This document shows, piece after piece, positions 1 to 64,000 of a stretch of 64,000 bases of DNA. This stretch comes from Tsuneonella litorea (lineage in GTDB: Bacteria > Pseudomonadota > Alphaproteobacteria > Sphingomonadales > Sphingomonadaceae), in contig NZ_JAOAMV010000004.1 in assembly GCF_025154015.1 (NCBI RefSeq), forward strand, positions 310,001-374,000, in the 5' to 3' direction. Both the position numbers and the translations under genes were made by a program. The notes under the pieces were generated by a model. It ran no database searches. It worked only from the letters and a program-made list of their open reading frames with translations, and was not told the DNA's origin. How positions within the stretch are numbered: the first letter of the stretch is position 1; the number at the start of each line of letters is the position of its first letter.

Positions 1-416
1 TCGCCGCCGGCGCGCTGGCGGTGAACGTGGCGCTCAACTTCTACGTCGTGCCGCGCTACGGGATCGTCGGCCTCGCCGCGGCGACCGCGATCACCGCGAC
101 GCTCAACGTGCTGACGCTCTACACCATCCTCCAGGCGCGCGGCTGGTTCCACTTTACCGCCAGGCTCGCCGGGCGGATCGCGCGCCAATTGGTCGCGACC
201 GCGGCGATGGGAGCATTCCTGTGGTGGCTGATGCCGCTGATGGCCGACCGCTATGGCGGCAACGTCATCGAGCGGGTCTGGTCGCTGGGCGTGCTGGTGC
301 TGGGCGGAATGGCGGTGTTCTTCGCGATCGCGTTTGCAGTCGGCGCGCTCGACAAGGACCTTGTCGCGCAGGTCACCCGCCGGCGCGCGGCCAAGCCTGT
401 CGATCTTGCCGAATAG
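1..416 (+). CDS. murJ: MurJ lipid II flippase, C-terminal part (partial at window edge)
   Basis: The reading frame is open from the first bases of the window and ends at TAG 414-416, so only about the last 137 residues are present. They contain repeated hydrophobic helices separated by short basic loops, among them a segment beginning NFYVVPRYGIVGLAAAT, which fits the last transmembrane helices of the MurJ/MviN flippase that moves lipid II across the inner membrane for peptidoglycan synthesis. The tail is basic and cytoplasmic (TRRRAAKP). trpS follows 177 bp downstream on the same strand, an arrangement I recall from sphingomonads. The identification rests on a partial sequence and on context. 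Confidence 0.75.
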   Translation, partial: AAGALAVNVALNFYVVPRYGIVGLAAATAITATLNVLTLYTILQARGWFHFTARLAGRIARQLVATAAMGAFLWWLMPLMADRYGGNVIERVWSLGVLVLGGMAVFFAIAFAVGALDKDLVAQVTRRRAAKPVDLAE

Positions 417-593
417 GCGGTTTCGGTATAGCCCGGCGCGCGATGAAGCCCCTCGCCGCACCTCCGATGTCAGCGCCGCTCCGCTTCGCGGTGCGCGGCC
501 GGGCGGCCTGGCGATGGCTCGGCCGCTAGATCCCCGGCCAGCGTCCGGCATCACCGGACATCTTCACGACATATCGACATTAAGGACATCGCC

Positions 594-1610
594 ATGCGCC
601 CCGCTCCCATGAGGGTGGTCTCCGGCATCCAGCCGACCGGCAACCTCCACCTCGGCAACTATCTCGGCGCGATCCGCAACTGGGTGCGGATGCAGGACGA
701 AATGGAAGACGGGGCGCAGTGCCTGTTCTTCCTCGCCGACCTGCACGCGATCAGTCAGCCGCACGATCCGGCCGAACTGAAGCGCGGCACGCTCGAGATG
801 GCCGCCGCGCTGGTCGCGTGCGGAATCGATCCCAATCGGTCGATCCTGTTCAACCAGGCGCAGGTCCCCGCCCATGCCGAGCTCCAGTGGCTGCTCGCAG
901 GCACCGCCCGCATGGGCTGGCTGAACCGGATGACGCAGTGGAAGGACAAGGCGGGCAAGAATCGCGAGGGCCAGTCGGTCGCGCTGTTCACCTATCCCGT
1001 GCTCCAGGCCGCCGACGTGCTGCTCTACCAGGCGTCCCACGTTCCGGTGGGCGAGGACCAGAAGCAGCATCTCGAGCTGGCCCGCGACATCGCGCAGAAG
1101 TTCAACAATGACTTCGGCGAGACGTTCACCCTGCCCGAACCGATCGTCCCCCCGCAGGCGGCGCGGATCATGAGCCTGCGTGACGGATCGGCCAAGATGA
1201 GCAAGTCCGACGCCAGCGACATGGCGCGCATCAACCTCGCCGACGACGCCGACCTCGTCATGCAGAAGGTGAAGAAGGCGAAGACCGATCCCGAGCCGCT
1301 GCCCTCGGAGGTCGCCGGCCTCGCGGACAGGGCCGAGGCGCTGAACCTCGTGACGATCTACGCCGCGCTGGCGAACGAGAGCGCGGACGCCGTGCTCGCG
1401 CGGTTCGGCGGACAGGGTTTCGGCGCGTTCAAGCCCGCGCTGGGCGAACTGCTCGTCGAAACGCTGCGACCGATCTCGACACGGTTCACCGAACTGCTCG
1501 ACGACCGCGAGGCGCTCGACGCGATCCTCGCGAAGGGGGCGGCACGGGCGCGCGAGATCGGCCGGCCGACGCTCGACGCGGCCTACGCGGCGCTGGGATT
1601 GATCCGCTAG
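594..1610 (+). CDS. trpS: Tryptophanyl-tRNA synthetase
   Basis: This 338-residue class I aminoacyl-tRNA synthetase charges tRNA-Trp with tryptophan using ATP. The HIGH-type signature appears near residues 15-25 ([12 protein letters not shown]), preceded by the usual VSGIQPTG start. The KMSKS loop is intact near residue 200 (AKMSKSDAS). The motif [10 protein letters not shown] (about residues 147-156), typical of bacterial TrpRS, is present. Length matches the family (about 330-340). The ATG at 594 sits 12 residues before the HIGH region, as in homologues. It is a housekeeping gene; nothing in it looks unusual. Confidence 0.97.
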
Positions 1611-1761
1611 CGCCGCGATTTGGCATAACTATTGCTAAGCCGTTCATTCAAACTCGGTTCACCGCGGATACTTTACACCCTGCCGCATCGATGACAGCTT
1701 GCGCGCTTCCCGGACTGCCGGAGCCGCGCCGCTGCGAAGGCAACATCAAAGGGTTTCGCAC

Positions 1762-2475
1762 ATGTCCATTCTGACCAACTGGGGTCGCACACTGAAGCTG
1801 ATCGCCGTGCCGCTCGCGCTCGGTGCGCTGGCCGCGTGCGCGACCCCCTTCAAGGCGGACGTCCAGCGCTTCCAGAGCGCGATGCCGGCACCGCAGGGCC
1901 AGACCTTCGCGGTCGTGGCCGAAGACCCGGCACTCGCCGGTGGCCTCGAGTTCGCGCAGTACGCCGACTACGTCGAGGCCAACATGACCCGCCTTGGCTA
2001 CACCCAGGCCGCCACGCCCGAAAACGCCGACCTGCTGGTCCGCTTCGACTACGGCGTCGACAAGGGCCGCGAGCGGGTGCGCCGCACGGGCTTCCACGAT
2101 CCGTTCTACGATCCGTGGTACGGCTATGGCTTCGGCCGCCGGGCTTACTGGCCCTACTACGGCCGCGGGTTCTACAGTCGCGGGTTCTATGGTCGCGGCC
2201 CGTGGAGCTACGGCTTCTACGACCCGTTCTTCGACAACGGGCTGGACGTCTACACCGTCTACACCAGCGGGATCGAGATGAAGATCGACAACCGCGCGAC
2301 CGGCCAGCGCCTGTTCGAAGGCAAGGCCGAGGCGCTGTCGACCTCGAACCGCCTCCAATACCTGGTGCCGAACCTGGTCGAGGCGATGTTCACCGACTTC
2401 CCGGGCCGCTCCGGCGAAGTGAAGCGCATCTCGATCGCGCCGGAGAACATGCCGGTGCAGCGCAACACGCGCTGA
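1762..2475 (+). CDS. DUF4136-type lipoprotein
   Basis: The product is a 237-residue exported protein of unknown function. The N-terminus is a lipoprotein signal: a basic start, a hydrophobic stretch and a lipobox ending LAAC around residue 27, so it is probably anchored in the envelope. The rest resembles DUF4136 proteins, with a central Gly/Tyr/Arg-rich stretch (about residues 105-160, repeats such as RGFYSRGFYGRG) that is probably disordered or surface exposed. I chose ATG 1762 because a lipoprotein signal follows at once; an upstream in-frame start at 1699 would put 21 unlikely residues in front of it. A hairpin terminator follows at 2516. Confidence 0.8.
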   Translation: MSILTNWGRTLKLIAVPLALGALAACATPFKADVQRFQSAMPAPQGQTFAVVAEDPALAGGLEFAQYADYVEANMTRLGYTQAATPENADLLVRFDYGVDKGRERVRRTGFHDPFYDPWYGYGFGRRAYWPYYGRGFYSRGFYGRGPWSYGFYDPFFDNGLDVYTVYTSGIEMKIDNRATGQRLFEGKAEALSTSNRLQYLVPNLVEAMFTDFPGRSGEVKRISIAPENMPVQRNTR

Positions 2476-2515
2476 AACGCCGGCGGGGTCATTCCCCCAG
2501 GGAGGACATCGAGCG

Positions 2516-2550
2516 GGGCGGGTCGCGGGGAAGCCGCGGCCCGCCCTTTT
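2516..2550 (+). terminator. Rho-independent terminator after the DUF4136 gene
   Basis: A long GC-rich inverted repeat (GGGCGGGTCGCGG pairing with CCGCGGCCCGCCC, with a short loop) is followed directly by TTTT at 2547-2550. It lies 40 bp after the lipoprotein stop codon and just before the end of proA on the other strand, so it may separate the two convergent genes. Confidence 0.7.
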
Positions 2551-2590
2551 CGCGTCTGGCGGCCCGCCGCGCGCGTGCGGGACCGGGGTG

Positions 2591-3877
2591 TCAGGGCCGC
2601 GTCTGGCCCTGCCCCTCGACTAGGTATTTGAAGCTCGTCAGCTGCTCGAGGCCGACCGGCCCGCGCGCGTGAAGCTTGCCGGTGGCGATGCCGATCTCGG
2701 CGCCCATCCCGAACTCTCCCCCATCCGAAAACTGGGTCGAGGCGTTGTGCATCACCACCGCGCTGTCGATCGTCGCCATGAACCGCCTTGCGGCCGCGTC
2801 GTCGCGGGTCAGGATGGCGTCGGTATGACCCGACGAATGCTCCGCGACGAAGTCGAGCGCCGCGTCGAGGTCGTCGACGATCTTCACCGAGGCGATCGAA
2901 TCGAGATACTCGGTATCCCAGTCCTCCGGCCCGGCGGCCGCCAGGCGCCCGTCGATCGCGCGGGCCGCCGCGTCGCCGCGCAGCTCGCAATCGGGCATGG
3001 CATCGACCAGCCTGGGCAGGACGTCACCCGCGATCGCGCGGTCGATCACGATGCTCTCGGTCGCGCCGCATACGCCGGTGCGGCGCAGCTTGGCGTTGCG
3101 GATCACCTCGACCGCCTGGTCCACGTCGGCGTCGGCGTGGACGTAGGTGTGGCAGTTGCCGTCGAGGTGCAGCAGCGTCGGCACGCGCGCCTGGTCGCGC
3201 ACCAGCTCGACCAGTCCCCGGCCCCCGCGCGGAATGACGAGATCGATCGTGTCGACCGCGCGCAGGAGCTCGCCGACCACCTCGCGGTCGCTGGTCGGGA
3301 CCGCCTGCACCGCGTCGACGGGAAGGCCGGCTTCCGCCAGCCCCTTGCGCATGCAGTCGATGATCGCGGCGGTCGAGCGGGCGCTTTCCGAGCCGCCGCG
3401 CAGGATCACCGCATTGCCCGACTTGAGGCACAGCGCGCTTGCATCGGCGGCGACGTTGGGACGCGATTCGAAGATCATCGCGATGACCCCGAGTGGCACC
3501 GCCACGCGCCGGATGCGCAGGCCGTTCGGCCTTTCGAAGCAAGCCAGCTCGCGGCCGACCGGGTCGGGCAGGCCGGCGATGTCCTCCACCGCCTGCGCCA
3601 TCGCCTCGGTCCGTCCCGCGTCGAGCCGCAGCCGGTCGATGAACGAGGCGGGACGGCTATCGGCGACATCGGCCACGTCGGCCTCGTTCGCCTCGACCAG
3701 CCGGGGCGTGGCCGCGCGCAGCGCGCTCGCCGCGGCGAGAAGCGCCTCGTTCTTCGCCGTGGTCGAGGCCGTGATCAGCTTGCGGGCGGCGGCGCGCGCG
3801 CTGGCGCCCAGCGTCCGCACCTGTTCGGCGGGGCTGGCAGCGCGGGTCTGGGGGTCGAGTTCCTGAGTGGGTGTCAT
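2591..3877 (-). CDS. proA: Gamma-glutamyl phosphate reductase
   Basis: This 428-residue NADPH-dependent enzyme reduces glutamate 5-phosphate to glutamate 5-semialdehyde, the second step of proline synthesis. It has the family pattern: [19 protein letters not shown] and [14 protein letters not shown] in the cofactor-binding half, then [11 protein letters not shown], which includes the catalytic Cys, and near the C-terminus [23 protein letters not shown] chose ATG 3877; the open frame extends upstream to 3943 but without family similarity. It is divergent from proB, which makes its substrate, across a 355-bp gap; in many bacteria the two genes are co-transcribed instead. Confidence 0.96.
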
Positions 3878-4232
3878 GAGAGTCGTCTGGCTTCCGTATC
3901 GTGGTTCGGTTCGCGCGCCCGACGGACGGGCGCTGTCGCGCAAGAGCGCGGAGCAAATGACAAGGGCGCGATCGCAAGGTCCGCGATCTCGCGCCGGATG
4001 GGTCCCGTGCGGGGGTCTTTGCCGGCCTTCCGGTCATCCAACCAGAAAAAAGGCCAGAGGTTTCCGAGAGATTTCGGGAGAATTACGAATTCTTTCCTGG
4101 TCTCGTTGCAACGAGGACCCATATCGGGCTACGGGAACTCCCATATGGCGATGCGCGTGTCAAGTTCGGCGGCGATCGACCGGAACCCATTCTGCATGTT
4201 TGACCAGATACAGACAATTCGGAAGTTCAGTT
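3878..4232. promoter_or_regulatory. Divergent proA/proB intergenic region
   Basis: This 355-bp stretch separates the starts of proA (minus) and proB (plus), so it must hold both promoters. It is clearly richer in A+T than the flanking genes from about 4040 to 4232. I see no coding sequence, no convincing terminator and no operator I can name. A purine-rich GGAAG at 4221-4225 is the likely ribosome binding site of proB. Confidence 0.45.
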
Positions 4233-5396
4233 GTGATTTCAGACAAGAGAGTAGTCATTAAACTCGGTTCAAGTCTTTTAACCGACGAAAAGAGACTGAT
4301 GGTTCGCTGGGCCTTCATGCAGCGCGTGGTCGAGGACATCGCGCTGCTGCGTGACGAGGGATACGAGGTCATCGTCTGTTCGTCCGGCGCGGTCGCGCTG
4401 GGGATGCGGATGATCGGCGTGACCCCGGCGACCGCGGGCCTCAGGGACAAGCAGGCGGCCGCCGCCTGCGGAATGCCGCTGCTGCTCAACGCCTACAAGC
4501 AGGTCGGTCACGAGCACGGCCTCGACATCGCGCAGGTCCTCGTGACGCTGGGCGATTTCGAGGATCACGCACGCTTCCTCAACACCAAGAACACGCTCCA
4601 CCGGCTGCTGGCGGCCGGGATCGTGCCGATCATCAACGAGAACGACACGATCACCACTGAGGAAATCCGGGTCGGCGACAACGACCGGCTGGCGGCCAAG
4701 GTGGCCCAGATGGTCGAGGCGCGGCACCTCGTGATCCTGACCGGGGTCGACGGCCTCTACGATCGCAATCCCGATGAGCCGGGCGCGAAGTTCGTCGAGG
4801 TGGTCGACGACGCCAGCGAATACATCGAGGCGACCGCCGGGATCAGCACGCTGGGCAGCGGCGGGATGCTGACCAAGATCCAGGCCGCCAACATGGCGCA
4901 GAACGCCGGGTGCACCACGCTGATCGCCAACGGCGAGGCCGAGGACCCGATTTCCTCGGTCCTGAAGGGCAAGCGGCGCTGCACGACCTTCATCGCCCAC
5001 AGCGAGCCGACCGACAGCTGGGCGGCCTGGCTCACCAACCGGCTGCAGATGGCCGGCAGCATCGTCGTCACCGACAGCGGAGCCGAGGCGATCGCGACCG
5101 GGACCCGGCCGATCGACCGCGGCGACGTGGTCGAGGTCCGCGGCAAGTTCGTGAAGGGCGATGTCGTCCACATCTACGACCAGCAGGGCGTCGAACGCGC
5201 GCGCGGAATGACCGATTTCTCGTCCGACGAAACCGAGATTCTCGTCCGCAACCTCGAGATTCCGGTCGAGCAGCTGCTCGGCTACCAGTCGCGCGCGGTG
5301 CTGGTCGAAAGCAACAACATGGTCCGGATCGACGACCGGCACCTGCCGTGGGACGACCACGAGAACAAGCCGACCGGCGCCATCGCGGCGGAGTGA
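4233..5396 (+). CDS. proB: Glutamate 5-kinase with PUA domain
   Basis: The product phosphorylates glutamate at the gamma-carboxyl group, the first and feedback-controlled step of proline synthesis. The 387-residue protein starts VISDKRVVIKLGSSLLTDE, the expected amino-acid-kinase N-terminus. It shows CSSGAVALGMR, the IINENDTITTEEIRVGDND substrate/nucleotide segment and GSGGMLTKIQAA. The last about 100 residues form the RNA-binding-like PUA domain (IDRGDVVEVRGKFVKGDV). The start is GTG at 4233, seven bases after GGAAG; the open frame continues far upstream but without similarity, so the GTG is preferred. It diverges from proA. Confidence 0.95.
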   Translation: MISDKRVVIKLGSSLLTDEKRLMVRWAFMQRVVEDIALLRDEGYEVIVCSSGAVALGMRMIGVTPATAGLRDKQAAAACGMPLLLNAYKQVGHEHGLDIAQVLVTLGDFEDHARFLNTKNTLHRLLAAGIVPIINENDTITTEEIRVGDNDRLAAKVAQMVEARHLVILTGVDGLYDRNPDEPGAKFVEVVDDASEYIEATAGISTLGSGGMLTKIQAANMAQNAGCTTLIANGEAEDPISSVLKGKRRCTTFIAHSEPTDSWAAWLTNRLQMAGSIVVTDSGAEAIATGTRPIDRGDVVEVRGKFVKGDVVHIYDQQGVERARGMTDFSSDETEILVRNLEIPVEQLLGYQSRAVLVESNNMVRIDDRHLPWDDHENKPTGAIAAE

Positions 5397-5432
5397 GGGC
5401 CTGCGGACCGGCAAACCGCCGTCATCCGCCCC

Positions 5433-5987
5433 TTACCCGGCCAGGGGTCCGCGCGCGAAGCTCTCGCGGTCGATCTCGTAGACCACGTTCACGCTGGGCT
5501 GCCCTGCCTTGATCTCGGACTGGCGCCGGTCGGTCAGCCGCCCGCCGATCTTCTCCATCGCCCTGCGCGACCGCAGGTTGGTTTCGCCGATCCGGAACCG
5601 GACATATTCGACACAGGCCAGTGCGTGGGCCAGCATCAGCCGCTTCATCTCGCGATTGAACGCGCCGCCCCAGTGCGAGCGGGCGAGGAAGGTGAAGCCG
5701 ATCTCGACCGAGGGGCCGCGGCCGTCCTCGTCGTCCTGGTAGTCGTAGTATTGAGAGGCGCCGATGATCGCGCCGCTCGCCCTGTCGATCGCGACCAGCG
5801 CTCCGCCGTTTGCCAGCGCGTTGCCGAAATAGGCGCGAAAGACCGGTTCCTGCCAGCGATCGTGTGCGGGGTGCCCGGCCCACAGCTCACGGTCCGAGGC
5901 GACCGCGAACAGCGCATCCCAGTCGTCCGCGCGCAGGGGCCGAAGGCGCAGCCGCTCGCCCTCGAGGACCGGCTGGCGGTTCAGCAC
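5433..5987 (-). CDS. GNAT-family N-acetyltransferase (RimJ/RimL type)
   Basis: The 184-residue protein has the layout of acetyl-CoA-dependent acetyltransferases of the RimJ/RimL branch: LRLRPLRADDWDALFAVASD at the N-terminus, a central beta segment (GALVAIDRASGAIIGASQYYDY), VEIGFTFLARSHWGG and the C-terminal FRIGETNLRSRRAMEKIGG where acetyl-CoA binds. The acceptor cannot be told from sequence; family members modify protein N-termini or small amines. It converges with proB (37 bp apart). It lies 13 bp downstream of the aminotransferase on the same strand, so the two may share a transcript. Confidence 0.88.
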   Translation of the reverse strand: MLNRQPVLEGERLRLRPLRADDWDALFAVASDRELWAGHPAHDRWQEPVFRAYFGNALANGGALVAIDRASGAIIGASQYYDYQDDEDGRGPSVEIGFTFLARSHWGGAFNREMKRLMLAHALACVEYVRFRIGETNLRSRRAMEKIGGRLTDRRQSEIKAGQPSVNVVYEIDRESFARGPLAG

Positions 5988-6000
5988 CGTGGGAGCACCT

Positions 6001-7179
6001 TCAGGCGGTCACCTCGGCGAGGGCGCGGATGAACTTGTCGATGTTGGCCTCGGTCAGGCCGGCGACGTTGATCCGCCCCGATCCCGCCATGTAGATGGCG
6101 TGATCCTCGCGCAGGGCCGCGATCTGGTCCTTCGACAGCGGCAGGACCGAAAACAGCCCGTTCTGGATTCCCAGCGGCGTCAGGTCGACGCTGCCCGCGG
6201 TGCCCGCACCGGCCAGCCGGTCGCGCACCTGGCGCATCCGGGTCCGCATCGTGTCGAGCTCGTCGAGCCATTGCGCGGTGAGGTCGGGATCGCGCAGGAT
6301 CAGACGCACCGCGGCCGCGCCGTGATCGGGCGGCATCGACCAGTTGGCGCGCGCCAGCGCCGCCGCATTCGAGAGGATCGCGGGCAACTGTCCGCCCTCG
6401 GCCGCCATGACGTAGAACGCGCCCACGCGGTCACGGTAGAGCCCGAAATTCTTGTCGCAGCTGTACGCGACCAGCGCCTCGGGCACCGCGGCGAGTACCG
6501 CGCGCAGCCCGTAGGCGTCTTCCTCCATCCCGTGGCCGAGGCCCTGGTAGGCGACGTCGACGATGGGCAGCGCCCTGCTTTCGGCAAGCGCCGCGGCGAT
6601 CGCGTCCCACTGCTCGGGCGTGTAGTCGATACCGGTGGGATTGTGGCAGCACCCGTGGAGCAGGACCGCTTCGCCCTCCCCCGCGCCGCGGATCGCAGAG
6701 AGCACCGCGTCGAGGTCGGCGGTCCCGTCGGGGCAGGCATGGCTGAAGCCGGCGACCTCGAGGTCGAGGTCGGCGAGGATCTGCGCATGATTGGGCCAGC
6801 TCGGCGTGCCCATGTGCACGCGGGTGACGCCGGCCGCCTTGGCGAGCGCGGTGGCGAGGCGGACGGCCCCGGTCCCGCCGGGGGTCTGCATCCCCTCGAT
6901 CCGGCCGCCCATCGTCGGGTTCGCCTCGCCGAAGACATAGGGCATCAGCGCCTCGACGAAGCCCATGTCGCCCTCGGGACCGAGGTAGGACTTGGAATCC
7001 TGCTCGTCGACCAGCCGGCGCTCGGCCGCCTTGATCGCCGCGAAGACGGGTGTGTCGCCCTGGCCCGTCCGGTAGACGCCGACGCCGAGATCGATCTTGT
7101 CGGTCCGCGGGTCGTCGCGGTGCATCTTGATGAGCGCGAGAAGCGCGTCGGGTGCCTGGGGAGCGAGACGGTCTAGCAT
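6001..7179 (-). CDS. Aspartate/aromatic amino acid aminotransferase (class I)
   Basis: This 392-residue pyridoxal phosphate enzyme moves amino groups between aspartate or aromatic amino acids and 2-oxoglutarate. The PLP lysine is in YSCDKNFGLYRDRVGAF, matching the SYSKNFGLYNERVGA context of E. coli AspC/TyrB. GVYRTGQGDTPVF near residue 33, the GCCHNPTGIDYTPEQW segment around residue 180 and the C-terminal region with SGRINVAG carboxylate-binding residues all fit the gamma-proteobacterial-like AspC/TyrB subgroup. Substrate preference (aspartate or tyrosine) is not decidable here, so no symbol is given. The GNAT gene follows closely on the same strand. Confidence 0.92.
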   Translation of the reverse strand: MLDRLAPQAPDALLALIKMHRDDPRTDKIDLGVGVYRTGQGDTPVFAAIKAAERRLVDEQDSKSYLGPEGDMGFVEALMPYVFGEANPTMGGRIEGMQTPGGTGAVRLATALAKAAGVTRVHMGTPSWPNHAQILADLDLEVAGFSHACPDGTADLDAVLSAIRGAGEGEAVLLHGCCHNPTGIDYTPEQWDAIAAALAESRALPIVDVAYQGLGHGMEEDAYGLRAVLAAVPEALVAYSCDKNFGLYRDRVGAFYVMAAEGGQLPAILSNAAALARANWSMPPDHGAAAVRLILRDPDLTAQWLDELDTMRTRMRQVRDRLAGAGTAGSVDLTPLGIQNGLFSVLPLSKDQIAALREDHAIYMAGSGRINVAGLTEANIDKFIRALAEVTA

Positions 7180-7205
7180 GGCCGCCGCTTTAGCCGATAC
7201 GCGAA

Positions 7206-7234
7206 GGGCCGCAACGGCATTCCCGTTGCGGCCC
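7206..7234 (-). terminator. Strong hairpin downstream of the DUF1134 gene
   Basis: The sequence GGGCCGCAACGG, a short loop and CCGTTGCGGCCC form a near-perfect stem of about 12 bp. It lies 33 bp past the stop of the DUF1134 gene and just upstream of the aminotransferase. On the minus strand it is not followed by a real T-run, so a classic Rho-independent terminator is only possible; an mRNA-stabilising stem is the alternative. Confidence 0.45.
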
Positions 7235-7266
7235 CCGCGATCCGAAGGGCAGAATTTCTTACAGGC

Positions 7267-8067
7267 TCAAAACGGGAGCCAGCGCTGCTTCTTCGAGAAC
7301 TTCATGTAGCCCGCGTTGAGCCCGAGCCGCAGCCCGGCGCCCACGCGGATCGGGATCAGCACGACGTCGCCCTTGCGCAGGTACGATGCCGTCAGCCCGC
7401 CGATGGCATAGGCATTGCCCTCGCCCGCGGGGTAACGCTCGTAGAGTTCCTCGCTGTCGTAGAGGTTGTAGACCAGGACGAATGTGTTGCTCGCGTTGGC
7501 GCCCACGTCGAGACCGACCGAGGGGCCGGTCCAGTAGACCGGCCGCTCGCCCTCGACCTTGTGGTGCAGCGTGCCCGAACCGTAGCGCGCGCCGACGACG
7601 AAGGCGCCGCCCGCCTCGCGCCCGACGATGTAGGCATTGGGCTCGCCCTGCTTGGCCAGCAGGTCCTCGATCATCCGCGCGAGCCCCTCGGCGCCCTTGC
7701 CGAAGACGCCCTCGGCCGCGCCGATCAGGTCGTCCTTCTTGTAGGTGTCGCCCTGGGCGGCCGCGACCGCGGGCTCGGCCGCCGCCTGCGTCGCCGCGGT
7801 CGATGCGTCGGCGCTGGCGACGACCGGGTCGGTCCACTCCGGCGCGACTTCGGCCGGGGCGCCCGCCGGCGGGGTCGCCTGGTATGTCGTCGCATTGTCA
7901 TAGGGCGCCGGTTCGCCGGGGTTCTCGGCCGGCTGGGCGAGATCGGCGTCGATCCCCGAATTGGGGTCGATCGTCTGGATCTGGGCCAATGCCGGGCTGG
8001 CGACGAATGCGGCGGCGCCGATCGCGGCGATCCAGCCGCGGCGCGCGAGAGCCTGGAACAAGGCCAT
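7267..8067 (-). CDS. DUF1134-type exported protein
   Basis: The product is a 266-residue exported protein with a Sec signal peptide at residues 1-26 (cleavage after SPALA). A low-complexity Ala/Pro/Glu-rich linker (about 27-105) follows. A conserved C-terminal domain begins at KKDDLIGAAEGVFGKGAEGLARMIEDLL and continues with a Gly-rich beta region (YGSGTLHHKVEG, GPSVGLDVGANAS); this resembles the DUF1134 family of alphaproteobacteria, which may be envelope-associated. No function is established. The ATG at 8067 is preceded by GGAGGG; the open frame reaches further upstream but without a signal peptide. Translation ends in a basic KKQRWLPF tail. Confidence 0.85.
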   Translation of the reverse strand: MALFQALARRGWIAAIGAAAFVASPALAQIQTIDPNSGIDADLAQPAENPGEPAPYDNATTYQATPPAGAPAEVAPEWTDPVVASADASTAATQAAAEPAVAAAQGDTYKKDDLIGAAEGVFGKGAEGLARMIEDLLAKQGEPNAYIVGREAGGAFVVGARYGSGTLHHKVEGERPVYWTGPSVGLDVGANASNTFVLVYNLYDSEELYERYPAGEGNAYAIGGLTASYLRKGDVVLIPIRVGAGLRLGLNAGYMKFSKKQRWLPF

Positions 8068-8254
8068 GATTTCCCTCCGTTCCCGTGAGCGGGATGCGTC
8101 CAGAGCGAAGAAGAGTCCTTCCGCGGTGAAGCGGCAATGAACGCGCGACGAGGCGAATCCGATTTGCGACGAAGCGAGTCGCGTATTCGGTCGAAACGGC
8201 CCCTTGCGACCCCCCCACCCCGCCGCTATAGCGCCCGCCTGCCGCACGGGACCC

Positions 8255-8345
8255 GGAGACGTGGGTGAGTGGCTGAAACCAGTTCCCTGCTAAGGAACCG
8301 TACTCTATCAGGGTACCGAGGGTTCGAATCCCTCCGTCTCCGCCA
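8255..8345 (+). tRNA. tRNA-Ser (anticodon GCT)
   Basis: The gene has a complete cloverleaf: acceptor stem GGAGACG pairing with CGTCTCC, the D arm (GTGAGTGGCTGAAACC), an anticodon loop CTGCTAA with anticodon GCT reading AGC/AGU serine codons, a long variable arm typical of tRNA-Ser, and a T arm with GGTTCGAATCC. The 3' CCA (8343-8345) is encoded. This gene is the chromosomal target of the genomic island, and its last 23 bases lie in attL. Integration leaves the gene intact. Confidence 0.97.
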
Positions 8346-8347
8346 CC
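8323..8347 (+). repeat. attL, left end of the genomic island
   Basis: These 25 bases (T-arm to CCA plus two bases) recur without mismatch at 53704-53728. They begin TTCGAATCCCTCCGTC. The pair are the attachment sites left by tyrosine-recombinase integration into the 3' end of tRNA-Ser(GCT). The integrase gene starts 157 bp further in, on the island side. Confidence 0.93.
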
Positions 8348-8503
8348 TCGCGATCCGAGGACATCCCTTAAAGCGCTAAATTCCTTGCTTTTCCGCCATT
8401 CTGCGGCCATCATTGTTCTCTATTTGTTTCCGATCTTCCGCCTGCATCCACCCCGATCCGGGGGCACGAACGGGGGCAGCGGAACGCGACTTTGGGGGCA
8501 CTG

Positions 8504-9790
8504 ATGCTGACCGACATGGCCGTAAGACAGGCTAAGCCCAGGCCCAAGGACTACAAGCTCGCCGATTCCGAAGGGCTGTACCTGTTCGTCTCGAAGGCAG
8601 GCTTGCGCAGCTGGCGGCTGAAGTATCGCTTTGCCGGCAAGGAACGAAGGCTGGTTCTGGGTCGCTATCCCGAGATGGGGCTGAAGGAAGCGCGGGACCG
8701 CAAGGCCGATGCGCGGCGGCTCCTGTCCGATGGCCGCGATCCGGGGATCGAGGCGGCCAAGGCAAAGGTCGAACGCGCGGTTGCGGCGGCGAATACCTTC
8801 GAGGCACTGGCGCGGGGCTGGTACGACCTGCAGAAGGACCGCTGGACGCCGATCCATTCCCGCGATGTGATCACGAGCCTGGAGAAGGAAGTCTTCCCGT
8901 GGGTCGGCATGCTGCCGATTTCCGAGATCGACGAACCCATGGTGCTGTCCGTGCTGCGCAAGATCGAGAAGCGCGGGACGATCGAGACGGCACACCGGGT
9001 GCGCCAGCGCATGTCGGCGGTGTTTGTCCATGCCATTGCCGAAGGGGCTGGTACGCGCGATCCGGCGGCGATCGTGACCAAGGCGCTGAAGCCGGTGCCG
9101 CGCTCGAAGAAGCGGCCGGCCTTCCTGTCGTTCGATGCATTGCAGGACATGGTGCGCAAGACCGAAGCCGAACCGGCATCCCCGCTGACCAAGCTCGCCT
9201 CACGGTTTCTGGCGCTGACCGCGCAGCGCCCCGGCATGATCCGTGCGCTACCGTGGGACGAGATCGAGGGCGTGGACTGGCAGAGCAATGAGCTTTGCCC
9301 TGATGCACTTTGGCGGGTGCCCGCTCACCGCATGAAGCTCGACAAGGAACTGAAGTCCGACGAGGGCTTTGAGCATCTGGTGCCGCTGTCATCGCAAGCG
9401 GTCGATGTCCTGCGCGCGGCATGGGTGCTGACCGGGCGCGGGCCGTTGGTGTTTCCATCGAACCGCAATGCCCACCGTCCGATGAGCGAGAACACGCTCT
9501 CCTACTTCTACAACCGCTGCGGCTACCAGGGGCGGCATGTCCCGCATGGCTGGCGAGCGTCGTTCTCGACGATCATGAACGAATGGGCCGAACGCAACGG
9601 CTCGCCGGGCGACCGGCATGTGATCGACCTGATTCTTGCCCATGTTCCCGAAGGGGTGTCGGGATCGGAAGGAGCCTACAATCGCGCCGCCTACATGGAA
9701 CGCCGGCGCGAGTTGCTCGATGTCTGGGGCGCCACGCTGCTCGATGCTTTCCCCGCGCCGCACAAGATGCTGGGCTGGCCAAGCCGTTAG
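8504..9790 (+). CDS. int: P4-type tyrosine integrase (arm-binding domain plus catalytic domain)
   Basis: This 428-residue site-specific recombinase would integrate and excise the island at tRNA-Ser. The N-terminus is the DUF4102-like arm-binding domain (LADSEGLYLFVSKAGLRSWRLKYRF). A SAM-like core-binding region follows at about 100-190. The catalytic domain shows the first Arg in TAQRPGMIRALPWDEI, the box-II motif HGWRASFSTIMNEW, and the nucleophile Tyr near AYNRAAYMERRRELLDVWG. ATG 8504 is used here; a TTG at 8492 in the same frame is possible. The position next to attL and reading inward is standard for tRNA-targeting islands. Confidence 0.93.
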   Translation: MLTDMAVRQAKPRPKDYKLADSEGLYLFVSKAGLRSWRLKYRFAGKERRLVLGRYPEMGLKEARDRKADARRLLSDGRDPGIEAAKAKVERAVAAANTFEALARGWYDLQKDRWTPIHSRDVITSLEKEVFPWVGMLPISEIDEPMVLSVLRKIEKRGTIETAHRVRQRMSAVFVHAIAEGAGTRDPAAIVTKALKPVPRSKKRPAFLSFDALQDMVRKTEAEPASPLTKLASRFLALTAQRPGMIRALPWDEIEGVDWQSNELCPDALWRVPAHRMKLDKELKSDEGFEHLVPLSSQAVDVLRAAWVLTGRGPLVFPSNRNAHRPMSENTLSYFYNRCGYQGRHVPHGWRASFSTIMNEWAERNGSPGDRHVIDLILAHVPEGVSGSEGAYNRAAYMERRRELLDVWGATLLDAFPAPHKMLGWPSR

Positions 9791-9811
9791 GACACCGCGC
9801 GGAACAAGCCG

Positions 9812-12655
9812 TCAAATGCCGATCTCGAACGGTTTGACCCGCTCGCGCTGCAATTCGAGTTCGGGCGCCTTGGGCTCCTTCTCGCCCACGGTTTCCAGCG
9901 CGGAAGTCTTTTCGCCCGATTGCAGTTCCAGCTTTCGCTGGGCCTGGTCGGCCTTGTCGACATAGACAGTGAGATCATCGCGCACGCGCGTCACCGAGAC
10001 GAGGAAGTTCTGCCGGGTCAGCAGTTTCGTATCGCGTGCTTCCATGACGACGATCGCTTTGTCGGTCGTCATGCCCTGCGCCATGTGCGCGTTGTAGGCA
10101 TAGGCCAGATCGATCCGGGAGAGCATCGGATCGGTTTTTGCCAGGGTCATCTTCATGCCGGTCGAAGTCTCGATGTCGACATGGGACCTGCCGATTGCTG
10201 TCACCGTGGCGCGATCGGCATTGAGCAGTCCTCGCTGATGGTCATTCGTCGTCCAGCGGATGCGATCGCCGCCATGGATGGTCCGCTCCCTCTCTTCGTG
10301 AAGCGCGATGCGATTGTCCTGCCCGGGCCGGATGCGGTCAGGATCGAAGCGATGCGCCTTGCCCTGGGCATCGACCAGTCCCACGCGGCCATTCCCGTTC
10401 ACGCCGGTGACCGCATAGAGCCCCGAGGCAAGCCGCTGCGCCTTGACGGGTTTGGCCAGCTCGACAATCCGGCCCGGCTTGTAGTGGTGGGCATAGCGCA
10501 GTTCCTCGTTGGTGAGGTTGACCCGGTCGAGCGCCCGGACGGTCAGGCTGCCCCCACCAAGCTCGCCCTTGTCGCGAAGGCCCGCCTGCACGGTCAGGTT
10601 GACCGCATCGCGAAGGCGCCGGCCCGATGCAAAGATCATGGTTCGATCACGCTCTTCCCTCGGCAGATCGAGCCATTGTCGCGCGGCCTGTTCGACCACG
10701 CTGCCATCGGCTTCGACTACCTTGCCGCCAAGCAGGGCCATGGCCTTACTCACGTCGCCTGCCTGCGCGGCTTTCGCGACTTCGCGGATCATATCGTCGC
10801 GGGCTCGGACATTCTGGTCCATGTGCGAGGTCGCGATCCCGGCGTCCTGTGCAAGCGCAAAGGGTTTACCGGCATCGACCGCCCCAAGCTGCCGTGCATC
10901 GCCGATCAGCACGAGGCGCGCGACATCGAGCCGGTTGGCGACCTCGACCAGTTTCAGCTGATCGGCATTGGCCATCATCGAGGCTTCGTCGACCACGAGC
11001 ACGCTGCCTGCCATTTCCGCCCTGACCGTTCTATCGACCTCCCCGGCATAGGCCTTCAGGAACCGGGTTACGGTCATCGAGGCACCGGTATCGCGCTCCA
11101 GCTGGCGCACCAGCGTGTTCTGTATGGCCAGCCCCATGACCTTGCGGCCCTGCGCTTCGAACAGGCGCGCGGCGGGTGCAAGCAGGCTCGACTTGCCCGC
11201 CCCGGCTATACCCTGGATGGCAATGGTCCGGTCGGAGGACGCAAACATCATGCGTCCTGCCGCTTCCTGTCCGGGATTGAGGGCAAAGCCGTTGGTATCT
11301 CGCGCAAAGTGCTGGAGGCTTTCTCCGGCAAGATCGGACGACAGGATCGGCGCAACAGCGCCGCGCCCCTTGTCGATCGCGTCCAGCATGCGCCGTTCGG
11401 TCGCGAGCGCCTGCGCGGTCGTGACCAGTCCGGCAGGCTCGTCAGCCCCGCGTTGCAGGTTCCCATTGCGCAGTTGTCGGTCAATCGCCCTTTCGACCTC
11501 ATCGATGGTTGTCGGCAGGCCGAAGTCCAGCGCGGCCTTGGCGATGTCCGTGACGGCAAAGCCTGCCTCGCGTTGTTCGAGGTGCCGGATGGCAGACGCC
11601 ACCGCATGGGCAGCGGCAATATCCCCCGGTGTCTGCCTGGGGAACCTCTGCGGCAGATAGGGATCGGTGGCTTGCAGGCCGACTGCACTGGCAAAGCGAT
11701 CGGCAATATCCCGCGCCTTGTCTGCAATCGTGCTCCACACTTCGCCCATGCGCTGGGTTATGCTCGGTTCGAATTGGAACCTGTGATCGGCCTCGGCGCG
11801 GATGGCGGCCAGGTCAAGCCCGATCTCGGTGGCGGACTCCTTCCATCCCGCATAGAGCGCGCCGCGATCCTCGATCGGCGCCTTGTCCTCGCGGGTCATC
11901 AGCGTGGCAGCCTGTAGAGCTTGCGGCGAACGCGATGCCATCTCGCTGACCTTGGCTAGAATCTGCTGACGGCGGGTGCTGAATGCCATCACCATGTTGC
12001 GCGCGATACCGGCTGCTTCGAAGTTGCCGTGTTTCGAACGGTCGCCGATCCTGTAGCCCATCGCTTCGACGCTGCGGCGGAAGTGCGCCATGGTCATCGA
12101 GTTCAATAGCGTATTGTAGGTCCAGAGCTTGTCGTTGCGCAGGGCCCGCCATTCGCCACCCGGCAACCGGGTCATGTTGGCGATGACGGCATGGAAGTGG
12201 CTTTGCGGCTCCTGCGCGCGGCTCGTGTCGTGCTCGAACAGGCCGACGACAAGGTTGTCTGTCGACACTTGTCTTTGCCCTTTCCCGTCATCGACCCGCG
12301 CCTGTGCCGCGTTCCTTTCCGCCCATGTCAACGTTGCCTTCACCGCCTCGCCATAGGCCTGGATAATCCGCCGGTCTCCACCCACAAGCGCAATCAGCGA
12401 CCAGCTCTTGGGCATCGAAAATGTGAGGTCGATCCCGGCACGGTGGATGCCTTCGCGCCCCACGCGCGAACCGTCCGGGAGTTCGCCGCGCAGCACGGCC
12501 TCGAACTGCTTTGCATCGATCCTGCCCGTCAGGCCCAATGCCTCGGCGCCCTTTCCGAACCATTCGCCCTGGCCCTGTTCGCGGGTGTAGTAGTTGTCGG
12601 CAGCGAAGTACGAAGCTGCCCCACCTGCCGAGCGAACCGATGCGACCGAGAGCAA
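9812..12655 (-). CDS. MobF-family conjugative relaxase with helicase domain (TraA/TrwC-like)
   Basis: The 947-residue protein would nick the island at oriT, remain covalently bound to the strand and unwind DNA. Residues 1-300 are the TrwC relaxase domain: MLSVASVRSAGGAASYFAADNYYT with catalytic Tyr candidates at 16, 22 and 23, and the metal-binding triad in SHFHAVIANMTR. The second half is a RecD-like helicase with Walker A in IQGIAGAGKSSLLA and a VLVVDEASMM Walker B; SVTRVRDDLTVYVDK is near the C-terminus. The start appears to be TTG at 12655, directly after the TAA of the upstream gene, with GAGGAC upstream; the family start MLS(V/I)A supports this. It is probably co-transcribed with the two genes upstream. 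Confidence 0.93.
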   Translation of the reverse strand: MLSVASVRSAGGAASYFAADNYYTREQGQGEWFGKGAEALGLTGRIDAKQFEAVLRGELPDGSRVGREGIHRAGIDLTFSMPKSWSLIALVGGDRRIIQAYGEAVKATLTWAERNAAQARVDDGKGQRQVSTDNLVVGLFEHDTSRAQEPQSHFHAVIANMTRLPGGEWRALRNDKLWTYNTLLNSMTMAHFRRSVEAMGYRIGDRSKHGNFEAAGIARNMVMAFSTRRQQILAKVSEMASRSPQALQAATLMTREDKAPIEDRGALYAGWKESATEIGLDLAAIRAEADHRFQFEPSITQRMGEVWSTIADKARDIADRFASAVGLQATDPYLPQRFPRQTPGDIAAAHAVASAIRHLEQREAGFAVTDIAKAALDFGLPTTIDEVERAIDRQLRNGNLQRGADEPAGLVTTAQALATERRMLDAIDKGRGAVAPILSSDLAGESLQHFARDTNGFALNPGQEAAGRMMFASSDRTIAIQGIAGAGKSSLLAPAARLFEAQGRKVMGLAIQNTLVRQLERDTGASMTVTRFLKAYAGEVDRTVRAEMAGSVLVVDEASMMANADQLKLVEVANRLDVARLVLIGDARQLGAVDAGKPFALAQDAGIATSHMDQNVRARDDMIREVAKAAQAGDVSKAMALLGGKVVEADGSVVEQAARQWLDLPREERDRTMIFASGRRLRDAVNLTVQAGLRDKGELGGGSLTVRALDRVNLTNEELRYAHHYKPGRIVELAKPVKAQRLASGLYAVTGVNGNGRVGLVDAQGKAHRFDPDRIRPGQDNRIALHEERERTIHGGDRIRWTTNDHQRGLLNADRATVTAIGRSHVDIETSTGMKMTLAKTDPMLSRIDLAYAYNAHMAQGMTTDKAIVVMEARDTKLLTRQNFLVSVTRVRDDLTVYVDKADQAQRKLELQSGEKTSALETVGEKEPKAPELELQRERVKPFEIGI

Positions 12656-13408
12656 TTATTTGTCCTCACGCTTTGACTTGCGGCGGGCCTGACCGGGAAC
12701 GAACCGGGGTTCCTCGGAGGTCACCGGCGGCGGCAAGGCGGGTGGCAGTTCAGAGGCCGGATCGGGTGGGCGCGTTGGTGCTTGTTCCGTCCGTCGAACA
12801 ATGCGTGTTGGCACCGGATCGATCGCATCGCTCGGCGTCTGGGGCCGCCCCCCGTCAGGTTCGGCAAAGGGCAAGGAAAGCTGATCGCCACGCACCGCCT
12901 TGGACTTGGGCCGCCGCCGTGGTTTGGTCCGTACCGGGGGCTCAACCGGTACGTCTTCTAGCAGCGTACTCCGTTCACGCCGCCGAGCACGTTGCACCCT
13001 GATCCGGGCCAAAGCCTCCTCCAGAACCGGCAACGAATGCCAGAGCGCTGGCGGTGCAAATAACAGACCTGCCGCGATCCATGTGCCGCGCACGATCCGG
13101 TCCAGCATATGGGCCCATGCCGCCACGAAAGGGTTCGTCGTGGCGACCACGTCCTGCCGCACAACGAAGCTTTCGCCGCCACCGGAGAAGTACCACTGTG
13201 CGTCCCCGCTCGCGCCCAGAAACAGGAACAAATTCGCCTTGGCATGGGCCAGGCCGAAGGTGTTGGTGGTGACGCTGGAATGGACCTCCAGCTGGTACCG
13301 GATCGACAGGTAAAGGACTGCAAAAACGATAGCGACGGCCAGCTTCGGACCGACCCAGCGGGTGAGGTAGAACGGCTCGTCAAAGGTGGAGCGCGCGTCA
13401 TCCCACAT
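12656..13408 (-). CDS. Membrane protein of the mobilisation operon (possible truncated coupling-protein N-terminus)
   Basis: The protein has 250 residues. Two hydrophobic segments lie at about 21-37 (PKLAVAIVFAVLYLSIRYQ) and 107-125 (RGTWIAAGLLFAPPALW), with a periplasmic-type stretch between. A long basic, Pro-rich, probably disordered tail (RVQRARRRERS, KPRRRPKSK) follows. The two-helix membrane anchor just upstream of a MobF relaxase resembles the N-terminus of VirD4/TraD coupling proteins, but there is no Walker motif or ATPase domain, so it is at most the anchor part. It overlaps the RHH gene by 11 bp and abuts the relaxase. Role inferred: tethering the relaxosome to a membrane channel. 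Confidence 0.6.
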   Translation of the reverse strand: MWDDARSTFDEPFYLTRWVGPKLAVAIVFAVLYLSIRYQLEVHSSVTTNTFGLAHAKANLFLFLGASGDAQWYFSGGGESFVVRQDVVATTNPFVAAWAHMLDRIVRGTWIAAGLLFAPPALWHSLPVLEEALARIRVQRARRRERSTLLEDVPVEPPVRTKPRRRPKSKAVRGDQLSLPFAEPDGGRPQTPSDAIDPVPTRIVRRTEQAPTRPPDPASELPPALPPPVTSEEPRFVPGQARRKSKREDK

Positions 13409-13688
13409 CGCCGCGGTCCTCGCCGGAAAGGTCGCTGCGCCAGGCTGCGATTACCTGCGCATAGAGTTTGGGATCATGGCGTTCGAGCAGCGCGCCCACC
13501 GCCCTTGCCGTGAACATGACATTGCGCTCCAGATCGCCCGGACCGAGCAGCGCAGCGGCGTCGAGTTCGTCGACGACAAGTTTGCGCAGCAGGCCCGTCA
13601 CCGTCATGTGGCGGCTTGTCGCCAATGCACAGAACTGGTCGAAGATATCCTGCGTTACATAGCAGGCAAGGTGATGGCGTCGCGACAT
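13398..13688 (-). CDS. Small ribbon-helix-helix-like relaxosome protein
   Basis: The 96-residue basic protein begins MSRRHHLACYVTQDIFDQF. The pattern of a short beta strand (HLACYVT) and two helices (DIFDQFCALATSRHMTVTGLLRKLVVDEL) fits the RHH fold of MobC/TraY-type accessory proteins that bind oriT and help the relaxase. A second helical part (ALLERHDPKLYAQVIAAWR) follows. ATG 13688 is preferred over 13703. It is the first gene of the minus-strand mob operon, overlapping the membrane protein gene by 11 bp. Repeats upstream at 13800-13835 are candidates for its binding site. Confidence 0.6.
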   Translation of the reverse strand: MSRRHHLACYVTQDIFDQFCALATSRHMTVTGLLRKLVVDELDAAALLGPGDLERNVMFTARAVGALLERHDPKLYAQVIAAWRSDLSGEDRGDVG

Positions 13689-13799
13689 TCGGGCATTCTC
13701 CACGCCCCTTTACGATCCGCCTCCTTGATTTAGAACATAGATAGAACAAGCTGCAAATTCAAGCGCGGAAATACGTTTGCTGTCAGAGGGTTGGAGCAG

Positions 13800-13835
13800 T
13801 TGGTCACATGTGGTCAGCGCGGTGACCAATGGTCA
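13800..13835. promoter_or_regulatory. Candidate oriT or RHH operator: iterated TGGTCA with an inverted repeat
   Basis: TGGTCA occurs directly three times (13801, 13811, 13830). The perfect inverted repeat TTGGTCAC (13800-13807) / GTGACCAA (13822-13829) frames a 14-base loop. The site is about 110 bp upstream of the mob operon start. oriT and relaxosome-protein sites usually lie here, but the nic site cannot be seen by eye. Confidence 0.4.
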
Positions 13836-13940
13836 GTTTTGCGGGATTTCGGGGCGTGCGGACAAAGGTATTGCAGATCAATATCTTACGCCAAAGATCG
13901 ACTCCCGGTGAGGGGTAGGGTGTGCTCTCTGTTCCCAGCT

Positions 13941-14396
13941 TCACCGGCGAGTTTCAGTGATAGGAGCGTAATCCGGATGGAGGGACTTGCCGTTACTTCC
14001 CGTGGGTGCGCCTGCGGCCCTACGATGCTCGGTTTCCGGGGCCGATAGGAATGGCTCCTGGCGATCGATCGGCGTATGATTCGCGCCGGTTCCTGATGCA
14101 GGACAGGAGTGGGGATAATGACCAGCGTGATCCTGAGCGCGTTGCCTAGCGGCAATGGTCTGGGCGCACACGTCATGCCAGGCGATACCGGATTGCTCGA
14201 GGCTGTCGAACCAGTCGTAGAGATGCTCGCCATAAGTACGCAGCGTCTCCCGACTGCGGGTGCGGCCATGCAGGGTGGCAACTTCCATGAGGTACTCGAA
14301 GGCCGGCTCGATGATTTTCATGCTGTTCGTCAGCAGGATCGGAAAGTTCGGCGGGATATTCGGGCAGCCTTCGACCGCGCGCACGATGGTGACCAT
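13941..14396 (-). pseudogene. Remnant of a second tyrosine recombinase (N-terminal core-binding domain)
   Basis: The first about 83 codons from ATG 14396 read like the N-terminal SAM-like domain of phage-type integrases: PAFEYLMEVATLHGRTRSRETLRTYGEHLYDWFDSLEQSGIAW, with the characteristic T.RTY..HL.DWFD pattern. After about 14148 the frame loses similarity, and no catalytic Arg, HxxR or Tyr follows in any frame, so the gene is truncated. It is probably debris of an older recombinase module. The interpretation rests on pattern alone. Confidence 0.45.
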
Positions 14397-14749
14397 GTCT
14401 GCTCTCCCGTGACCGGGCGCGACCTGCGGTCGCGCTTGCGTCACATCGCAAGCGCCGTGCCCCGGGAACAGTCCGACCACCGCCAGCTTTATGGGTTAGC
14501 GCGGCGGCCGGCCTGTTCCCTGCTCAACGCTGGTTACAATCAGGACAGATTTCTACCACGTGACCTAACCGTCCGTCCTTGACGCGGGCCCTCAAGCCGC
14601 CATCACCATGACAGGGACTGCGAGAGAGACCTCCCCCCTCTCGGTGAAGTACATGCCCTCGCTTCACCGCAAACAAGAACCTTTGCAGAACATTTGTCCT
14701 GTGGCAGAATGCTCCGCGAGGGGACCTTCAGCCAGAGGATGAAACGACA
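14397..14749. other. Non-coding stretch in the mobilisation module
   Basis: These 353 bp carry no convincing gene. A possible sigma-70-like promoter for the next gene is TTGCAG at about 14684 with AGAAT about 17 bases further on. I see nothing else. Confidence 0.3.
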
Positions 14750-14980
14750 ATGGCAAGGTCCAGAAATGCGCGCGATGCGCTCACTCGCCTCCGCGAACAA
14801 CGCGCCGAGCTCAATGCCAGGGAAGCGGAATTGCGCCAGAAGGCAGCGCAGGAATTGGGAGCGATGTTGCTCGAATGCGGCGCCGAAACGCTCGAAGCCG
14901 GCAAGCTCAAGCGGCTCGTCAAACAGGCATCGGCCATGGGTCTCGATGCCGCGCTCGAACGTCTCAGGACATCGTCGTAA
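14750..14980 (+). CDS. Small coiled-coil TraC/MobC-like mobilisation protein
   Basis: This 76-residue, highly charged helical protein begins MARSRNARDALTRLREQRAELNARE and continues into a predicted coiled coil, then a shorter C-terminal helix (AGKLKRLVKQASAMGLDAALERL). The size and heptad-like pattern resemble small proteins such as TraC of Agrobacterium-type transfer regions, found near oriT. Function is inferred from context only. It is transcribed opposite to the mob operon, and a minus-strand terminator of ssb follows at 15041. Confidence 0.55.
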   Translation: MARSRNARDALTRLREQRAELNAREAELRQKAAQELGAMLLECGAETLEAGKLKRLVKQASAMGLDAALERLRTSS

Positions 14981-15040
14981 TGCTGTAAGGCAGGCTGCAA
15001 TCTGCGCTTCGCCTGCCCTGCCTTATCAGCAGGACAAGCA

Positions 15041-15076
15041 AGAAAAAGGCCCCGGTGGCGCATGCCAGCGGGGCCT
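15041..15076 (-). terminator. Rho-independent terminator of ssb
   Basis: On the minus strand GGCCCCGCTGGCATGCGCCACCGGGGCC forms a stem followed by TTTTTC. The arms are GGCCCCGGTGGC and GCCAGCGGGGCC. It lies 20 bp past the ssb stop codon. It is one of the clearest terminators of the window. Confidence 0.82.
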
Positions 15077-15095
15077 TGTCGTTGTACCGTGCCGA

Positions 15096-15488
15096 TCAGT
15101 CCTCGTCGATCGGCGGGGCATCCTGGTTGTCCGAGCGGTTCGGGCGCGACAGGAAGTCGACCTTGTCGGCGAGGATCTCGCAGCCGTAACGCTTGTTGCC
15201 GTCCTGGTCGTTCCACTGCGTGTAGTGGATGCGACCTTCGAGGCTGACGAGCTGGCCCTTGCTGCAGTACTTCGCGACGTTCTGGCCGAGGCCGTTGAAG
15301 CAGGTGACGCGGTGGAACTCGCTGTCCTTGGCAGTGTAGCCGTTCTCGTCCTTGTAGGTCTTGCCTTCCTTGTCGCGGGCCGGACGGTCGGTGACCAGCG
15401 AGATCGTAGTGACGGTGGTTCCCCCTTGCGTGGTGCGGGTTTCGGGATCGCGGGCGATACGGCCGACGAGGATTGCGATATTGGTCAT
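15096..15488 (-). CDS. ssb: Single-stranded DNA-binding protein (mobile-element type)
   Basis: The 130-residue OB-fold protein starts MTNIAILVGRIARDPETRTTQGGTTVTTISLVTDRP, the classic SSB N-terminus, and continues with EFHRVTCFNGLGQNVAKYCSKGQLVSLEGRIHYTQWNDQDGNKRYGCEILADKVDFL. The C-terminus is the acidic tail PPIDED, but without the usual DDDIPF ending. Mobile-element SSBs of this size protect transferred single strands. ATG 15488 is preceded by AGGAAAT; the open frame goes on upstream without similarity. The island location suggests a role in transfer rather than chromosomal replication. Confidence 0.9.
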   Translation of the reverse strand: MTNIAILVGRIARDPETRTTQGGTTVTTISLVTDRPARDKEGKTYKDENGYTAKDSEFHRVTCFNGLGQNVAKYCSKGQLVSLEGRIHYTQWNDQDGNKRYGCEILADKVDFLSRPNRSDNQDAPPIDED

Positions 15489-16114
15489 GGGTAGATTTCC
15501 TTCTGCTCCCAAACCGGAAACCATTTCCGGCTTGCGAACTCCGGTCAGAAGCAGGGCATGGGAGATCTGCACCGCAGGGTCACCGACCCAAGGGGAACCC
15601 GCAGACGCCGGGTGGTGCGGGCAGGCAGCGCCCCGCAGATTGCACCGCAATCGCGCGGGGGAGACGCTGCCAACACGGCCGGCGGGGCTGCGGGTTGCAG
15701 GGATCAGCTGACCTGGTTCAGGAATGTTCGCGACAAAGCCGGAATGGAATTCGGTGCTGGCAGGAGGATTGCCACTGGCCCTGTTCGTGGATCGACGTGC
15801 GTCATCTGCTCGCCATCATGCCAGCAAATGCATGGCGGATAGACCATCCCTTCGGCTACTCGCCCTACGGGACGCAGCGGCGATCAGGGACAAGCGCGGG
15901 ACCTGGATGAAACGCAGATGCACCTTCAGCTAGGCCGCACATTCGCGCCGACATGGTCCTCGATCGGGTCAGTCTGCGATTAATCAGGCAAGGCAGGGAT
16001 CGGCAGAAGATGGCCCGCATTATCTTGCAAAGGTCCGCCAATCGCGCAACTGCTTACCGGCGTCGACGGTCACGCCGTCGCCCATCCCGGCAGCGCCTCG
16101 TACTGGACGCCGGG
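15489..16114. other. Non-coding or unassigned stretch in the mobilisation module
   Basis: About 625 bp. Open frames here (for example 15473-15910 plus) have no start signal, no recognisable motif and arginine/proline-rich shadow composition. I see no gene, terminator or repeat I can support. Confidence 0.35.
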
Positions 16115-16267
16115 TCAGCTCCGGCGACGGAAAATGCGCTCGAACAGCGACGGGATTTCCAGCGGCTGCAGCCGCCCGTATCGCGCGCGTCGCAGCGACG
16201 GGTCGAGATTCTGCACCGGGTGCGACCACCGGTCCGGTTTGCCCTGATGCGTGGAATAGTTCGACAT
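16115..16267 (-). CDS. Very small basic hypothetical protein (50 residues)
   Basis: An ATG at 16267, with a G-rich AGGGGGTC upstream, opens a 50-residue frame beginning MSNYSTHQGKPDRWSHPVQNL and ending with the basic stretch LFERIFRRRS before TGA at 16115. The composition (aromatic and basic residues, no proline/arginine shadow pattern in the first half) looks like a real small protein of a mobile element. I know no family for it. It is downstream of the 59-residue gene and may share its transcript. Confidence 0.45.
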   Translation of the reverse strand: MSNYSTHQGKPDRWSHPVQNLDPSLRRARYGRLQPLEIPSLFERIFRRRS

Positions 16268-16350
16268 GGTCTTGACCCCCTGATGCGTCGATCCGGGCTA
16301 ACGATGCCGGGGCATCGTCACAACCGCTCGCGGCGCGGCTGTGCAAAGAT

Positions 16351-16530
16351 TTAGTCGAGTTTGCCGTCTTCGTGAAGCAATTGTCCGTCGGCACTCCAGA
16401 CCTGCACGGCGATGCAGCCCTCGGCTTCCCTGGCCTCGCGTGCGACCGCGATCGCCTCGGCCAGATCGCCGAGGCAGACGCAATCGATCGGTTCCTTGTT
16501 GTTGCGATGCATGGTGATCCGAAGCGGCAT
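16351..16530 (-). CDS. Small hypothetical protein (59 residues)
   Basis: The frame from ATG 16530 reads MPLRITMHRNNKEPIDCVCL and ends HEDGKLD before TAA at 16351. A good Shine-Dalgarno (GAGGAAAC) lies just upstream. The sequence alternates beta-like (EGCIAVQVWSADGQLL) and helical (GDLAEAIAVAREAREA) parts with balanced composition, so it should be a small folded domain. It is transcribed in the same direction as ssb and the 50-residue gene. Function unknown; a role in island maintenance or transfer is only a guess. Confidence 0.65.
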   Translation of the reverse strand: MPLRITMHRNNKEPIDCVCLGDLAEAIAVAREAREAEGCIAVQVWSADGQLLHEDGKLD

Positions 16531-16574
16531 GTCGGGTTTCCTCTCCTCGCCGCCTAGCTAGTGCCGGTCGCGGC

Positions 16575-16603
16575 AAAGAAAAGGCCTCGCCGATGGCGAG
16601 GCC
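16575..16603 (-). terminator. Rho-independent terminator on the minus strand
   Basis: GGCCTCGCC / GGCGAGGCC form a 9-bp stem with a 3-base loop. On the minus strand it is followed by TTTTCTTT. It lies downstream of the LysR gene and upstream of the 59-residue gene, so it insulates the mobilisation module from the catabolic region. Confidence 0.75.
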
Positions 16604-16760
16604 GAGTGAGGGAGCGGAATGACTCCACCGATATCAAGCAATGCCAGCGACATCCTTAATCCCCGCTCTGCGTACCGCTCCGACCTGCCTGCTGCGGCGC
16701 TGAAGTTTAAATTCAACGGGCCCGGACAGAACGGCGACCGACGCGCCGCTGCAGATTCTG

Positions 16761-16926
16761 TCAGATCGCATCGAGGCTTTCGATGTCGGCATCGAGAACC
16801 TCGTTGCAGTTGGAATGGAGCACTTCGAGATCCATGTGGTTATAGTTCAGCTCCCATCCGGTCGGTGGGACTGCTGGGATGGCTGCATGTTGCGGAGATA
16901 GTCGCCCCGGTGTTGGGAGAGGTATC
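16761..16926 (-). pseudogene. Possible gene fragment of unknown origin
   Basis: On the minus strand a frame ending at TGA 16761-16763 reads PAVPPTGWELNYNHMDLEV and continues to a DADIESLDAI end. It has normal amino-acid balance, unlike the shadow frames around it, but no upstream start codon except an internal ATG giving 24 residues. It may be the 3' end of a truncated gene. I do not recognise it. Confidence 0.25.
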
Positions 16927-16954
16927 TGCTATCAGAACACCAGAAAGTGACGGT

Positions 16955-17833
16955 TTATGTTGGAGGTAGAAGTGCCTCTTGGAAACTATCGCACAACGCC
17001 GCCAAAACCGTTGAGGTGCCTATCCGAACCATTGCATCTGGGTCACTGACGAGGCCGATGGTCCGTTCCACGTCGAATCGTTCCAGACGAAGCAAAATAA
17101 TGCCTTTTCGAGCATAACACCGCGGCACAAGAGTTATTGCCAGTCCCGACGCAACCAACGCCAAGGCGCGCTCGTCATCATCAGTACGGGACGCCATGAA
17201 GGGTCGTACACCGTGCGTCGTAAAGAAGCGGCTGGTTTCGGGTAAAGCTTCACACTGCCGACGCACCAGCATCGTTTCGTTGACCAGTTCGGCTGGGGCA
17301 ACAGCACTGCGCCGGGCAAGCGGATGACTAGCAGCAAAGGCCATCGCATAGTCTTCGCGCCCAATTTCCCGCACCATCTCGCGCGAGGCCGGCACGGGCC
17401 CGATAACCGCATCAAGCCTGCCGCGATCCAGCCGTTGTAACAGGTCACGCATCCGGCCATCAAGTATCTCGATCCGGGTATTGGTGTCAGCCTTGCGCGC
17501 TGTCGCCACCGCAGCCCCGACCATGACGGGGGGCAGCGTTGATGCAATCCCGATGCGGAGCAATTGCGCCGCCGCCTCGCCACTTCCCACTGTTTCAGCA
17601 CCGGTGAAGGCACGTTCGATAGCACGGGCATGTTCGACAAACCGGGCACCTGCAGCGGTGAGTTCAACTCGACGATTGTCTCGTTTGAAAAGTGGAGTCC
17701 CGAGCAGCCGTTCCAGCTTTGCTATTCCCGCAGACAGGGTTGGCTGTGACACATGCGCCATTGCGGCAGCGCGGGAAAAGCTACCTCTATCTACGACGGC
17801 GATGAAATAGCGGATCAGGTAACGCTCGATCAT
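16955..17833 (-). CDS. LysR-family transcriptional regulator
   Basis: The 292-residue regulator has an N-terminal winged helix: MIERYLIRYFIAVVDRGSFSRAAAMAHVSQPTLSAGIAKLERLLGTPLFKR, followed by the linker helix and a periplasmic-binding-like effector domain (about 90-290). Divergent transcription from ivd across a 90-bp gap strongly suggests that it controls the ivd-mcc cluster, with an acyl-CoA or branched acid as the likely effector. Proteobacterial leucine clusters are often controlled by MerR-type LiuR or TetR-type regulators instead, so a LysR here is worth noting. The start ATG 17833 is unambiguous. Confidence 0.93.
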   Translation of the reverse strand: MIERYLIRYFIAVVDRGSFSRAAAMAHVSQPTLSAGIAKLERLLGTPLFKRDNRRVELTAAGARFVEHARAIERAFTGAETVGSGEAAAQLLRIGIASTLPPVMVGAAVATARKADTNTRIEILDGRMRDLLQRLDRGRLDAVIGPVPASREMVREIGREDYAMAFAASHPLARRSAVAPAELVNETMLVRRQCEALPETSRFFTTHGVRPFMASRTDDDERALALVASGLAITLVPRCYARKGIILLRLERFDVERTIGLVSDPDAMVRIGTSTVLAALCDSFQEALLPPT

Positions 17834-17923
17834 AGGCGGTGTCTATGACATGGCGAACCTCATTTCAATTTGTCTAGGCCGACTTTGTCCTCGTATGACT
17901 GAGATGATTTGGAGAGGATAGAC
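17834..17923. promoter_or_regulatory. Divergent LysR/ivd control region
   Basis: This 90-bp gap separates the LysR gene from ivd and must hold both promoters. LysR proteins bind T-N11-A boxes; several matches are possible in so short an A+T-richer stretch and none stands out. The strong GGAGAGG before ivd (17911-17917) is its ribosome binding site. Confidence 0.5.
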
Positions 17924-19102
17924 ATGCGCGCGACCCCCGATTTTGATTTCGCACTGGGCGAAAGCGCCACGATGATCCGTGACACCGTCGCGCGTTTCGC
18001 CGACGAACAGATCATGCCGCTAGCCGACCGCATCGACCGCGACGACTGGTTTCCGCGCGCCGAGCTGTGGCAGCAGATGGGTGAGCTTGGCCTGCACGGC
18101 GTGACCGTGTCGGAAGAGTTCGGCGGGCTCGATCTCGGCTATCTCGACCACCTGATCGCGGTCGAGGAAGTGAGCCGCGCCAGCGCCTCGCTCGGCCTTT
18201 CCTATGGCGCGCACTCGAACCTGTGCGTCAACCAGATCCACCGCTGGGGCAGCGACGCGCAGAAGGCGAAGTACCTGCCCAAGCTGGTCAGCGGCGAACA
18301 CGTCGGCTCGCTCGCGATGAGCGAGGCGGGCGCGGGCAGCGATGTCGTGTCGATGAAAATGCGCGCCGACAAGGCCGATGGCGGCTGGGTGCTCAATGGC
18401 ACCAAGTTCTGGATCACCAACGCGCCTTATGCCGACACGCTGGTCGTTTACGGCAAGACCGACCCCGATGCGGGGCCTGAAGGAAAGAGGGGGGGCGTCA
18501 TCACGACCTTCCTGATCGAGAAGGACTTCGAAGGTTTCTCCATCGGTCAGAAGATCGAGAAGATGGGCATGCGCGGATCGCCCACGGCAGAGCTGGTCTT
18601 CGACGACTGCTTCGTGCCGGACGAAAACGTGATGGCCGGTGTCGGCGAGGGCGTGAAAGTCCTGATGAGCGGCCTCGATTACGAGCGTGTCGTGCTTTCC
18701 GGTGTGCAGCTCGGCATCATTCAGGCCTGTCTCGACGTCGTCATTCCATACGTCCGCGAACGCAAGCAGTTCGGCCGTCCGATCGGCGAATTCCAGCTGA
18801 TGCAGGCGAAGATCGCCGACATGTATGTCGGGCTGCAATCGGCGCGGGCCTATTCCTATGCCGTCGCAAAGGCCTGCGATGCGGGCCAGACGACGCGCTT
18901 CGACGCCGCCGGAGCGATACTTCTGGCCAGCGAGAACGCTTTTCGTGCCGCTGGCGAGGCAGTGCAGGCGCTGGGCGGCGCGGGCTATACCACCGACTGG
19001 CCGGTTGAGCGTTTCCTGCGCGATGCCAAGCTGCTCGACATCGGGGCGGGCACGAACGAGATCAGGCGCATGCTGATCGGACGGGAGTTGATGAAGGGAT
19101 GA
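17924..19102 (+). CDS. ivd: Isovaleryl-CoA dehydrogenase
   Basis: This 392-residue FAD flavoprotein oxidises isovaleryl-CoA to 3-methylcrotonyl-CoA. Motifs: [11 protein letters not shown] and [14 protein letters not shown] in the flavin region and a C-terminal helical domain. In most acyl-CoA dehydrogenases the catalytic Glu sits in the late YEGTNEIQR motif; here that reads [11 protein letters not shown] without Glu. A Glu occurs in the earlier [10 protein letters not shown], which is the placement known for isovaleryl-CoA dehydrogenase. The start ATG 17924 has GGAGAGG upstream. It overlaps mccB by 4 bp, so the two are translationally coupled. It is the first gene of the leucine-type cluster. 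Confidence 0.93.
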
Positions 19103-20700
19103 GCGCGCCGGTTCTGACGACGAAGCTGGACCTGTCCTCGCCCGAGGCGCAGGCCCGCAGCCGCCACAACCAAGCGCTGGCCGATGAACTGCGCGCCAAG
19201 GTGGCAGAGGCCTCGCTCGGTGGTGCCGAACGCCATCGCGAACGCCATGTCGCGCGCGGCAAGCTGCTGGCGCGCGATCGTGTCGAACGTCTGCTCGATC
19301 CCGGCGCGCCGTTCCTCGAGGTCGGCCAGCTTGCCGCCAACGGCATGTATGGCGGCGACGTTCACGGGGCGAGCATGATCGCAGGCATCGGCGTCGTGTC
19401 GGGCCGCCAGTGCATGATCATCGCCAACGATCCCACCGTGAAGGGCGGATCGTACTACCCGATGACAGTGAAGAAGCATCTGCGTGCGCAGGAGATCGCG
19501 GAAGAAAACCGCCTGCCGTGCATCTACCTCGTCGACAGCGGCGGCGCGAACCTGCCCTATCAGGCGGAAGTCTTCCCCGACCGCGACCACTTCGGCCGCA
19601 TCTTCTATAATCAGGCGCGGATGAGCGGGATGGGCATTCCCCAGATCGCCTGCGTCATGGGCAGCTGCACCGCGGGCGGCGCTTATGTTCCGGCGATGAG
19701 CGATGAAACCGTGATCGTGCGCGAACAGGGCACGATCTTCCTTGCAGGGCCGCCGCTGGTGAAAGCCGCGACGGGCGAGGAAATATCAGCTGAGGACCTT
19801 GGTGGCGGCGACCTGCATACGCGCAAGTCGGGCGTGGCCGATCACCTGGCCGAAAACGACGAACACGCGCTGGCTATCGTGCGCGATATCGTGAGCCACC
19901 TAGGCCGCAATGAAGGCGCGAAGCTCGACCTTCAGGCTGCCGTTCCGCCCAATTACGACGCGGACGAGCTTTACGCGATCATCCCCGACGACGTGCGCGC
20001 GCCCTATGACGTTCACGAAGTCATCGCGCGCATTGTCGACGCCAGCGAATTTCACGAGTTCAAGCCGCTCTACGGCAATACGCTCGTCACCGGCTTTGCC
20101 CACATCCACGGGATGCCGGTCGCGATCCTTGCCAACAACGGCGTGCTGTTTTCCGAAAGCGCGCAAAAGGGCGCGCACTTCATCGAACTGGCGTGCCAGC
20201 GCCGCATTCCGCTGCTGTTCCTGCAGAACATTTCAGGCTTCATGGTCGGCGGCAAATACGAGGCCGAGGGCATTGCCAAGCACGGCGCGAAGCTGGTGAC
20301 CGCGGTCGCCACGGCGCAAGTGCCGAAGATCACGGTGCTGATCGGCGGCAGCTTCGGGGCGGGCAACTACGGCATGGCGGGCCGCGCCTATCAGCCGCGT
20401 TTCCTGTTTTCGTGGCCCAACAGCCGCATCTCGGTCATGGGCGGCGAACAGGCGGCCAGCGTGCTCGCCACCGTCCACCGCGACGCCGAAAAGTGGAGCG
20501 CGGAGGAAGCCGAAGAGTTCAAGGCCCCGATCCGCCAGAAGTACGAGGACGAGGGCAACCCCTACTACGCCACCGCGCGCATGTGGGACGACGGCGTGAT
20601 CGACCCGGCGCAGACCCGCGACGTGCTGGGCCTTGCCTTTGCCGCCGCACTCGAAGCCCCGATCCCCGACCGTGCGCCCTTCGGCGTATTCAGGATGTAA
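19099..20700 (+). CDS. mccB: 3-Methylcrotonyl-CoA carboxylase, beta (carboxyltransferase) subunit
   Basis: The 533-residue protein transfers the carboxyl group from carboxybiotin to 3-methylcrotonyl-CoA, giving 3-methylglutaconyl-CoA. It has the two crotonase-fold halves of the AccD/PccB/MccB family. Landmarks are the start [70 protein letters not shown], and later [27 protein letters not shown], which are MCC-type rather than propionyl-CoA carboxylase-type. It is coupled to ivd by an ATGA overlap and followed by a tiny membrane protein and mccA. Confidence 0.95.
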
Positions 20701-20704
20701 CGCG

Positions 20705-20847
20705 ATGAGCGAGGATCAATCCGCCCCGAACCCTACCAGCCAGCGTCCTGCCAATGCGGGCATGCCGCGCTGGATGATCTGGGCCTTTGCCGGGAAGATG
20801 ATCCTTGTCGTCGCCATCGTCGCAGTCGTTTTCTGGATAGCGAATTC

Positions 20848-20851
<4 letters not shown>
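20705..20851 (+). CDS. Small single-pass membrane protein between mccB and mccA
   Basis: A 48-residue frame from ATG 20705 starts MSEDQSAPNPTSQRPANAG and has a polar N-terminus. One transmembrane helix follows (MIWAFAGKMILVVAIVAVVFWIA), ending ANS. Its stop overlaps the mccA start (ATGA), and it begins 5 bp after mccB, so it is translated as part of the operon. I do not know a function. It could anchor MCC to the membrane or be an unrelated stress peptide. Because it is so short it is easily missed. Confidence 0.7.
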
Positions 20852-22754
<1,903 letters not shown>

Positions 22755-22755
<1 letters not shown>

Positions 22756-23207
22756 TGGCGGGCAAGTTCTTCGATGAGTGGCAGGTGGGCGACACCATCG
22801 TGCACGACATTTGCCGCACGGTGACCGAGACAGACAATCTGCTGTTCTCAACCATGACCCACAATCCCCAACCGCTCCATATCGATGCCGAGGCCGCCCG
22901 CGAAAGCGAATTCGGCCAGATCTTGGTGAACGGCACTTTTACCTTCGCGCTGATGGTGGGACTGAGCGTGAGCGACACGACGCTCGGCACGCTGGTGGCA
23001 AATCTTGGTTATGACAAGCTGCTCCACCCCAAGCCGACATTCATCGGCGATACGCTGCGTGCGCAGACTGAAGTCGTGGAGAAGCGGGAAAGCAAGTCAC
23101 GTCCGGGTTCGGGTATTGTGACATTCCGGCATCGCCTGCTCAATCAGCGTGACGAGGTGGCTTGCGAGTGCCTTCGCATGGCGCTGATCAAGGGTTCCGA
23201 CGCATGA
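22755..23207 (+). CDS. MaoC-family enoyl-CoA hydratase
   Basis: The 150-residue hot-dog fold protein begins MAGKFFDEWQVGDTIVHDICRTVTETDN and has the hydratase signature around MTHNPQPLHIDAEAARESEFGQILVNGTF (Asp/His of the hydratase-2 motif). By position (after mccA) it may hydrate 3-methylglutaconyl-CoA to HMG-CoA, a step usually done by a crotonase (LiuC/AUH type). Itaconyl- or mesaconyl-type CoA hydratases also belong to this family and pair with CitE-like lyases, as here. ATGA overlaps on both sides show tight coupling. Confidence 0.88.
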
Positions 23208-24055
23208 GGCTGCGCAGCTTGCTCTTCGTTCCTGCCGACCGGCCTGAACGCTTTGCTAAGGCAGCTGCCAGCGGCGCCGATGCGATCATCCTCGACCTTG
23301 AAGATTCGGTGACGCCGACAAACAAGTCCAAGGGCCGCGAGTGCGTGGCGGAATTCCTCAAATCGCACGTCGACCTGCCGGTGATCGTCCGCGTCAATCC
23401 GCTGGATGGGCAAGAAACCGCACGCGATCTTGCCGCCGTCCTGCCGCACCCGCCCGCCGGGGTGATGTTGCCCAAGGCCGAGGGTGCCAAAAGCGTTAAC
23501 CGGCTCGTCGAACTCATGCAGGGTGAGGCGATCCCGATCCTGCCGATCGTCACCGAAACCCCGATCGCGATCTTCGAGCTTGGCACCTATCGCGAGGTGA
23601 CGACTCCTCTGATGGGCCTGACTTGGGGCGCCGAAGACCTGCCCGCCGCCATCGGCGCAGCTTCGTCCCGCAATGATGACGGAAGCTATACCCAGCCGTA
23701 CGAGATGGCCCGCAACCTCACCCTCTTCGGCGCGCATGCCGCAGGCGTCGCCGCGATCGAGACCGTCTATCCCGACATCAGGAACGTCGAAGGCCTTGCC
23801 GCCTATGCCGCGCGCGGACGGCGGGACGGTTTTACCGGCATGATGGCAATCCATCCATTGCAGGTCGCTGTGATCAATGAGGCCTTTACGCCAACCGAAG
23901 TGGAACTCAAACGCGCGCGCGAAATTGTTGAACTATTTAACAGCAATCCTACACGTGGCGTGGCTCAACTGAACGGCGAGATGATCGACCTTCCGCATCT
24001 GAAACAGGCCCGCATCCTACTCAGTAGAGTACCTCTCCCAATCTCTGAAAGCTGA
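23204..24055 (+). CDS. CitE-like CoA ester lyase (HpcH/HpaI family)
   Basis: This 283-residue TIM-barrel protein begins MRLRSLLFVPADRPERFAKAAASGADAIILDLEDSV, the canonical CitE/malyl-CoA lyase opening, with the Mg-binding acidic residue in LDLEDSV and the second in MGLTWGAEDLPAAIG. Relatives cleave citramalyl-, malyl- or methylmalyl-CoA into acetyl-CoA or propionyl-CoA plus an oxoacid. In this cluster it takes the place where an HMG-CoA lyase is normally found, and no HMG-CoA lyase is present on the island. I prefer start 23204, overlapping the MaoC stop by 4 bp. The true substrate is open. Confidence 0.88.
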   Translation: MRLRSLLFVPADRPERFAKAAASGADAIILDLEDSVTPTNKSKGRECVAEFLKSHVDLPVIVRVNPLDGQETARDLAAVLPHPPAGVMLPKAEGAKSVNRLVELMQGEAIPILPIVTETPIAIFELGTYREVTTPLMGLTWGAEDLPAAIGAASSRNDDGSYTQPYEMARNLTLFGAHAAGVAAIETVYPDIRNVEGLAAYAARGRRDGFTGMMAIHPLQVAVINEAFTPTEVELKRAREIVELFNSNPTRGVAQLNGEMIDLPHLKQARILLSRVPLPISES

Positions 24056-24096
24056 CATTGTCGTCACCGCGCCGTGCGCGTGGTGGGCTCATAAAA

Positions 24097-24273
24097 TTAC
24101 TGGTGCGGCCTAGTTCCCAGCGGGCCGCGCCGGTCGACAACGGTGATGCGCCGTGCTTTGGCCTCGATGACGAGCCTCTAGAGAATACAATTGCCCGGAA
24201 AGGCCACGACGTAGCGCGGACCCAATGACAGTATGCGCTCGTTGCGCTGGAACCCGGCACGCTCGCCCAAGCT
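24097..24273 (-). pseudogene. Fragment of a DUF2493 (SLOG-like) protein
   Basis: On the minus strand the frame reads RAGFQRNERILSLGPRYVVAFPGN, which matches the RN..ml..G.d.vvAFPG core of DUF2493/YspA-like SLOG proteins common on alphaproteobacterial plasmids. A TAG follows nine bases later, and the frame resumes as RLVIEAKARRITVVDRRGP, the expected C-terminal strand-helix. So this is the degenerate 3' end of a gene whose 5' part was removed by the IS5-type insertion beginning at 24274. Confidence 0.5.
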
Positions 24274-24610
24274 GGACGCCCGCAATAACCGCTCGCATTT
24301 TGCATGCTGATGTGATTCAGCATCCGCGAGGAGATATCGCTGATGCGTCCATCGACCCTGTTTTCGCTATCGGAGCATTTGGAGCGGCTGAGCCGGGTTG
24401 GCAATCCGCTTGAGGTATTAGGCGAGGCCGTGGATTTTGAGCTTTTCCGCACCCTACTGGTAAAGGGGCTAGGATACAGCGATGGGGCGTAGGGCGGTAG
24501 GCCACGGTTCGATCCGGTCTCGATGTTCAAGGTTCTTGTGGTCCAGGCGCAGCACAACCTCTCCGATGCTCGCATGGAGTTCATGATCCGGGACCGGCTA
24601 TCATGGATGA
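24274..24610 (+). mobile_element. Truncated IS5-family insertion sequence (5' end only)
   Basis: The left terminus GGACGCCCGCAATAACC resembles the end of the IS at 34388 (GGAGACCCGCAAAAACC). Both follow the same AGCT tetranucleotide. The transposase starts at ATG 24343 (MRPSTLFSLSEHLERLSRVG) and runs about 90 codons to [11 protein letters not shown], with an in-frame TAG after GYSDGA (24490). It then stops abruptly near 24610. Both the nonsense codon and the missing catalytic two-thirds make it inactive. It is related to the transposases at 34536 and 50850. Confidence 0.75.
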
Positions 24611-24612
24611 GC

Positions 24613-24705
24613 GTGCCTTCACGTTCGGCCTTGGCAAGCTGGGCGATCAGATCGGCGAGTGAGATGAAGTAGACCACCTTGCCGGCGCGCACGGCCTCGT
24701 GACGC
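24613..24705 (-). pseudogene. Fragment of an IS21-type istB gene
   Basis: The minus-strand frame reads [20 protein letters not shown] and then [11 protein letters not shown], which is the strongly conserved strand-helix after Walker A in IstB ATPases (VYF.tladLi..L..Ae.eG.l). Nothing before or after belongs to IstB. It is a 30-codon scrap between the IS5 fragment and bioA, and in another frame it now forms the C-terminus of BioA. Confidence 0.55.
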
Positions 24706-25974
24706 TAAGGCCCTGTCGTGCGCCGGTTCGCGCAGCGAGCACAGCGCAGAGGCGATGACTTCGTAAACGCGGGCGAGCTGCGCCTCTGAAATGCAGTAGG
24801 GCGGCATCACGTAAACGGTGTTGCCCAGCGGGCGCAGCAGCAGGTCGTTCTCGCGGAAGAACTTCAAGAGGCGCGGCTGAACGTCGGCCAGATAGCCCTG
24901 CGCACCCGGAACATCGAAAGCCGCGATCGTGCCGCACTGGCGCACGTTCTCGATCTCGTGCTGGGCAGCCAGAGCGGCAAGGTGCTGTGCCTGCCGCTCC
25001 GCCAGCGTCGCCACCTGATCGCGCACCGGCCCGTCGCGCCAGATCGCAAGGTTCGCCGCCGCCGCCGCGCAGGCGATGGGGTTGGCGGTGTAGCTGGATG
25101 AATGGAAGAACATCTTGGCGCGGTCGGTGCTGTAATGCGCTTCCCAGATCGGTTCGCTCGCCATCGTGACGGCCAGCGGGATCGCCCCGCCGGTCAGCCC
25201 CTTCGACAGACATAGGATGTCGGGCACGACGCCCGCCTGTTCGCAGGCCAGCAGCGTGCCGGTGCGGCCCCAGCCGGTCATGACCTCGTCGGCAATGAAC
25301 AGCGTGCCGTGACGCGCGCAGATGGCGCGCATTTCGGCCAGCACCTCCGGCGAATACATCAGCATCCCGCCCGCGCCGAGCACCAGCGGCTCGACAATGA
25401 AAGCCGCCGCCCCGTTCGCGCAGGCGCTGTCCAGCGCGTCGTAGCAGGCCTGCTCCGCGCCCTTGGCCGGAAACGGCACTTTGGCGACATCGAACAGCAG
25501 CGGCTGATAGGCCTGGTTAAAGACCCCGCGCTCGCCCACCGACATCGCGCCTATGGTGTCGCCGTGATAGGAATGCTCCATCACCACGATGCCTTCGCGC
25601 CGCTCACCTTGGGCCTGCCAGTAACCGAGCGCCATCTTCAACGCGACTTCGACCGCCGTGGAGCCGGAATCGGAAAAGAACACGCGGGTCAGCGCGTCGG
25701 GCATCATCTCGCGCAGACCGCGCGCGACTTCTTCTGCAGGTTCGTGGGTCCAGCCCGCGAAGATCACCTGATCCAGCTTCGTCGCCTGCTCGCGGATTGC
25801 GTCGATGATCGGCGGGTGGTTGTGCCCGTGCGTCGTCACCCACCACGATGAAATGCCGTCGATCACCTCGCGACCGTCAGCGGTGTGGAGCAGCGCGCCC
25901 TCGCCCTTCACGACAGTCGGGATCGCCTCTTCCAGTCCGTGCTGGGTGAAGGGATGCCAGATCGGGGATGTCAT
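24619..25974 (-). CDS. bioA: Adenosylmethionine-8-amino-7-oxononanoate aminotransferase, with an IS-derived C-terminal tail
   Basis: This PLP enzyme transfers the amino group of S-adenosylmethionine to KAPA, giving 7,8-diaminopelargonate. It begins [19 protein letters not shown] and shows [63 protein letters not shown] and the PLP lysine in [10 protein letters not shown]. About 420 residues are typical BioA. The last about 30 (from [15 protein letters not shown]) come from the adjacent istB scrap, so the native end was replaced, apparently beyond the fold core. It overlaps bioD by 4 bp and is the last gene of the bioF-bioA operon. Confidence 0.93.
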
Positions 25975-26603
25975 GCGCGGAAGTCCTGAAGGTCGAAGTT
26001 TTCGCGGAACGCCGCGCTTAGGGTCGCTGCGTCGAGCGGGTCGACGAATGGCAGGCGGCCCAGCCGCTTCACCTTGCCCATCGCGGCAATGATCGCCTCG
26101 CTGTCCTCGACCGCATCGCCTACGAAAGCAACGCCAAGGATCGGCACCCCGCGCGAGCGCAGCGCCTCGATCGAAAGCAGCGAATGGTTGATCGTGCCGA
26201 GCGCAGTGCGCGCCACGAGAATGACCGGCGCGCCCCACTTTGCGAACATGTCGGCGTATAGAAGGTCGCGCGTCAAAGGCACGAGCGCGCCGCCCGCGCC
26301 TTCGATGACCAGCGGACCTTCGACACCGGGCAGCGACAGCCGCGCCGGATCGATCGTCACCCCGTCGATCTCTGCCGCGATGTGTGGCGATGCGGGCGTG
26401 GCGAGATCGTAGGCGGACGGCACGAAACGGTCTTGCGGTAGGCCCGAAAGCTCGATCACGCGGTTGCGGTCGGTGCGTCCGTGTTCGTCGGTGCCCGCCT
26501 GCACCGGCTTCCAGTAATGCGCGCCCAGTGCGCCGGCCAGCGCGGCGGCGAAAACGGTCTTGCCGATGTCGGTGTCGGTGCCGGTGACGACGATGGGGTT
26601 CAC
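25971..26603 (-). CDS. bioD: Dethiobiotin synthetase
   Basis: The 210-residue ATPase closes the ureido ring of biotin from diaminopelargonate, CO2 and ATP. The P-loop is [19 protein letters not shown] at the N-terminus; [10 protein letters not shown] follows, and [13 protein letters not shown] is the second conserved motif. [24 protein letters not shown] is the base-recognition and helix region. All key residues expected for BioD are visible. It overlaps bioA downstream and bioC upstream by 4 bp each, so translation is coupled. Confidence 0.95.
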
Positions 26604-27373
26604 GGCGCGCTCCTGCAGAAATGCCCGATGACGACTTCGTAAGTGACCGCCGATCCCCGTTCCTCGAACCGCGCCATGACGCGGCGCATTTCAGCAGGGC
26701 CGAGCGGGCGGTGAGCAGGCTGCGGCGTTCCGGCCCCAATGGCGCGCAGGCTGCGCAGGAAGCCCAGCGCATCGTCGTGGCGTTCGACCCGGTGCTGCGA
26801 GACCAGATCGCCGACCCGCCCATCTGTCTGCATGTTCTCTAGCTCGCTCAGAGGCGCAAACCGGCGCGTTCCCGCCTCAAGCCCTTCCGCCTCGTGCGCG
26901 TCGCTCCATTCGGCGAAAGTTCCCGCGCTCAGCGTTGCGAACAGGCAATGCCCGCCGACTTTCACGCTGCGCAACATTCGCGCCAGGCCCATGTCCTGAT
27001 CGTCGAACCACTGCATCGCGAGGCTGGAGCAGACGAGATCGAACTCGCCCATTTCGGGCAGTCCGTATTCGCCGTCCATCACCGCAAAGCGCCGCCCCGC
27101 ACTCTCGCCCACGCGCGCCTTGCACCGTCCGACCATGGCAGGCGCGATGTCGGTGATGAGCCATTCGCCCCCGACACCCGCATCGATCAGCGCCTGTGTC
27201 AGGAACCCCGTCCCGCACCCGATCTCGAGAATGCGCGGGCTGTCCGGCAGGTCGAGCGCGGCGATGCGCGCGGCAAGTTCGCTGGCAACATCGTGCTGAA
27301 CCCGCGCATGGCGGTCATAGTCGCGGGCCGAACCGAAGGCCGCGCCGATCCGGTCGCGTTCGACAGCGTTCAT
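26600..27373 (-). CDS. bioC: Malonyl-ACP O-methyltransferase
   Basis: The 257-residue SAM-dependent methyltransferase would methylate malonyl-ACP so that fatty-acid synthase can build pimeloyl-ACP methyl ester. It has the BioC-like start [27 protein letters not shown], the SAM motif [19 protein letters not shown] and then [23 protein letters not shown] and [18 protein letters not shown], which are BioC hallmarks. I chose ATG 27373; the frame continues to 27415 inside the esterase gene. It overlaps the neighbours on both sides by 4 bp. Confidence 0.92.
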
Positions 27374-27999
27374 GCTACGGCCCTCGCGAAGTCGGCGATG
27401 GCATTGGCGGTCCATTCGGGCGCTTCAAGCGGGAGGAGATGGCCCGCGTTCTCGCAAGTCATGCGGGTCACGCTTGCCTTCGCAAAGATCGCGCCCCGCA
27501 TCGTGTCGGGCAGCAGCGGGTCATTCGCACCCTGCAACGACAGCACCGGCAGACCACCCGCAGCATCGCGGAAGTCGCCGTCACGCAGCAGTTCGAGATC
27601 GGCGAGCAGCGGCGCCAGTTCAGGCGTCCCCGCAACAGCTTCCGCTCCGCATCGCGTGCGAAAATCCGTGACAACTTGCGCCGGAGCCTGCGGCAGCCGC
27701 GCGATCATCCGGTCCAGCGGGCGTCGCGGCACACCGGGAAAGTCATCGCCTTCGACGAACCGGTCGAACCCATTCACCGCTACCATGCCTCGGCACCCTT
27801 CGGGCAAATCCGCCAGCCAGTGCATCGCACCAAGGCTGTGCCCCACGACCACGCAAGGCCCATCGCTCTCCACCGTGATCGGCGCGCCGAAATAGCCGCG
27901 GTCGGCCATGCGGCAATCGAACCTGCCCAAATGCCTCACGACACCCGACCAGATCGAGGCATCGAAGCCCCAGCCGTGCATGAACAGCAACACCGTCAC
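27370..27999 (-). CDS. Short alpha/beta hydrolase, probable pimeloyl-ACP methyl ester esterase (BioH-like)
   Basis: This 209-residue hydrolase lies exactly between bioF and bioC, so it should cleave the methyl ester of pimeloyl-ACP, the job of BioH and its replacements. It opens MTVLLFMHGWGFDASIW (oxyanion loop), has the nucleophile elbow VGHSLGAMH, an Asp in GANDPLLPD and the His in ENAGHLLPLE. At 209 residues it is about 45 shorter than E. coli BioH, mainly in the cap region between about 85 and 140. It may represent one of the several non-BioH esterase types. Overlaps on both sides are 4 bp. Confidence 0.82.
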   Translation of the reverse strand: MTVLLFMHGWGFDASIWSGVVRHLGRFDCRMADRGYFGAPITVESDGPCVVVGHSLGAMHWLADLPEGCRGMVAVNGFDRFVEGDDFPGVPRRPLDRMIARLPQAPAQVVTDFRTRCGAEAVAGTPELAPLLADLELLRDGDFRDAAGGLPVLSLQGANDPLLPDTMRGAIFAKASVTRMTCENAGHLLPLEAPEWTANAIADFARAVA

Positions 28000-29156
28000 A
28001 CCCGATCACCGATCGCGGCCAGCAGGGCATCGATGTCCTCGTGCCCATGCGTCGCGCGCAGGGCGAGGCGCAGGCGGCTCGTGCCCTTGGGCACCGTCGG
28101 GGGGCGGATGGCGGATGCGATCATGTCGGCCTCTTCCAGCCGCGCCGAAAGCGCCAGCGCGTCCTCCGCCTCACCGATCACGGCGGGCACGATCTGCGTG
28201 CTCGACGCAGCCACGTCGAAGCCGCGCGCGGTCAGCCCTTCGCGCAGCCGGTCGCCCAGTGCGGCAAGATGGGCGCGCTCCGCGTCCATCTCCGGCACGA
28301 GGTCCAGCGCCGCATCGATCGCGCCCAGAACGGCGGGCGGCGGCGCGGTGGTGTAGATGAAGCCGCTGCTCGCATTGACGAGGTAGTCGATCAGCACGCG
28401 CGAGCCTGCGACATAGGCGCCGAACCCGCCCAGCGCCTTGCTGAACGTGCCCATCGTGACGTCCACTGCGCCTGGCACCGTCGCGGAAAGCCCCGCGCCT
28501 TTCGGTCCCAGAACACCGGTCGCATGAGCCTCGTCGACATAGAGCAATGCGTCGTATTCCTGCGCCAGACGCGCCAGTTCAGCCATGTCGGCGCGGTCGC
28601 CATCCATGCTGAAGACGCTTTCGGTCAGGATCACGCGCGCGGGCGCATCGGCGCTTTCGGCCAGCAGCTTTTCAAGCGCCGCCATGTCGTTGTGCGCAAA
28701 CCGCGTCTGGCGAATGCCCGCGACATTGCAGCCTGCGTGCATGCTGGCGTGGTTCAACCGGTCGGTCAGCACCACCGCCCCCGGCACGGCCGCCAGAATC
28801 GCGGGAATCACCGCCGCATTCGCTTGCCAGCCCGATGCGAAGATCAGCGCCGCCTCGGTCCCCTTGAACCGCGCGATCTTGTCCTCGAGCGCGAGGTGAG
28901 CCTCGTGCGTCCCTGTCACCAGCCGCGATGCGCCGCTGCCGCTACCCATGCGCGCTGCCCATTCGCCCGCGCGTTCGGCCAGCAGCGGATGCCGCGCGAG
29001 GCCAAGGTAGTCGTTGCTGGAAAAATCGAGCATTTCCCGCCCGTCCCGCACGATCCGCCCCGCCCCTGCCAGCGCGGCAGGCCGCAACGTCCGGCGCAGG
29101 CCCTGACCCGACTGCGCGTCAATCATTTCTCCGAAAACTAGATCTAGACCTGTCAT
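27996..29156 (-). CDS. bioF: 8-Amino-7-oxononanoate synthase
   Basis: The 386-residue PLP enzyme condenses pimeloyl-ACP and alanine to KAPA. It begins with a short leader and then RDGREMLDFSSNDYLGLARHP, and has GSGSGASRLVTGTHEAHLALE, FASGWQANAAVIPAI, LYVDEAHATGVLGPKGAG and the PLP lysine in MGTFSKALGGFGAYVAG. All family motifs are intact. It is the first gene of the five-gene operon bioF-esterase-bioC-bioD-bioA. An A+T-rich CTAGATCTAG lies just inside the 5' end. Confidence 0.95.
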   Translation of the reverse strand: MTGLDLVFGEMIDAQSGQGLRRTLRPAALAGAGRIVRDGREMLDFSSNDYLGLARHPLLAERAGEWAARMGSGSGASRLVTGTHEAHLALEDKIARFKGTEAALIFASGWQANAAVIPAILAAVPGAVVLTDRLNHASMHAGCNVAGIRQTRFAHNDMAALEKLLAESADAPARVILTESVFSMDGDRADMAELARLAQEYDALLYVDEAHATGVLGPKGAGLSATVPGAVDVTMGTFSKALGGFGAYVAGSRVLIDYLVNASSGFIYTTAPPPAVLGAIDAALDLVPEMDAERAHLAALGDRLREGLTARGFDVAASSTQIVPAVIGEAEDALALSARLEEADMIASAIRPPTVPKGTSRLRLALRATHGHEDIDALLAAIGDRV

Positions 29157-29201
29157 GGCTGGTTTGGAAATTGGCCATCGAACGTATGAGGCGTTACCCC
29201 G

Positions 29202-29996
29202 CTAAATTCCAACACGACTCCATTCCGGATTACGTTTCTCTGCAAATGCTTTTGGACCCTCCGTAAAATCCTTTGTTACCATCAAGCGCTCTTGCGATTC
29301 TTCGCTCATTTTTTGTAGTGCTTCTTCGGATAGATCATAGGATAGCCTCGCAATACCAAGACTTTCCCGTACCGCTAAAGGTGCATTTACAGATATTTGC
29401 AAAGCGAGATCATGCGCAGCATCCACCGCGCAGCCATCCTCAGTGATTCGATTGACCAAACCGAAAGCCATCGCGCGCGCCGCCGGAAGACGACCAGCGG
29501 TCAAAATGAGCTCAATTGCAAGCACCTTAGGCAAAGAACGGGTCAGGCGATACAAACCGCCAGCAGAAGCGATTAGCCCTCGCGACACTTCTGGAAGACC
29601 GAATTCTGCCGACTCCGATGCGACAATCAGATCGCACGCAAGGGCAATCTCACATCCACCTGCAAGCGCCAGCCCATCGACTGCTGCGATCCAAGGCTTT
29701 CTGCGCTTAGCATGCACAAATCCTGCAAAGCCGCCACACTCGGTAAAGAGACTCGAAAACCTCCCGGCAGCAACTTCTTTTAGGTCTGCGCCGGCCGAAA
29801 ATACCGTGCCGCCAGATCCTGTAAGAATTACGACATCAATTTCGGGATTGCATTCAGTTTTCTTCAACACCTCTTCCAGAAGATTTGCAACTTCCGAATT
29901 AATGGCGTTTCTGGCTTTTGGTCTATTAATAGTTACAAGTGCAACTCTCTCACTGAGAGTGCGCAGAACAACGGGACTATCATTCTCTTGATCCAT
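29202..29996 (-). CDS. Enoyl-CoA hydratase/isomerase (crotonase) family protein
   Basis: The 264-residue crotonase has the oxyanion-hole motifs TVFSAGADLKEV and AVDGLALAGGCEIALACDL, and one catalytic Glu in FGLPEVSRGLIASAGG; the position of the second Glu reads differently (SAGGLYRL). The C-terminus is the usual trimer helix. The substrate is unknown. In this setting it could hydrate an unsaturated acyl-CoA released by the pathway, or the 3-methylglutaconyl-CoA of the neighbouring cluster. Its DNA is clearly richer in A+T than bioF and the CoA transferase genes, suggesting a different origin. It lies 21 bp after the CoA transferase B gene. Confidence 0.87.
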   Translation of the reverse strand: MDQENDSPVVLRTLSERVALVTINRPKARNAINSEVANLLEEVLKKTECNPEIDVVILTGSGGTVFSAGADLKEVAAGRFSSLFTECGGFAGFVHAKRRKPWIAAVDGLALAGGCEIALACDLIVASESAEFGLPEVSRGLIASAGGLYRLTRSLPKVLAIELILTAGRLPAARAMAFGLVNRITEDGCAVDAAHDLALQISVNAPLAVRESLGIARLSYDLSEEALQKMSEESQERLMVTKDFTEGPKAFAEKRNPEWSRVGI

Positions 29997-30017
29997 GATA
30001 TCTGCCTGTTCGAATTG

Positions 30018-30677
30018 CTATCCTTGCAACACAAAATGAGAGTTCATCTCAAATTTGGCGGTCGTCTTTTCCGCCACTTCCTCGGCCGTGACGCCGGGGG
30101 CCAGTTCGACCAGCTTGAACGGGCTTTCATGGTCGGAGCGCTGGAATACGGCGAGATCGGTGATGATCATGTCGACCACGTTCTTGCCGGTCAGCGGCAG
30201 CGTGCATTCGGGTATGAACTTGGGCGCACCGGCCTTGGAATTGTGCTCCATGACGACGATGATCTTCTTCACGCCCGCGACAAGGTCCATCGCGCCGCCC
30301 ATGCCCTTGATCATCTTGCCCGGGATCATCCAGTTGGCGATGTCACCATTCTCGTCGACTTCCATCGCGCCCAGCACGGTCAAGTCGATGTGACCGCCGC
30401 GGATCATGGCAAAGCTGGCGGCGCTGTCAAAATAAGCGCTCTTGTCGAGTTCGCTGATCGTCTGCTTGCCCGCATTGATGAGGTCGGCATCCTCCTCGCC
30501 CTCGTAAGGGAAGGGGCCGATGCCCAGCATGCCGTTTTCCGACTGCAGGGTCACTTCGACGCCATCGGGAATATGGTTTGCCACCAGCGTCGGGATGCCG
30601 ATGCCGAGATTCACGTAGAAACCGTCCTCCAGCTCCTTTGCGGCGCGGGCGGCCATTTCGTCACGGGTCCAGGGCAT
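30018..30677 (-). CDS. scoB: 3-Oxoacid CoA-transferase, subunit B
   Basis: The 219-residue beta subunit of a family I CoA transferase carries the catalytic Glu in [11 protein letters not shown]. Other landmarks: [48 protein letters not shown] and [21 protein letters not shown]. These match succinyl-CoA:3-oxoacid (acetoacetate) transferases. The enzyme would activate acetoacetate to acetoacetyl-CoA with succinyl-CoA. Acetoacetate is the expected by-product of the BKACE encoded two genes upstream, so the pairing makes metabolic sense. The start abuts the stop of subunit A. Confidence 0.93.
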
Positions 30678-31384
30678 TATGCGGCCTCCTTGGTGCGCAC
30701 GGTCCGAAATTCGATCTTCTTGTCATATGGCGCGCCCAGGATCATGCGCTGAACATAGACGCCGGGCAGGTGGATGCAGTCGGCATCGAGCGATCCGGTC
30801 GGCACGATCTCTTCCACTTCGACAACGCAGATCTTGCCACAGGTCGCGGCGGGCAGGTTGAAGTTACGCGCGGTCTTGCGGAAGACGAGGTTGCCGCTTT
30901 CATCCGCTTTCCACGCTTTTACCAGCGCGAGATCGGCGAAAATGCCCTGTTCCAGAATGTAATCCTGACCGTCGAAGTTTTTCACTTCCTTACCTTCGGC
31001 GACTTGCGTGCCGACGCCGGTCTTGGTATAGAAGCCGGGGATGCCCGCGCCACCGGCGCGCATGCGTTCGGCCAGCGTGCCCTGCGGGCAGAACTCGACT
31101 TCCAGCTCGCCCGAAAGGAACTGGCGTTCGAATTCCTTGTTCTCGCCGACGTAGCTGGCCATCATTTTCCTGATCTGCTTGGTGCGCAGCAGCTTGCCGA
31201 GGCCTTCGTTGTCGATCCCGGCATTGTTGGATGCCACCGTCAGGCCCTTCACGCCGCTCTCCACCACGGCGTCGATCAGCCGTTCGGGAATGCCGCACAG
31301 GCCAAAGCCGCCACTGGCGATCAGCAGGTCATCGCGCAAGAGACCGTCAAGCGCGGACCGGGCGTCAGGGAAAAGCTTTTTCAA
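30677..31384 (-). CDS. scoA: 3-Oxoacid CoA-transferase, subunit A
   Basis: The alpha subunit (about 235 residues) shows [38 protein letters not shown], then [15 protein letters not shown], the [16 protein letters not shown] motif and [21 protein letters not shown]. The start is uncertain. No ATG is available; TTG 31384 gives the family-typical N-terminus (KKLFPDA), while GTG 31414 adds ten residues and overlaps the end of the SDR gene. This odd start suggests that the gene boundary was reshaped when the SDR gene was joined to the CoA transferase genes. It works as a complex with subunit B. Confidence 0.9.
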
Positions 31385-31397
31385 TTCAGGTATCCAA

Positions 31398-32240
31398 TCA
31401 CACTCGGGGCCCACTGCTGTTGTGCCCCTGCATCCCGTCTTCGGTCACTGTAGGCGTCCAGGACGTAAGCAGGCCGCCGTCGGCGACGTAAGTCTGACCC
31501 GTGCAGTAACTCGCATCGTCACTGGCCAAGAACAGCATCAACCGCGCAAGTTCCACCGGCGAGGCATAGCGGCGCATGGGAACGGTCTGCGCCCAATCAT
31601 CCATGATGCCTTGCGCGGTCTGCTCGGTTTCCGCCTCGCTGGCAAGTTGCTCATGAAGTCCACCCATCATCTGCGTATTTGTAAGCCCTGGATGAACCGT
31701 ATTGACGCGAATCTTGAATTGCGCGCCTTCCAGCGCAGCACCGCGCATCATGCCGACGACCGCATGTTTGCTGGCGGTGTAGGCGGTAGTGTATTGGATA
31801 GCGGACAGGCCTTGCACCGACGAAGTCATGACGATGCTTCCGCCGCCCCGCCCCTTCATATGGCCGAAAGCGGCGCGCAGGCCCAGCCAAGCGCCCCGCA
31901 AGTTGACCGATGTGACCGCATCGAACATCTCCACCGGATATTCTGTTATGGGGAGCAGTTCGCCCAGCACACCTGCATTTAGAAGGGCAATATCAACGCC
32001 GCCGAAGCGTTCGACCGCCGCGCGCATATAGGCATCCACGTCCGCTTCCTGCGAGACGTCTGCGCAGCAATAGGCTGCCTTCTCCGGATTGAGGCCGGCG
32101 ATCGCTTCTTGAAGGCGATCCTCGTCCCGGTCGACGGCAAGCACATTCGCGCCGTTCTCGACGAAAAGCCTTACCGCCGCGCTTCCGATGCCGCCCGACC
32201 CGCCGGTGATCACGGCAACCTTGTTTTCAAGCCGCATCAT
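31398..32240 (-). CDS. Short-chain dehydrogenase/reductase
   Basis: The 280-residue NAD(P)-dependent oxidoreductase has the Rossmann motif [18 protein letters not shown], an acidic AVDRDEDRL after strand 2 (suggesting NAD), LNAGVLG, and the catalytic Ser and YTASK of the SDR tetrad ([19 protein letters not shown]). The C-terminus ends with a poorly conserved tail ([21 protein letters not shown]). I infer that it interconverts a secondary alcohol and a ketone, which would make it the first step of the proposed ketone pathway. The start ATG 32240 follows AAGGAG; ATG 32237 is equally possible. It is 27 bp downstream of the BKACE gene. Confidence 0.9.
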
Positions 32241-32267
32241 ATCACTCCTTGATCCTGACATTCATAT

Positions 32268-33212
32268 CTAGAAGTTGACCTGATCGCCGCCTTTGAGCTG
32301 TAGCATCTCGCGCGCGTCTGAGGGGGTTGCTACTTCGAGACCGAGACTCTCGATAACTTTTCGGATATGGGCGACCTGCTCGGCATTGCTCGTCGCCAAC
32401 CGACCCGGCCCGCTCCACAGGCTGTCCTCAAGCCCGACGCGAACATTCCCGCCCAACAAGAGGGATTGCGCCGCCACGTTCATCTGCATTCGCCCGGCAC
32501 CCAGAACCGACCATACGAACCGATCTCCGAACAGCCGATCTGCGGTTCGTTTCATGTGGGCGATATCCTCGCTATGCGCGCCGATGCCGCCAAGCAGACC
32601 GAACACCGACTGGATGAACACCGGCGGTTCGATCAGCTGACGATCGAGGAAATGTGCAAGGTTGTAGAGATGCGAGATATCATAGCATTCGCATTCGAAT
32701 CGCGTACCGTTGTCGCGACACGTATTCAGGATACATTCGATATCGGCGAACGTGTTGCGGAAGATGTAATCCCTGCTGTTTTCGAGATAGGGCCGCTCCC
32801 AATCGTGCCGAAATTCGGTGAACCGCGACAACATCGGATAGAGACCGAAATTCATCGTCCCCATGTTCAGTGAAGCCACTTCCGGAGCATACTTCGCTGC
32901 GGGCCGCAGACGTTCCTCAAGCGTCAGGGTCACCGCGCCGCCGCTGGTGATATTAAGCACCGCGTCGCTCGCTTGTTTGATTCGGTGAAGGAATTGGCCG
33001 TAGATATCCGGATCCTGCGTCGGCCTACCGTCTTGCGGGTTGCGCGCGTGGAGATGGATCACTGCAGCGCCGCTCTCGGCTGCGGCAATCGCTTCGCTGG
33101 CGATTTCGTCTGGCGTGATCGGCAGGTGCGGTGACATCGACGGCGTGTGGATGCTTCCGGTGACCGCACACGTTATTATCACTTTGCGCGACTTGCGCTT
33201 CTCCTCAACCAT
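32268..33212 (-). CDS. Beta-keto acid cleavage enzyme (BKACE, DUF849 family)
   Basis: This about 314-residue TIM-barrel enzyme is of the family that condenses a beta-keto acid with acetyl-CoA and cleaves it to acetoacetate and a new acyl-CoA. It starts KVIITCAVTGSIHTPSMSPHLPITPDEIA and has the zinc/substrate motif AVIHLHARNPQDGRPTQDP and the late NVRVGLEDSLW with the expected Glu. The specificity of BKACEs varies widely and cannot be read by eye. ATG 33212 is 8-9 bases after GGATGGG; an in-frame ATG at 33260 would add 16 residues. The next genes downstream are an SDR and an acetoacetate CoA transferase, which strongly suggests a shared pathway. Confidence 0.9.
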   Translation of the reverse strand: MVEEKRKSRKVIITCAVTGSIHTPSMSPHLPITPDEIASEAIAAAESGAAVIHLHARNPQDGRPTQDPDIYGQFLHRIKQASDAVLNITSGGAVTLTLEERLRPAAKYAPEVASLNMGTMNFGLYPMLSRFTEFRHDWERPYLENSRDYIFRNTFADIECILNTCRDNGTRFECECYDISHLYNLAHFLDRQLIEPPVFIQSVFGLLGGIGAHSEDIAHMKRTADRLFGDRFVWSVLGAGRMQMNVAAQSLLLGGNVRVGLEDSLWSGPGRLATSNAEQVAHIRKVIESLGLEVATPSDAREMLQLKGGDQVNF

Positions 33213-33381
33213 TGCATTCCCATCCAGATTTCGTTCCAGGCTGCCCCATTCGGCGAACAACGGGCAAGAACGCTGACATGACCCGGAAACTAGATAGAAC
33301 CAGGCGGAATATCTTGGCGAGCAGCGACATCGAGATTGGCGGAGACGGACTACTTGGAACGTTCAGCCCTTCACCGACTTC

Positions 33382-33651
33382 CTAGGGTCAGGACCCATTA
33401 CCCGCGCTATCGAGGCTTGAGTCAAAATGGCTCGGTGCAAGGAAGGAAAGTGCAGGAATATGTCGATATTTCAAGACTTCCTGACGCAGCAACGGGCCAT
33501 TTTGGCCAAATCCCTGCGGGACGGCGGAATGGCATCCATCTCGAACGGCAATCCCCTTGGAAAGGCAACCAGCCTTCCCGGCGGGAATTGCCGCCCGATC
33601 TGTTTGCCATTCTGCCGCCTCGACGGTGCGGGTAATGGGTCCTGACCCTAG
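33382..33651. mobile_element. 270-bp MITE with 21-bp perfect terminal repeats and two internal hairpins
   Basis: A perfect 21-bp inverted repeat (GGGTCAGGACCCATTACCC and two more bases) occupies 33385-33405 and 33628-33648, with CTAG at each end as target duplication, as in the IS5 superfamily. Inside are two foldback regions: CAAAATGGC (33423) with GCCATTTTG (33496), and CGGCGGAATGGC (33522) with GCCATTCTGCCG (33605). No transposase is present. Its right end coincides with the left end of the next insertion sequence, which used the same TA target. Confidence 0.8.
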
Positions 33652-33720
33652 GCCGTGTTGACAAAAGGGATTCCCAAACGACCCAGGTTCTGATTCAAGG
33701 CTGCTCTTTGGGGAGCAGTC

Positions 33721-34152
33721 ATGGGTCGTGGCGATATGTCGGATGCGGAATGGGAGTTGATCGGACCGCTGCTGCCATCTGAACGCGGACGCTGGGCTCG
33801 GCCTGCCGGCGACAACCGGCGGTTTCTCAACGGAATGCTGCATGTCCTGCGCGTGGGTTGCCCCTGGCGCGACATGCACGAGCGGTACGGCAAGTGGAAT
33901 TCGGTCTATGTCCGGTTCCGGCGCTGGGCGGAGCAAGGCGTTTGGGATGCGCTGTTGCAAACGCTGGTCCATCTGGGGCTTACCGACGACTGGCAGCACA
34001 TGATCGATAGCACTACCGTTCGCGGCCATGTCTCGGCGGTGGGCGGAAAAGGGGGGCTCTTGCGCAGGCTTTTGGTCGATCACGCGGCGGCTTTACGAGC
34101 AAAGTCCACGCTCGCTGCGACAATCAGGGACTCCCTGTCGGCTTCATCCTGA
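33721..34152 (+). pseudogene. IS427-type transposase OrfA, with OrfB continuing to 34387 and from 35695
   Basis: OrfA (MGRGDMSDAEWELIGPLLP) is the N-terminal part of the transposase, with the first catalytic Asp in HMIDSTTVRGH. A frame change near 34100 leads into OrfB, which has LLADKGYDGDKFRES (second Asp) and DRNRIERMFGKL (Glu), as in IS elements that join the two by programmed frameshift. OrfB is cut at 34387 by the inserted IS5-type element and resumes at 35695 with QQQRRIATRYDKTV, ending at 35807-35809. Interrupted and not functional. Confidence 0.82.
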
Positions 34153-34387
34153 CCGGTGGTGAGGCTTCCGATTATGCAGCTGTCGACGACCTGATGTCCC
34201 TGCCGCTGCCCAAACCGAAGGCACTACTGGCCGACAAGGGCTATGACGGCGACAAATTCCGCGAGAGTCTGCTCATGCGCGGCATCCTGCCCATCATTCC
34301 GCCCCGATCGAACCGCAAGGCACCAGCGCATCCTGACTATCGGCGATACAAGGATCGCAACCGTATCGAGCGCATGTTCGGCAAGCT

Positions 34388-35690
34388 GGAGACCCGCAAA
34401 AACCGGGTCTTTCACGGTTTGGTAGCCTGACGGCAGATGATGCCAATGCTGCCGGACGCTGTTGGGCGCGCCTTCGGTCCCTTTTCGAGGGCATTCCGGT
34501 CGATTTCACCCGTCTTGCCCGGGTTGCGGGCAGAATCAGCCCATGCTTTCCCGGCGATCGTGGAAGATCAGCCTGTTGAAGTTGTAGGCCAGGTTGCACA
34601 GGGTGAGTTTCGCTTCGGCGCGGGCAAGGCCGATGGTTCGGATGAACAGCCCGAACCTGTTCTTCTGATGGGCAAAGACGTGTTCGACATGGGCGCGGAT
34701 CGAGGACTTGGCAGCGTTGGCCCGCGCCGTTGACTTCGGCATGGGCTTGCCCATGGGCTTGCGCCGATGGATGCGCGACGTGAGCATCCGGTCCGACAGC
34801 CATTTCTCGTTACGCTTTGAGCGATAGGCGCTGTCTGCCCAGACCTCGGAACCGGTGTTGTCCGTACTGACGACCTGGCGCAGAAGGCGCCCGTCGGCGG
34901 CCGACGCCGAAGTCACCGCCATCTCCCGAATGAAGCCGAAGCGCCGGTCGATGCTTATGTGGGATTTGTAGCCGAAGACTGGCAGGGCAATCATGGGCAA
35001 TGGCGTGCCGTCCGCGCGATAGCGGACTTTGCCACCAATCTTGAGCGTCCAGCGCGCATCAATATCCTTCTGCGCGGCCTTGTTCGGCTCGTCCGGCCAG
35101 ATTTCCTTCGCGCTCATACCGGACTTGATCGCCTCGCGTTCACCTTCAGTATTCCGCTGCTTGGGCGCAGGCACCAGCGAGGCATCGACAATCTGCCCCG
35201 ACATCGGGATGTAGCCCTTCTTCTGGAGTTGCCAGTCGAAGGCCTTCATCACCCGCTTGAGCGTTCCGGTCTCGGTCAGGCGGTTGCGAAAATGCCGGAT
35301 CGTGTTCTCGTCAGGCGTGCGGTCCCCGAGTGACAGTCCAAGGAAACGCAGCCAACTCAGGCGGTCCCGGATCATGAACTCCATTCGCGCGTCGGACAGA
35401 TTGTGTTGCGCCTGCAGGATCAGAGCCTTGAACATCATGACCGGATCGAACGGCGGACGGCCACCCTTGGCGCCATCGCCGTAGCCCAGACCCTCGACCA
35501 GCCAGACCCGGAAGTACTCGAAGTCCACGGTCTGCTGCAAAACCTCGAGCGGATCACCCTCCTTGCTCAATGCTTCAAGATGGTCGCTCAAACTGAACAG
35601 GGACTTCGGATCCACCACGGCTCTCCATGATCGCTCTCGATCAATGAATCACCATCATCGCAAAAACGCTACAGGTTTTTGCGGGTCTCC
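34388..35690 (-). mobile_element. IS5-type insertion sequence (1303 bp) nested in the IS427-type element
   Basis: Terminal inverted repeats GGAGACCCGCAAAAACC are perfect at both ends, and the flanking 4-bp duplication is AGCT (34384-34387 and 35691-35694). It contains one transposase gene on the minus strand. It appears complete and may be active. Confidence 0.88.
34536..35618 (-). CDS. IS5-family transposase
   Basis: The 360-residue DDE transposase opens MVDPKSLFSLSDHLEALSKEG and has [26 protein letters not shown] typical of IS5 proteins. Catalytic residues are visible: Asp in GQIVDASLVPAPKQR, Asp in EVWADSAYRSKRN and Glu in RAHVEHVFAHQKNRFGLFIR. The gene appears intact. It is related to, but not identical with, the copy at 50850 and the fragment at 24343. 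It serves only transposition and has no link to the catabolic genes around it. Confidence 0.93.
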   Translation of the reverse strand: MVDPKSLFSLSDHLEALSKEGDPLEVLQQTVDFEYFRVWLVEGLGYGDGAKGGRPPFDPVMMFKALILQAQHNLSDARMEFMIRDRLSWLRFLGLSLGDRTPDENTIRHFRNRLTETGTLKRVMKAFDWQLQKKGYIPMSGQIVDASLVPAPKQRNTEGEREAIKSGMSAKEIWPDEPNKAAQKDIDARWTLKIGGKVRYRADGTPLPMIALPVFGYKSHISIDRRFGFIREMAVTSASAADGRLLRQVVSTDNTGSEVWADSAYRSKRNEKWLSDRMLTSRIHRRKPMGKPMPKSTARANAAKSSIRAHVEHVFAHQKNRFGLFIRTIGLARAEAKLTLCNLAYNFNRLIFHDRRESMG

Positions 35691-35806
35691 AGCTGAAACA
35701 GCAGCGCCGCATTGCCACACGCTACGACAAAACCGTCCTCTCGTTTGAGAGCTTCCTCAACCTCGCCGCCGCCCGGCTATGGCTGAAGTCTTTTGTCAAC
35801 GCAGCC

Positions 35807-36143
35807 TAAGCACTGGAGAGCGCCCGGAATCATCGATTGGCGCGCAAACGACAGCCGGTATCAGTGTGCAGTGTGGGACCACGGAATCGACGCACGCCCA
35901 ACCGCCAAGCCAGGCTTCGGCTCTACCGTACGAACGTTCCTCAACTTGCCGTTCTCGGCTCTGTCTGTTGCCGCAATTGCAGACGCCAATAGATGGCCTG
36001 GCCCGATTCCCGAACAGTCCCCGATCACCGGGTCAGGCAGGCGCCATTAGTATGTCGAAGCACGCATAGGGCCAAAAATGAGCGGCGGAGATCCAGTCCA
36101 GAACTCCGCCGCCCGACAGGAAGGGCTAATCCGAAATTAATGG
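35807..36143. other. Gap between the nested IS and the TonB receptor; possible histidine-kinase scrap
   Basis: No complete gene is present in these 337 bp. A plus-strand frame reads IIDWRANDSRYQCAVWDHGI and later KPGFGSTVRTFLNL, faintly like the end of an HWE-type histidine kinase ATPase domain (W...GGPP...P...GFGS). This may be the remnant of a gene destroyed by IS insertion, but the match is weak. From about 36050 the stretch is only the untranslated region after the receptor gene. Confidence 0.25.
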
Positions 36144-38540
36144 TCAGAACTCGAACCCAATTTCTACACCGTAGAACCGAGGTGGAGCATAATTAATCTG
36201 ACCAGTATTATACAAACTTGCGAAGTTAAACTTCTGCAATGCCTTTGTGTTATTGGTTAGGTTTTTAACATAGGCCGAAACATGCCACCCGTCATTGTCT
36301 TTGTACATGATATTGTAATCGACATTGATGTAGGCGGGCAGTTTCGTTGCGGGATCGTTTAACACATCGACGTAGCGCGAAGACGTATAGCTGCCCGAAG
36401 CTTGGTTACTGAGCGTACCGTCGAACATCTCCATTTCGTATCGGAGCGAGCCGCTCGCCTCGAAATGCGGTGCCGATCCGAGTTCACGATCTTCAGTGAC
36501 CGCAACCCCGCCGCCCACGTTTGTCACATCCTTGACCTTCGTGTCGATGTAGCCCGCACCGAACGTCAAATCCAGACCATCGGCGAGATTCGCCCAAGTG
36601 TCTATTTCCACGCCATAGACAACCGCATCTTTATTGATGACTTGAACACCCAAGGTGCCGTTCACCACTGTAAATGCGGTCGCCTGGTAGTTCTTGTAGT
36701 CATAATAGAAAATGCCAGGGTTTATCCGGATCCGGCCATCGGCGGTCTGCCATTTTACACCACCTTCGAAAGCATTGTTTACTTCATTCTTGAAGGGGAT
36801 AGCGTCGAGATCGAATGCCGAGAAATTTACAAGTCCGTTATTGAAGCCGCCGGATTTCACGCCGTGCTTAAATGATGCATAGGCCAGCGTGTCATCGGTT
36901 AGTTCATAATCGATGCCCAACTGATAATTCACGAAAGTGGTTTTGAACGTATCCGAAAAGTCGACGACTGGATCTCCAACCGGGTCGGCAGGGCCGACGA
37001 TATAGTTGGCGATCAGGTTCTCCATCCCCTCGGCATCAAGAACAAGGATACCAAATGTATTTCCATCAATGGTATATTGACCAGTATCGGGGTGGTCGTG
37101 GACATAAAGCCCTTCAACCTGCTGGAAATCGCGCTCTTCATGGTTCCAGCGCAGACCGCCGGAAAGAGTCAATCGGTCGGTAACGTCGAAGGAAATGTTC
37201 CCGAAGAAAGAATAGGATTCCAGCTTCGAATTGTTGGGGGTGTACTGCACGAGTCCGCCCGGGGTGTCACCGGCTTCGATCGATGGGTGCCCCTGAAATG
37301 TGCCAGTGCCGCTGATGATGGGGAGGGTCCACTGGTTGGCGTAATCCTGATTAAGATAGAATCCGCCGAAGGTAAGTCTTGCACGATCCAGATCGACGGC
37401 CGCGCGCAGTTCCTGGGTCCAGTATTTCTGGTCGTTTGTCTGATAAGCAGCACAAATCGTTCGCGGCGTTCCGTCGCACTCCTCCAGAGTATACTTGAAC
37501 TGCTTCAGATACCCAGTAACCGATGTCAAAGTGACAGCGTCGTTGACGTCATAATTGATCGTCAAGAGGTGGTTCTGAACCTTGTTTCGGAAGTCATTAA
37601 TGCCATCAGAGATGACAGACGTACTGGTCTGACCGGACTCTGTAGGGTTATAACCGAAACCGTCAGTTCCGTCGGGCTTTACGATAGTATAGCCTTCAAG
37701 TTGCTGCATCGGCTGTGAGCTATCGCCGCCATTCCGGCCTTTTGCGAGCCCGTATTGGTATTTGTAGGTGATATAAAGATCGTCCGTAACGTCCCAACGC
37801 ACGATCGCGCGCGCAGCGAGGAAGTTGCCTTCGTGTGTGTCGTTGGCACCTTCCCCCGGACCGTCAAAGAGGTTCTTTGTAGTCGCACCGTTGGTCTCAC
37901 GTGTCGCGGAGAACCGCACCGCCAGCCGATCGGATATGACCGGAATGTTCAATACCGCGGAGATTCCCGTACTATCGTGATTTCCAACGGAAACTTTCGC
38001 ACTACCCTCAAGATAGTTCGTGGGCTGGTTAGTATGCATGACAACGGCGCCGGCTGTGGAATTGCGACCAAAAAGCGTACCCTGAGGCCCGCGCAGGATT
38101 TCTGCTGTCGCCACATCATCGGTCTGGAAGTCGACCGCCGAGCTCGATAAAATGTAGAAGTCATCAATGTAAACGGTAGTTGGAGACTCGCTGCCTTCAT
38201 TGAAATCAGCCTGCCCGATCCCGCGGATATAGAAAAGGCTGGCATTGCCTTTCGAGCCCCATTGCTTCTTGAAGTCGACATTCGGCGTAAGGCCGGCGAG
38301 ATCCCCAGCCGACTCGACCCGCAAATTCTCAAGTTGCTCGCCGTTGAAAGCCATGACTGAGGCGCCAACATCCTGCAGCGATTCTGCTCGCCTGTTGGCT
38401 GTAACGATAATATCATTGCCGGATTGAACGTTTGGCTGCTCGCTTGCCTGCGACGGGACCGAAGCGGTTTGCGCGTAAAGTGCGCTGGGCGCAACGGCAG
38501 TCGACATCAGTGTTATGATAAATGGTCGCAAAACCTTCAT
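36144..38540 (-). CDS. TonB-dependent outer-membrane receptor
   Basis: The 798-residue outer-membrane transporter has a signal peptide ending around SALYAQ, a TonB-box region, and a plug domain starting GNDIIVTANRRAESLQDVGASVMAFNGEQLENLRV with LFYIRGIGQADFNEGSE and EILRGPQGTLFGRNSTAG. A long beta-barrel follows, ending in an aromatic residue (YGVEIGFEF). In sphingomonads such receptors import many carbon compounds besides iron chelates. Here, set between bioB and the BKACE gene, it may bring in the substrate of the pathway. Its DNA has visibly lower G+C than the neighbouring enzyme genes. ATG 38540 is chosen over 38555 because the signal peptide begins there. Confidence 0.92.
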   Translation of the reverse strand: MKVLRPFIITLMSTAVAPSALYAQTASVPSQASEQPNVQSGNDIIVTANRRAESLQDVGASVMAFNGEQLENLRVESAGDLAGLTPNVDFKKQWGSKGNASLFYIRGIGQADFNEGSESPTTVYIDDFYILSSSAVDFQTDDVATAEILRGPQGTLFGRNSTAGAVVMHTNQPTNYLEGSAKVSVGNHDSTGISAVLNIPVISDRLAVRFSATRETNGATTKNLFDGPGEGANDTHEGNFLAARAIVRWDVTDDLYITYKYQYGLAKGRNGGDSSQPMQQLEGYTIVKPDGTDGFGYNPTESGQTSTSVISDGINDFRNKVQNHLLTINYDVNDAVTLTSVTGYLKQFKYTLEECDGTPRTICAAYQTNDQKYWTQELRAAVDLDRARLTFGGFYLNQDYANQWTLPIISGTGTFQGHPSIEAGDTPGGLVQYTPNNSKLESYSFFGNISFDVTDRLTLSGGLRWNHEERDFQQVEGLYVHDHPDTGQYTIDGNTFGILVLDAEGMENLIANYIVGPADPVGDPVVDFSDTFKTTFVNYQLGIDYELTDDTLAYASFKHGVKSGGFNNGLVNFSAFDLDAIPFKNEVNNAFEGGVKWQTADGRIRINPGIFYYDYKNYQATAFTVVNGTLGVQVINKDAVVYGVEIDTWANLADGLDLTFGAGYIDTKVKDVTNVGGGVAVTEDRELGSAPHFEASGSLRYEMEMFDGTLSNQASGSYTSSRYVDVLNDPATKLPAYINVDYNIMYKDNDGWHVSAYVKNLTNNTKALQKFNFASLYNTGQINYAPPRFYGVEIGFEF

Positions 38541-38755
38541 GGCTATCCCCTCCACCGTATGTATCGACTTTCTATGGTCGATCAGTTCGGATATAGGTTG
38601 GACCGGTTGCCGTTCTTATTCTTGGTCACCAGTGACAGCCATATTGGCGCAGCGCGCCAAACCACCCATAAATGACAATCTGACACTGCGTCAGGATCAA
38701 CCCATGAAGGAGAAATTGCGATATTCCCGGTGTTGAACAGCACCCTGACATGCAC

Positions 38756-39703
38756 TTAGGTGTTTAGTCCCAGCATGTGATGGTTAGGTTTGACGATAAA
38801 GATGTCAGGCTTTGATTTCCAGAGTTCTTCGACAGCTTCGTAAGGCGTTCGGAACTTGAGCGCCTTGAGCTGCTTGGCGAAGTTGTAGGCGGTCAGCCAG
38901 TCACGGACGTGCCGTCGCAGTTCGTTGATCGAGGCGTAATGGAAGGATTTGACGGTCGCCTCCTTGATGGTTCGCACCATGCGTTCGGCCTGCCCGTTGG
39001 TCCAGGGATGATAGGGCTTGGTTAGCCGGTGCTCGATACCGTTTTCCTGACAGACGCAGCCGAAGATGTGCGGGAAGGTCAGGCCGGTGCCCCGCTCGAA
39101 CTGGGCGAACTGCACGCCGTTGTCGGTAAGGATGGTGTGGATCTTGTAGGGCACCGTCCTGATCAATGCTTTCAGGAAGCCGGCGGCGACCAGCTTCGTT
39201 GCTCTGCGATAGATGCGTGCGAAGACCAGCTTGGATGTGCGGTCCACGGCGACATAGAGGTAGGCCTTGCCATCCTCATAGCGCAGTTCGGCGATATCGA
39301 TGTGGAAGTAACCGATCTCGTAGGTCTTGAACTTCTTCGGCTTCTCGCGATCAGCTTTGGGCAACTGGCTGATCCCATGCCGTTGCAGGCAGCGATGCAG
39401 CGACGAGCGGCTCAGATGCGGGATCACGTCCTTGAGCGCGATGTAAACATCGTCGAGTGGCAGCCGGGCCTGCACCCGCAGCGCCACGATCGCGGCTTCC
39501 TCCATTGGCGAGAGCACAGTGCTGCGCCGCTCCCTCGGCCCCATCGGCATGTCTTCCACCGATTGCCGTTTGCGCCACTTCAGGACCGTTTTCTCGTTGA
39601 TCCCGTACTTCTTGGCGAGGTGCGCGACCGAAGCTTGCGATCGCTGTAGCTCTGCTCGAATGGCGTGCGTGGTCTTGGCGCTGCCATGGAGAACCTGGCC
39701 CAT
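38756..39703 (-). CDS. IS481-family transposase
   Basis: The 315-residue protein has an N-terminal helix-turn-helix (SQASVAHLAKKYGINEKTVLKWRKR) and an integrase core with Asp in YFHIDIAELRYEDGKAYLYVAVDRTSK, Asp in TILTDNGVQFAQ and Glu in TNGQAERMVRTIKEA, i.e. a full DDE set. Its stop codon overlaps the terminal repeat, and the last residues (NHHMLGLNT) are encoded by the repeat itself. It appears intact and may be active. It has no metabolic role. Confidence 0.93.
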   Translation of the reverse strand: MGQVLHGSAKTTHAIRAELQRSQASVAHLAKKYGINEKTVLKWRKRQSVEDMPMGPRERRSTVLSPMEEAAIVALRVQARLPLDDVYIALKDVIPHLSRSSLHRCLQRHGISQLPKADREKPKKFKTYEIGYFHIDIAELRYEDGKAYLYVAVDRTSKLVFARIYRRATKLVAAGFLKALIRTVPYKIHTILTDNGVQFAQFERGTGLTFPHIFGCVCQENGIEHRLTKPYHPWTNGQAERMVRTIKEATVKSFHYASINELRRHVRDWLTAYNFAKQLKALKFRTPYEAVEELWKSKPDIFIVKPNHHMLGLNT

Positions 39704-39763
39704 AAATCCCTCCGCTGTGATGGGGATAGTTTTACACCATCACATGCTGGGACCAAACACCTA
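38757..39763 (-). mobile_element. IS481-family insertion sequence (1007 bp)
   Basis: The ends TAGGTGTTTAGTCCCAGC (38757) and, inverted, TAGGTGTTTGGTCCCAGC (39763) are near-perfect terminal repeats that extend into CATGTGATGG. The element holds one transposase gene on the minus strand and lies between bioB and the TonB receptor gene. No clear target duplication is seen beyond a shared TAG at the edges. Confidence 0.87.
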
Positions 39764-39838
39764 GCCAGAAATCGATGAAAGCCATCGAATTCCGGCTTAT
39801 GCAATTACTTGCAAGTCAGGAATGGAGCGTTGTTGCCC

Positions 39839-40915
39839 TTAAAGGACATTTTCCCTTGGCTTGTTTCGCCCACCGACGACATCGTCACTGCAGGGGCCCG
39901 TTCCGCTGGACAAACCAAGTTTACGCAACATCTCAGCGTCAGTGTCTTCGCCGGCGTTGGGTGCGGTCAGCAGCTTGTCGCCGGTGAAGATTGAATTCGC
40001 GCCTGCGAAGAAACACAGCGCCTGCGTCGCCTCGCTCATGCTTTCGCGACCTGCAGAGAGGCGAACCATACTCATCGGCATGGTGATGCGCGCGACCGCC
40101 ACGGTGCGAACGAATTCGATGTCGTCGATCTTGGCGAGCGGCGTGTCGGCGAGCATGTCACCCAGCACCGTGCCTTTGACGGGCACCAGCGCGTTGACCG
40201 GCACGCTTTCGGGATGGCGTTCGAGCGTTGCCAACGTGTGGACGAAGCCCACGCGGTCGGCGCGTGTCTCACCCATGCCGACAATCCCGCCGCTGCACAC
40301 ATTGATCCCGGCATCGCGCACGTTCTGCAGCGTGTCGAGCCGGTCCTCGTAATTGCGGGTCGAGATCACGCGTTCGTAATATTCCGGCCCGGTATCGACA
40401 TTGTGGTTGTAATAATCGAGGCCGGCCTCTTTCAGCATCTGCGCCTGTTTGGGCGTCAGCATGCCCAGCGTCATGCAGGTTTCCATTCCCATCGCACGCA
40501 CGCCTTCGACGATCTGAATGATCGCGGGCATGTCGCGGTCTTTGGGATTGCGCCATGCCGCGCCCATACAGAAGCGCTGCGAGCCTGCATCCTTGGCCTG
40601 CGCGGCGGATTGCAGGACTTGCTGCACCTCCATCAGCTTGGTCGCCTCGACGCCAGAGTCCGCCTTCACCGATTGCGAGCAATAGCCGCAATCCTCGGGG
40701 CATCCGCCGGTCTTGATTGAAAGAAGCGTGCTCAGTTGAATCCGGGACGGTTCGTGACATTGGCGATGAACGCTGGCCGCCCGGAACAACAGTTCCGGAA
40801 AGGGAAGATCGAACAGAAACGCGATTTCCTCGCGGGTCCAATCGCTTCGCACGTCGGTGGGAGCGGTCGGCCCGTCACCGTCTTCTTGTACATGCTCTCG
40901 AAGTTGCGTAGACAC
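39839..40915 (-). CDS. bioB: Biotin synthase
   Basis: The 358-residue radical SAM enzyme inserts sulfur into dethiobiotin. The SAM-cluster motif is [11 protein letters not shown], and [30 protein letters not shown] and [12 protein letters not shown] carry the remaining conserved residues. The C-terminus includes [20 protein letters not shown]. The start appears to be GTG 40915 with AAAGGA upstream; no ATG exists in frame nearby. Unlike the other bio genes it lies 10 kb away, directly after surE and the carboxylase genes on the same strand, so it may be expressed with the enzyme that needs the cofactor. Confidence 0.95.
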
Positions 40916-40979
40916 ATCAAATCCTTTCGTTGCCGACGGTCATCGCGGCAGCTGGTCGCCAGTCAGCAGTAACTTCAAT

Positions 40980-41804
40980 TCAGGGGTTCGCCGCCAGCGC
41001 GCCGACGGGAAACAACTCTGCAAATCGCGGCATGAGATCGTTTGCCGTCATGTTCACGCGCAGCGGTGTGATGGAAATCGCATCGGATTTCACCGCCGCC
41101 AGATCGGTCCCCGGCACCAGCTTCGAAACGCCGTAATCCACTTTGACCCAGTAATAGGGTACGTTGCGTCCGTCAGCACCCGGTACCGGCCGGAAGGTAC
41201 CCGGCCGACGGTTCCCCAGGCCGGTCACTTCGATTCCCCGCACGTCAGAAGCAGCGACATCGGGAAAATTCACGTTAACGATCGTACCCTGTTCCCACGG
41301 GCAGGTCAGCAGGGTTTCCAGAATGCTGGGCGCAAATGCCTGTGCTGCATCCAGGCGCGGCACCTTGCCGAGAGTGCGTGCCTGGCTGAGTGCGATCGAC
41401 CGCAAGCCCAGCACCGCGCTCTCCATGGCGGCTCCAGTCGTGCCTGAATAGATATTGTCGTCACCAAGGTTCTCGCCATGATTGATCCCCGAAATTACCG
41501 TGGTCGGCGGGCATTCGGCCATCAGTTGCCAAACTGCCATCATGACGCAATCGGCTGGCGTTCCCTTGATCGCGAATTTACGGTCGCCCAACTGACGGCA
41601 GCGCAAGGGAACCGACAACGAGATCGAATGCGCCGCACCGGACTTTTCCTCATCGGGCGCGACAATCCAGACATCGTCAGTGAATTCTCGCACGATGGAT
41701 TCAAGCAGGGCCAGTCCTTCGGCATGGATGCCGTCGTCGTTGACCAGCAAGACCCGCTGATTACGCAGTTGTTCCGGTTCCAACACCCAATTGTTCCTTG
41801 TCAA
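40980..41804 (-). CDS. surE: SurE-type 5'-nucleotidase/phosphatase
   Basis: The 274-residue metal-dependent phosphatase starts its fold at RVLLVNDDGIHAEGLALLE (metal-binding DD). Further motifs are VAPDEEKSGAAHSISL, KGTPADCVMMAVWQL and SGINHGENLGDDNIYSGTTGAAMESAVLG, all characteristic of SurE. SurE enzymes release phosphate from nucleoside monophosphates and other small phosphoesters. Standing between the carboxyltransferase and bioB genes, it may remove AMP made by the dikinase-like enzyme or a misplaced phosphoester. There is no ATG start; TTG 41804 or GTG 41786 are candidates. Confidence 0.9.
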   Translation of the reverse strand: MTRNNWVLEPEQLRNQRVLLVNDDGIHAEGLALLESIVREFTDDVWIVAPDEEKSGAAHSISLSVPLRCRQLGDRKFAIKGTPADCVMMAVWQLMAECPPTTVISGINHGENLGDDNIYSGTTGAAMESAVLGLRSIALSQARTLGKVPRLDAAQAFAPSILETLLTCPWEQGTIVNVNFPDVAASDVRGIEVTGLGNRRPGTFRPVPGADGRNVPYYWVKVDYGVSKLVPGTDLAAVKSDAISITPLRVNMTANDLMPRFAELFPVGALAANP

Positions 41805-41837
41805 AGTTTGCAGAAGGTAGCCCCAGTGGCTTCAGCA

Positions 41838-43301
41838 TCAGCCTTCCTGCCGGATGAGTTCGAGTTGCATCATCCCGATGGTCGCCTGAAGCGATGGCGT
41901 ACGAGCCAGACGCATCAGTTTCTGCACTTGGTCGAGCTCGGGCGATGACATGAGCGGGAAGTTCTTCTTCACCGGTCCCGCCGCCCGCATTTTCTCCAGA
42001 TCGGCCTCGGGCACTAGCGCACGCAGGATCAATTCATCGTCGTTGTCCGTCCCGTGGCGTTTGCGCAGTTCCTCGATCGACGGATTTTCGGGCGGGTTTG
42101 CGAGCACGTCCTTGGCCCGCGGCGAAGACATGATCCTGTCCAGGACGTTTGGCTCGATCGGTGCGACCATCTCCCCATAAAACCCAGCGGCGTACGCGAT
42201 CACCTCGTCGGTTACGATCTCATAGCGCTTGCCCGAAACGATGTTCAGCACCGCCTGAATGCCTACGATCTGACTGAACGGCGTTGCCATACCCGGATAG
42301 CCCAGCTCGCGGCGGACCACGGCTGTCTCGCGCAGCACATCGGGCAATCGGTCCTGCATGTCGTGTTGCGCCAGGTTGGCCTTGAAAGTGCCTACCATGC
42401 CCCCCGGAATCTGGTGCTGAATGGCGAGCACGTCATATTCATTGTTCTGGTTAATAAGATATCCGGCGGCGCGCCCAACCTTTTCGAAATGATCGGCGAC
42501 CGGCGGAAGGAGCGATAAATCGAGGTCGTGGGTGTGCCCCAGCATTTCGAGATTGTGCGCAAACATCTGGACCGAAGGTACCGCCGGTCCGTTGGCCAGC
42601 GGCCTGGTGGAGGTGTGCAGGACCGTGACGCCGAGATCCACGGCATCGAGATAGGCCTTGCCCGATTGCCCAAGAATATTGTTCGCATGCAGTTCGATAG
42701 GCTTGCCGCGCGCCTCGGCGATCAGCGCAGGCACCAGTGTGCTCAACCGCTCCTTCTCCAGAACGCCGGCCGTATCATAGATCAGGATGGAATCGATGTC
42801 CGGCGATGCAGCCAGCTTCTTGACCTTGTCGGCATAATATTCATCGGTGTGAACCGGCGACAGGGTGAACATGAGCGCACCCGCACAGGTCGCGCCGAAC
42901 TCCTTTGAGACCTTGGCCAGTCGCAACATCTTGTCGATATTGAATAGCACGTCGTAGACCCAGAAACTGCGGCAGCCGTGTACCGCCAGCTGACGCATCC
43001 AGGCATCCATCAAGGCGTCGGGCGTTACACCAAAGCTCACTGCGGCGTTCGAGCGCATCCCCGCTCGTTTCGGGGTGCGCGGCATGGCCTGAACCAGCAG
43101 GTCCATTCCGTCCCAGGGATTCTCCCGGCAGCTGCGAACGAGAACCTCGAACAAGGACGAAGCGGTAAGATCAATCGTGGAATAGCCGGTCCGGTCGATG
43201 ATCGGCGCGACGGGGAGCGCCATCCCCGCGGTCATGCGCATACCCCAAAGCGCTTGCTGGCCGTCCCGGATGGTGGTGTCTAGAATGTCGATGTGCGCCA
43301 T
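41838..43301 (-). CDS. Divergent biotin-dependent carboxyltransferase (pyruvate carboxylase/oxaloacetate decarboxylase-like)
   Basis: This 487-residue protein has an HMGL-like barrel (1-300) and the PycB/OadA-type second domain (GYPGMATPFSQIVGIQAVLN). It starts HIDILDTTIRDGQQALWGMRM, keeping the metal-binding Asp. The carbamylated metal-ligand lysine of pyruvate carboxylases (IKDMAGLL) is replaced by Tyr (ILIYDTAGVL), and the HTHD metal motif reads HANN (IELHANNILG). It should therefore not carboxylate pyruvate in the usual way. No biotinyl domain is attached; the carrier is the separate upstream protein. The start ATG 43301 overlaps the biotin carboxylase stop (TAATG). Confidence 0.85.
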   Translation of the reverse strand: MAHIDILDTTIRDGQQALWGMRMTAGMALPVAPIIDRTGYSTIDLTASSLFEVLVRSCRENPWDGMDLLVQAMPRTPKRAGMRSNAAVSFGVTPDALMDAWMRQLAVHGCRSFWVYDVLFNIDKMLRLAKVSKEFGATCAGALMFTLSPVHTDEYYADKVKKLAASPDIDSILIYDTAGVLEKERLSTLVPALIAEARGKPIELHANNILGQSGKAYLDAVDLGVTVLHTSTRPLANGPAVPSVQMFAHNLEMLGHTHDLDLSLLPPVADHFEKVGRAAGYLINQNNEYDVLAIQHQIPGGMVGTFKANLAQHDMQDRLPDVLRETAVVRRELGYPGMATPFSQIVGIQAVLNIVSGKRYEIVTDEVIAYAAGFYGEMVAPIEPNVLDRIMSSPRAKDVLANPPENPSIEELRKRHGTDNDDELILRALVPEADLEKMRAAGPVKKNFPLMSSPELDQVQKLMRLARTPSLQATIGMMQLELIRQEG

Positions 43302-44674
43302 TAGGGGGCTCCTTTGTCTGAAAGAAATTCGGGGAGCAAAACGCGCTCTGCCCAACGTGTATCGATCCGGTTTTCGATGAAATCAGGGTGGCGGGAAATG
43401 AACCGCAACAGGTCGATGTTGGTCGCAATACCTTCGATCACGAATGAATCGAGCGCATCGCGAAGGCGTGCGACGGCATCGTCACGATCGCGGCCCGTCA
43501 CGATAAGCTTTGCAATCATACTGTCGTAGTAGGGTGGGACCATCACGCCCGACGCCATCGCCGTATCGACCCGAATGCCCGTGCCTGAAGGTGCCGACCA
43601 GTTGGTGATGCGGCCTGGTGACGGCCGGAAGTTATCCAGCGGATTTTCCGCGATGATCCGCACCTCAATGGAATGGCCGGCAGGAATGATGTCATCCTGC
43701 GCTAGTTCGCTGGCTTCGCCGCAGGCAACGTCGAGCTGGCGCTGGATCAGATCGATCCCGCAGATTTGCTCGGACACCGGGTGTTCGACTTGGATCCGGG
43801 CATTGACCTCCATGAAGAAGAACTGCTCGGTTTCCTCGTCGTAGAGGAACTCAACTGTTCCCGCATTGCGATAGCTTATCGGCGAGAGCAGATCGATCGC
43901 CGCTTGCGAAACGCGGTTGCGCAATGCAGGCGAGAGGATCGCGGCAGGTGCTTCCTCCACCATTTTCTGGTAACGCCGCTGCAGCGAACAGTCGCGCTCG
44001 GCGAAATGCACGATATTTCCTTTGCCGTCACCGACGACCTGCACCTCCACATGGCGCGCACGTTCGACAAAGCGCTCTAGATAGAGTGTCCCGTCGCCGA
44101 AGGCTTCTTTGGCTTCATGCGAGGCGGCATCGAACGAGCTGCGCAGCTCTTCGGGCGAGCGTGCCACGACCATGCCGCGTCCACCGCCACCTGCCGAAGC
44201 CTTGGTGATGACCGGGAACCCGATTCCATCGGCAATGCGCAGCGCATCATCGACGGTATCGACCTTCTCGCTTCCTGAAACCATGGGGACACCGGCGGAC
44301 CTGGCAAGGGCGCGGGCGGCCAGTTTGTCGCCGACCAGCCGGATCGTCTCGGCCTTGGGCCCGACGAAATTCAGGCCCGCATTCTCACACTTTTCGGCAA
44401 ATGCCGCACGTTCCGACAGGAAGCCATAACCCGGATGGACAGCGTCGCATCCCGTCGACAGGGCCGCATGGATAAGCATGTCGCCATTGAGATAGGAATC
44501 GCGGGCAGCCGCTGGGCCGATAACGACCGCGCGGTCGGCTTCCGTTGCGGCCATGCTGTCACGATCCGCTGCCGACACTGCCAGCACCGTTTCGATACCT
44601 TTCGCCTTCGCCGCACGCACAATACGCACGGCGATTTCGCCACGATTGGCGATAAGGAGACGCTTGATAGGCAT
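43301..44674 (-). CDS. Biotin carboxylase subunit of a separate acyl/keto carboxylase
   Basis: The 457-residue protein is a stand-alone biotin carboxylase: MPIKRLLIANRGEIAVRIVRAAKAKG, the ATP-grasp Gly loop TKASAGGGGRGMV, ERDCSLQRRYQKMVEEAPAA and NARIQVEHPVSEQ. It makes carboxybiotin on the carrier protein encoded immediately upstream (overlap of one base). A housekeeping AccC should exist elsewhere, so this copy serves the local enzyme. By length it is AccC-like, not PycA with fused domains. Gene order carrier, carboxylase, transferase matches an operon for a three-protein carboxylase. Confidence 0.93.
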   Translation of the reverse strand: MPIKRLLIANRGEIAVRIVRAAKAKGIETVLAVSAADRDSMAATEADRAVVIGPAAARDSYLNGDMLIHAALSTGCDAVHPGYGFLSERAAFAEKCENAGLNFVGPKAETIRLVGDKLAARALARSAGVPMVSGSEKVDTVDDALRIADGIGFPVITKASAGGGGRGMVVARSPEELRSSFDAASHEAKEAFGDGTLYLERFVERARHVEVQVVGDGKGNIVHFAERDCSLQRRYQKMVEEAPAAILSPALRNRVSQAAIDLLSPISYRNAGTVEFLYDEETEQFFFMEVNARIQVEHPVSEQICGIDLIQRQLDVACGEASELAQDDIIPAGHSIEVRIIAENPLDNFRPSPGRITNWSAPSGTGIRVDTAMASGVMVPPYYDSMIAKLIVTGRDRDDAVARLRDALDSFVIEGIATNIDLLRFISRHPDFIENRIDTRWAERVLLPEFLSDKGAP

Positions 44675-45180
44675 CAGGCGTCCGGCTCGATAACAAACAG
44701 CGGTCGGTCGAATTCGACAAGCTCGGCATCGCTGACGAGTATTTCGCGAATGGTGCCTGCCACGCCAGCCTTCACCGGCGTGAACAGCTTCATCACCTCG
44801 ATCAGGCACACATCGGAATCGGCATCCACTTTCTGCCCGATTTCCACGTATGGCGCCGCACCGGGCTTGGGCGAACGATAAAACGTTCCCAGGTTCGGGG
44901 CCTTGAGCACCGACATTCCATCGGGGACCTGATAGTCGGCCGATCCGGTTGCATCGGCAGTCGCGCTCGCCGCCGGGACCGCCACCGGCGCAGGGGTGGC
45001 CACCGATGCAGCCGGGGTATCGACGACTGTACGCTCGCCACCGTTCCAGGCGCGACGGGCCGCGGGATCCTTGTTGAGGTGAAGCTGGAAATCGTCGAGC
45101 GTGATGTGAAGCTCGTCCCAATCGCCTGCATCGAACAGCTCGATCAGCGCTTGTACATCTTCGGGAGTGACATTGGTCAT
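44674..45180 (-). CDS. Biotin carboxyl carrier protein
   Basis: The 168-residue carrier has a helical N-terminus (MTNVTPEDVQALIELFDAGDWDELHI), an Ala/Pro-rich flexible linker (about 55-90) and a C-terminal biotinyl domain with the acceptor lysine in CLIEVMKLFTPVKAG. The VMKLF context is nearer to AccB-type carriers than to pyruvate carboxylase. The tail is FDRPLFVIEPDA. I chose ATG 45180; a longer frame to 45555 runs over the end of the dikinase gene and is not similar to anything. It is coupled to the biotin carboxylase. Confidence 0.92.
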   Translation of the reverse strand: MTNVTPEDVQALIELFDAGDWDELHITLDDFQLHLNKDPAARRAWNGGERTVVDTPAASVATPAPVAVPAASATADATGSADYQVPDGMSVLKAPNLGTFYRSPKPGAAPYVEIGQKVDADSDVCLIEVMKLFTPVKAGVAGTIREILVSDAELVEFDRPLFVIEPDA

Positions 45181-45289
45181 CTGCTCAATTCCTCGAATAC
45201 AGAGAGTTTGGATTGGCGGCGTGGTTGCTTGCCCGCAGCACGCTCGCCGAGCGACGTGCAGGTCCGCAGGTGATCGGGACGCAGCACTC

Positions 45290-47053
45290 TCACGGCACGG
45301 GTTCGACGTTCGCCTGAACCGCTGCCAGGAGCGATGGCAGGCGAGGGTCCGCGACGATGAATTCCAGACCAGCGTCGATGGCTGCGCGCACGCCTTCGTC
45401 GGTCGCGATCGCGCCTCCGGCTGCGCCCTTCGCAGTCTGGTTGCCTGCAAGGATTTCTGGAAGGTTTTCCGACTCTTCGGCACCTTCAATCGCCGCGAGA
45501 TCGAGGGCATCAAGCCCCTTCGCTCCATCGGCCGAAATGATGCGGATTGGCGCAAGCTGTTCCGCCCATTCGGTCAACTGCGCCAGCATCCCGTCAGACA
45601 CTTCGTCGGGGACAACAACCTCCAGCGCTCCGGCCCAGATCTGCCCTGTCTGTCCATCGACGGTCACGGTCTGGCCGTTCAGGGCGGAAAGCCTGCCTTG
45701 CCCGCAACCGACAACGCAGGGTTTGCCAAGCGCCCGGCTGACCACGGCGGCGTGCGATGTCGATCCGCCTTCCTCGGTTATTACCGCAGTGGCCGCAATC
45801 ATTCCGTGAACATCATGCGGGCTTGTCGTCGGACGGGCGAGCACGACGGCAATCCCCTCATTGCCAAGCCGTTCGGCCTCATCGGAGCCGGATACCACCA
45901 TGCCTATGCCGACACCGGGGCAAGCCCCCTCTCCCTTTGCCAGTTGAGCAGCCGCAACTCGTGCTGCTTCGGGAATGACAGGCGACATCAGGATACGGAT
46001 CCGGTCCGAAGGAATGCGGCAAATGGCCGTGCGCCGGTCGATCAGGCCTTCGTTCGCCATCTCGACCGCCGTTCGCACGGCAGCCTGGGGCGCGAGCTTG
46101 GCCGATCGCGCCTGCAAGAGGTAAAGAGTGCCACGCTCCACCGTGAACTCGATATCCTGTACGTCCCGTTCGGCCCGCTCCAGCGTCTTCGAGGCGGACA
46201 TCAGGTCGTTGAATGCCTCGGGAACAATCTCGGCCATCGTGGCAAGGGGTTTCGGCGTGAATTCACCCGATACGACATCTTCGCCCTGCGCCTGGCCCAG
46301 GTACTCGCCGAAGGGCTGGTCTTCGCCGGTCGAAGGGTTGCGGCTGAACAGCACACCGGTGCCCGATCGCTCATCCAGATTTCCGAACACCATCGCCTGA
46401 ACAGTCACCGCGGTGCCTAGGTCGTGGGGAATCTTCTGGTGCTCGCGATAGCGTCGGGCGCGGCGCGCATTCCAAGATTCGAAAACCGCTGTCACCGCCC
46501 CCAGCAACTGTTCACGCGGGTCATCGGGCAGCGTCTTGCCGGTCGCGCTGTGGATCATATCGCGCCACACCTGTGGGTCAGACGCACTGTCGAAACCCTT
46601 GGCATCGGCCTTGAGAACAACGTTACCGTATAGTTGCGCAAAGCGACGGTGGGTATCCTGTGCGAACGCCGCGTCTCCGCTTTCGGCTGCCAAGGCCGTC
46701 TGGGTCTGATCGTTCATGCCGACATTGAGGATGGTATCCATCATACCGGGCATCGAGATGGCTGCTCCCGAACGGACCGACACGAGCAGGGGAGCAGATG
46801 CTCCGCCAAAAACGCGCCCGGTGGACTCTTCGAGCCAGGCGATGGCACGTTCGAGTTCCTCGACAAGTCCGTCGGGGAATTCACCCGTTGCCAGAAACGC
46901 GGCGTGGGCCTCGGTCGTAACCACGAAGGCAGGCGGCACCCGCAGACCGAGCGCCATCAGGCGTGCGATCGAGTGCGCCTTGCCGCCAATGAGCGACTTT
47001 CCCGGCAAGTTCGTCCCATCGAGACGCATGATCCATTCCATGGAACCAGCCAT
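45290..47053 (-). CDS. PPDK-like ATP-dependent phosphotransferase lacking the PEP/pyruvate barrel
   Basis: The 587-residue protein begins as a pyruvate phosphate dikinase: GKSLIGGKAHSIARLMALGLRVPPAFVVTTEA, then SVRSGAAISMPGMMDTILNVG (ATP site) and GVLFSRNPSTGEDQPFGEYL. It continues to the swivelling domain with the phosphohistidine in EEGGSTSHAAVVSRALGKPCVVGCG (about residue 430). PPDK and PEP synthase then have a C-terminal TIM barrel of about 350 residues that binds PEP/pyruvate; here only about 120 unrelated residues follow. So it can make phosphohistidine from ATP but must pass it to another acceptor. ATG 47053 is chosen, with GAGG upstream; GTG 47065 is possible. Confidence 0.9.
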   Translation of the reverse strand: MAGSMEWIMRLDGTNLPGKSLIGGKAHSIARLMALGLRVPPAFVVTTEAHAAFLATGEFPDGLVEELERAIAWLEESTGRVFGGASAPLLVSVRSGAAISMPGMMDTILNVGMNDQTQTALAAESGDAAFAQDTHRRFAQLYGNVVLKADAKGFDSASDPQVWRDMIHSATGKTLPDDPREQLLGAVTAVFESWNARRARRYREHQKIPHDLGTAVTVQAMVFGNLDERSGTGVLFSRNPSTGEDQPFGEYLGQAQGEDVVSGEFTPKPLATMAEIVPEAFNDLMSASKTLERAERDVQDIEFTVERGTLYLLQARSAKLAPQAAVRTAVEMANEGLIDRRTAICRIPSDRIRILMSPVIPEAARVAAAQLAKGEGACPGVGIGMVVSGSDEAERLGNEGIAVVLARPTTSPHDVHGMIAATAVITEEGGSTSHAAVVSRALGKPCVVGCGQGRLSALNGQTVTVDGQTGQIWAGALEVVVPDEVSDGMLAQLTEWAEQLAPIRIISADGAKGLDALDLAAIEGAEESENLPEILAGNQTAKGAAGGAIATDEGVRAAIDAGLEFIVADPRLPSLLAAVQANVEPVP

Positions 47054-47061
47054 CACCGACC

Positions 47062-47667
47062 TCACTCTTCGCGCTCTTTGCCGAGCATGCAGAGCAAATC
47101 CTCATGCAGTTCGAACCACAGCGTATGGTAACTTTCGATCTTGGCGTCGCTCACCCATTCGATCGCACCGTCCTCTGCCCGTTCGAGCGCCGTAAGCAGC
47201 TTTTCCCGATAGATCGCCATTCTCGGAAGAACCGACGCCATCGCCGCAAGAATGCGCTCGGCGCTTTCATGCAGGGCGCCCAATCGATCGATGATCTTGT
47301 TGTCGTAGTCCGCGTCGGTATGATCGTTACGAACAGTGCTCCCGGCGATATCTCGCACCTGCCATGCCGTAATCAGGGACTTCAGGTCGACATTCAGTTC
47401 CTCGAAACGATCGTAGGCCGCAACAAAGGCATCATTTTTCCTGACACTGTCGTAAAATCGGGAATAATTGCATTGCATTATCAACCGACCGGCCGGACCG
47501 AGCGTCGCCTTGCCGTCGGCCCGCATTACCAGCCCTCGCTCTTCCGCGCGGTCGATCGAGTTTTCGACCTCGGCCTGGGCGATGCCGATTATCTCGGATA
47601 TATTCACGGCGTCGGCGTATTTCTTGATGCCGATGCCATGCAGCACAAGATGATCTGTGTAGAGCAT
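47062..47667 (-). CDS. Helical protein of unknown function in the dikinase-carboxylase operon
   Basis: I do not recognise this 201-residue protein. Residues about 1-60 (HLVLHGIGIKKYADAVNISE and on through AEVENSIDRAEERGLVMRADG) look like a winged helix with a basic wing. The remainder is mostly helical, including DYDNKIIDRLGALHESAERILAAMASVLPRM and an acidic C-terminus. It has no signal peptide or transmembrane segment. It starts 17 bp after the 527-residue gene and touches the dikinase gene, so it is probably a structural or regulatory subunit of that enzyme rather than a free transcription factor. Confidence 0.75.
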   Translation of the reverse strand: MLYTDHLVLHGIGIKKYADAVNISEIIGIAQAEVENSIDRAEERGLVMRADGKATLGPAGRLIMQCNYSRFYDSVRKNDAFVAAYDRFEELNVDLKSLITAWQVRDIAGSTVRNDHTDADYDNKIIDRLGALHESAERILAAMASVLPRMAIYREKLLTALERAEDGAIEWVSDAKIESYHTLWFELHEDLLCMLGKEREE

Positions 47668-47684
47668 GACTATTCTTCTTCGCG

Positions 47685-49268
47685 TTATCGGGAACGGTGC
47701 TGGAGATTGGAGAGCGCTTCGACATCGTCTCGATCGAGTCCCGCTCCACGATCCTTGAGATTTCGCGAGTCCGACTGCTCAATCCTGTAAAGCTCGTCGG
47801 CAAGCGGGCTGTCGTAATTGTACTTGACCCATGCATCGTCCAGATAACGATAGCGTTCGGTGCAAAGCTTTGGCGTGAACTGACGGACCCTCTCGTTCAG
47901 CTCATCTTGGGTCATCGTTCCCTGCGTTGTGCGATACCGATCGACCTTCGCAGCGAGATAGGTAACCCCCCGTCCGAGTTCGTCTCCTACCGTCGGCGCA
48001 TAGTCGCCATCGGAAAGGATGGAATAGGGGATCGGGGAATAGTTGCGCTTGGGCAGGTTGGAATGCGGCATCATTTCATATGCGCTGAACTGCTGGCTGG
48101 AAAGCGACAGCGGGACGAACAGCGCACCAAGCAATTCGTTGCCATACTCGTCGTTCATGAAGGGGCGGAACCGATCCGCGCGCTCATCGATTTCCATCCA
48201 GTCGCTTGCCTCGTAACATCCGGCAACGTGGGCGAAATCCTTGATGATGGAATAATAGGTCAGCGCGCCGGCATCGATCAGTTGCTCACGCGAATATCCG
48301 GCCAGCGATTCCCATAGCTTCTTGGTCGCATCCTTGAAAATCTCGGTATACCTGTCGAAAGTTGCCGTGAGCTCCTCGGCACTTCCCATGCCTATCGGGA
48401 CTTGCGTTTCGGTAAGTTCGTCGGATGTATAAAGTCCCACTGCGCAGATATTGGCGGCCCTGTATTCCGGCTTTGAGTCAAAGCTGCCCCAATCGTCGAC
48501 AATGTTGAAATGTGTGTTTCTGACTGCGGTGGGCACGGTAAGGCGCGAAAAGGGAACATCGCCCGCCACTCCGTCCAGCCACGGCAGATCCCCTTCGGCA
48601 AGGTCGAAGAAGTCACGGACCAGCAGTTCGCGAGCCTGACCGAGATTGTAGGGGCCGTGATTGGTCATGCAGACCCGGCTCTCGCAAGCGACCAGAACGG
48701 CGTATTGCGAAACTGCCGCCAGGAACCTGTCGGTGGCGCCGTGCAACGCATCCCCTTCCTCGCAGGGGAACATGTCGGCGTGATAGACCTGAATGCGACG
48801 CTCTGGCAGAACCTGAGAGCGGTGCCCGGCCTCCTTGTTCGTGATATGGCCGGAATCCCGGCGCCAGGCGAGCTGGTAGCGACGCCAAAAGTCAAGAACG
48901 AAGATCACGTCCTCGACAGCGTCCTGTGGGCGGACCAGGCCCATGTCGATCATCATCTCCCGGCCGAGCAGATAGAAGTTGATCATGCACCAATTGGTGC
49001 CCATCGACTGGATCTTGGAGTTGGAATTGCGAATGCGATCGGCCAGATCCTCTGGTGACATCACCGCCGAAATCTTGCGCAGCAGCGGAGGGTACCGGTA
49101 AAAGGCATTCAAGTACCCGAGCATGATATAAGCTGAGACAGGAAAGAATTTCGATTCCTGCACCGTCCGCGTCACGCCAAGAAAATAAGTTTCCTCGCCA
49201 GCGGTTCGGATCAAATTGTTGGCCTCTAGTAACCTGGCATATGTGATTTCAGAACCTTTCACGTCCAT
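47685..49268 (-). CDS. 527-residue orphan protein, candidate substrate-binding subunit of the dikinase-like system
   Basis: The frame is long and has normal codon use, but I see no known domain. It is soluble (no signal peptide or helix long enough to span a membrane) and rich in aromatic and acidic residues. It contains conserved-looking blocks such as VQESKFFPVSAYIMLGYLNAFYRYPPL, MTNHGPYNLGQARELLVRDFFDLAEGDLPWLDG and YEMMPHSNLPKRNYSPIPYS. Lying between the phosphohistidine proteins, it may supply the acceptor site that PPDK normally carries in its C-terminal barrel. ATG 49268 has GGAG directly before it, an unusually short spacing. Confidence 0.8.
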   Translation of the reverse strand: MDVKGSEITYARLLEANNLIRTAGEETYFLGVTRTVQESKFFPVSAYIMLGYLNAFYRYPPLLRKISAVMSPEDLADRIRNSNSKIQSMGTNWCMINFYLLGREMMIDMGLVRPQDAVEDVIFVLDFWRRYQLAWRRDSGHITNKEAGHRSQVLPERRIQVYHADMFPCEEGDALHGATDRFLAAVSQYAVLVACESRVCMTNHGPYNLGQARELLVRDFFDLAEGDLPWLDGVAGDVPFSRLTVPTAVRNTHFNIVDDWGSFDSKPEYRAANICAVGLYTSDELTETQVPIGMGSAEELTATFDRYTEIFKDATKKLWESLAGYSREQLIDAGALTYYSIIKDFAHVAGCYEASDWMEIDERADRFRPFMNDEYGNELLGALFVPLSLSSQQFSAYEMMPHSNLPKRNYSPIPYSILSDGDYAPTVGDELGRGVTYLAAKVDRYRTTQGTMTQDELNERVRQFTPKLCTERYRYLDDAWVKYNYDSPLADELYRIEQSDSRNLKDRGAGLDRDDVEALSNLQHRSR

Positions 49269-49309
49269 CTCCGGAAATTCATGTTATCTTTTCAAGGACC
49301 TTGGGAGTA

Positions 49310-50059
49310 TCAATGGCGGGAATGCAGCCACACACGAACTGAATGATCGTCTTGTGTCTGGTAGTCCCCCATGGCCTTGGCCCGCCCAGACACCTCAATC
49401 TCGACCCTGTCGCCATTCCGGATACCGCTGATGCATGCGTTCATCAGGCAGGGAATGCCGAATTCGCGGGTCAGGATGCCGAGATGCGACTTGACCGTTC
49501 CGCCCGCGCAGATCACCCCGTGGAACTGCTCGAGGATGGGAGCAGTAAGAGTGCCGCCACTGTCGTCGATAATCGCAATCGTTTCGGGAGGAACGCCGTT
49601 GGTCAGCCCCTCCATCACATCCTTTACCGAACGGTAGTATCGCGCCGTGCCAACTGCATTGGCGGGAAACCTGACGACATTGTCGCCCTGACCCCGCCTT
49701 TGCCTGCCAGCTTCGTCCGCGGGTTCCACAACGGCGCGGGGATGCTCGAAAGAGAATTCGTCTGCGTCCCCATCGGCTCCGCCGATTTGCTGATAGGCAT
49801 TCGGCCTTTCTTCTGCCGAGATCGTCGCGGAAGCCACGTACCGGTATCCCGCATCGACGGCCCGCTTTTCAAGCTCTACGACATCCTTGGCGCTAATGAG
49901 ATCGTAGCTCGTGCCGAAGACGAAGTTCGACCATGTATCACCGGTTTCATCCAATCTGGTCCGGATCAGATCCCGGATGCCGCCGTGAAAGATCTCGACG
50001 ACGTTCGGGGGCGTCGCCCTGTGGTCATACTTGTTGGTGTCTGAATGAATTTTCGCCAT
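49310..50059 (-). CDS. Stand-alone swivelling phosphohistidine domain protein (PEP-utilising mobile domain)
   Basis: In this 249-residue protein the C-terminal 120 residues form a PEP-utilising enzyme mobile domain: GVICAGGTVKSHLGILTREFGIPCLMNACISG has the central His aligned with the phosphohistidine of PPDK (TSHAAVVARGMG), although preceded by KS instead of TS. The N-terminal half (SDTNKYDHRATPPNVVEIFHGGIRDLI) is unlike any domain I know. It is the first gene of the minus-strand operon. With the His domain of the PPDK-like protein it gives the system two phosphocarrier domains. Confidence 0.82.
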   Translation of the reverse strand: MAKIHSDTNKYDHRATPPNVVEIFHGGIRDLIRTRLDETGDTWSNFVFGTSYDLISAKDVVELEKRAVDAGYRYVASATISAEERPNAYQQIGGADGDADEFSFEHPRAVVEPADEAGRQRRGQGDNVVRFPANAVGTARYYRSVKDVMEGLTNGVPPETIAIIDDSGGTLTAPILEQFHGVICAGGTVKSHLGILTREFGIPCLMNACISGIRNGDRVEIEVSGRAKAMGDYQTQDDHSVRVWLHSRH

Positions 50060-50177
50060 TGCCGCCTACTTCCATCACGCGATCAGAGCCGCCCAAACTT
50101 TGGCTAGCAATACTGACCGATGCGATGGGCCGTCTTGGCAACGTGCGCCACCCGACTTGGTCGAGACTGACCTCCGG

Positions 50178-50782
50178 CTAGGCCCTGTTGACAAGAGATC
50201 TCAGCCACAGGCGTGCTGCGGCGAGGTTGAGGAAGCTCTCGAAGGATAGGACCGTCTTGTCGTAGCGGGTGGCGATACGGCGCTGTTGCTTGAGCTTGCC
50301 GAACATGCGCTCGACGCGGTTGCGGTCCCGGTAGCGGCGATAGTCAGGATGCTCAGGCACCTTGCGGTTTGAGCGAGGCGGGATGATCGGCAGGATACCC
50401 CGGATCAACAGGCTCTCCCGGAAGTGGTCACCGTCATAGCCTTTGTCTGCCAGCAGCGCTTTGGGCGCGGCGATGGGGATCTCCATGAGCGGCTCGGCAG
50501 CGGTGTAATCGGACGCTTCGCCGCCGGTCAGGATGAAGCCGAGAGGCAGTCCCTGATTGTCACAGCGGGCGTGGATTTTGCTCGTAAAGCCGCCGCGTGA
50601 TCGACCAAGAGCGTTCGCACGAGCCCCCCTTTTCCGCCCGCTGCCGAGACGTGGCCGCGAACGCTGGTGCTATCGATCATGTGCTGCCAGTCGTCGGTCA
50701 GCCCCAAGTCGACCAGCGTTTGCAGAACGGCATCCCAGACGCCCTGTTCGGCCCAGCGGCGGAACCGGACGTAGACCGAGTT
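50178..50782 (-). pseudogene. IS427-type transposase, part downstream of the nested IS (end of OrfA and all of OrfB)
   Basis: The minus-strand frames read VYVRFRRWAEQGVWDAVLQTLVDLGLTDDWQHMIDST (rest of OrfA). They then continue, after a frame change near 50500, as APKALLADKGYDGDHFRESLL and RNRVERMFGKLKQQRRIATRYDKTVLSFESFLNLAAARLWL to the stop at 50178-50180. The catalytic Asp, Asp and Glu are all present, but the 5' part of OrfA lies on the other side of the inserted element (52057-52233), so no intact transposase is made. Confidence 0.82.
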
Positions 50783-52052
50783 GGGCACCTCCAAAAACCC
50801 TCGCGTTTGACCGCCTGATCTGATTCATTGGGCCTGACAGGAGGCGGCAATGCGGCAGGCAGGATTGTTTGGTTTATCGGACCATCTGAAGCGGTTATCG
50901 GCGCACGGCGATCCGCTCGAGGAGCTGAGTAGGATAATCGACTTCGAGACATTCCATCCGGTTCTTGTCGCGGCGCTGGCCTACGGTGACGGTGCCAAGG
51001 GCGGCCGTCCGCCGTATGATCCAGTGGCGATGCTCAAGGTGCTGATTTTGGCAGCGCAGAACAATGTCAGCGATGCGCGGATGGAATACCTGATCCGGGA
51101 TCGGCTGAGCTGGCTGCGTTTCCTGGGCTTCGACCTTGGTGCGGCGACACCCGACGCCAACACGATCCGCCTGTTCCGCGAAAAGCTGACCGAGGCGGGT
51201 GCACTTGATGCGCTGTTCACCGATTTCGACCGGCAGCTCAAGGAACGGGGCTACCTCGCCATGGGCGGGCAGATTGTCGACGCAACACTGGTAGCCGCGC
51301 CCAAGCAGCGCAACACCGAACCGGAGAAGGCGGCGATCAAGGCAGGCAAGGTTGCCGCCGATATCTGGCCCGACGAACCCGCCCGGGCGGCGCAGAAGGA
51401 CACAGATGCGCGCTGGACGCTGAAGTTCGCCAAAGGCCGCCCAGCGGCGGACGGCAAGCCGCAAATCGACATCGCCATCCCCAGCTTCGGCTACAAAAGC
51501 AGCATCGCGATTTGCCGAGCCTTCGGCTTCATCCGCAAGGGCAAGGTCACCGATGGCGCGCGCTTCGATGGCCGGATGCTCCGGGACGTCGTGACGAGCG
51601 ACAATACCGCCTCGGATGTTTGGGCCGATACGGCCTACCGCAGTCAGGCCAACGAGAAGTGGCTCAAAGCGCAGGGGCGGGTCAGCCGCATCCATCGCAA
51701 GAAGCCCAGGGGCAAGCCGATGCCGGATCATGTCCGGCGCGGGAATGCCACAAAGTCAAAGGTCCGCGCCCGGGTCGAACACGTCTTCGCGCAGCAGAAG
51801 GCCAAGATGGGGCTGTTCATTCGCACCATCGGCATCAAGCGCGCCGAGGCCAAAATCACGCTGGCCAATTTGGCCTACAATATGAACCGCCTGATCTTCC
51901 ACGAACGACGGGCAGCCATGGGGTAGCTACGCCTGGAGATCAGAAAAACCGATGAAAAACGGCAATATGCGCGCCACGATGGCCAGCATTTACGCCATCG
52001 CTGGCGCCGCCTGCACAAAATCGCCCAGTTCACTGGGTTGATGGAGGTGCCC
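50783..52052 (+). mobile_element. IS5-type insertion sequence (1270 bp) nested in the second IS427-type element
   Basis: Terminal repeats GGGCACCTCCAAAAACCC and, inverted from the right end, GGGCACCTCCATCAACCC flank one transposase gene. The target duplication is AGTT (50779-50782 and 52053-52056). The ends differ from those of the IS at 34388, so it is a different member of the same family. Confidence 0.88.
50850..51926 (+). CDS. IS5-family transposase
   Basis: The 358-residue DDE transposase opens MRQAGLFGLSDHLKRLSAHGDPLEELSR and has GAKGGRPPYDPVAMLKVLILAAQNNVSD. Its catalytic residues are visible: Asp in GQIVDATLVAAPKQR, Asp in DVWADTAYRSQAN and Glu in RARVEHVFAQQKAKMG. It appears intact. 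It is a relative of the transposase at 34536 from a different element, judging by its own terminal repeats. Confidence 0.93.
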   Translation: MRQAGLFGLSDHLKRLSAHGDPLEELSRIIDFETFHPVLVAALAYGDGAKGGRPPYDPVAMLKVLILAAQNNVSDARMEYLIRDRLSWLRFLGFDLGAATPDANTIRLFREKLTEAGALDALFTDFDRQLKERGYLAMGGQIVDATLVAAPKQRNTEPEKAAIKAGKVAADIWPDEPARAAQKDTDARWTLKFAKGRPAADGKPQIDIAIPSFGYKSSIAICRAFGFIRKGKVTDGARFDGRMLRDVVTSDNTASDVWADTAYRSQANEKWLKAQGRVSRIHRKKPRGKPMPDHVRRGNATKSKVRARVEHVFAQQKAKMGLFIRTIGIKRAEAKITLANLAYNMNRLIFHERRAAMG

Positions 52053-52056
52053 AGTT

Positions 52057-52233
52057 CCACTTCCCATAGCGCTCATGCATGTCGCGCCAGGGGCAACCGA
52101 CCCGCAGCACATAGAGCATCCCGTTGAGAAAGCGTCGGTTATCGCCAGCAGGACGCGCCCAGCGACCACGCTCAGGCGGCAGCAGCGGCCCGATCAGTTC
52201 CCACTCCGCATCCGACAAGTCCCCACGACCCAT
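52057..52233 (-). pseudogene. 5' part of IS427-type OrfA cut off by the nested IS
   Basis: The frame from ATG 52233 reads MGRGDLSDAEWELIGPLLPP and runs on to MHERYGKWN, then is broken by the IS5-type element at 52052. The continuation is at 50782 and below. Confidence 0.82.
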
Positions 52234-52440
52234 GACTGCTCCTCAAAAAGCAGTCTTGAATCAGAAGTCGGGACAAATGGGAATCCCTTTTGTCAACGTG
52301 CCCTAATGAATTGCGGGAGCGGCCCGCTCATCCCCGCTGATAACCGCAGTGAGCTGCGCCAGGACCGTCATATCTGCGTCGGCCGCCGCTTAGCGCGAAA
52401 TGATCTAGGGATTGACGGCATGAGGGATTGCCAGTAGCTT

Positions 52441-52469
52441 ACCCTTTAAAAAGGGTATCAGTTGATACC
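52441..52469. promoter_or_regulatory. Overlapping palindromes upstream of the AraC-type gene
   Basis: ACCCTTT-AA-AAAGGGT (52441-52456) and GGTATCA-GT-TGATACC (52454-52469) are both perfect 7-bp inverted repeats with 2-bp centres, overlapping by three bases. They lie 61-89 bp before the AraC gene start, a normal place for an operator. AraC proteins mostly use direct repeats, so another regulator could be the reader. Confidence 0.45.
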
Positions 52470-52529
52470 AATGCAGAACGGGGTGCTGCAATCTTCAAAA
52501 GAGCAGCACTTTGGGCAAGAGAGGTTATT

Positions 52530-53519
52530 ATGGCTGAGGCCGCGACGATTGTCAGCAATTGGAAAGATGCATCTATTTGGTCAACGGCACAGTTACCCGC
52601 CAGGGAACAGTTTGGCCGCTGGTGTGAATTCGTAAACGAAGCACATCTCCACTGGTCAATTGAACGAAGCAGCTTCGATTTTTTCCCAGCATTCATTCGC
52701 GAAGGTCGATTCGGTGACTTTCGAACGGCCAATCTAACGGCCTCGCCGCAAGCGAGAGTTAAAGGCACCAGAAGCGCCGCCGAGATCGCGCAAGACGATG
52801 AAGCATTATACAACTTTCTTTACGTTGCTGCTGGCTCTGAATGCCTGACGATTGACGGAGAAGACATAGAATTACTACCAGGCAATCTGGTATTATGGGA
52901 CACCACCCGTCCGATGGACTTCGTGACTGGAACCGGCTTGCATCAAGTCACGCTCGCCGTGACACATTCAAGACTACATCGCATATTTCCAAGAGCCAGC
53001 GAATTTGTGGGCAAACCGATGTCATGCGCATCCGGCTTGAACAAACTGTTCATCGACCACTTGCTGACTTTGGAGAATCAGTTCGGCGATCTAACCAGAG
53101 AACAGGCATGGCGAGTTCTGGACACCACGCTTAATCTCGCGGTTACTGCGCTAGAAAACGGTACGGAAATTGTAAAGCACAATGGAAAGTTTGACTTACT
53201 CGAAAAGATTCGAAAGTATATTGACGAAAATCTAGATGATTATGAATTGTGCGTCACGAGTATCGCTAAGCAACACAGCATTTCCCCACGACATACCCAC
53301 CGAATATTCGGGGAAGTAGGCATATCTGTCTCCAATTATATCACAAGCAGAAGACTAGACCGCTGCAAGATTGAATTGGCATCTCCGGCTTGTTCAGAAA
53401 ATTCGGTTACGGATATAGCCTTCCGTTGGGGATTCAACGATTCCAGCACGTTCAGCAAAATCTTCAAAAGAGAGTTCGGCATAAGCCCACGTGAGTTCCG
53501 ACGCAGAAATCGCCACTGA
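52530..53519 (+). CDS. AraC-family transcriptional regulator
   Basis: This 329-residue regulator has an N-terminal cupin-like effector domain of the type seen in FeaR/NahR-like AraC proteins (about 20-200, with VAAGSECLTIDGEDIELLPGNLVLWDTTRPMDF). Its C-terminal double helix-turn-helix spans about 225-325 (LCVTSIAKQHSISPRHTHRIFGEVGISVSNYITSRRLDRCK and SVTDIAFRWGFNDSSTFSKIFKREFGISPREFRRR). Such proteins activate catabolic operons in response to the substrate. It faces away from the dikinase operon, with the nested IS between. Its DNA has low G+C. ATG 52530 follows GAGAGG; the frame upstream is not similar. Confidence 0.92.
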   Translation: MAEAATIVSNWKDASIWSTAQLPAREQFGRWCEFVNEAHLHWSIERSSFDFFPAFIREGRFGDFRTANLTASPQARVKGTRSAAEIAQDDEALYNFLYVAAGSECLTIDGEDIELLPGNLVLWDTTRPMDFVTGTGLHQVTLAVTHSRLHRIFPRASEFVGKPMSCASGLNKLFIDHLLTLENQFGDLTREQAWRVLDTTLNLAVTALENGTEIVKHNGKFDLLEKIRKYIDENLDDYELCVTSIAKQHSISPRHTHRIFGEVGISVSNYITSRRLDRCKIELASPACSENSVTDIAFRWGFNDSSTFSKIFKREFGISPREFRRRNRH

Positions 53520-53703
53520 TCCTGAGATGTCGATATCGGTGGACGTTAAACCCACCCGGCAGCACCCGCCGAAGCACACTTCTGTCACACGCATGGTGAG
53601 CCGATGGCCAATTATCGATTACTGCTATCTGGGGCATGATAGGGGGCATTATTTTCATCATAATGCATTTTGAATTATTTAAATCAATGATTTAGCTCTT
53701 ATA

Positions 53704-53728
53704 TTCGAATCCCTCCGTCTCCGCCACC
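53704..53728 (+). repeat. attR, right end of the genomic island
   Basis: This is the second copy of the 25-bp repeat found at 8323-8347, identical in all positions. It is the T-arm-to-CCA end of a tRNA-Ser without the rest of the gene. The low-G+C island sequence stops exactly here. A pyrimidine-rich run typical of a tRNA terminator (53746-53757) follows. Confidence 0.93.
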
Positions 53729-53822
53729 GATCCTGGGCCCACCGCACGACCCCTCTTTTTTGGTCGGCTAGGGGCGAAATGGACCTTCCCGTTTACGCGC
53801 GCGCGCTGGACCTCCAGCCGGG

Positions 53823-54545
53823 TCAGGGAACGATCCTTTGGCCGTCCCATGCCCAGACCGCGCCAGAATCGCGCTCTTCCAGCCCCGCGACCACCGAGAG
53901 AAGATGCCGCGCGCTGGTCGCCGGCGAGAACAGGCTGCCGGGCGGAATCGATTTCCGGAACGGCAGTGACAAGGCGGTGTCGACGGTGCCGGGGTGCAGT
54001 CCGACCGCAATCGCCTGCGGATGCGTGCGGGCCAGCTCGATCGCGAGATTGGCGATGATCATGTTGAGCGCGGCCTTCGATGCGCGGTAGCTGTGCCACC
54101 CGCCCAGCCGGTTGTCGCCGATCGACCCCACCCGTGCCGACAGCGCGGCGAACACGCTGCGCCGATCGCGCGGAAAGGCGCCGACCATGTGTTTCGCGAT
54201 CAGGGCCGGTCCGATCGCGTTGACGCGGAATGCGGCCATCATCGCTTCGGTGCCAAGCGCCGCGAATTGCTTTTCGGGACGGTGCCGCCCGGTATGCAGC
54301 ATACCGGTCGCAACAATGACGAGGTCGACCGCCCCTTCGTGCGATATCGCCCGCGCACTGGCGGCGATCGATTCTTCGTCAAGGAGATCGAACGCGAACG
54401 GCCGGACGATAGGCGAGCGACGGGGCGCGGGCGCCCTGCTTCCTGCATGGATCGAGGCGTATTCGCCTGAGGAAACGAGGGCATCGACGAGCGCCTGGCC
54501 GATGCCCCCGGATGCGCCCCACACGGCCGCGCGCAGACCGCTCAT
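53823..54545 (-). CDS. SDR-family oxidoreductase (CsgA-like)
   Basis: This 240-residue NAD(P)-dependent oxidoreductase has the Rossmann motif AAVWGASGGIGQALVDALV, VDLVIVATGMLH, the catalytic Ser in FAALSARVGSIGDNRLGGW and YRASKAALN. The WHSYRASKAALNM context and AVGLHPGTVDTALSLPF are typical of the C-factor-like SDR group whose substrates are mostly unknown. It is the first chromosomal gene after attR. Its stop lies 95 bp from the repeat. High G+C matches the chromosome rather than the island end. Confidence 0.9.
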   Translation of the reverse strand: MSGLRAAVWGASGGIGQALVDALVSSGEYASIHAGSRAPAPRRSPIVRPFAFDLLDEESIAASARAISHEGAVDLVIVATGMLHTGRHRPEKQFAALGTEAMMAAFRVNAIGPALIAKHMVGAFPRDRRSVFAALSARVGSIGDNRLGGWHSYRASKAALNMIIANLAIELARTHPQAIAVGLHPGTVDTALSLPFRKSIPPGSLFSPATSARHLLSVVAGLEERDSGAVWAWDGQRIVP

Positions 54546-54678
54546 GCCGGGTTCCCGGCCACGCGGGCTGGCGCGAGCTCACCGAGTCGGGGAGTTCTCG
54601 GCGGTCGCGGGGGGCGTGCTGCACGAAGGGATGGGGGGTGGCGCTCCCTCGTGCAGCGCGGACGGGGAGTTCGCGCGC

Positions 54679-54774
54679 TCAAGCCAGGGCCGAAGCCAGC
54701 AGGCCGAGGTGCGCCATGACCGCGATAGCGGCGGCCACGGAAAGTTTCCTGGAAGCGAAGGGTCCTTCGATCAT
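54679..54774 (-). CDS. Possible 31-residue single-pass membrane peptide
   Basis: From ATG 54774 (GAGGAC upstream) the frame reads MIEGPFASRKLSVAAAIAVM and then AHLGLLASALA before TGA. It is one hydrophobic helix with a basic start. The 282-bp gap otherwise holds only an imperfect hairpin (CTGCACGAAGGG with CCCTCGTGCAG, 54621-54657). Evidence for translation is limited to the ribosome site and composition. Confidence 0.35.
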   Translation of the reverse strand: MIEGPFASRKLSVAAAIAVMAHLGLLASALA

Positions 54775-54827
54775 CGACTAGTCCTCGATTGGGCGGGCCG
54801 GCGATCCGCCTGAGAAGCGAAAGAGCG

Positions 54828-55193
54828 TCAGTCCCATTGCCGCGCCAGCACCAAGAACGCGCGGGGCCGCCGGGCCGCGGCGATATAGGTCGCGACCGTC
54901 GTCGCTGCCGCCCCGAACAGGACCGCGTGACCAATAAGGCTGACCGCAAGTACGGTGTAACTCCCGACCGCAACAGAAAAAGCGATCGCCCACATCCAGC
55001 CGAGAATTTGCAGAACCATATGCCGCACGTTGAAATCCGGGATATGACGAAGCGGGCTGACCTCGTGATTGAACACGAAGTTCCATGCATGAATGACAAA
55101 TTTTCGCACTCGGCCGCTCCTCTCGATTACACCGGCAATTCCGGCATCTTCATTTGTCCTTGACATACCAGGACGACGAGGCCGGTCATACAT
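54828..55193 (-). CDS. Two-helix membrane protein of unknown function
   Basis: The 121-residue protein has a polar N-terminus (MYDRPRRPGMSRTNEDAGIAG), a conserved-looking NFVFNHEVSPLRHIPDFNVRHMVLQILGWMW and two hydrophobic helices (about 67-87 AIAFSVAVGSYTVLAVSLIG and 85-105). It ends in a basic tail. The family is unknown to me; it recalls small proteins that sit next to FAD oxidoreductases in Sphingomonadales. ATG 55193 has AAAGG before it and overlaps the end of the upstream FAD gene by 8 bp; ATG 55166 would give a shorter form. Confidence 0.55.
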   Translation of the reverse strand: MYDRPRRPGMSRTNEDAGIAGVIERSGRVRKFVIHAWNFVFNHEVSPLRHIPDFNVRHMVLQILGWMWAIAFSVAVGSYTVLAVSLIGHAVLFGAAATTVATYIAAARRPRAFLVLARQWD

Positions 55194-56190
55194 GACCTTT
55201 GGTGTAGGTCGGTCCGTCCCTTGCCGTTGCTCCGCGTGCCAGCGGCGCCCCGCAAGCCGTAGCAAGGCATTGCCGGGCGAGATCGCGCCCTGAAAGCCAT
55301 GCGCATTCGACCCGCGGACCCAGCAGCCAGTCGCCGCACGCGCCAAGGCCGATGTCGCCGTTCCACAGGGCGCCATCGCCGGTCCCGGCCGAAAGTGCGT
55401 AGCGCCAGCGATGGGCCGCGGCGGCGACGGGATCGGGAACAGGCGACGCGGTGGCACTGGCAAGCGCCGCCAGAAGCAGCTCGGCGACTTCTTCCGGCGC
55501 GTGTTCGATCCGTTCGCCGGACCACTGCGCGCTCGCCTGGACGACCCACGTCTCGGGTTCGGGACGGCCCGGCTTGGCGCTGTTGCGGGCGGCCCAGGCC
55601 AGCGCTCCCTGGCCGCGGATCACCGGGGGCAGGCCGCCAAGAGGCCGGTCGAACACGAACATCCCGGTCCAGCACGGCTGCGAGCGGGCATTCAGCGCGG
55701 CTCGCATCATCGCGAAATCGTGCAGGGCCAGCAGCGGCACGGCCTGTTCAGCCGGGATCGCGAGGACCACCGCGTCGTACGGTCCGGCCGGGCCGCGCGC
55801 GCCGGCCAGGTGCCACTGGCCGTCGCGCCGCTCCAGGTGCTTGACCAGCCAGGCCCAGGAAACCCGGTGCGACGACGCCATCTGCCGGATGACCGCGTTC
55901 ATCCCCGGGATACCGACCCACGCATCATCTCCACCCGGAGGCCACGGCGCGGCGATGCCCGTCCCGGCCCACACGCGCACGAGCTGCCGGAACGCCGCGT
56001 CGCGCGCGGTGAAATACTGCGCGCCGTGGTCGAGCGTCACCTCGCCGAGCGGCGTCTGCCACCTGCGGGTGGACATTCGGCCGCCCGCGCCCCGGCCCTT
56101 GTCGAACAGCTCGACCTCGTGGCCGGCGGCGACAAGAGCATCGGCGCAGGCAAGGCCCGCCATGCCGGCTCCGATGACGGCAAAACGCAT
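55186..56190 (-). CDS. FAD-dependent amine oxidase-like protein (renalase type)
   Basis: The 334-residue flavoprotein opens RFAVIGAGMAGLACADALVAAGHEVELFDKGRGAGGRMSTRR, a dinucleotide-binding motif with the RxGGR-like loop of amine oxidases. It then has VTLDHGAQYFTAR, the SAGTGDGALWNGDIGLGACGDWLLG segment near the C-terminus and a short variable tail. This architecture (about 330 residues, GAQYF motif) matches bacterial renalase-like proteins, some of which oxidise isomers of NAD(P)H. The substrate is not known here. It is 6 bp downstream of folE on the same strand. Confidence 0.85.
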   Translation of the reverse strand: MRFAVIGAGMAGLACADALVAAGHEVELFDKGRGAGGRMSTRRWQTPLGEVTLDHGAQYFTARDAAFRQLVRVWAGTGIAAPWPPGGDDAWVGIPGMNAVIRQMASSHRVSWAWLVKHLERRDGQWHLAGARGPAGPYDAVVLAIPAEQAVPLLALHDFAMMRAALNARSQPCWTGMFVFDRPLGGLPPVIRGQGALAWAARNSAKPGRPEPETWVVQASAQWSGERIEHAPEEVAELLLAALASATASPVPDPVAAAAHRWRYALSAGTGDGALWNGDIGLGACGDWLLGPRVECAWLSGRDLARQCLATACGAPLARGATARDGPTYTKGHV

Positions 56191-56196
56191 GACGGG

Positions 56197-56814
56197 TCAG
56201 CGGCCGCCGTTGACCAATGACAGGACTTCGCGCCGGCTGTCGGGGTCGTCGAGGAAACATCCGAGCATCCGGCTGGTGATCATGCCCACGCCGTGCGTCC
56301 TTACCCCGCGGCCGGTCATGCAGCCGTGCTGAGCCTCGATGATCACCGCCACCCCGCGGGGCTTGAGGTGGTCCCAGATCGCCTGGGCCACTTCGGCGGT
56401 CAGGCGTTCCTGGACCTGCAGGCGCGCCGCATATCCGTGGAGCACGCGCGCCAGCTTCGAGATGCCCACCACCCTGTTCGCCGGAAGGTAGGCGATCGAC
56501 GCCTTGCCGGTGATCGGCGCCATGTGGTGTTCGCAATGCGACTGGAACGGGATATCCCGCAGCAGCACGATCTCATCGTACCCACCCACTTCCTCGAAGG
56601 TTCTCGACAGGTGCCCTGCCGGGTCCTCCTCGTAGCCCCGGCAATACTCGCGCCAGGCACGCGCGACGCGCCTGGGAGTATCCCGCAGCCCCTCGCGGTC
56701 CGGGTCGTCGCCGGCCCAGCGGATGAGGTTTCGGATCGATTCCTCGACGTGCTGGGGAACGAGCAGGGCCTCGTCCGCCGGTGCGAGGTCGGCGTGTCTG
56801 GTCAGGTAGTTCAT
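56197..56814 (-). CDS. folE: GTP cyclohydrolase I
   Basis: The 205-residue enzyme converts GTP to dihydroneopterin triphosphate, the first step of folate synthesis. Zinc-binding residues are in SHCEHHMAPITGKASIAYLP (Cys and His) and EAQHGCMTGRGV (second Cys). Substrate motifs GISKLARVL and RLQVQERLT are intact, and the N-terminal helical part (ESIRNLIRWAGDDPDREGLRDTPRRVARAW) is full length. It is close to the FAD gene downstream, and a small membrane gene lies upstream. Confidence 0.96.
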   Translation of the reverse strand: MNYLTRHADLAPADEALLVPQHVEESIRNLIRWAGDDPDREGLRDTPRRVARAWREYCRGYEEDPAGHLSRTFEEVGGYDEIVLLRDIPFQSHCEHHMAPITGKASIAYLPANRVVGISKLARVLHGYAARLQVQERLTAEVAQAIWDHLKPRGVAVIIEAQHGCMTGRGVRTHGVGMITSRMLGCFLDDPDSRREVLSLVNGGR

Positions 56815-56844
56815 GGTTATCCCTTCAACTCCGGCTTCGGATGC

Positions 56845-57135
56845 TCAATTGGCCGCCACCAGTGATCCCAGGAGCACGACCAGGAGGATCGCGGCGGCCT
56901 GGAACAGCACCCTTTGCGCCATCATGCGGTTCTGCTTCTCGCCGGGCCGGCTCCCGGACGCTTGCCCTGTCCGGCGAAGGTGCTCGGCATCCTTGAAGAA
57001 GGCGACCAGGCCCCGGACGAGCGCAACCACCACCGCGATGGCGAAGCCGGCGATCAGGAGGGTCAGAAAGAGCGTCAACGCGTTGTCTCCCGCCTCGTCA
57101 CCCCGGGCGGACGATCCCGCCGGGGCTTCGGGCAT
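56845..57135 (-). CDS. HIG1-like small twin-transmembrane protein
   Basis: The 96-residue protein has two helices (about 20-42 ALTLFLTLLIAGFAIAVVVALVRGLVAFF and 75-95 RVLFQAAAILLVVLLGSLVAA) joined by a polar loop containing the QNRMMAQRV motif, which matches the NKMMRARV signature of HIG1/RCF1 proteins. Relatives associate with cytochrome c oxidase. The gene is 30 bp upstream of folE on the same strand and divergent from the LOV regulator. Confidence 0.75.
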   Translation of the reverse strand: MPEAPAGSSARGDEAGDNALTLFLTLLIAGFAIAVVVALVRGLVAFFKDAEHLRRTGQASGSRPGEKQNRMMAQRVLFQAAAILLVVLLGSLVAAN

Positions 57136-57226
57136 TGCGCGTCATTCGCCGCGCGGGCTCGCCCTGCCAACATGACCAAAGGGGCACTTCACGCGGCAAG
57201 GGCTTTGCCCTAGGCTCCACGCGGCC

Positions 57227-57817
57227 ATGTCACTGTCGCTCATGATCGGGTCCAGCCCCATCGCCGCCGTGATCAGCGACCCCCGGCTGCCCGACAATCC
57301 CATCGTCGAATGCAACGCGGCGTTCGAGGCGCTGACCGGTTACCGCAGCGACGAGATCATCGGGCACAATTGCCGGTTCCTCGCGGGCCGGGACACCGAG
57401 CCGTGGCTGACCGAGATGCTGCGCAACGGCATTCGCCGCCGCCAGCCGGTGATGGTCGAGATCCTCAACTACAAGAAGGACGGCACGCCGTTCCGCAACG
57501 CCGTCATGGTGGCGCCGATCTTCGACGCAGAGGGTGAGCTCGAGTACTTCCTCGGCTCGCAGGTCGAGATCGCCGAGGACGTGGCGCGCGCCAACGACGC
57601 CCGCCGCAAGGCCGCGCACGACCGGGTGATGGAGCTGAGCAAGCGCCAGCAGGAGGTGCTGGTGCAGATGGCCGCGGGCAAGCTCAACAAGCAGATCGCC
57701 TACGAACTGGGCCTGAGCGAGAGGACGGTGAAGATGCACCGCGCGGCGGTGCTGTCCGCCCTCGGGGTCCGGACCAGCGCCGACGCCATCCGTCTGGCGG
57801 TCGAGGCGGGTTTCTGA
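57227..57817 (+). CDS. LOV-HTH blue-light-sensing regulator
   Basis: This 196-residue protein joins a LOV (PAS) domain to a LuxR-type DNA-binding domain. The photoactive cysteine is in the GHNCRFLAGRDTEP motif (canonical GRNCRFLQG) at about residue 50. The flavin-contact N and Q residues are recognisable in VEILNYKKDGTPFRNAVMVAPIFD and FLGSQVEI. The C-terminal HTH is LSKRQQEVLVQMAAGKLNKQIAYELGLSERTVKMHRAAVLSALGVRT. The layout is that of EL222 and similar LOV-HTH proteins, known from Erythrobacter. Blue light should expose the HTH. Target genes cannot be told; the divergent HIG1 gene is a candidate. Confidence 0.9.
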   Translation: MSLSLMIGSSPIAAVISDPRLPDNPIVECNAAFEALTGYRSDEIIGHNCRFLAGRDTEPWLTEMLRNGIRRRQPVMVEILNYKKDGTPFRNAVMVAPIFDAEGELEYFLGSQVEIAEDVARANDARRKAAHDRVMELSKRQQEVLVQMAAGKLNKQIAYELGLSERTVKMHRAAVLSALGVRTSADAIRLAVEAGF

Positions 57818-57854
57818 CCGCCAGAGCGGGTCGGGCGCCCGCGGCCCACCCGCG

Positions 57855-59243
57855 CTAGGAGCCGGCGCGGCCCCCGAGGTCTTCGAGGATGTCGGCGGTC
57901 CATTGCTGGATGTTCTGCCGGCGAACGCACTCCACCATCGGTTTCCAGCGCGCGATGCGCTCGTCGCGCGGCATGTCGAGCGCATCGCGGATCGCCGAGG
58001 CGATGTCGTCGGGGCTGTGGGGGTTCACCAGCAGGGCCTCGGTCAGCTGCTGTGCCGCACCGGCGAAGCGGCTGAGGATGAGCACGCCGGGATCGTCCGG
58101 GTCCTGCGCCGCGACATATTCCTTGGCCACCAGGTTCATCCCGTCCCGCAATGGAGTCACCAGCCCGATCTTCGAGGCGAAATAGACCCCCGTCAGCTCG
58201 GCCAGCGAGTGGCCCTGGTTGACGTAGCGGATCGGCACCATGTCGACCTGGCTGAGCGCGCCGTTGATCTGGCCGGTTTTCTGTTCGAGCAGCGTGCGGA
58301 TCTGCTGGTACGAGCCGATCGCCTCGCGGCTGGGCGGCGCGATCTGGATGAACACCAGGTCCTTCACCCGGTCCGGATACCGGTCGAAGAACCGGGCGAC
58401 CCCGTCCATCCGTTCCGGCAGGCCCTTGGAATAATCGAGCCGGTCGACTCCGATCATCGCCGTGCGATGGCGCGTGCTGGCGAAGACCCGCTGGGCCATC
58501 TGTCGCGCCTCGCCGGTCTGCGCCTGCGATGTCAGGTGATCGAAATCGATCCCGATCGGATAGGCGCGCGCGACGGTCGTGCGCCCTTCCAGCGTCACCG
58601 TCCCTCGCGCCGCGTCGACCTTCGCACCCAGCTCGCGCTGGCAGTAGTGGAAGAAGCTCTCGAGCCATTCGCCCGACTGGAAGCCGACGACATCGTATTC
58701 GAGCAGCGTGCGCACGAGCCGCTGGTGGAACGGGAGCGAAACGAGCAGCCGCGTCGGCGGCCAGGGAATGTGCAGGAAGAACGCCATGCGGTTCTTCACG
58801 CCGCGCCGCCGCAGGTTCTCGCCCAGCGGGATCAGGTGGTAATCGTGGACCCAGACGAGGTCGTCGGCCTCGATCAGCGGGGCGACGGCGTCGGCGAAGA
58901 GTTCGTTGACACGCTCGTAGCCCCTGCCGGTGGCGAGCTCGTAGCGGGCGAGGTCGAGGCGATAGTGGAACAGCGGCCAGAGCGTCTCGTTCGCGTAGCC
59001 GTAGTAGTATTCCTCGACGTCCTGCGGAGAGAGGTCGATGGTCGCGAAGGTGACGTTGTCGCGCACCTGCGTGCTGGGCTGCGCCGCCGGGTCGGCGCTT
59101 TCCTCGCCCGACCAGCCGAACCACAGCCCGCCCTTTTTCTTGAGCGCGGCATCGAGTGCCCCGGCCAGCCCACCCTGGGCCCCGGCGGCCCCGCGTGCGC
59201 TGGGGACCGCGACGCGGTTGGAGATGACCACCAGGCGGCTCAT
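57855..59243 (-). CDS. otsA: Trehalose-6-phosphate synthase
   Basis: The 462-residue GT20 enzyme joins UDP-glucose and glucose 6-phosphate. It starts SRLVVISNRVAVPSARGAAGAQGGLAGALDAALKKKGGLWFGWSG, has WVHDYHLIPLGENLRRRGV, FFLHIPWPP, VGFQSGEWL and VDRLDYSKGLPERM, and the C-terminal LVTPLRDGMNLVAKEYVAAQDPDDPGVLILSRFAGAA that binds the nucleotide sugar. All key residues are visible. The ATG at 59243 overlaps the stop of the GH15 gene by 4 bp, so the three-gene operon otsB-GH15-otsA is transcribed right to left. Trehalose here probably serves osmotic protection. Confidence 0.96.
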   Translation of the reverse strand: MSRLVVISNRVAVPSARGAAGAQGGLAGALDAALKKKGGLWFGWSGEESADPAAQPSTQVRDNVTFATIDLSPQDVEEYYYGYANETLWPLFHYRLDLARYELATGRGYERVNELFADAVAPLIEADDLVWVHDYHLIPLGENLRRRGVKNRMAFFLHIPWPPTRLLVSLPFHQRLVRTLLEYDVVGFQSGEWLESFFHYCQRELGAKVDAARGTVTLEGRTTVARAYPIGIDFDHLTSQAQTGEARQMAQRVFASTRHRTAMIGVDRLDYSKGLPERMDGVARFFDRYPDRVKDLVFIQIAPPSREAIGSYQQIRTLLEQKTGQINGALSQVDMVPIRYVNQGHSLAELTGVYFASKIGLVTPLRDGMNLVAKEYVAAQDPDDPGVLILSRFAGAAQQLTEALLVNPHSPDDIASAIRDALDMPRDERIARWKPMVECVRRQNIQQWTADILEDLGGRAGS

Positions 59244-61036
59244 CGCACGGCGCTCCAGCTTTTCGACAGCAGCCCCGCGCAATTGATCACGCCGACCAGC
59301 GAATAGGTCTGCGGGAAGTTGCCCCACAGCTCCCCGGTCTCAAAGTCCATGTCCTCGCTCAGCAGGCCCGAGGCCGTCGTGTGCCCGAGCATCGTGGTGA
59401 ACAGCGCGCGCGCCTCGTCCTTGCGGCCCGACCGGGCGAGCGCGTCGATCAGCCAAAAGGTGCAGATGTTGAAGGCGGTTTCGGGAGCGCCGAAGTCGTC
59501 TTCCTTGGCATAGCGGAGCATATGCTCGCCGCGGCGCAGCGCAGCCTCGACCGCCGTGAAGGTCGAGCGGAAGCGCGCGTCGTCCGGTTCGCAGAAGCGC
59601 AGTTCGAGCAGCTGCAGCAGGCTCGCATCGAGATAGTCGCTCTCGAAGCTCGCGCCGTAGTGACCGCCCTCGTCGTCTTCCACCCAGGCCTCCCGATCGA
59701 TCGTCTCGCGGATCGCATCGGCGCGCTGTGTCCACAGGGCCGCGCGGTCGCCCTTGCCGAGATGCCGGGCGACGTTGGCCAGACGATCGCAGGCGGCCCA
59801 GCTCATCGCGGCCGAATAGGTGTGGACTTCCTGGCGGGTGCGGAACTCCCACAGGCCGGCATCGGGCTGGTCGTGCATCGCCCACGCCATCTCGCCGACT
59901 TCCTCGAGGCTGGCGAAGTCACGCTCGTCGGCCATGCGCAGGAGACGGCGATCGAAGAACGCCTGTGCGGTCGGCAGGACGATCTGGCCGTAGCAGTCGT
60001 GCTGGACCTGGTGATAGGCGGCGTTGCCGATGCGCACCGGCCCCATCCCGCGATAGCCGGCAAGCTGGTCGGCTATGCTTTCGGTGAGCTGCGTCTCGCC
60101 CATCACCGAGTAGAGCGGCTGGATCTGCCCGCCGCGCGAATCATCGACGATGTTGCGCAGGTAGGCGAGGTACTTTTCCAACACGTCGAGCGCGCCGAGA
60201 CGATTGAGCGCCTGCACCGTGTAATAGGAATCGCGGATCCAGCAGTAGCGGTAATCCCAGTTCCGCTCGCTGCCCGGCGCCTCGGGTATCGAAGTGGTGA
60301 GCGCGGCGACGATCGCGCCGGTTTCCTCGTGCTGGCACAGCTTGAGCGTGATCGCGCAGCGGATCACCTCGTCCTGCCATTCGAAAGGCGTCGCCAGGCT
60401 GCGCACCCACAGTTGCCAGTACTTGCGGGTCTGCTCCTCCATCTGGCGGACCTCGGCCCGGATGTTGCCGCTGAACGGCTCGTCCGGCCCGAAGAAGAAG
60501 TGCTGGTCGCTCTCGACGCGGTAGGCCCGGCCTTCGAGGACGGTGCCCACCGGCGCGTCGGTGCTGAGGCGCAGCGAATGGTCTCCGGTGAGGAAGCGGA
60601 CGTGATTGGTCCCCGCGGTCGTCGGCGCTTCGCGCTGGCCGTACCCGTGCATCGGCCGCAGCCTGACCCTGAGCCGGGGCGCACCGGCGACGGGACGGAC
60701 CACGCGGACGAAGGCGACCGGACGATACATCCGGCCCGACCGCTCGAACCGGGGGCAGAAATCGGTGATTTCGACCGCACTCCCGTCCTTCGCCTCGAGC
60801 CGGGTGACGAGGATCGGCGTATTGCGCACGTAGTGCTGCGACGCGCTCACCTGCTCCTCGAGCTCGAAGCGCCAGACGCCGCTGTCCTGCCGATCGCCGT
60901 TGACCAGCGCACAGAAGACCGGGTCGCCGTCGACCCTGGGCACGCACCCCCAGACGAGTCCGGCTTCCGCATCGATCAGTCCGGTGACCTGGCAGTTACC
61001 TATCGGCCAGAGTTCGAGCGATGGCTGCATCGTCAT
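59240..61036 (-). CDS. Glycoside hydrolase family 15 protein (glucoamylase/trehalase-like)
   Basis: The 598-residue protein consists of an N-terminal beta domain (QPSLELWPIGNCQVTGLIDAEAGLVWGCVPRVDGDPVFCALV) and an (alpha/alpha)6 barrel containing APGSERNWDYRYCWIRDSYYTVQALNRLG, the GH15 motif with the catalytic Glu/Asp region, and EEVGEMAWAMHDQPDAGLWEFRTR. Members act on maltose-type glucans or trehalose. In alphaproteobacteria this subtype often accompanies ots genes, so trehalase activity is a fair guess. It overlaps otsB and otsA by 4 bp on both sides. No signal peptide is seen, so the protein is cytoplasmic. Confidence 0.9.
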   Translation of the reverse strand: MTMQPSLELWPIGNCQVTGLIDAEAGLVWGCVPRVDGDPVFCALVNGDRQDSGVWRFELEEQVSASQHYVRNTPILVTRLEAKDGSAVEITDFCPRFERSGRMYRPVAFVRVVRPVAGAPRLRVRLRPMHGYGQREAPTTAGTNHVRFLTGDHSLRLSTDAPVGTVLEGRAYRVESDQHFFFGPDEPFSGNIRAEVRQMEEQTRKYWQLWVRSLATPFEWQDEVIRCAITLKLCQHEETGAIVAALTTSIPEAPGSERNWDYRYCWIRDSYYTVQALNRLGALDVLEKYLAYLRNIVDDSRGGQIQPLYSVMGETQLTESIADQLAGYRGMGPVRIGNAAYHQVQHDCYGQIVLPTAQAFFDRRLLRMADERDFASLEEVGEMAWAMHDQPDAGLWEFRTRQEVHTYSAAMSWAACDRLANVARHLGKGDRAALWTQRADAIRETIDREAWVEDDEGGHYGASFESDYLDASLLQLLELRFCEPDDARFRSTFTAVEAALRRGEHMLRYAKEDDFGAPETAFNICTFWLIDALARSGRKDEARALFTTMLGHTTASGLLSEDMDFETGELWGNFPQTYSLVGVINCAGLLSKSWSAVR

Positions 61037-61773
61037 GCGCCGAGCCAGGCGAGCACGTCGTCGGGACCCGCGAGCGCATAGCGCGCGGTCGGCGATTTTC
61101 GTTCGCCGACCGCGATTCCAAAGCCGCCGAATCGTTCGCACGCGGCAAACCCGTCCTCGTCGGTCACGTCGTCGCCGACGAACACCGGCCGGCTGCCGGC
61201 AAACGGCGCCTCCTGCATGATCGCGGCGACCGCGCGTCCCTTGTCGACGCCGGGGGCCACGACCTCGGCCACGAATTTCCCGCGCTTGACGGCCAGGCCG
61301 TGGCGGGCCGCTAGATCGTCGACAAAGGCCTGCGCGCGTTCTTCCCAGTGGGGGGCCGTGCGCCAGTGAAGCGCGGTGCCGAGAGTCTTCGCTTCGTGGA
61401 CCAGCCCGGCATCGCGGGCGAATTGAGCCAATTCATGTTGCACTGCAACCGGAACGACGCCGCTGCGGGCGATAGGTTCCCCCTCGCCCAGCCGCCGTTC
61501 GCCGCCGTGCGACCCGGCGCAGGCGATTGCGAGCGTTCCGCAGTGGCGCTCGAGGTCGGCGATCGACCGTCCGCTGACCAGCGCCAGCCGCCCGCCAAGC
61601 CGCGCGGACAGGTCCGCGAGAAGGTCCGGCAGCCCGTCGGGGACGACGATCCGGTCGGGATGGCCCGCAAGCGAGACGAGCGTTCCATCGAAATCGAGGA
61701 ACAGCGAAGCCGGACCGCCGTCCGACAGGCTCTCGAGCGGCGGCGGAGGGGGAAGATCGGCGCGGGGCTGCAT
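61033..61773 (-). CDS. otsB: Trehalose-6-phosphate phosphatase
   Basis: This 246-residue HAD-superfamily phosphatase removes phosphate from trehalose 6-phosphate. Motif I is SLFLDFDGTLVSLAG, motif II ALVSGRS, then CAGSHGGERRLG, and motifs III/IV are in VDKGRAVAAIMQEAPFAGSRPVFVGDDVTDEDGFAAC. It is the first gene of the trehalose operon. ATG 61773 is preferred because homologues begin shortly before the proline-rich stretch; ATG 61800 would add nine residues. Confidence 0.93.
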   Translation of the reverse strand: MQPRADLPPPPPLESLSDGGPASLFLDFDGTLVSLAGHPDRIVVPDGLPDLLADLSARLGGRLALVSGRSIADLERHCGTLAIACAGSHGGERRLGEGEPIARSGVVPVAVQHELAQFARDAGLVHEAKTLGTALHWRTAPHWEERAQAFVDDLAARHGLAVKRGKFVAEVVAPGVDKGRAVAAIMQEAPFAGSRPVFVGDDVTDEDGFAACERFGGFGIAVGERKSPTARYALAGPDDVLAWLGA

Positions 61774-61835
61774 GGGGCCGACATAGGGTCCCGGGACCAT
61801 CGGTCAACGTGCGGGCGGGAACGCGCCGCGGCGGG

Positions 61836-62996
61836 TCAGCGCAGTTCGAGAAAGCCGCCGAACTGGTCCGCGGCGATCCGCACGCCTCTGCGCGCGGGAC
61901 TGATCTCGCTCATCGCGAGGACCTGCAGCAAGGCGGTCCGGCTCTCCGCCGGGCCGAGCAGGCGGGGCTGAAACCCGGTGACCCTGTTGTCCGACGCGAG
62001 CGGATAGATCCGCAGTGCGTCGTCCCCCGCCCGGGTTCCGCACCGCAATTCGGCGATCAGCCCCAGCGGCAAGACCTCGGGAAAATCGGCAAACCGGCCG
62101 TTCGACCCGAAGAACAGGTTGCCGATTCCGTAGAGGATCCATCTGCCGCGATACCGCTCGATCTCCTGCGGACAGTGCGCGTGGTGCCCGATCACGAGAT
62201 CGGCGCCGTTGTCGACCAGCTCGCGGGCGAGGCGCCGCTGGGCCGCGGACCGCCAGCGGTAATTCGCGCCCCAGTGCGGATAGGCAACGGCGGTCAGGTC
62301 AGGGTAGACTTCGCGCAGGGCCGACACCTGCCGGCCGAACCGCACGGGGTCCAGTGTCGCGGTGCCCGGCGTCGCGGCACCGGCGTAGAACCCGTATGCC
62401 TCGCGATAGGCGGGTCGGTCCTCGAACAATCCGAAGACCGCCAGGTGCCTGGGCGCACCGCCAGCGCCCGGCATTTCCAGCAGCAGCGGCCGGGCCGCAG
62501 CGCCCAGGTCATCGCCCGCGCCAAAGTGCCTGATCCCGGCAGCATCGAGCGCCGCGCGCGAATCGGCGAGTCCCCCCGCCCCGAGGTCTAGCGCGTGATT
62601 GTTCGCCAGGCTGACCGCGTCGATCCCGGCGCGTGCGAGCGCCGCCGGCGCCAGGGCCGGGTCGGTGAAGTGCAGATAGTCCTTGCCCGGCAACGCCGGT
62701 CCCCGCCGGTAGCTGGCCACCGTTTCGAAATTGGCGATCGTGTAGTCGGCGCCGGCAAGCAGCGGGCGAAGGCGATCGAACGGCCGGTCGTATCCGTGCC
62801 GCCCGACCTCCCGGCCGCCTCCGGTGGGATAGCTTTCGCCGTGATTGACGTCGCCGCAGAACAGCAGGCGGAACGGATCGGCCCTCGTTCGTTCCTGGTG
62901 CCGCTTCACGATCAGGCCGCCCGCCAACCCGCCGCCGGCCGCCAGCCCCGCCGCGGCCAGCAGCGCACGGCGGCTGATTGCCGGCCGCCGGGTCAC
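61836..62996 (-). CDS. CapA-family protein (poly-gamma-glutamate synthesis type) with Tat signal
   Basis: The 386-residue exported protein carries a twin-arginine signal (TRRPAISRRALLAAAGLAAGGGLAG) and a calcineurin-like fold of the CapA type: LLFCGDVNHGESYPTGGG, DYTIANFETV, AVSLANNHALDLG, AVAYPHWGANYRWRS and LVIGHHAHCPQEIERYRGRWILYGIGN. The metal-binding D, N, E and H residues are in place. CapA proteins are tied to poly-gamma-glutamate or other envelope polymers but many members are uncharacterised. It overlaps the ABC transporter gene by 4 bp, so the two should be co-expressed. Confidence 0.88.
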   Translation of the reverse strand: MTRRPAISRRALLAAAGLAAGGGLAGGLIVKRHQERTRADPFRLLFCGDVNHGESYPTGGGREVGRHGYDRPFDRLRPLLAGADYTIANFETVASYRRGPALPGKDYLHFTDPALAPAALARAGIDAVSLANNHALDLGAGGLADSRAALDAAGIRHFGAGDDLGAAARPLLLEMPGAGGAPRHLAVFGLFEDRPAYREAYGFYAGAATPGTATLDPVRFGRQVSALREVYPDLTAVAYPHWGANYRWRSAAQRRLARELVDNGADLVIGHHAHCPQEIERYRGRWILYGIGNLFFGSNGRFADFPEVLPLGLIAELRCGTRAGDDALRIYPLASDNRVTGFQPRLLGPAESRTALLQVLAMSEISPARRGVRIAADQFGGFLELR

Positions 62997-64000
62997 TGCA
63001 GGGTGCCGACCATGTCCTGTGCACGAAGCGGGCCGGGATCATGCCGATCCTCGGACGGACCGACCCGCACCAGCCGGCCATCGCACAACTCCCAGGTCAT
63101 GTCGGTCAGTGCCACTTCGGCGGGATCGTGCGTGGCGATCAGCACGGTTCCCGGATACCGGTCGATCGCCGCGTGGAAGATGGCCGCGCTCTCGCGGTCG
63201 AGGTTGGTCGTCGGCTCGTCGAGCAGCAGGATGCGGGGGAAACGCAGCATGGCCCGGGCCAGCGCCACGCGCTGGCGCTCCCCGGCCGACAGGTTGCGCC
63301 CGCCCTCCGTCAGCCACGAATCGAGGCCTTGCGGCAGCGATCCGACGAGTCCGTCGAGCCCGCAGGCGGTGAGCACGCTGGCGAGTTCCTCGTCACTCGC
63401 CGAGCGGTGGCGATAGGTGAGGTTGCGGCGCAGGGTGCCGCGCATCAGCGGCAGGTCCGCGCTCACGATCCCGATGTCCCGCGTCGAGGTGTGCAGCGTC
63501 GCCGACGACAGCACGATGCCGTCGACCAGCACCTCGCCCTGGTCGGGTTCGACGAGGCGCGCGACAAGGCCGAGCAGCGTCGACTTCCCCGCCCCGGACG
63601 GACCGACGATCGCGACCCGCTTGCGTCCCGGAATCGTGCCACTGACGCCCGACAGCGCGCCTTTGACGCTGACCCGGTCGAACTGGATCATCCCGGCCCT
63701 GACCCGCACGGGCATGTGCCCCAGTTCGTCGAGCGGGCGGCTGCGGCTGTTGAGGAAGTCCCTGATCTTGCGCCGGGAAATGTCCGCACGCCGCCAGTAA
63801 TCGTGGACCAGCGCAAGGTTGCGCGCCGGGCTCGCCAGATGCCGCACGCAGGTCGCCGCGGCGGCGAGACCGGCGAGGGTGAGATAGCCTTCGCTCATCT
63901 CGTAGGCACCCGCGGCCAGCGCCACCATCACCGCGGCCCAGCCGGTCGCCGCCGAGATGCCCCGCATCCGGCCGCGGATCGCCGCCTCCCGGTTGAGCGC
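62993..64000 (-). CDS. ABC exporter, ATP-binding half and last membrane helices (partial at window edge)
   Basis: The frame is open to the end of the window, so the 5' part of the gene is missing. The first visible part holds membrane helices (TGWAAVMVALAAGAYEMSEGYLTLAGLAAAATCV) of a fused exporter. The ATPase domain follows with Walker A VGPSGAGKSTLLGL, signature NLSAGERQRVALARA, Walker B RILLLDEPTTNLD and the H-loop ATHDP. Such fused permease-ATPase proteins export lipids, peptides or polymers. The overlap with the CapA-like gene suggests export or processing of one envelope polymer. Confidence 0.88.
   Translation of the reverse strand, partial: ALNREAAIRGRMRGISAATGWAAVMVALAAGAYEMSEGYLTLAGLAAAATCVRHLASPARNLALVHDYWRRADISRRKIRDFLNSRSRPLDELGHMPVRVRAGMIQFDRVSVKGALSGVSGTIPGRKRVAIVGPSGAGKSTLLGLVARLVEPDQGEVLVDGIVLSSATLHTSTRDIGIVSADLPLMRGTLRRNLTYRHRSASDEELASVLTACGLDGLVGSLPQGLDSWLTEGGRNLSAGERQRVALARAMLRFPRILLLDEPTTNLDRESAAIFHAAIDRYPGTVLIATHDPAEVALTDMTWELCDGRLVRVGPSEDRHDPGPLRAQDMVGTLQ

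Follow-up and report, generated by a model that had tools for sequence, protein, structure and literature searches.

In Tsuneonella litorea, a cluster of minus-strand genes probably encodes a route in which a ketone is phosphorylated, carboxylated by a biotin-dependent enzyme and dephosphorylated so that it can be used, and the chances are roughly even that this route proceeds via an aliphatic ketone in its enol phosphate form. More tentatively, and at somewhat less than even confidence, the cluster may specify a ketone kinase of a new class. In it, a four-protein phosphohistidine relay with a substrate subunit of unrecognised fold would turn unactivated aliphatic ketones into enol phosphates, and its partner, a metal-free biotin carboxyltransferase, would carboxylate these. 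The general logic of such a route is known from the Hpe and Acv systems; the make-up of the kinase, the site of the carboxyltransferase and the BKACE or thiolase end of the pathway differ. The stretch of DNA analysed, hereafter the window, comprises 64,000 nt (NZ_JAOAMV010000004.1, positions 310,001-374,000). The genes named in an initial annotation of the window are all present, with open frames and on the minus strand, from 50059 down to 29202, and are given here with their neighbours.

49310..50059, minus strand: swivel (phosphohistidine) subunit, 249 aa (PF00391; His192 in GGTVKSH)
47685..49268, minus strand: 527 aa protein, putative substrate-binding subunit of the dikinase (conserved position, model, Rhodococcus fusion)
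47062..47667, minus strand: 201 aa putative helper protein, winged-helix-like N-terminus plus helices (43 of 46 loci; model)
45290..47065, minus strand: PPDK-type ATP-grasp plus swivel protein, 591 aa, without PEP barrel (NF004531; His438)
44674..45180, minus strand: biotin carboxyl carrier protein with EVMKLF (PF00364; TIGR00531, 117 bits, cut-off 115)
43301..44677, minus strand: biotin carboxylase (PF00289, PF02786, PF02785; start taken as the first Met upstream of the domain)
41838..43301, minus strand: PYC/OADA-type carboxyltransferase, Tyr193 and Asn225 at metal-centre positions (PF02436, NF006761)
40980..41804, minus strand: SurE phosphatase (PF01975, 186 bits)
39839..40915, minus strand: biotin synthase BioB (TIGR00433, 388 bits)
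38756..39703, minus strand: IS3-like transposase between the core and BKACE blocks (read from translation)
36144..38555, minus strand: TonB-dependent receptor (read from translation)
34536..35618, minus strand: IS5-like transposase (read from translation)
32268..33260, minus strand: BKACE (PF05853, 355 bits, cut-off 24.8; NF053538, 542 bits, cut-off 430)
31398..32261, minus strand: SDR dehydrogenase (PF13561, PF00106)
30677..31414, minus strand: ScoA-like CoA transferase subunit (read from translation; 52-54 % to the L027 copy)
30018..30677, minus strand: ScoB-like CoA transferase subunit (read from translation; 60 % to the L027 copy)
29202..29996, minus strand: crotonase-family protein (PF00378, 170 bits; 46 % to the L027 copy)
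24619-29156: bioF and bioA, downstream of the set
17924-22755, opposite strand: ivd-mccBA-like cluster, 6.4 kb past the last gene of the set
50850-51926, plus strand: second IS5-like element (read from translation)
52428..53519, plus strand: AraC-like regulator beyond the second IS5-like element (read from translation; a candidate member of the system by position only)

The SurE and BioB genes, the two transposase genes and the receptor gene between BioB and BKACE, and bioF and bioA had not featured in the initial annotation; a further copy of BioB lies elsewhere in the host genome. ScoA and ScoB were named by reading and by blastp (52-60 % identity to a Nocardioides pair) rather than by a family search.

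The core of the set (41838-50059) is no chance neighbourhood. From 123 relatives of the 527 aa protein, 80 loci were kept, and counts given out of 46 refer to those with complete flanks, the other 34 of the 80 having short ones; a gene was scored as present at ≥40 % tblastn identity, and the relatives' genes were taken from a codon-usage caller, whose calls are rough. The swivel gene adjoins the 527 aa gene in 45 of the 46 loci, and nearby stand the 201 aa protein in 43, the PPDK-type protein in 35, biotin carboxylase in 35, the carboxyltransferase in 39 and a SurE or PF13350-type phosphatase in 35. Eleven loci are without the PPDK-type gene, 11 are without either phosphatase, and seven have neither carboxyltransferase nor biotin carboxylase nearby. 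The earlier suggestion that dikinase and biotin carboxylase belong together is borne out by the 39 carboxyltransferase-bearing loci; the accompanying expectation that the 527 aa family would also keep company with BKACE is not, since BKACE is near only four of the 46, and the copy in the window is of another lineage. Thiolase or BKACE occurs in 36 of those 39 loci and the two never occur together in any of the 80, so carboxylation very probably yields a beta-keto acid, as had been proposed, and BKACE apparently takes the place of ligase and thiolase. In a quick tree of the 527 aa family (LG+G4, SH-aLRT only; 54 of the 80 loci plus the window, L021 being absent), the BKACE loci form one supported set beside the ligase-plus-thiolase loci. 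The enzyme set is rare yet widely scattered. A phylum-wide sample of 398 gave a single occurrence, the host's own. Four MAG records (L030, L037, L040 and L054) are labelled Klebsiella pneumoniae, probably wrongly, and that name is not used here.

Within 45290-50059, the domain content agrees with the earlier description of a dikinase-like system lacking a PEP barrel. The 45290 protein (NF004531, 676 bits versus a cut-off of 456) has the ATP-grasp and swivel domains of PPDK but, unlike PPDK, no PEP/pyruvate-binding barrel, as Pfam gives only PPDK_N and PEP-utilizers. PPDK itself acts on the enol oxygen of pyruvate. The host has a separate relative, a 945-codon frame, on contig C26. His438 is present in all 41 rows that have letters at that position (49 rows in total), and His192 of the 249 aa swivel protein in 76 of 76 aligned sequences. 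The 527 aa protein matches no Pfam or NCBIfam family and no sequence in the PDB and, although its predicted model is confident (pLDDT 90.6), Foldseek returned no PDB fold at E≤0.001. It may or may not share the fold of the rifampin-binding domain of RPH; RPH entries are assumed to be in the library that Foldseek searched, and the lack of a hit there weighs little. A fusion of the 527 aa family with a swivel domain occurs in Rhodococcus. The model of the 201 aa protein (pLDDT 95.5) gives weak MarR-like matches (best E 7.3e-3).

The three-protein biotin carboxylase that had been assigned to 41838-45180 is likewise there, Pfam and NCBIfam recognizing carrier, carboxylase and carboxyltransferase. 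Its carboxyltransferase is unusual in that, among 52 such proteins, the metal-centre Lys is replaced by Tyr in 49 and the second His by Asn in 48, whereas both residues are kept in all seven A-type enzymes compared (four of them from Acv-like clusters; 33-37 % identical to the window's protein) and in three aligned PDB relatives. Two Rhodococcus operons have a carboxyltransferase that retains HxH, with Glu in place of Lys. The same metal-less type occurs at L131 and L132, two loci whose genomes have no homologue of the 527 aa protein, so the change is not strictly tied to the kinase. A tree of the carboxyltransferases, built in the same quick way (LG+G4, SH-aLRT only), carries a long-branch warning, and only its identities are therefore used. 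Judged from these residues, an enol phosphate, as first suggested in the initial annotation, accords best with a carboxyltransferase that has lost its metal centre.

That annotation had presented the pathway logic as new, a claim that has been overtaken by the published Hpe (Rhodococcus rhodochrous GD02) and Acv (Sphingobium SYK-6) systems, which act on phenolic acetophenones with the phosphate on the phenol, going by the available text of that report (PMC9618137). There, as here, an ATP-dependent dikinase, a three-part biotin carboxylase, a phosphatase and a CoA-dependent cleavage are encoded together, and the acetyl group is carboxylated (PMC9618137, same text). The window differs in having two phosphohistidine domains, a PPDK-type rather than a PEP-synthase/RPH-type ATP-grasp, a SurE or PF13350-type phosphatase in place of the NagD-like HpeD, and BKACE or ligase-thiolase in place of HpeE/F; its carboxyltransferase metal centre is altered relative to Acv-side enzymes, the comparison being made via the seven A-type enzymes rather than HpeB. 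The 45290 protein matches PPDK best, and for an Acv-like 345 aa protein (L135) the best matches are 9goj, PEP synthases and 5hv6/5fbs. The three-subunit biotin carboxylase and a cluster phosphatase (SurE, of another family and with a putative substrate) are shared with Hpe/Acv, and an HpeH-type subunit, an HpeI-type ATP-grasp and the usual metal centre are lacking. An hhalign comparison of the 527 aa family (55 sequences) with four HpeH-like sequences, which were so called by their length, their gene order and a swivel motif and stand in for HpeH itself, gave a probability of 0.5 %, and the HpeH-like profile matched only the swivel stretch of 45290 in the host genome; on these grounds, HpeHI as such was rejected as the kinase. 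Phenylphosphate synthase (PpsAB) and 4-cresol kinase (CreHI) are likewise multi-component small-molecule dikinases with phosphohistidine, and are given as HpeH/HpeI homologues in the available text of PMC12167813; the 527 aa family fails to align with the HpeH-like profile. Acetone and acetophenone carboxylases also phosphorylate the ketone before carboxylation, phosphoenolacetone having been proposed in acetone carboxylase (PMC5543143, available text), but they are biotin-free and belong to other protein families. The reported absence of acetone carboxylase genes holds for the 12 island proteins, among which a Pfam scan found no Hydantoinase-type subunits; three Hydantoinase_B matches lie on other contigs of the genome, and the two inspected score far below the acetophenone carboxylase cut-off (204 bits versus 1500).

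In the mechanism that we propose, the PPDK-type protein (45290) would bind ATP and take a phosphate onto its His438, from which the small swivel protein (49310) would receive it at His192 and hand it on to a substrate bound by the 527 aa protein (47685), with the 201 aa protein (47062) perhaps coupling the kinase parts. Most likely, an aliphatic methyl ketone would accept the phosphate at its enol oxygen. CO2 would then be placed on the methyl carbon by the three-part biotin carboxylase, whose carboxyltransferase is without the metal centre by which a free ketone would otherwise be polarised, and SurE would take the phosphate off, leaving a beta-keto acid. The SurE phosphatase in the cluster suggests that the phosphate survives carboxylation; a phosphatase would be needless if an enol phosphate shed its phosphate on being carboxylated. 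In the host, BKACE with acetyl-CoA would yield an acyl-CoA plus acetoacetate, the latter to be activated by ScoAB.

An aliphatic methyl ketone carried as its enol phosphate is favoured by the differences from Hpe/Acv (two phosphohistidine domains, substrate subunit, carboxyltransferase metal centre), together with weaker hints, namely beta-oxidation-type neighbours in a minority of the 80 loci (acyl-CoA dehydrogenase-like in nine, crotonase-like in 12, hydroxyacyl-CoA dehydrogenase-like in five), the short beta-keto acid substrates of BKACE relatives and a host poor in ring-cleavage genes. Alternatively, and in our view improbably, the parallel with Hpe/Acv might be complete, with the kinase phosphorylating a phenol (4-hydroxyacetophenone, raspberry ketone), the carboxylase acting on the ketone side chain and SurE removing the phenol phosphate. 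The order of functions equals hpeHI-CBA-D (PMC9618137, available text), a phosphatase near 35 of the 46 loci fits a phosphate that outlasts carboxylation, and two of five carriers searched for ring-cleavage families (the host and four others) have strong matches to both PF00775 and LigB. However, the search of the window's host gave nothing for LigB and a single PF00775 match of 82 bits, another carrier (G291) has neither, the 527 aa family shows no kinship to the HpeH-like profile, the metal-centre residues kept in the A-type enzymes are lost, and substrates of the BKACE15 type are short and aliphatic, according to the available text of PMC11961710.

Less probable again is phosphorylation of the alcohol group of a hydroxy-ketone (e.g. 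tertiary or secondary), with the phosphate as a handle or later leaving group. This would suit the seven loci with a kinase and no carboxylase nearby, the aminoglycoside-phosphotransferase-like neighbours in some operons, the acceptance of 5-hydroxy-3-oxohexanoate by BKACE15 (PMC11961710, available text) and the distant 527-like proteins found in Methylibium PM1 next to a cobalamin-dependent mutase cluster and in Rhodococcus sp. 008 within a carboxylase-free set, but those distant forms are just 23-31 % identical and may do something else, and the loss of the carboxyltransferase metal centre is left unexplained. Under the preferred enol phosphate reading, 4-methyl-2-pentanone is only a possible substrate, and its link to the ivd-mccBA-like cluster is likewise no more than possible; that cluster is present, but on the other strand and with NCBIfam matches that are not isovaleryl-specific. 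Acetone was rejected by reasoning, as BKACE acting on acetoacetate and acetyl-CoA merely regenerates both. A literature search on phytone and other isoprenoid ketones gave no result.

The assignment of 32268 as a BKACE stands, and the protein has HLHA, GAGR and GLED, which we take to be the metal-site motifs of the family. It resembles BKACE15 of Paracoccus denitrificans (8rio, 8rip, 9hnf; 451 bits over 307 residues), an enzyme of short neutral beta-keto acids (3-oxopentanoate, 3-oxohexanoate, 3,5-dioxohexanoate and 5-hydroxy-3-oxohexanoate) whose physiological role is stated as unknown in the available text of PMC11961710. The window's BKACE belongs to another lineage than the four operon-linked BKACEs, to which it is 54-55 % identical, being 68-75 % identical to BKACEs of five unrelated contexts (five of 163 plasmid records); the BKACE block, beyond two insertion sequences, was probably recruited separately. 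This greater nearness to unrelated contexts, and the two IS-like genes and receptor gene that part core from block, would also be expected if the core worked as proposed while the BKACE-SDR-ScoAB-crotonase block were an unrelated IS-borne neighbour and other host enzymes handled the beta-keto acid, a situation that we hold to be rather unlikely. Arguing against it, the window core is without the ligase and thiolase carried by relatives, as are the four BKACE loci, and in Nocardioides Soil797 the core is accompanied by the same enzyme types (BKACE, ScoAB, SDR, crotonase). The BKACE block may serve this operon.

If the proposal is true, bacteria possess an O2-independent route from methyl ketone to acyl-CoA that involves neither Baeyer-Villiger oxidation nor any enzyme of the acetone carboxylase family, and the four-protein kinase with its metal-free carboxyltransferase would be a non-homologous counterpart of acetone carboxylase that uses biotin, the kinase's key subunit having no match among the profile families or solved folds searched. 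The system also lets one test how a biotin carboxyltransferase acts without two metal-centre residues of pyruvate carboxylase. Finally, the proposal would give a function to clusters of this kind on Rhodococcus plasmids, now labelled ‘hypothetical protein’, ‘PEP-utilizing enzyme’ and ‘pyruvate, phosphate dikinase’.

All identifiable genes from 50059 down to 29202 lie on the minus strand of the window, which is one stretch of a 3.03-Mb host genome in 32 contigs, and those named in the initial annotation are indeed present there, in the following order.

From 50059 downward, minus strand: swivel protein, 527 aa protein, 201 aa protein, PPDK-type ATP-grasp/swivel protein, BCCP, biotin carboxylase (BC), carboxyltransferase (CT), SurE and BioB.
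After BioB and before BKACE, minus strand: IS3-like transposase, TonB receptor and IS5-like transposase, identified by reading.
Series ending at 29202, minus strand: BKACE, SDR, ScoA, ScoB (ScoAB identified by reading) and crotonase.
24619-29156, immediately downstream of this island: bioF and, further on, bioA, with three unassigned genes between them.

The G+C content, taken in 2-kb steps, is 0.52-0.63 across 28-54 kb, 0.68-0.71 in the remainder beyond 54 kb, and 0.60-0.71 below 28 kb. BioB also lies close to the operon in three homologous loci (L044, L077 and L103), and the host has a second bioB copy elsewhere. A search of 10 other genomes of the genus gave no match to the adjoining bioF at E<=1e-100; thus, conservation of the downstream biotin operon does not extend across the genus.

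Few genomes carry the core module, and those that do are scattered. Its 527 aa protein occurs in six of 296 genomes of the order, host included (G016 gives a distant match, at 25 % identity), in none of the six same-genus genomes within that set, and in the host only among 398 genomes sampled across the phylum. From a collection of species genomes, 173 pattern-matching stretches were obtained, 123 of which encode a relative; the best 80 of these 123 were used, and their record titles name alpha-, beta- and gammaproteobacteria as well as two actinobacteria. Three plasmids, two from Rhodococcus and one from Novosphingobium, also carry relatives of about 50 % identity. Gene content was counted in the 46 loci whose flanks reach 1.5 kb or more upstream and 9 kb or more downstream. 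The swivel protein (45/46), the 201 aa protein (43/46), the PPDK-type protein (35/46), BC (35/46) and CT (39/46) are usual companions, BC and CT both being missing in seven loci. SurE (26/46) or a PF13350-type phosphatase (13/46; name taken from one representative) is present in 35 loci. BCCP was found by tblastn in 22 of the 46, a figure that is probably too low, since the protein is short and gene calls place the BCCP cluster in 45 of 80 loci. The most frequent order is swivel, 527, CoA ligase, 201, PPDK-type, BCCP, BC, CT and thiolase, and many sphingomonad loci have a rearranged order with a different ligase and thiolase.

Phosphorylation-dependent biotin carboxylation of ketones, proposed for this DNA as a candidate new pathway, is already known, and what may be new in kind is the kinase together with the CT active site. 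The published route comprises HpeHI, HpeCBA, HpeD, HpeE and HpeF, described by Dexter et al. 2022 (PMC9618137), and the homologous acvABCDEF of SYK-6, for which that paper cites Higuchi et al. Four clusters in the host's order (L133, L134, L135 and L137) encode a swivel protein of 612-616 aa, another protein of 345-348 aa, BCCP and CT, with BC called between in two of the four; they fit the Hpe/Acv account, a match that is by description rather than by comparison with HpeH itself. The 612 aa proteins yield no profile alignment with the 527 aa family (0.5 % probability), and in the host genome their profile matches only the swivel stretch of the PPDK-type protein (45290). A literature search of titles and abstract openings, with subscription papers mostly outside its scope, gave no description of the operon among the matches listed, and turned up Hpe/Acv-related work as well as work on acetone and acetophenone carboxylases; the operon's absence there is weak evidence of novelty. 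Elsewhere in the host, at G000:C11:197939-204125 (L151), two Hydantoinase_B-type proteins flank a CapA/ApcC-like one, all far under equivalog cut-offs, and a third Hydantoinase_B match lies on contig C28.

The kinase components include two conserved phosphohistidine domains: all 76 aligned sequences keep His192 of the swivel protein (49310), and His438 of 45290 is present in each of the 41 rows with letters there, out of 49. Sequence searches of Pfam, NCBIfam and PDB gave no match to the 527 aa family at the thresholds applied, and the model of the window protein (pLDDT 90.6) has no PDB fold match at E <= 0.001, the best E being 0.37. The family is tied to phosphotransfer by a 577 aa protein of Rhodococcus pyridinivorans, in which a swivel domain is fused to a 527-like domain (29 % identity to the window protein and 31 % to a 398 aa neighbour). 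Judging from frame lengths and matches, the 527 aa and 201 aa proteins are themselves fused in four loci (L039, L043, L070 and L073).

An Asp, two His and a carbamylated Lys bind the metal of pyruvate carboxylase, oxaloacetate decarboxylase and transcarboxylase 5S, and the Lys and HxH are readable in three PDB alignments. The Lys and both His are kept in all seven A-type comparison enzymes (L133-L139, four of them in Acv-like clusters). In the 52 CTs from 527 aa loci, Asp31 is always kept, the Lys is Tyr in 49 (two Glu, one gap), and the second His is Asn in 48 (two His, two gaps), the two exceptions being Rhodococcus enzymes. With an enol phosphate as substrate, we infer that the enolate could form without a metal. 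However, the CTs of L131 and L132, from genomes without a 527 aa homologue, carry the same change, which counts against linking metal loss to an enol phosphate. In these two loci (L131:8857-10848 and L132:8786-10810), BCCP and a CT 65-67 % identical to the window's sit within acyl-CoA/thiolase clusters, with a ChsH2-like OB fold in L131.

Carboxylation very probably yields a beta-keto acid. Such an acid is converted to acyl-CoA in two known ways, by ligase and thiolase or by BKACE, and the two swap across the loci: BKACE or thiolase is present in 36 of the 39 CT-bearing loci of the 46, and none of the 80 has both. This exchange speaks for the beta-keto acid as the product. BKACE occurs in Comamonadaceae ALPHA2B, Acidovorax MR-S7, Actinomycetospora NBRC 106375 and Nocardioides Soil797, and Sphingopyxis sp. 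JAI128 is an example with ligase and thiolase. In a tree of the 527 aa protein (54 loci and the window), three BKACE loci, the window and two loci cut off by contig ends form a supported set of six, which two ligase-thiolase loci adjoin; a single change of label suffices, loci of unknown state being left out. The BKACE block of the window was probably recruited separately, since the four operon-linked BKACEs share 67-87 % identity with one another and 54-55 % with the window's, while five BKACEs from unrelated contexts match the latter at 68-75 % identity, and since two IS-like genes stand between the blocks. The Nocardioides operon is adjoined by BKACE, ScoAB, SDR and crotonase types at 40-60 % identity to the window's, which argues for a common function and not for common descent of the block, although chance could also account for it.

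The pathway drawn in the initial annotation holds in part, and its 4-methyl-2-pentanone is one candidate substrate: that ketone agrees in size class with the ketones that follow from BKACE15, but nothing here singles it out. The solved relative BKACE15 takes 3-oxopentanoate, 3-oxohexanoate, 3,5-dioxohexanoate and 5-hydroxy-3-oxohexanoate (PMC11961710), which by their chemistry are carboxylated 2-butanone, 2-pentanone, acetylacetone and 4-hydroxy-2-pentanone, respectively. Against NF053538 (3,5-dioxohexanoate; cut-off 430 bits), the window BKACE scores 542 bits and those of L021, L026 and L027 score 494-511 bits. Neighbours of beta-oxidation type, one representative per type having been checked, occur in a minority of the 80 loci (acyl-CoA dehydrogenase-like in nine, crotonase-like in 12, hydroxyacyl-CoA dehydrogenase-like in five) and offer no more than a hint of the substrate. 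LigB has no match in the host genome and PF00775 has one, at 82 bits; of four further carriers, both families occur in G248 and G213, PF00775 alone in G276, and neither in G291.

By contig prefix, several 527 aa loci are same-assembly pairs (L036/L070, L042/L073, L062/L083, L069/L087, L024/L074 and L078/L093). L070 and L073 are second sets that have a CT of their own but lack PPDK-type and BC genes within the stretch, as if they were substrate cassettes with common generic subunits. On two Rhodococcus plasmids (L100:9314-12885 and L101:11908-15109), the full operon has upstream of it an additional, shorter dikinase set that consists of a swivel protein, a 527-like protein of about 398 aa and a swivel/527-like fusion, similarity having been computed on L100 alone. 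On the Methylibium petroleiphilum PM1 plasmid (L102:11890-14106), a cluster of cobalamin-binding mutase, AMP-binding and thiamine-enzyme genes is preceded upstream by genes for three proteins: one distantly 527-like, one of 153 aa and a swivel protein. On the Rhodococcus sp. 008 plasmid (L104:11917-16705), 527-like, swivel, 201-like, DUF7065 and PPDK-type proteins are grouped, with no carboxylase within the stretch and with P450 and dehydrogenase genes nearby. Finally, at L019:7843-10323, a 388 aa 527-like protein (25 %) adjoins a swivel-like match and, by reading, a PEP-synthase-barrel-like protein, on a contig that also encodes, again by reading, a hydantoinase-subunit-like protein.
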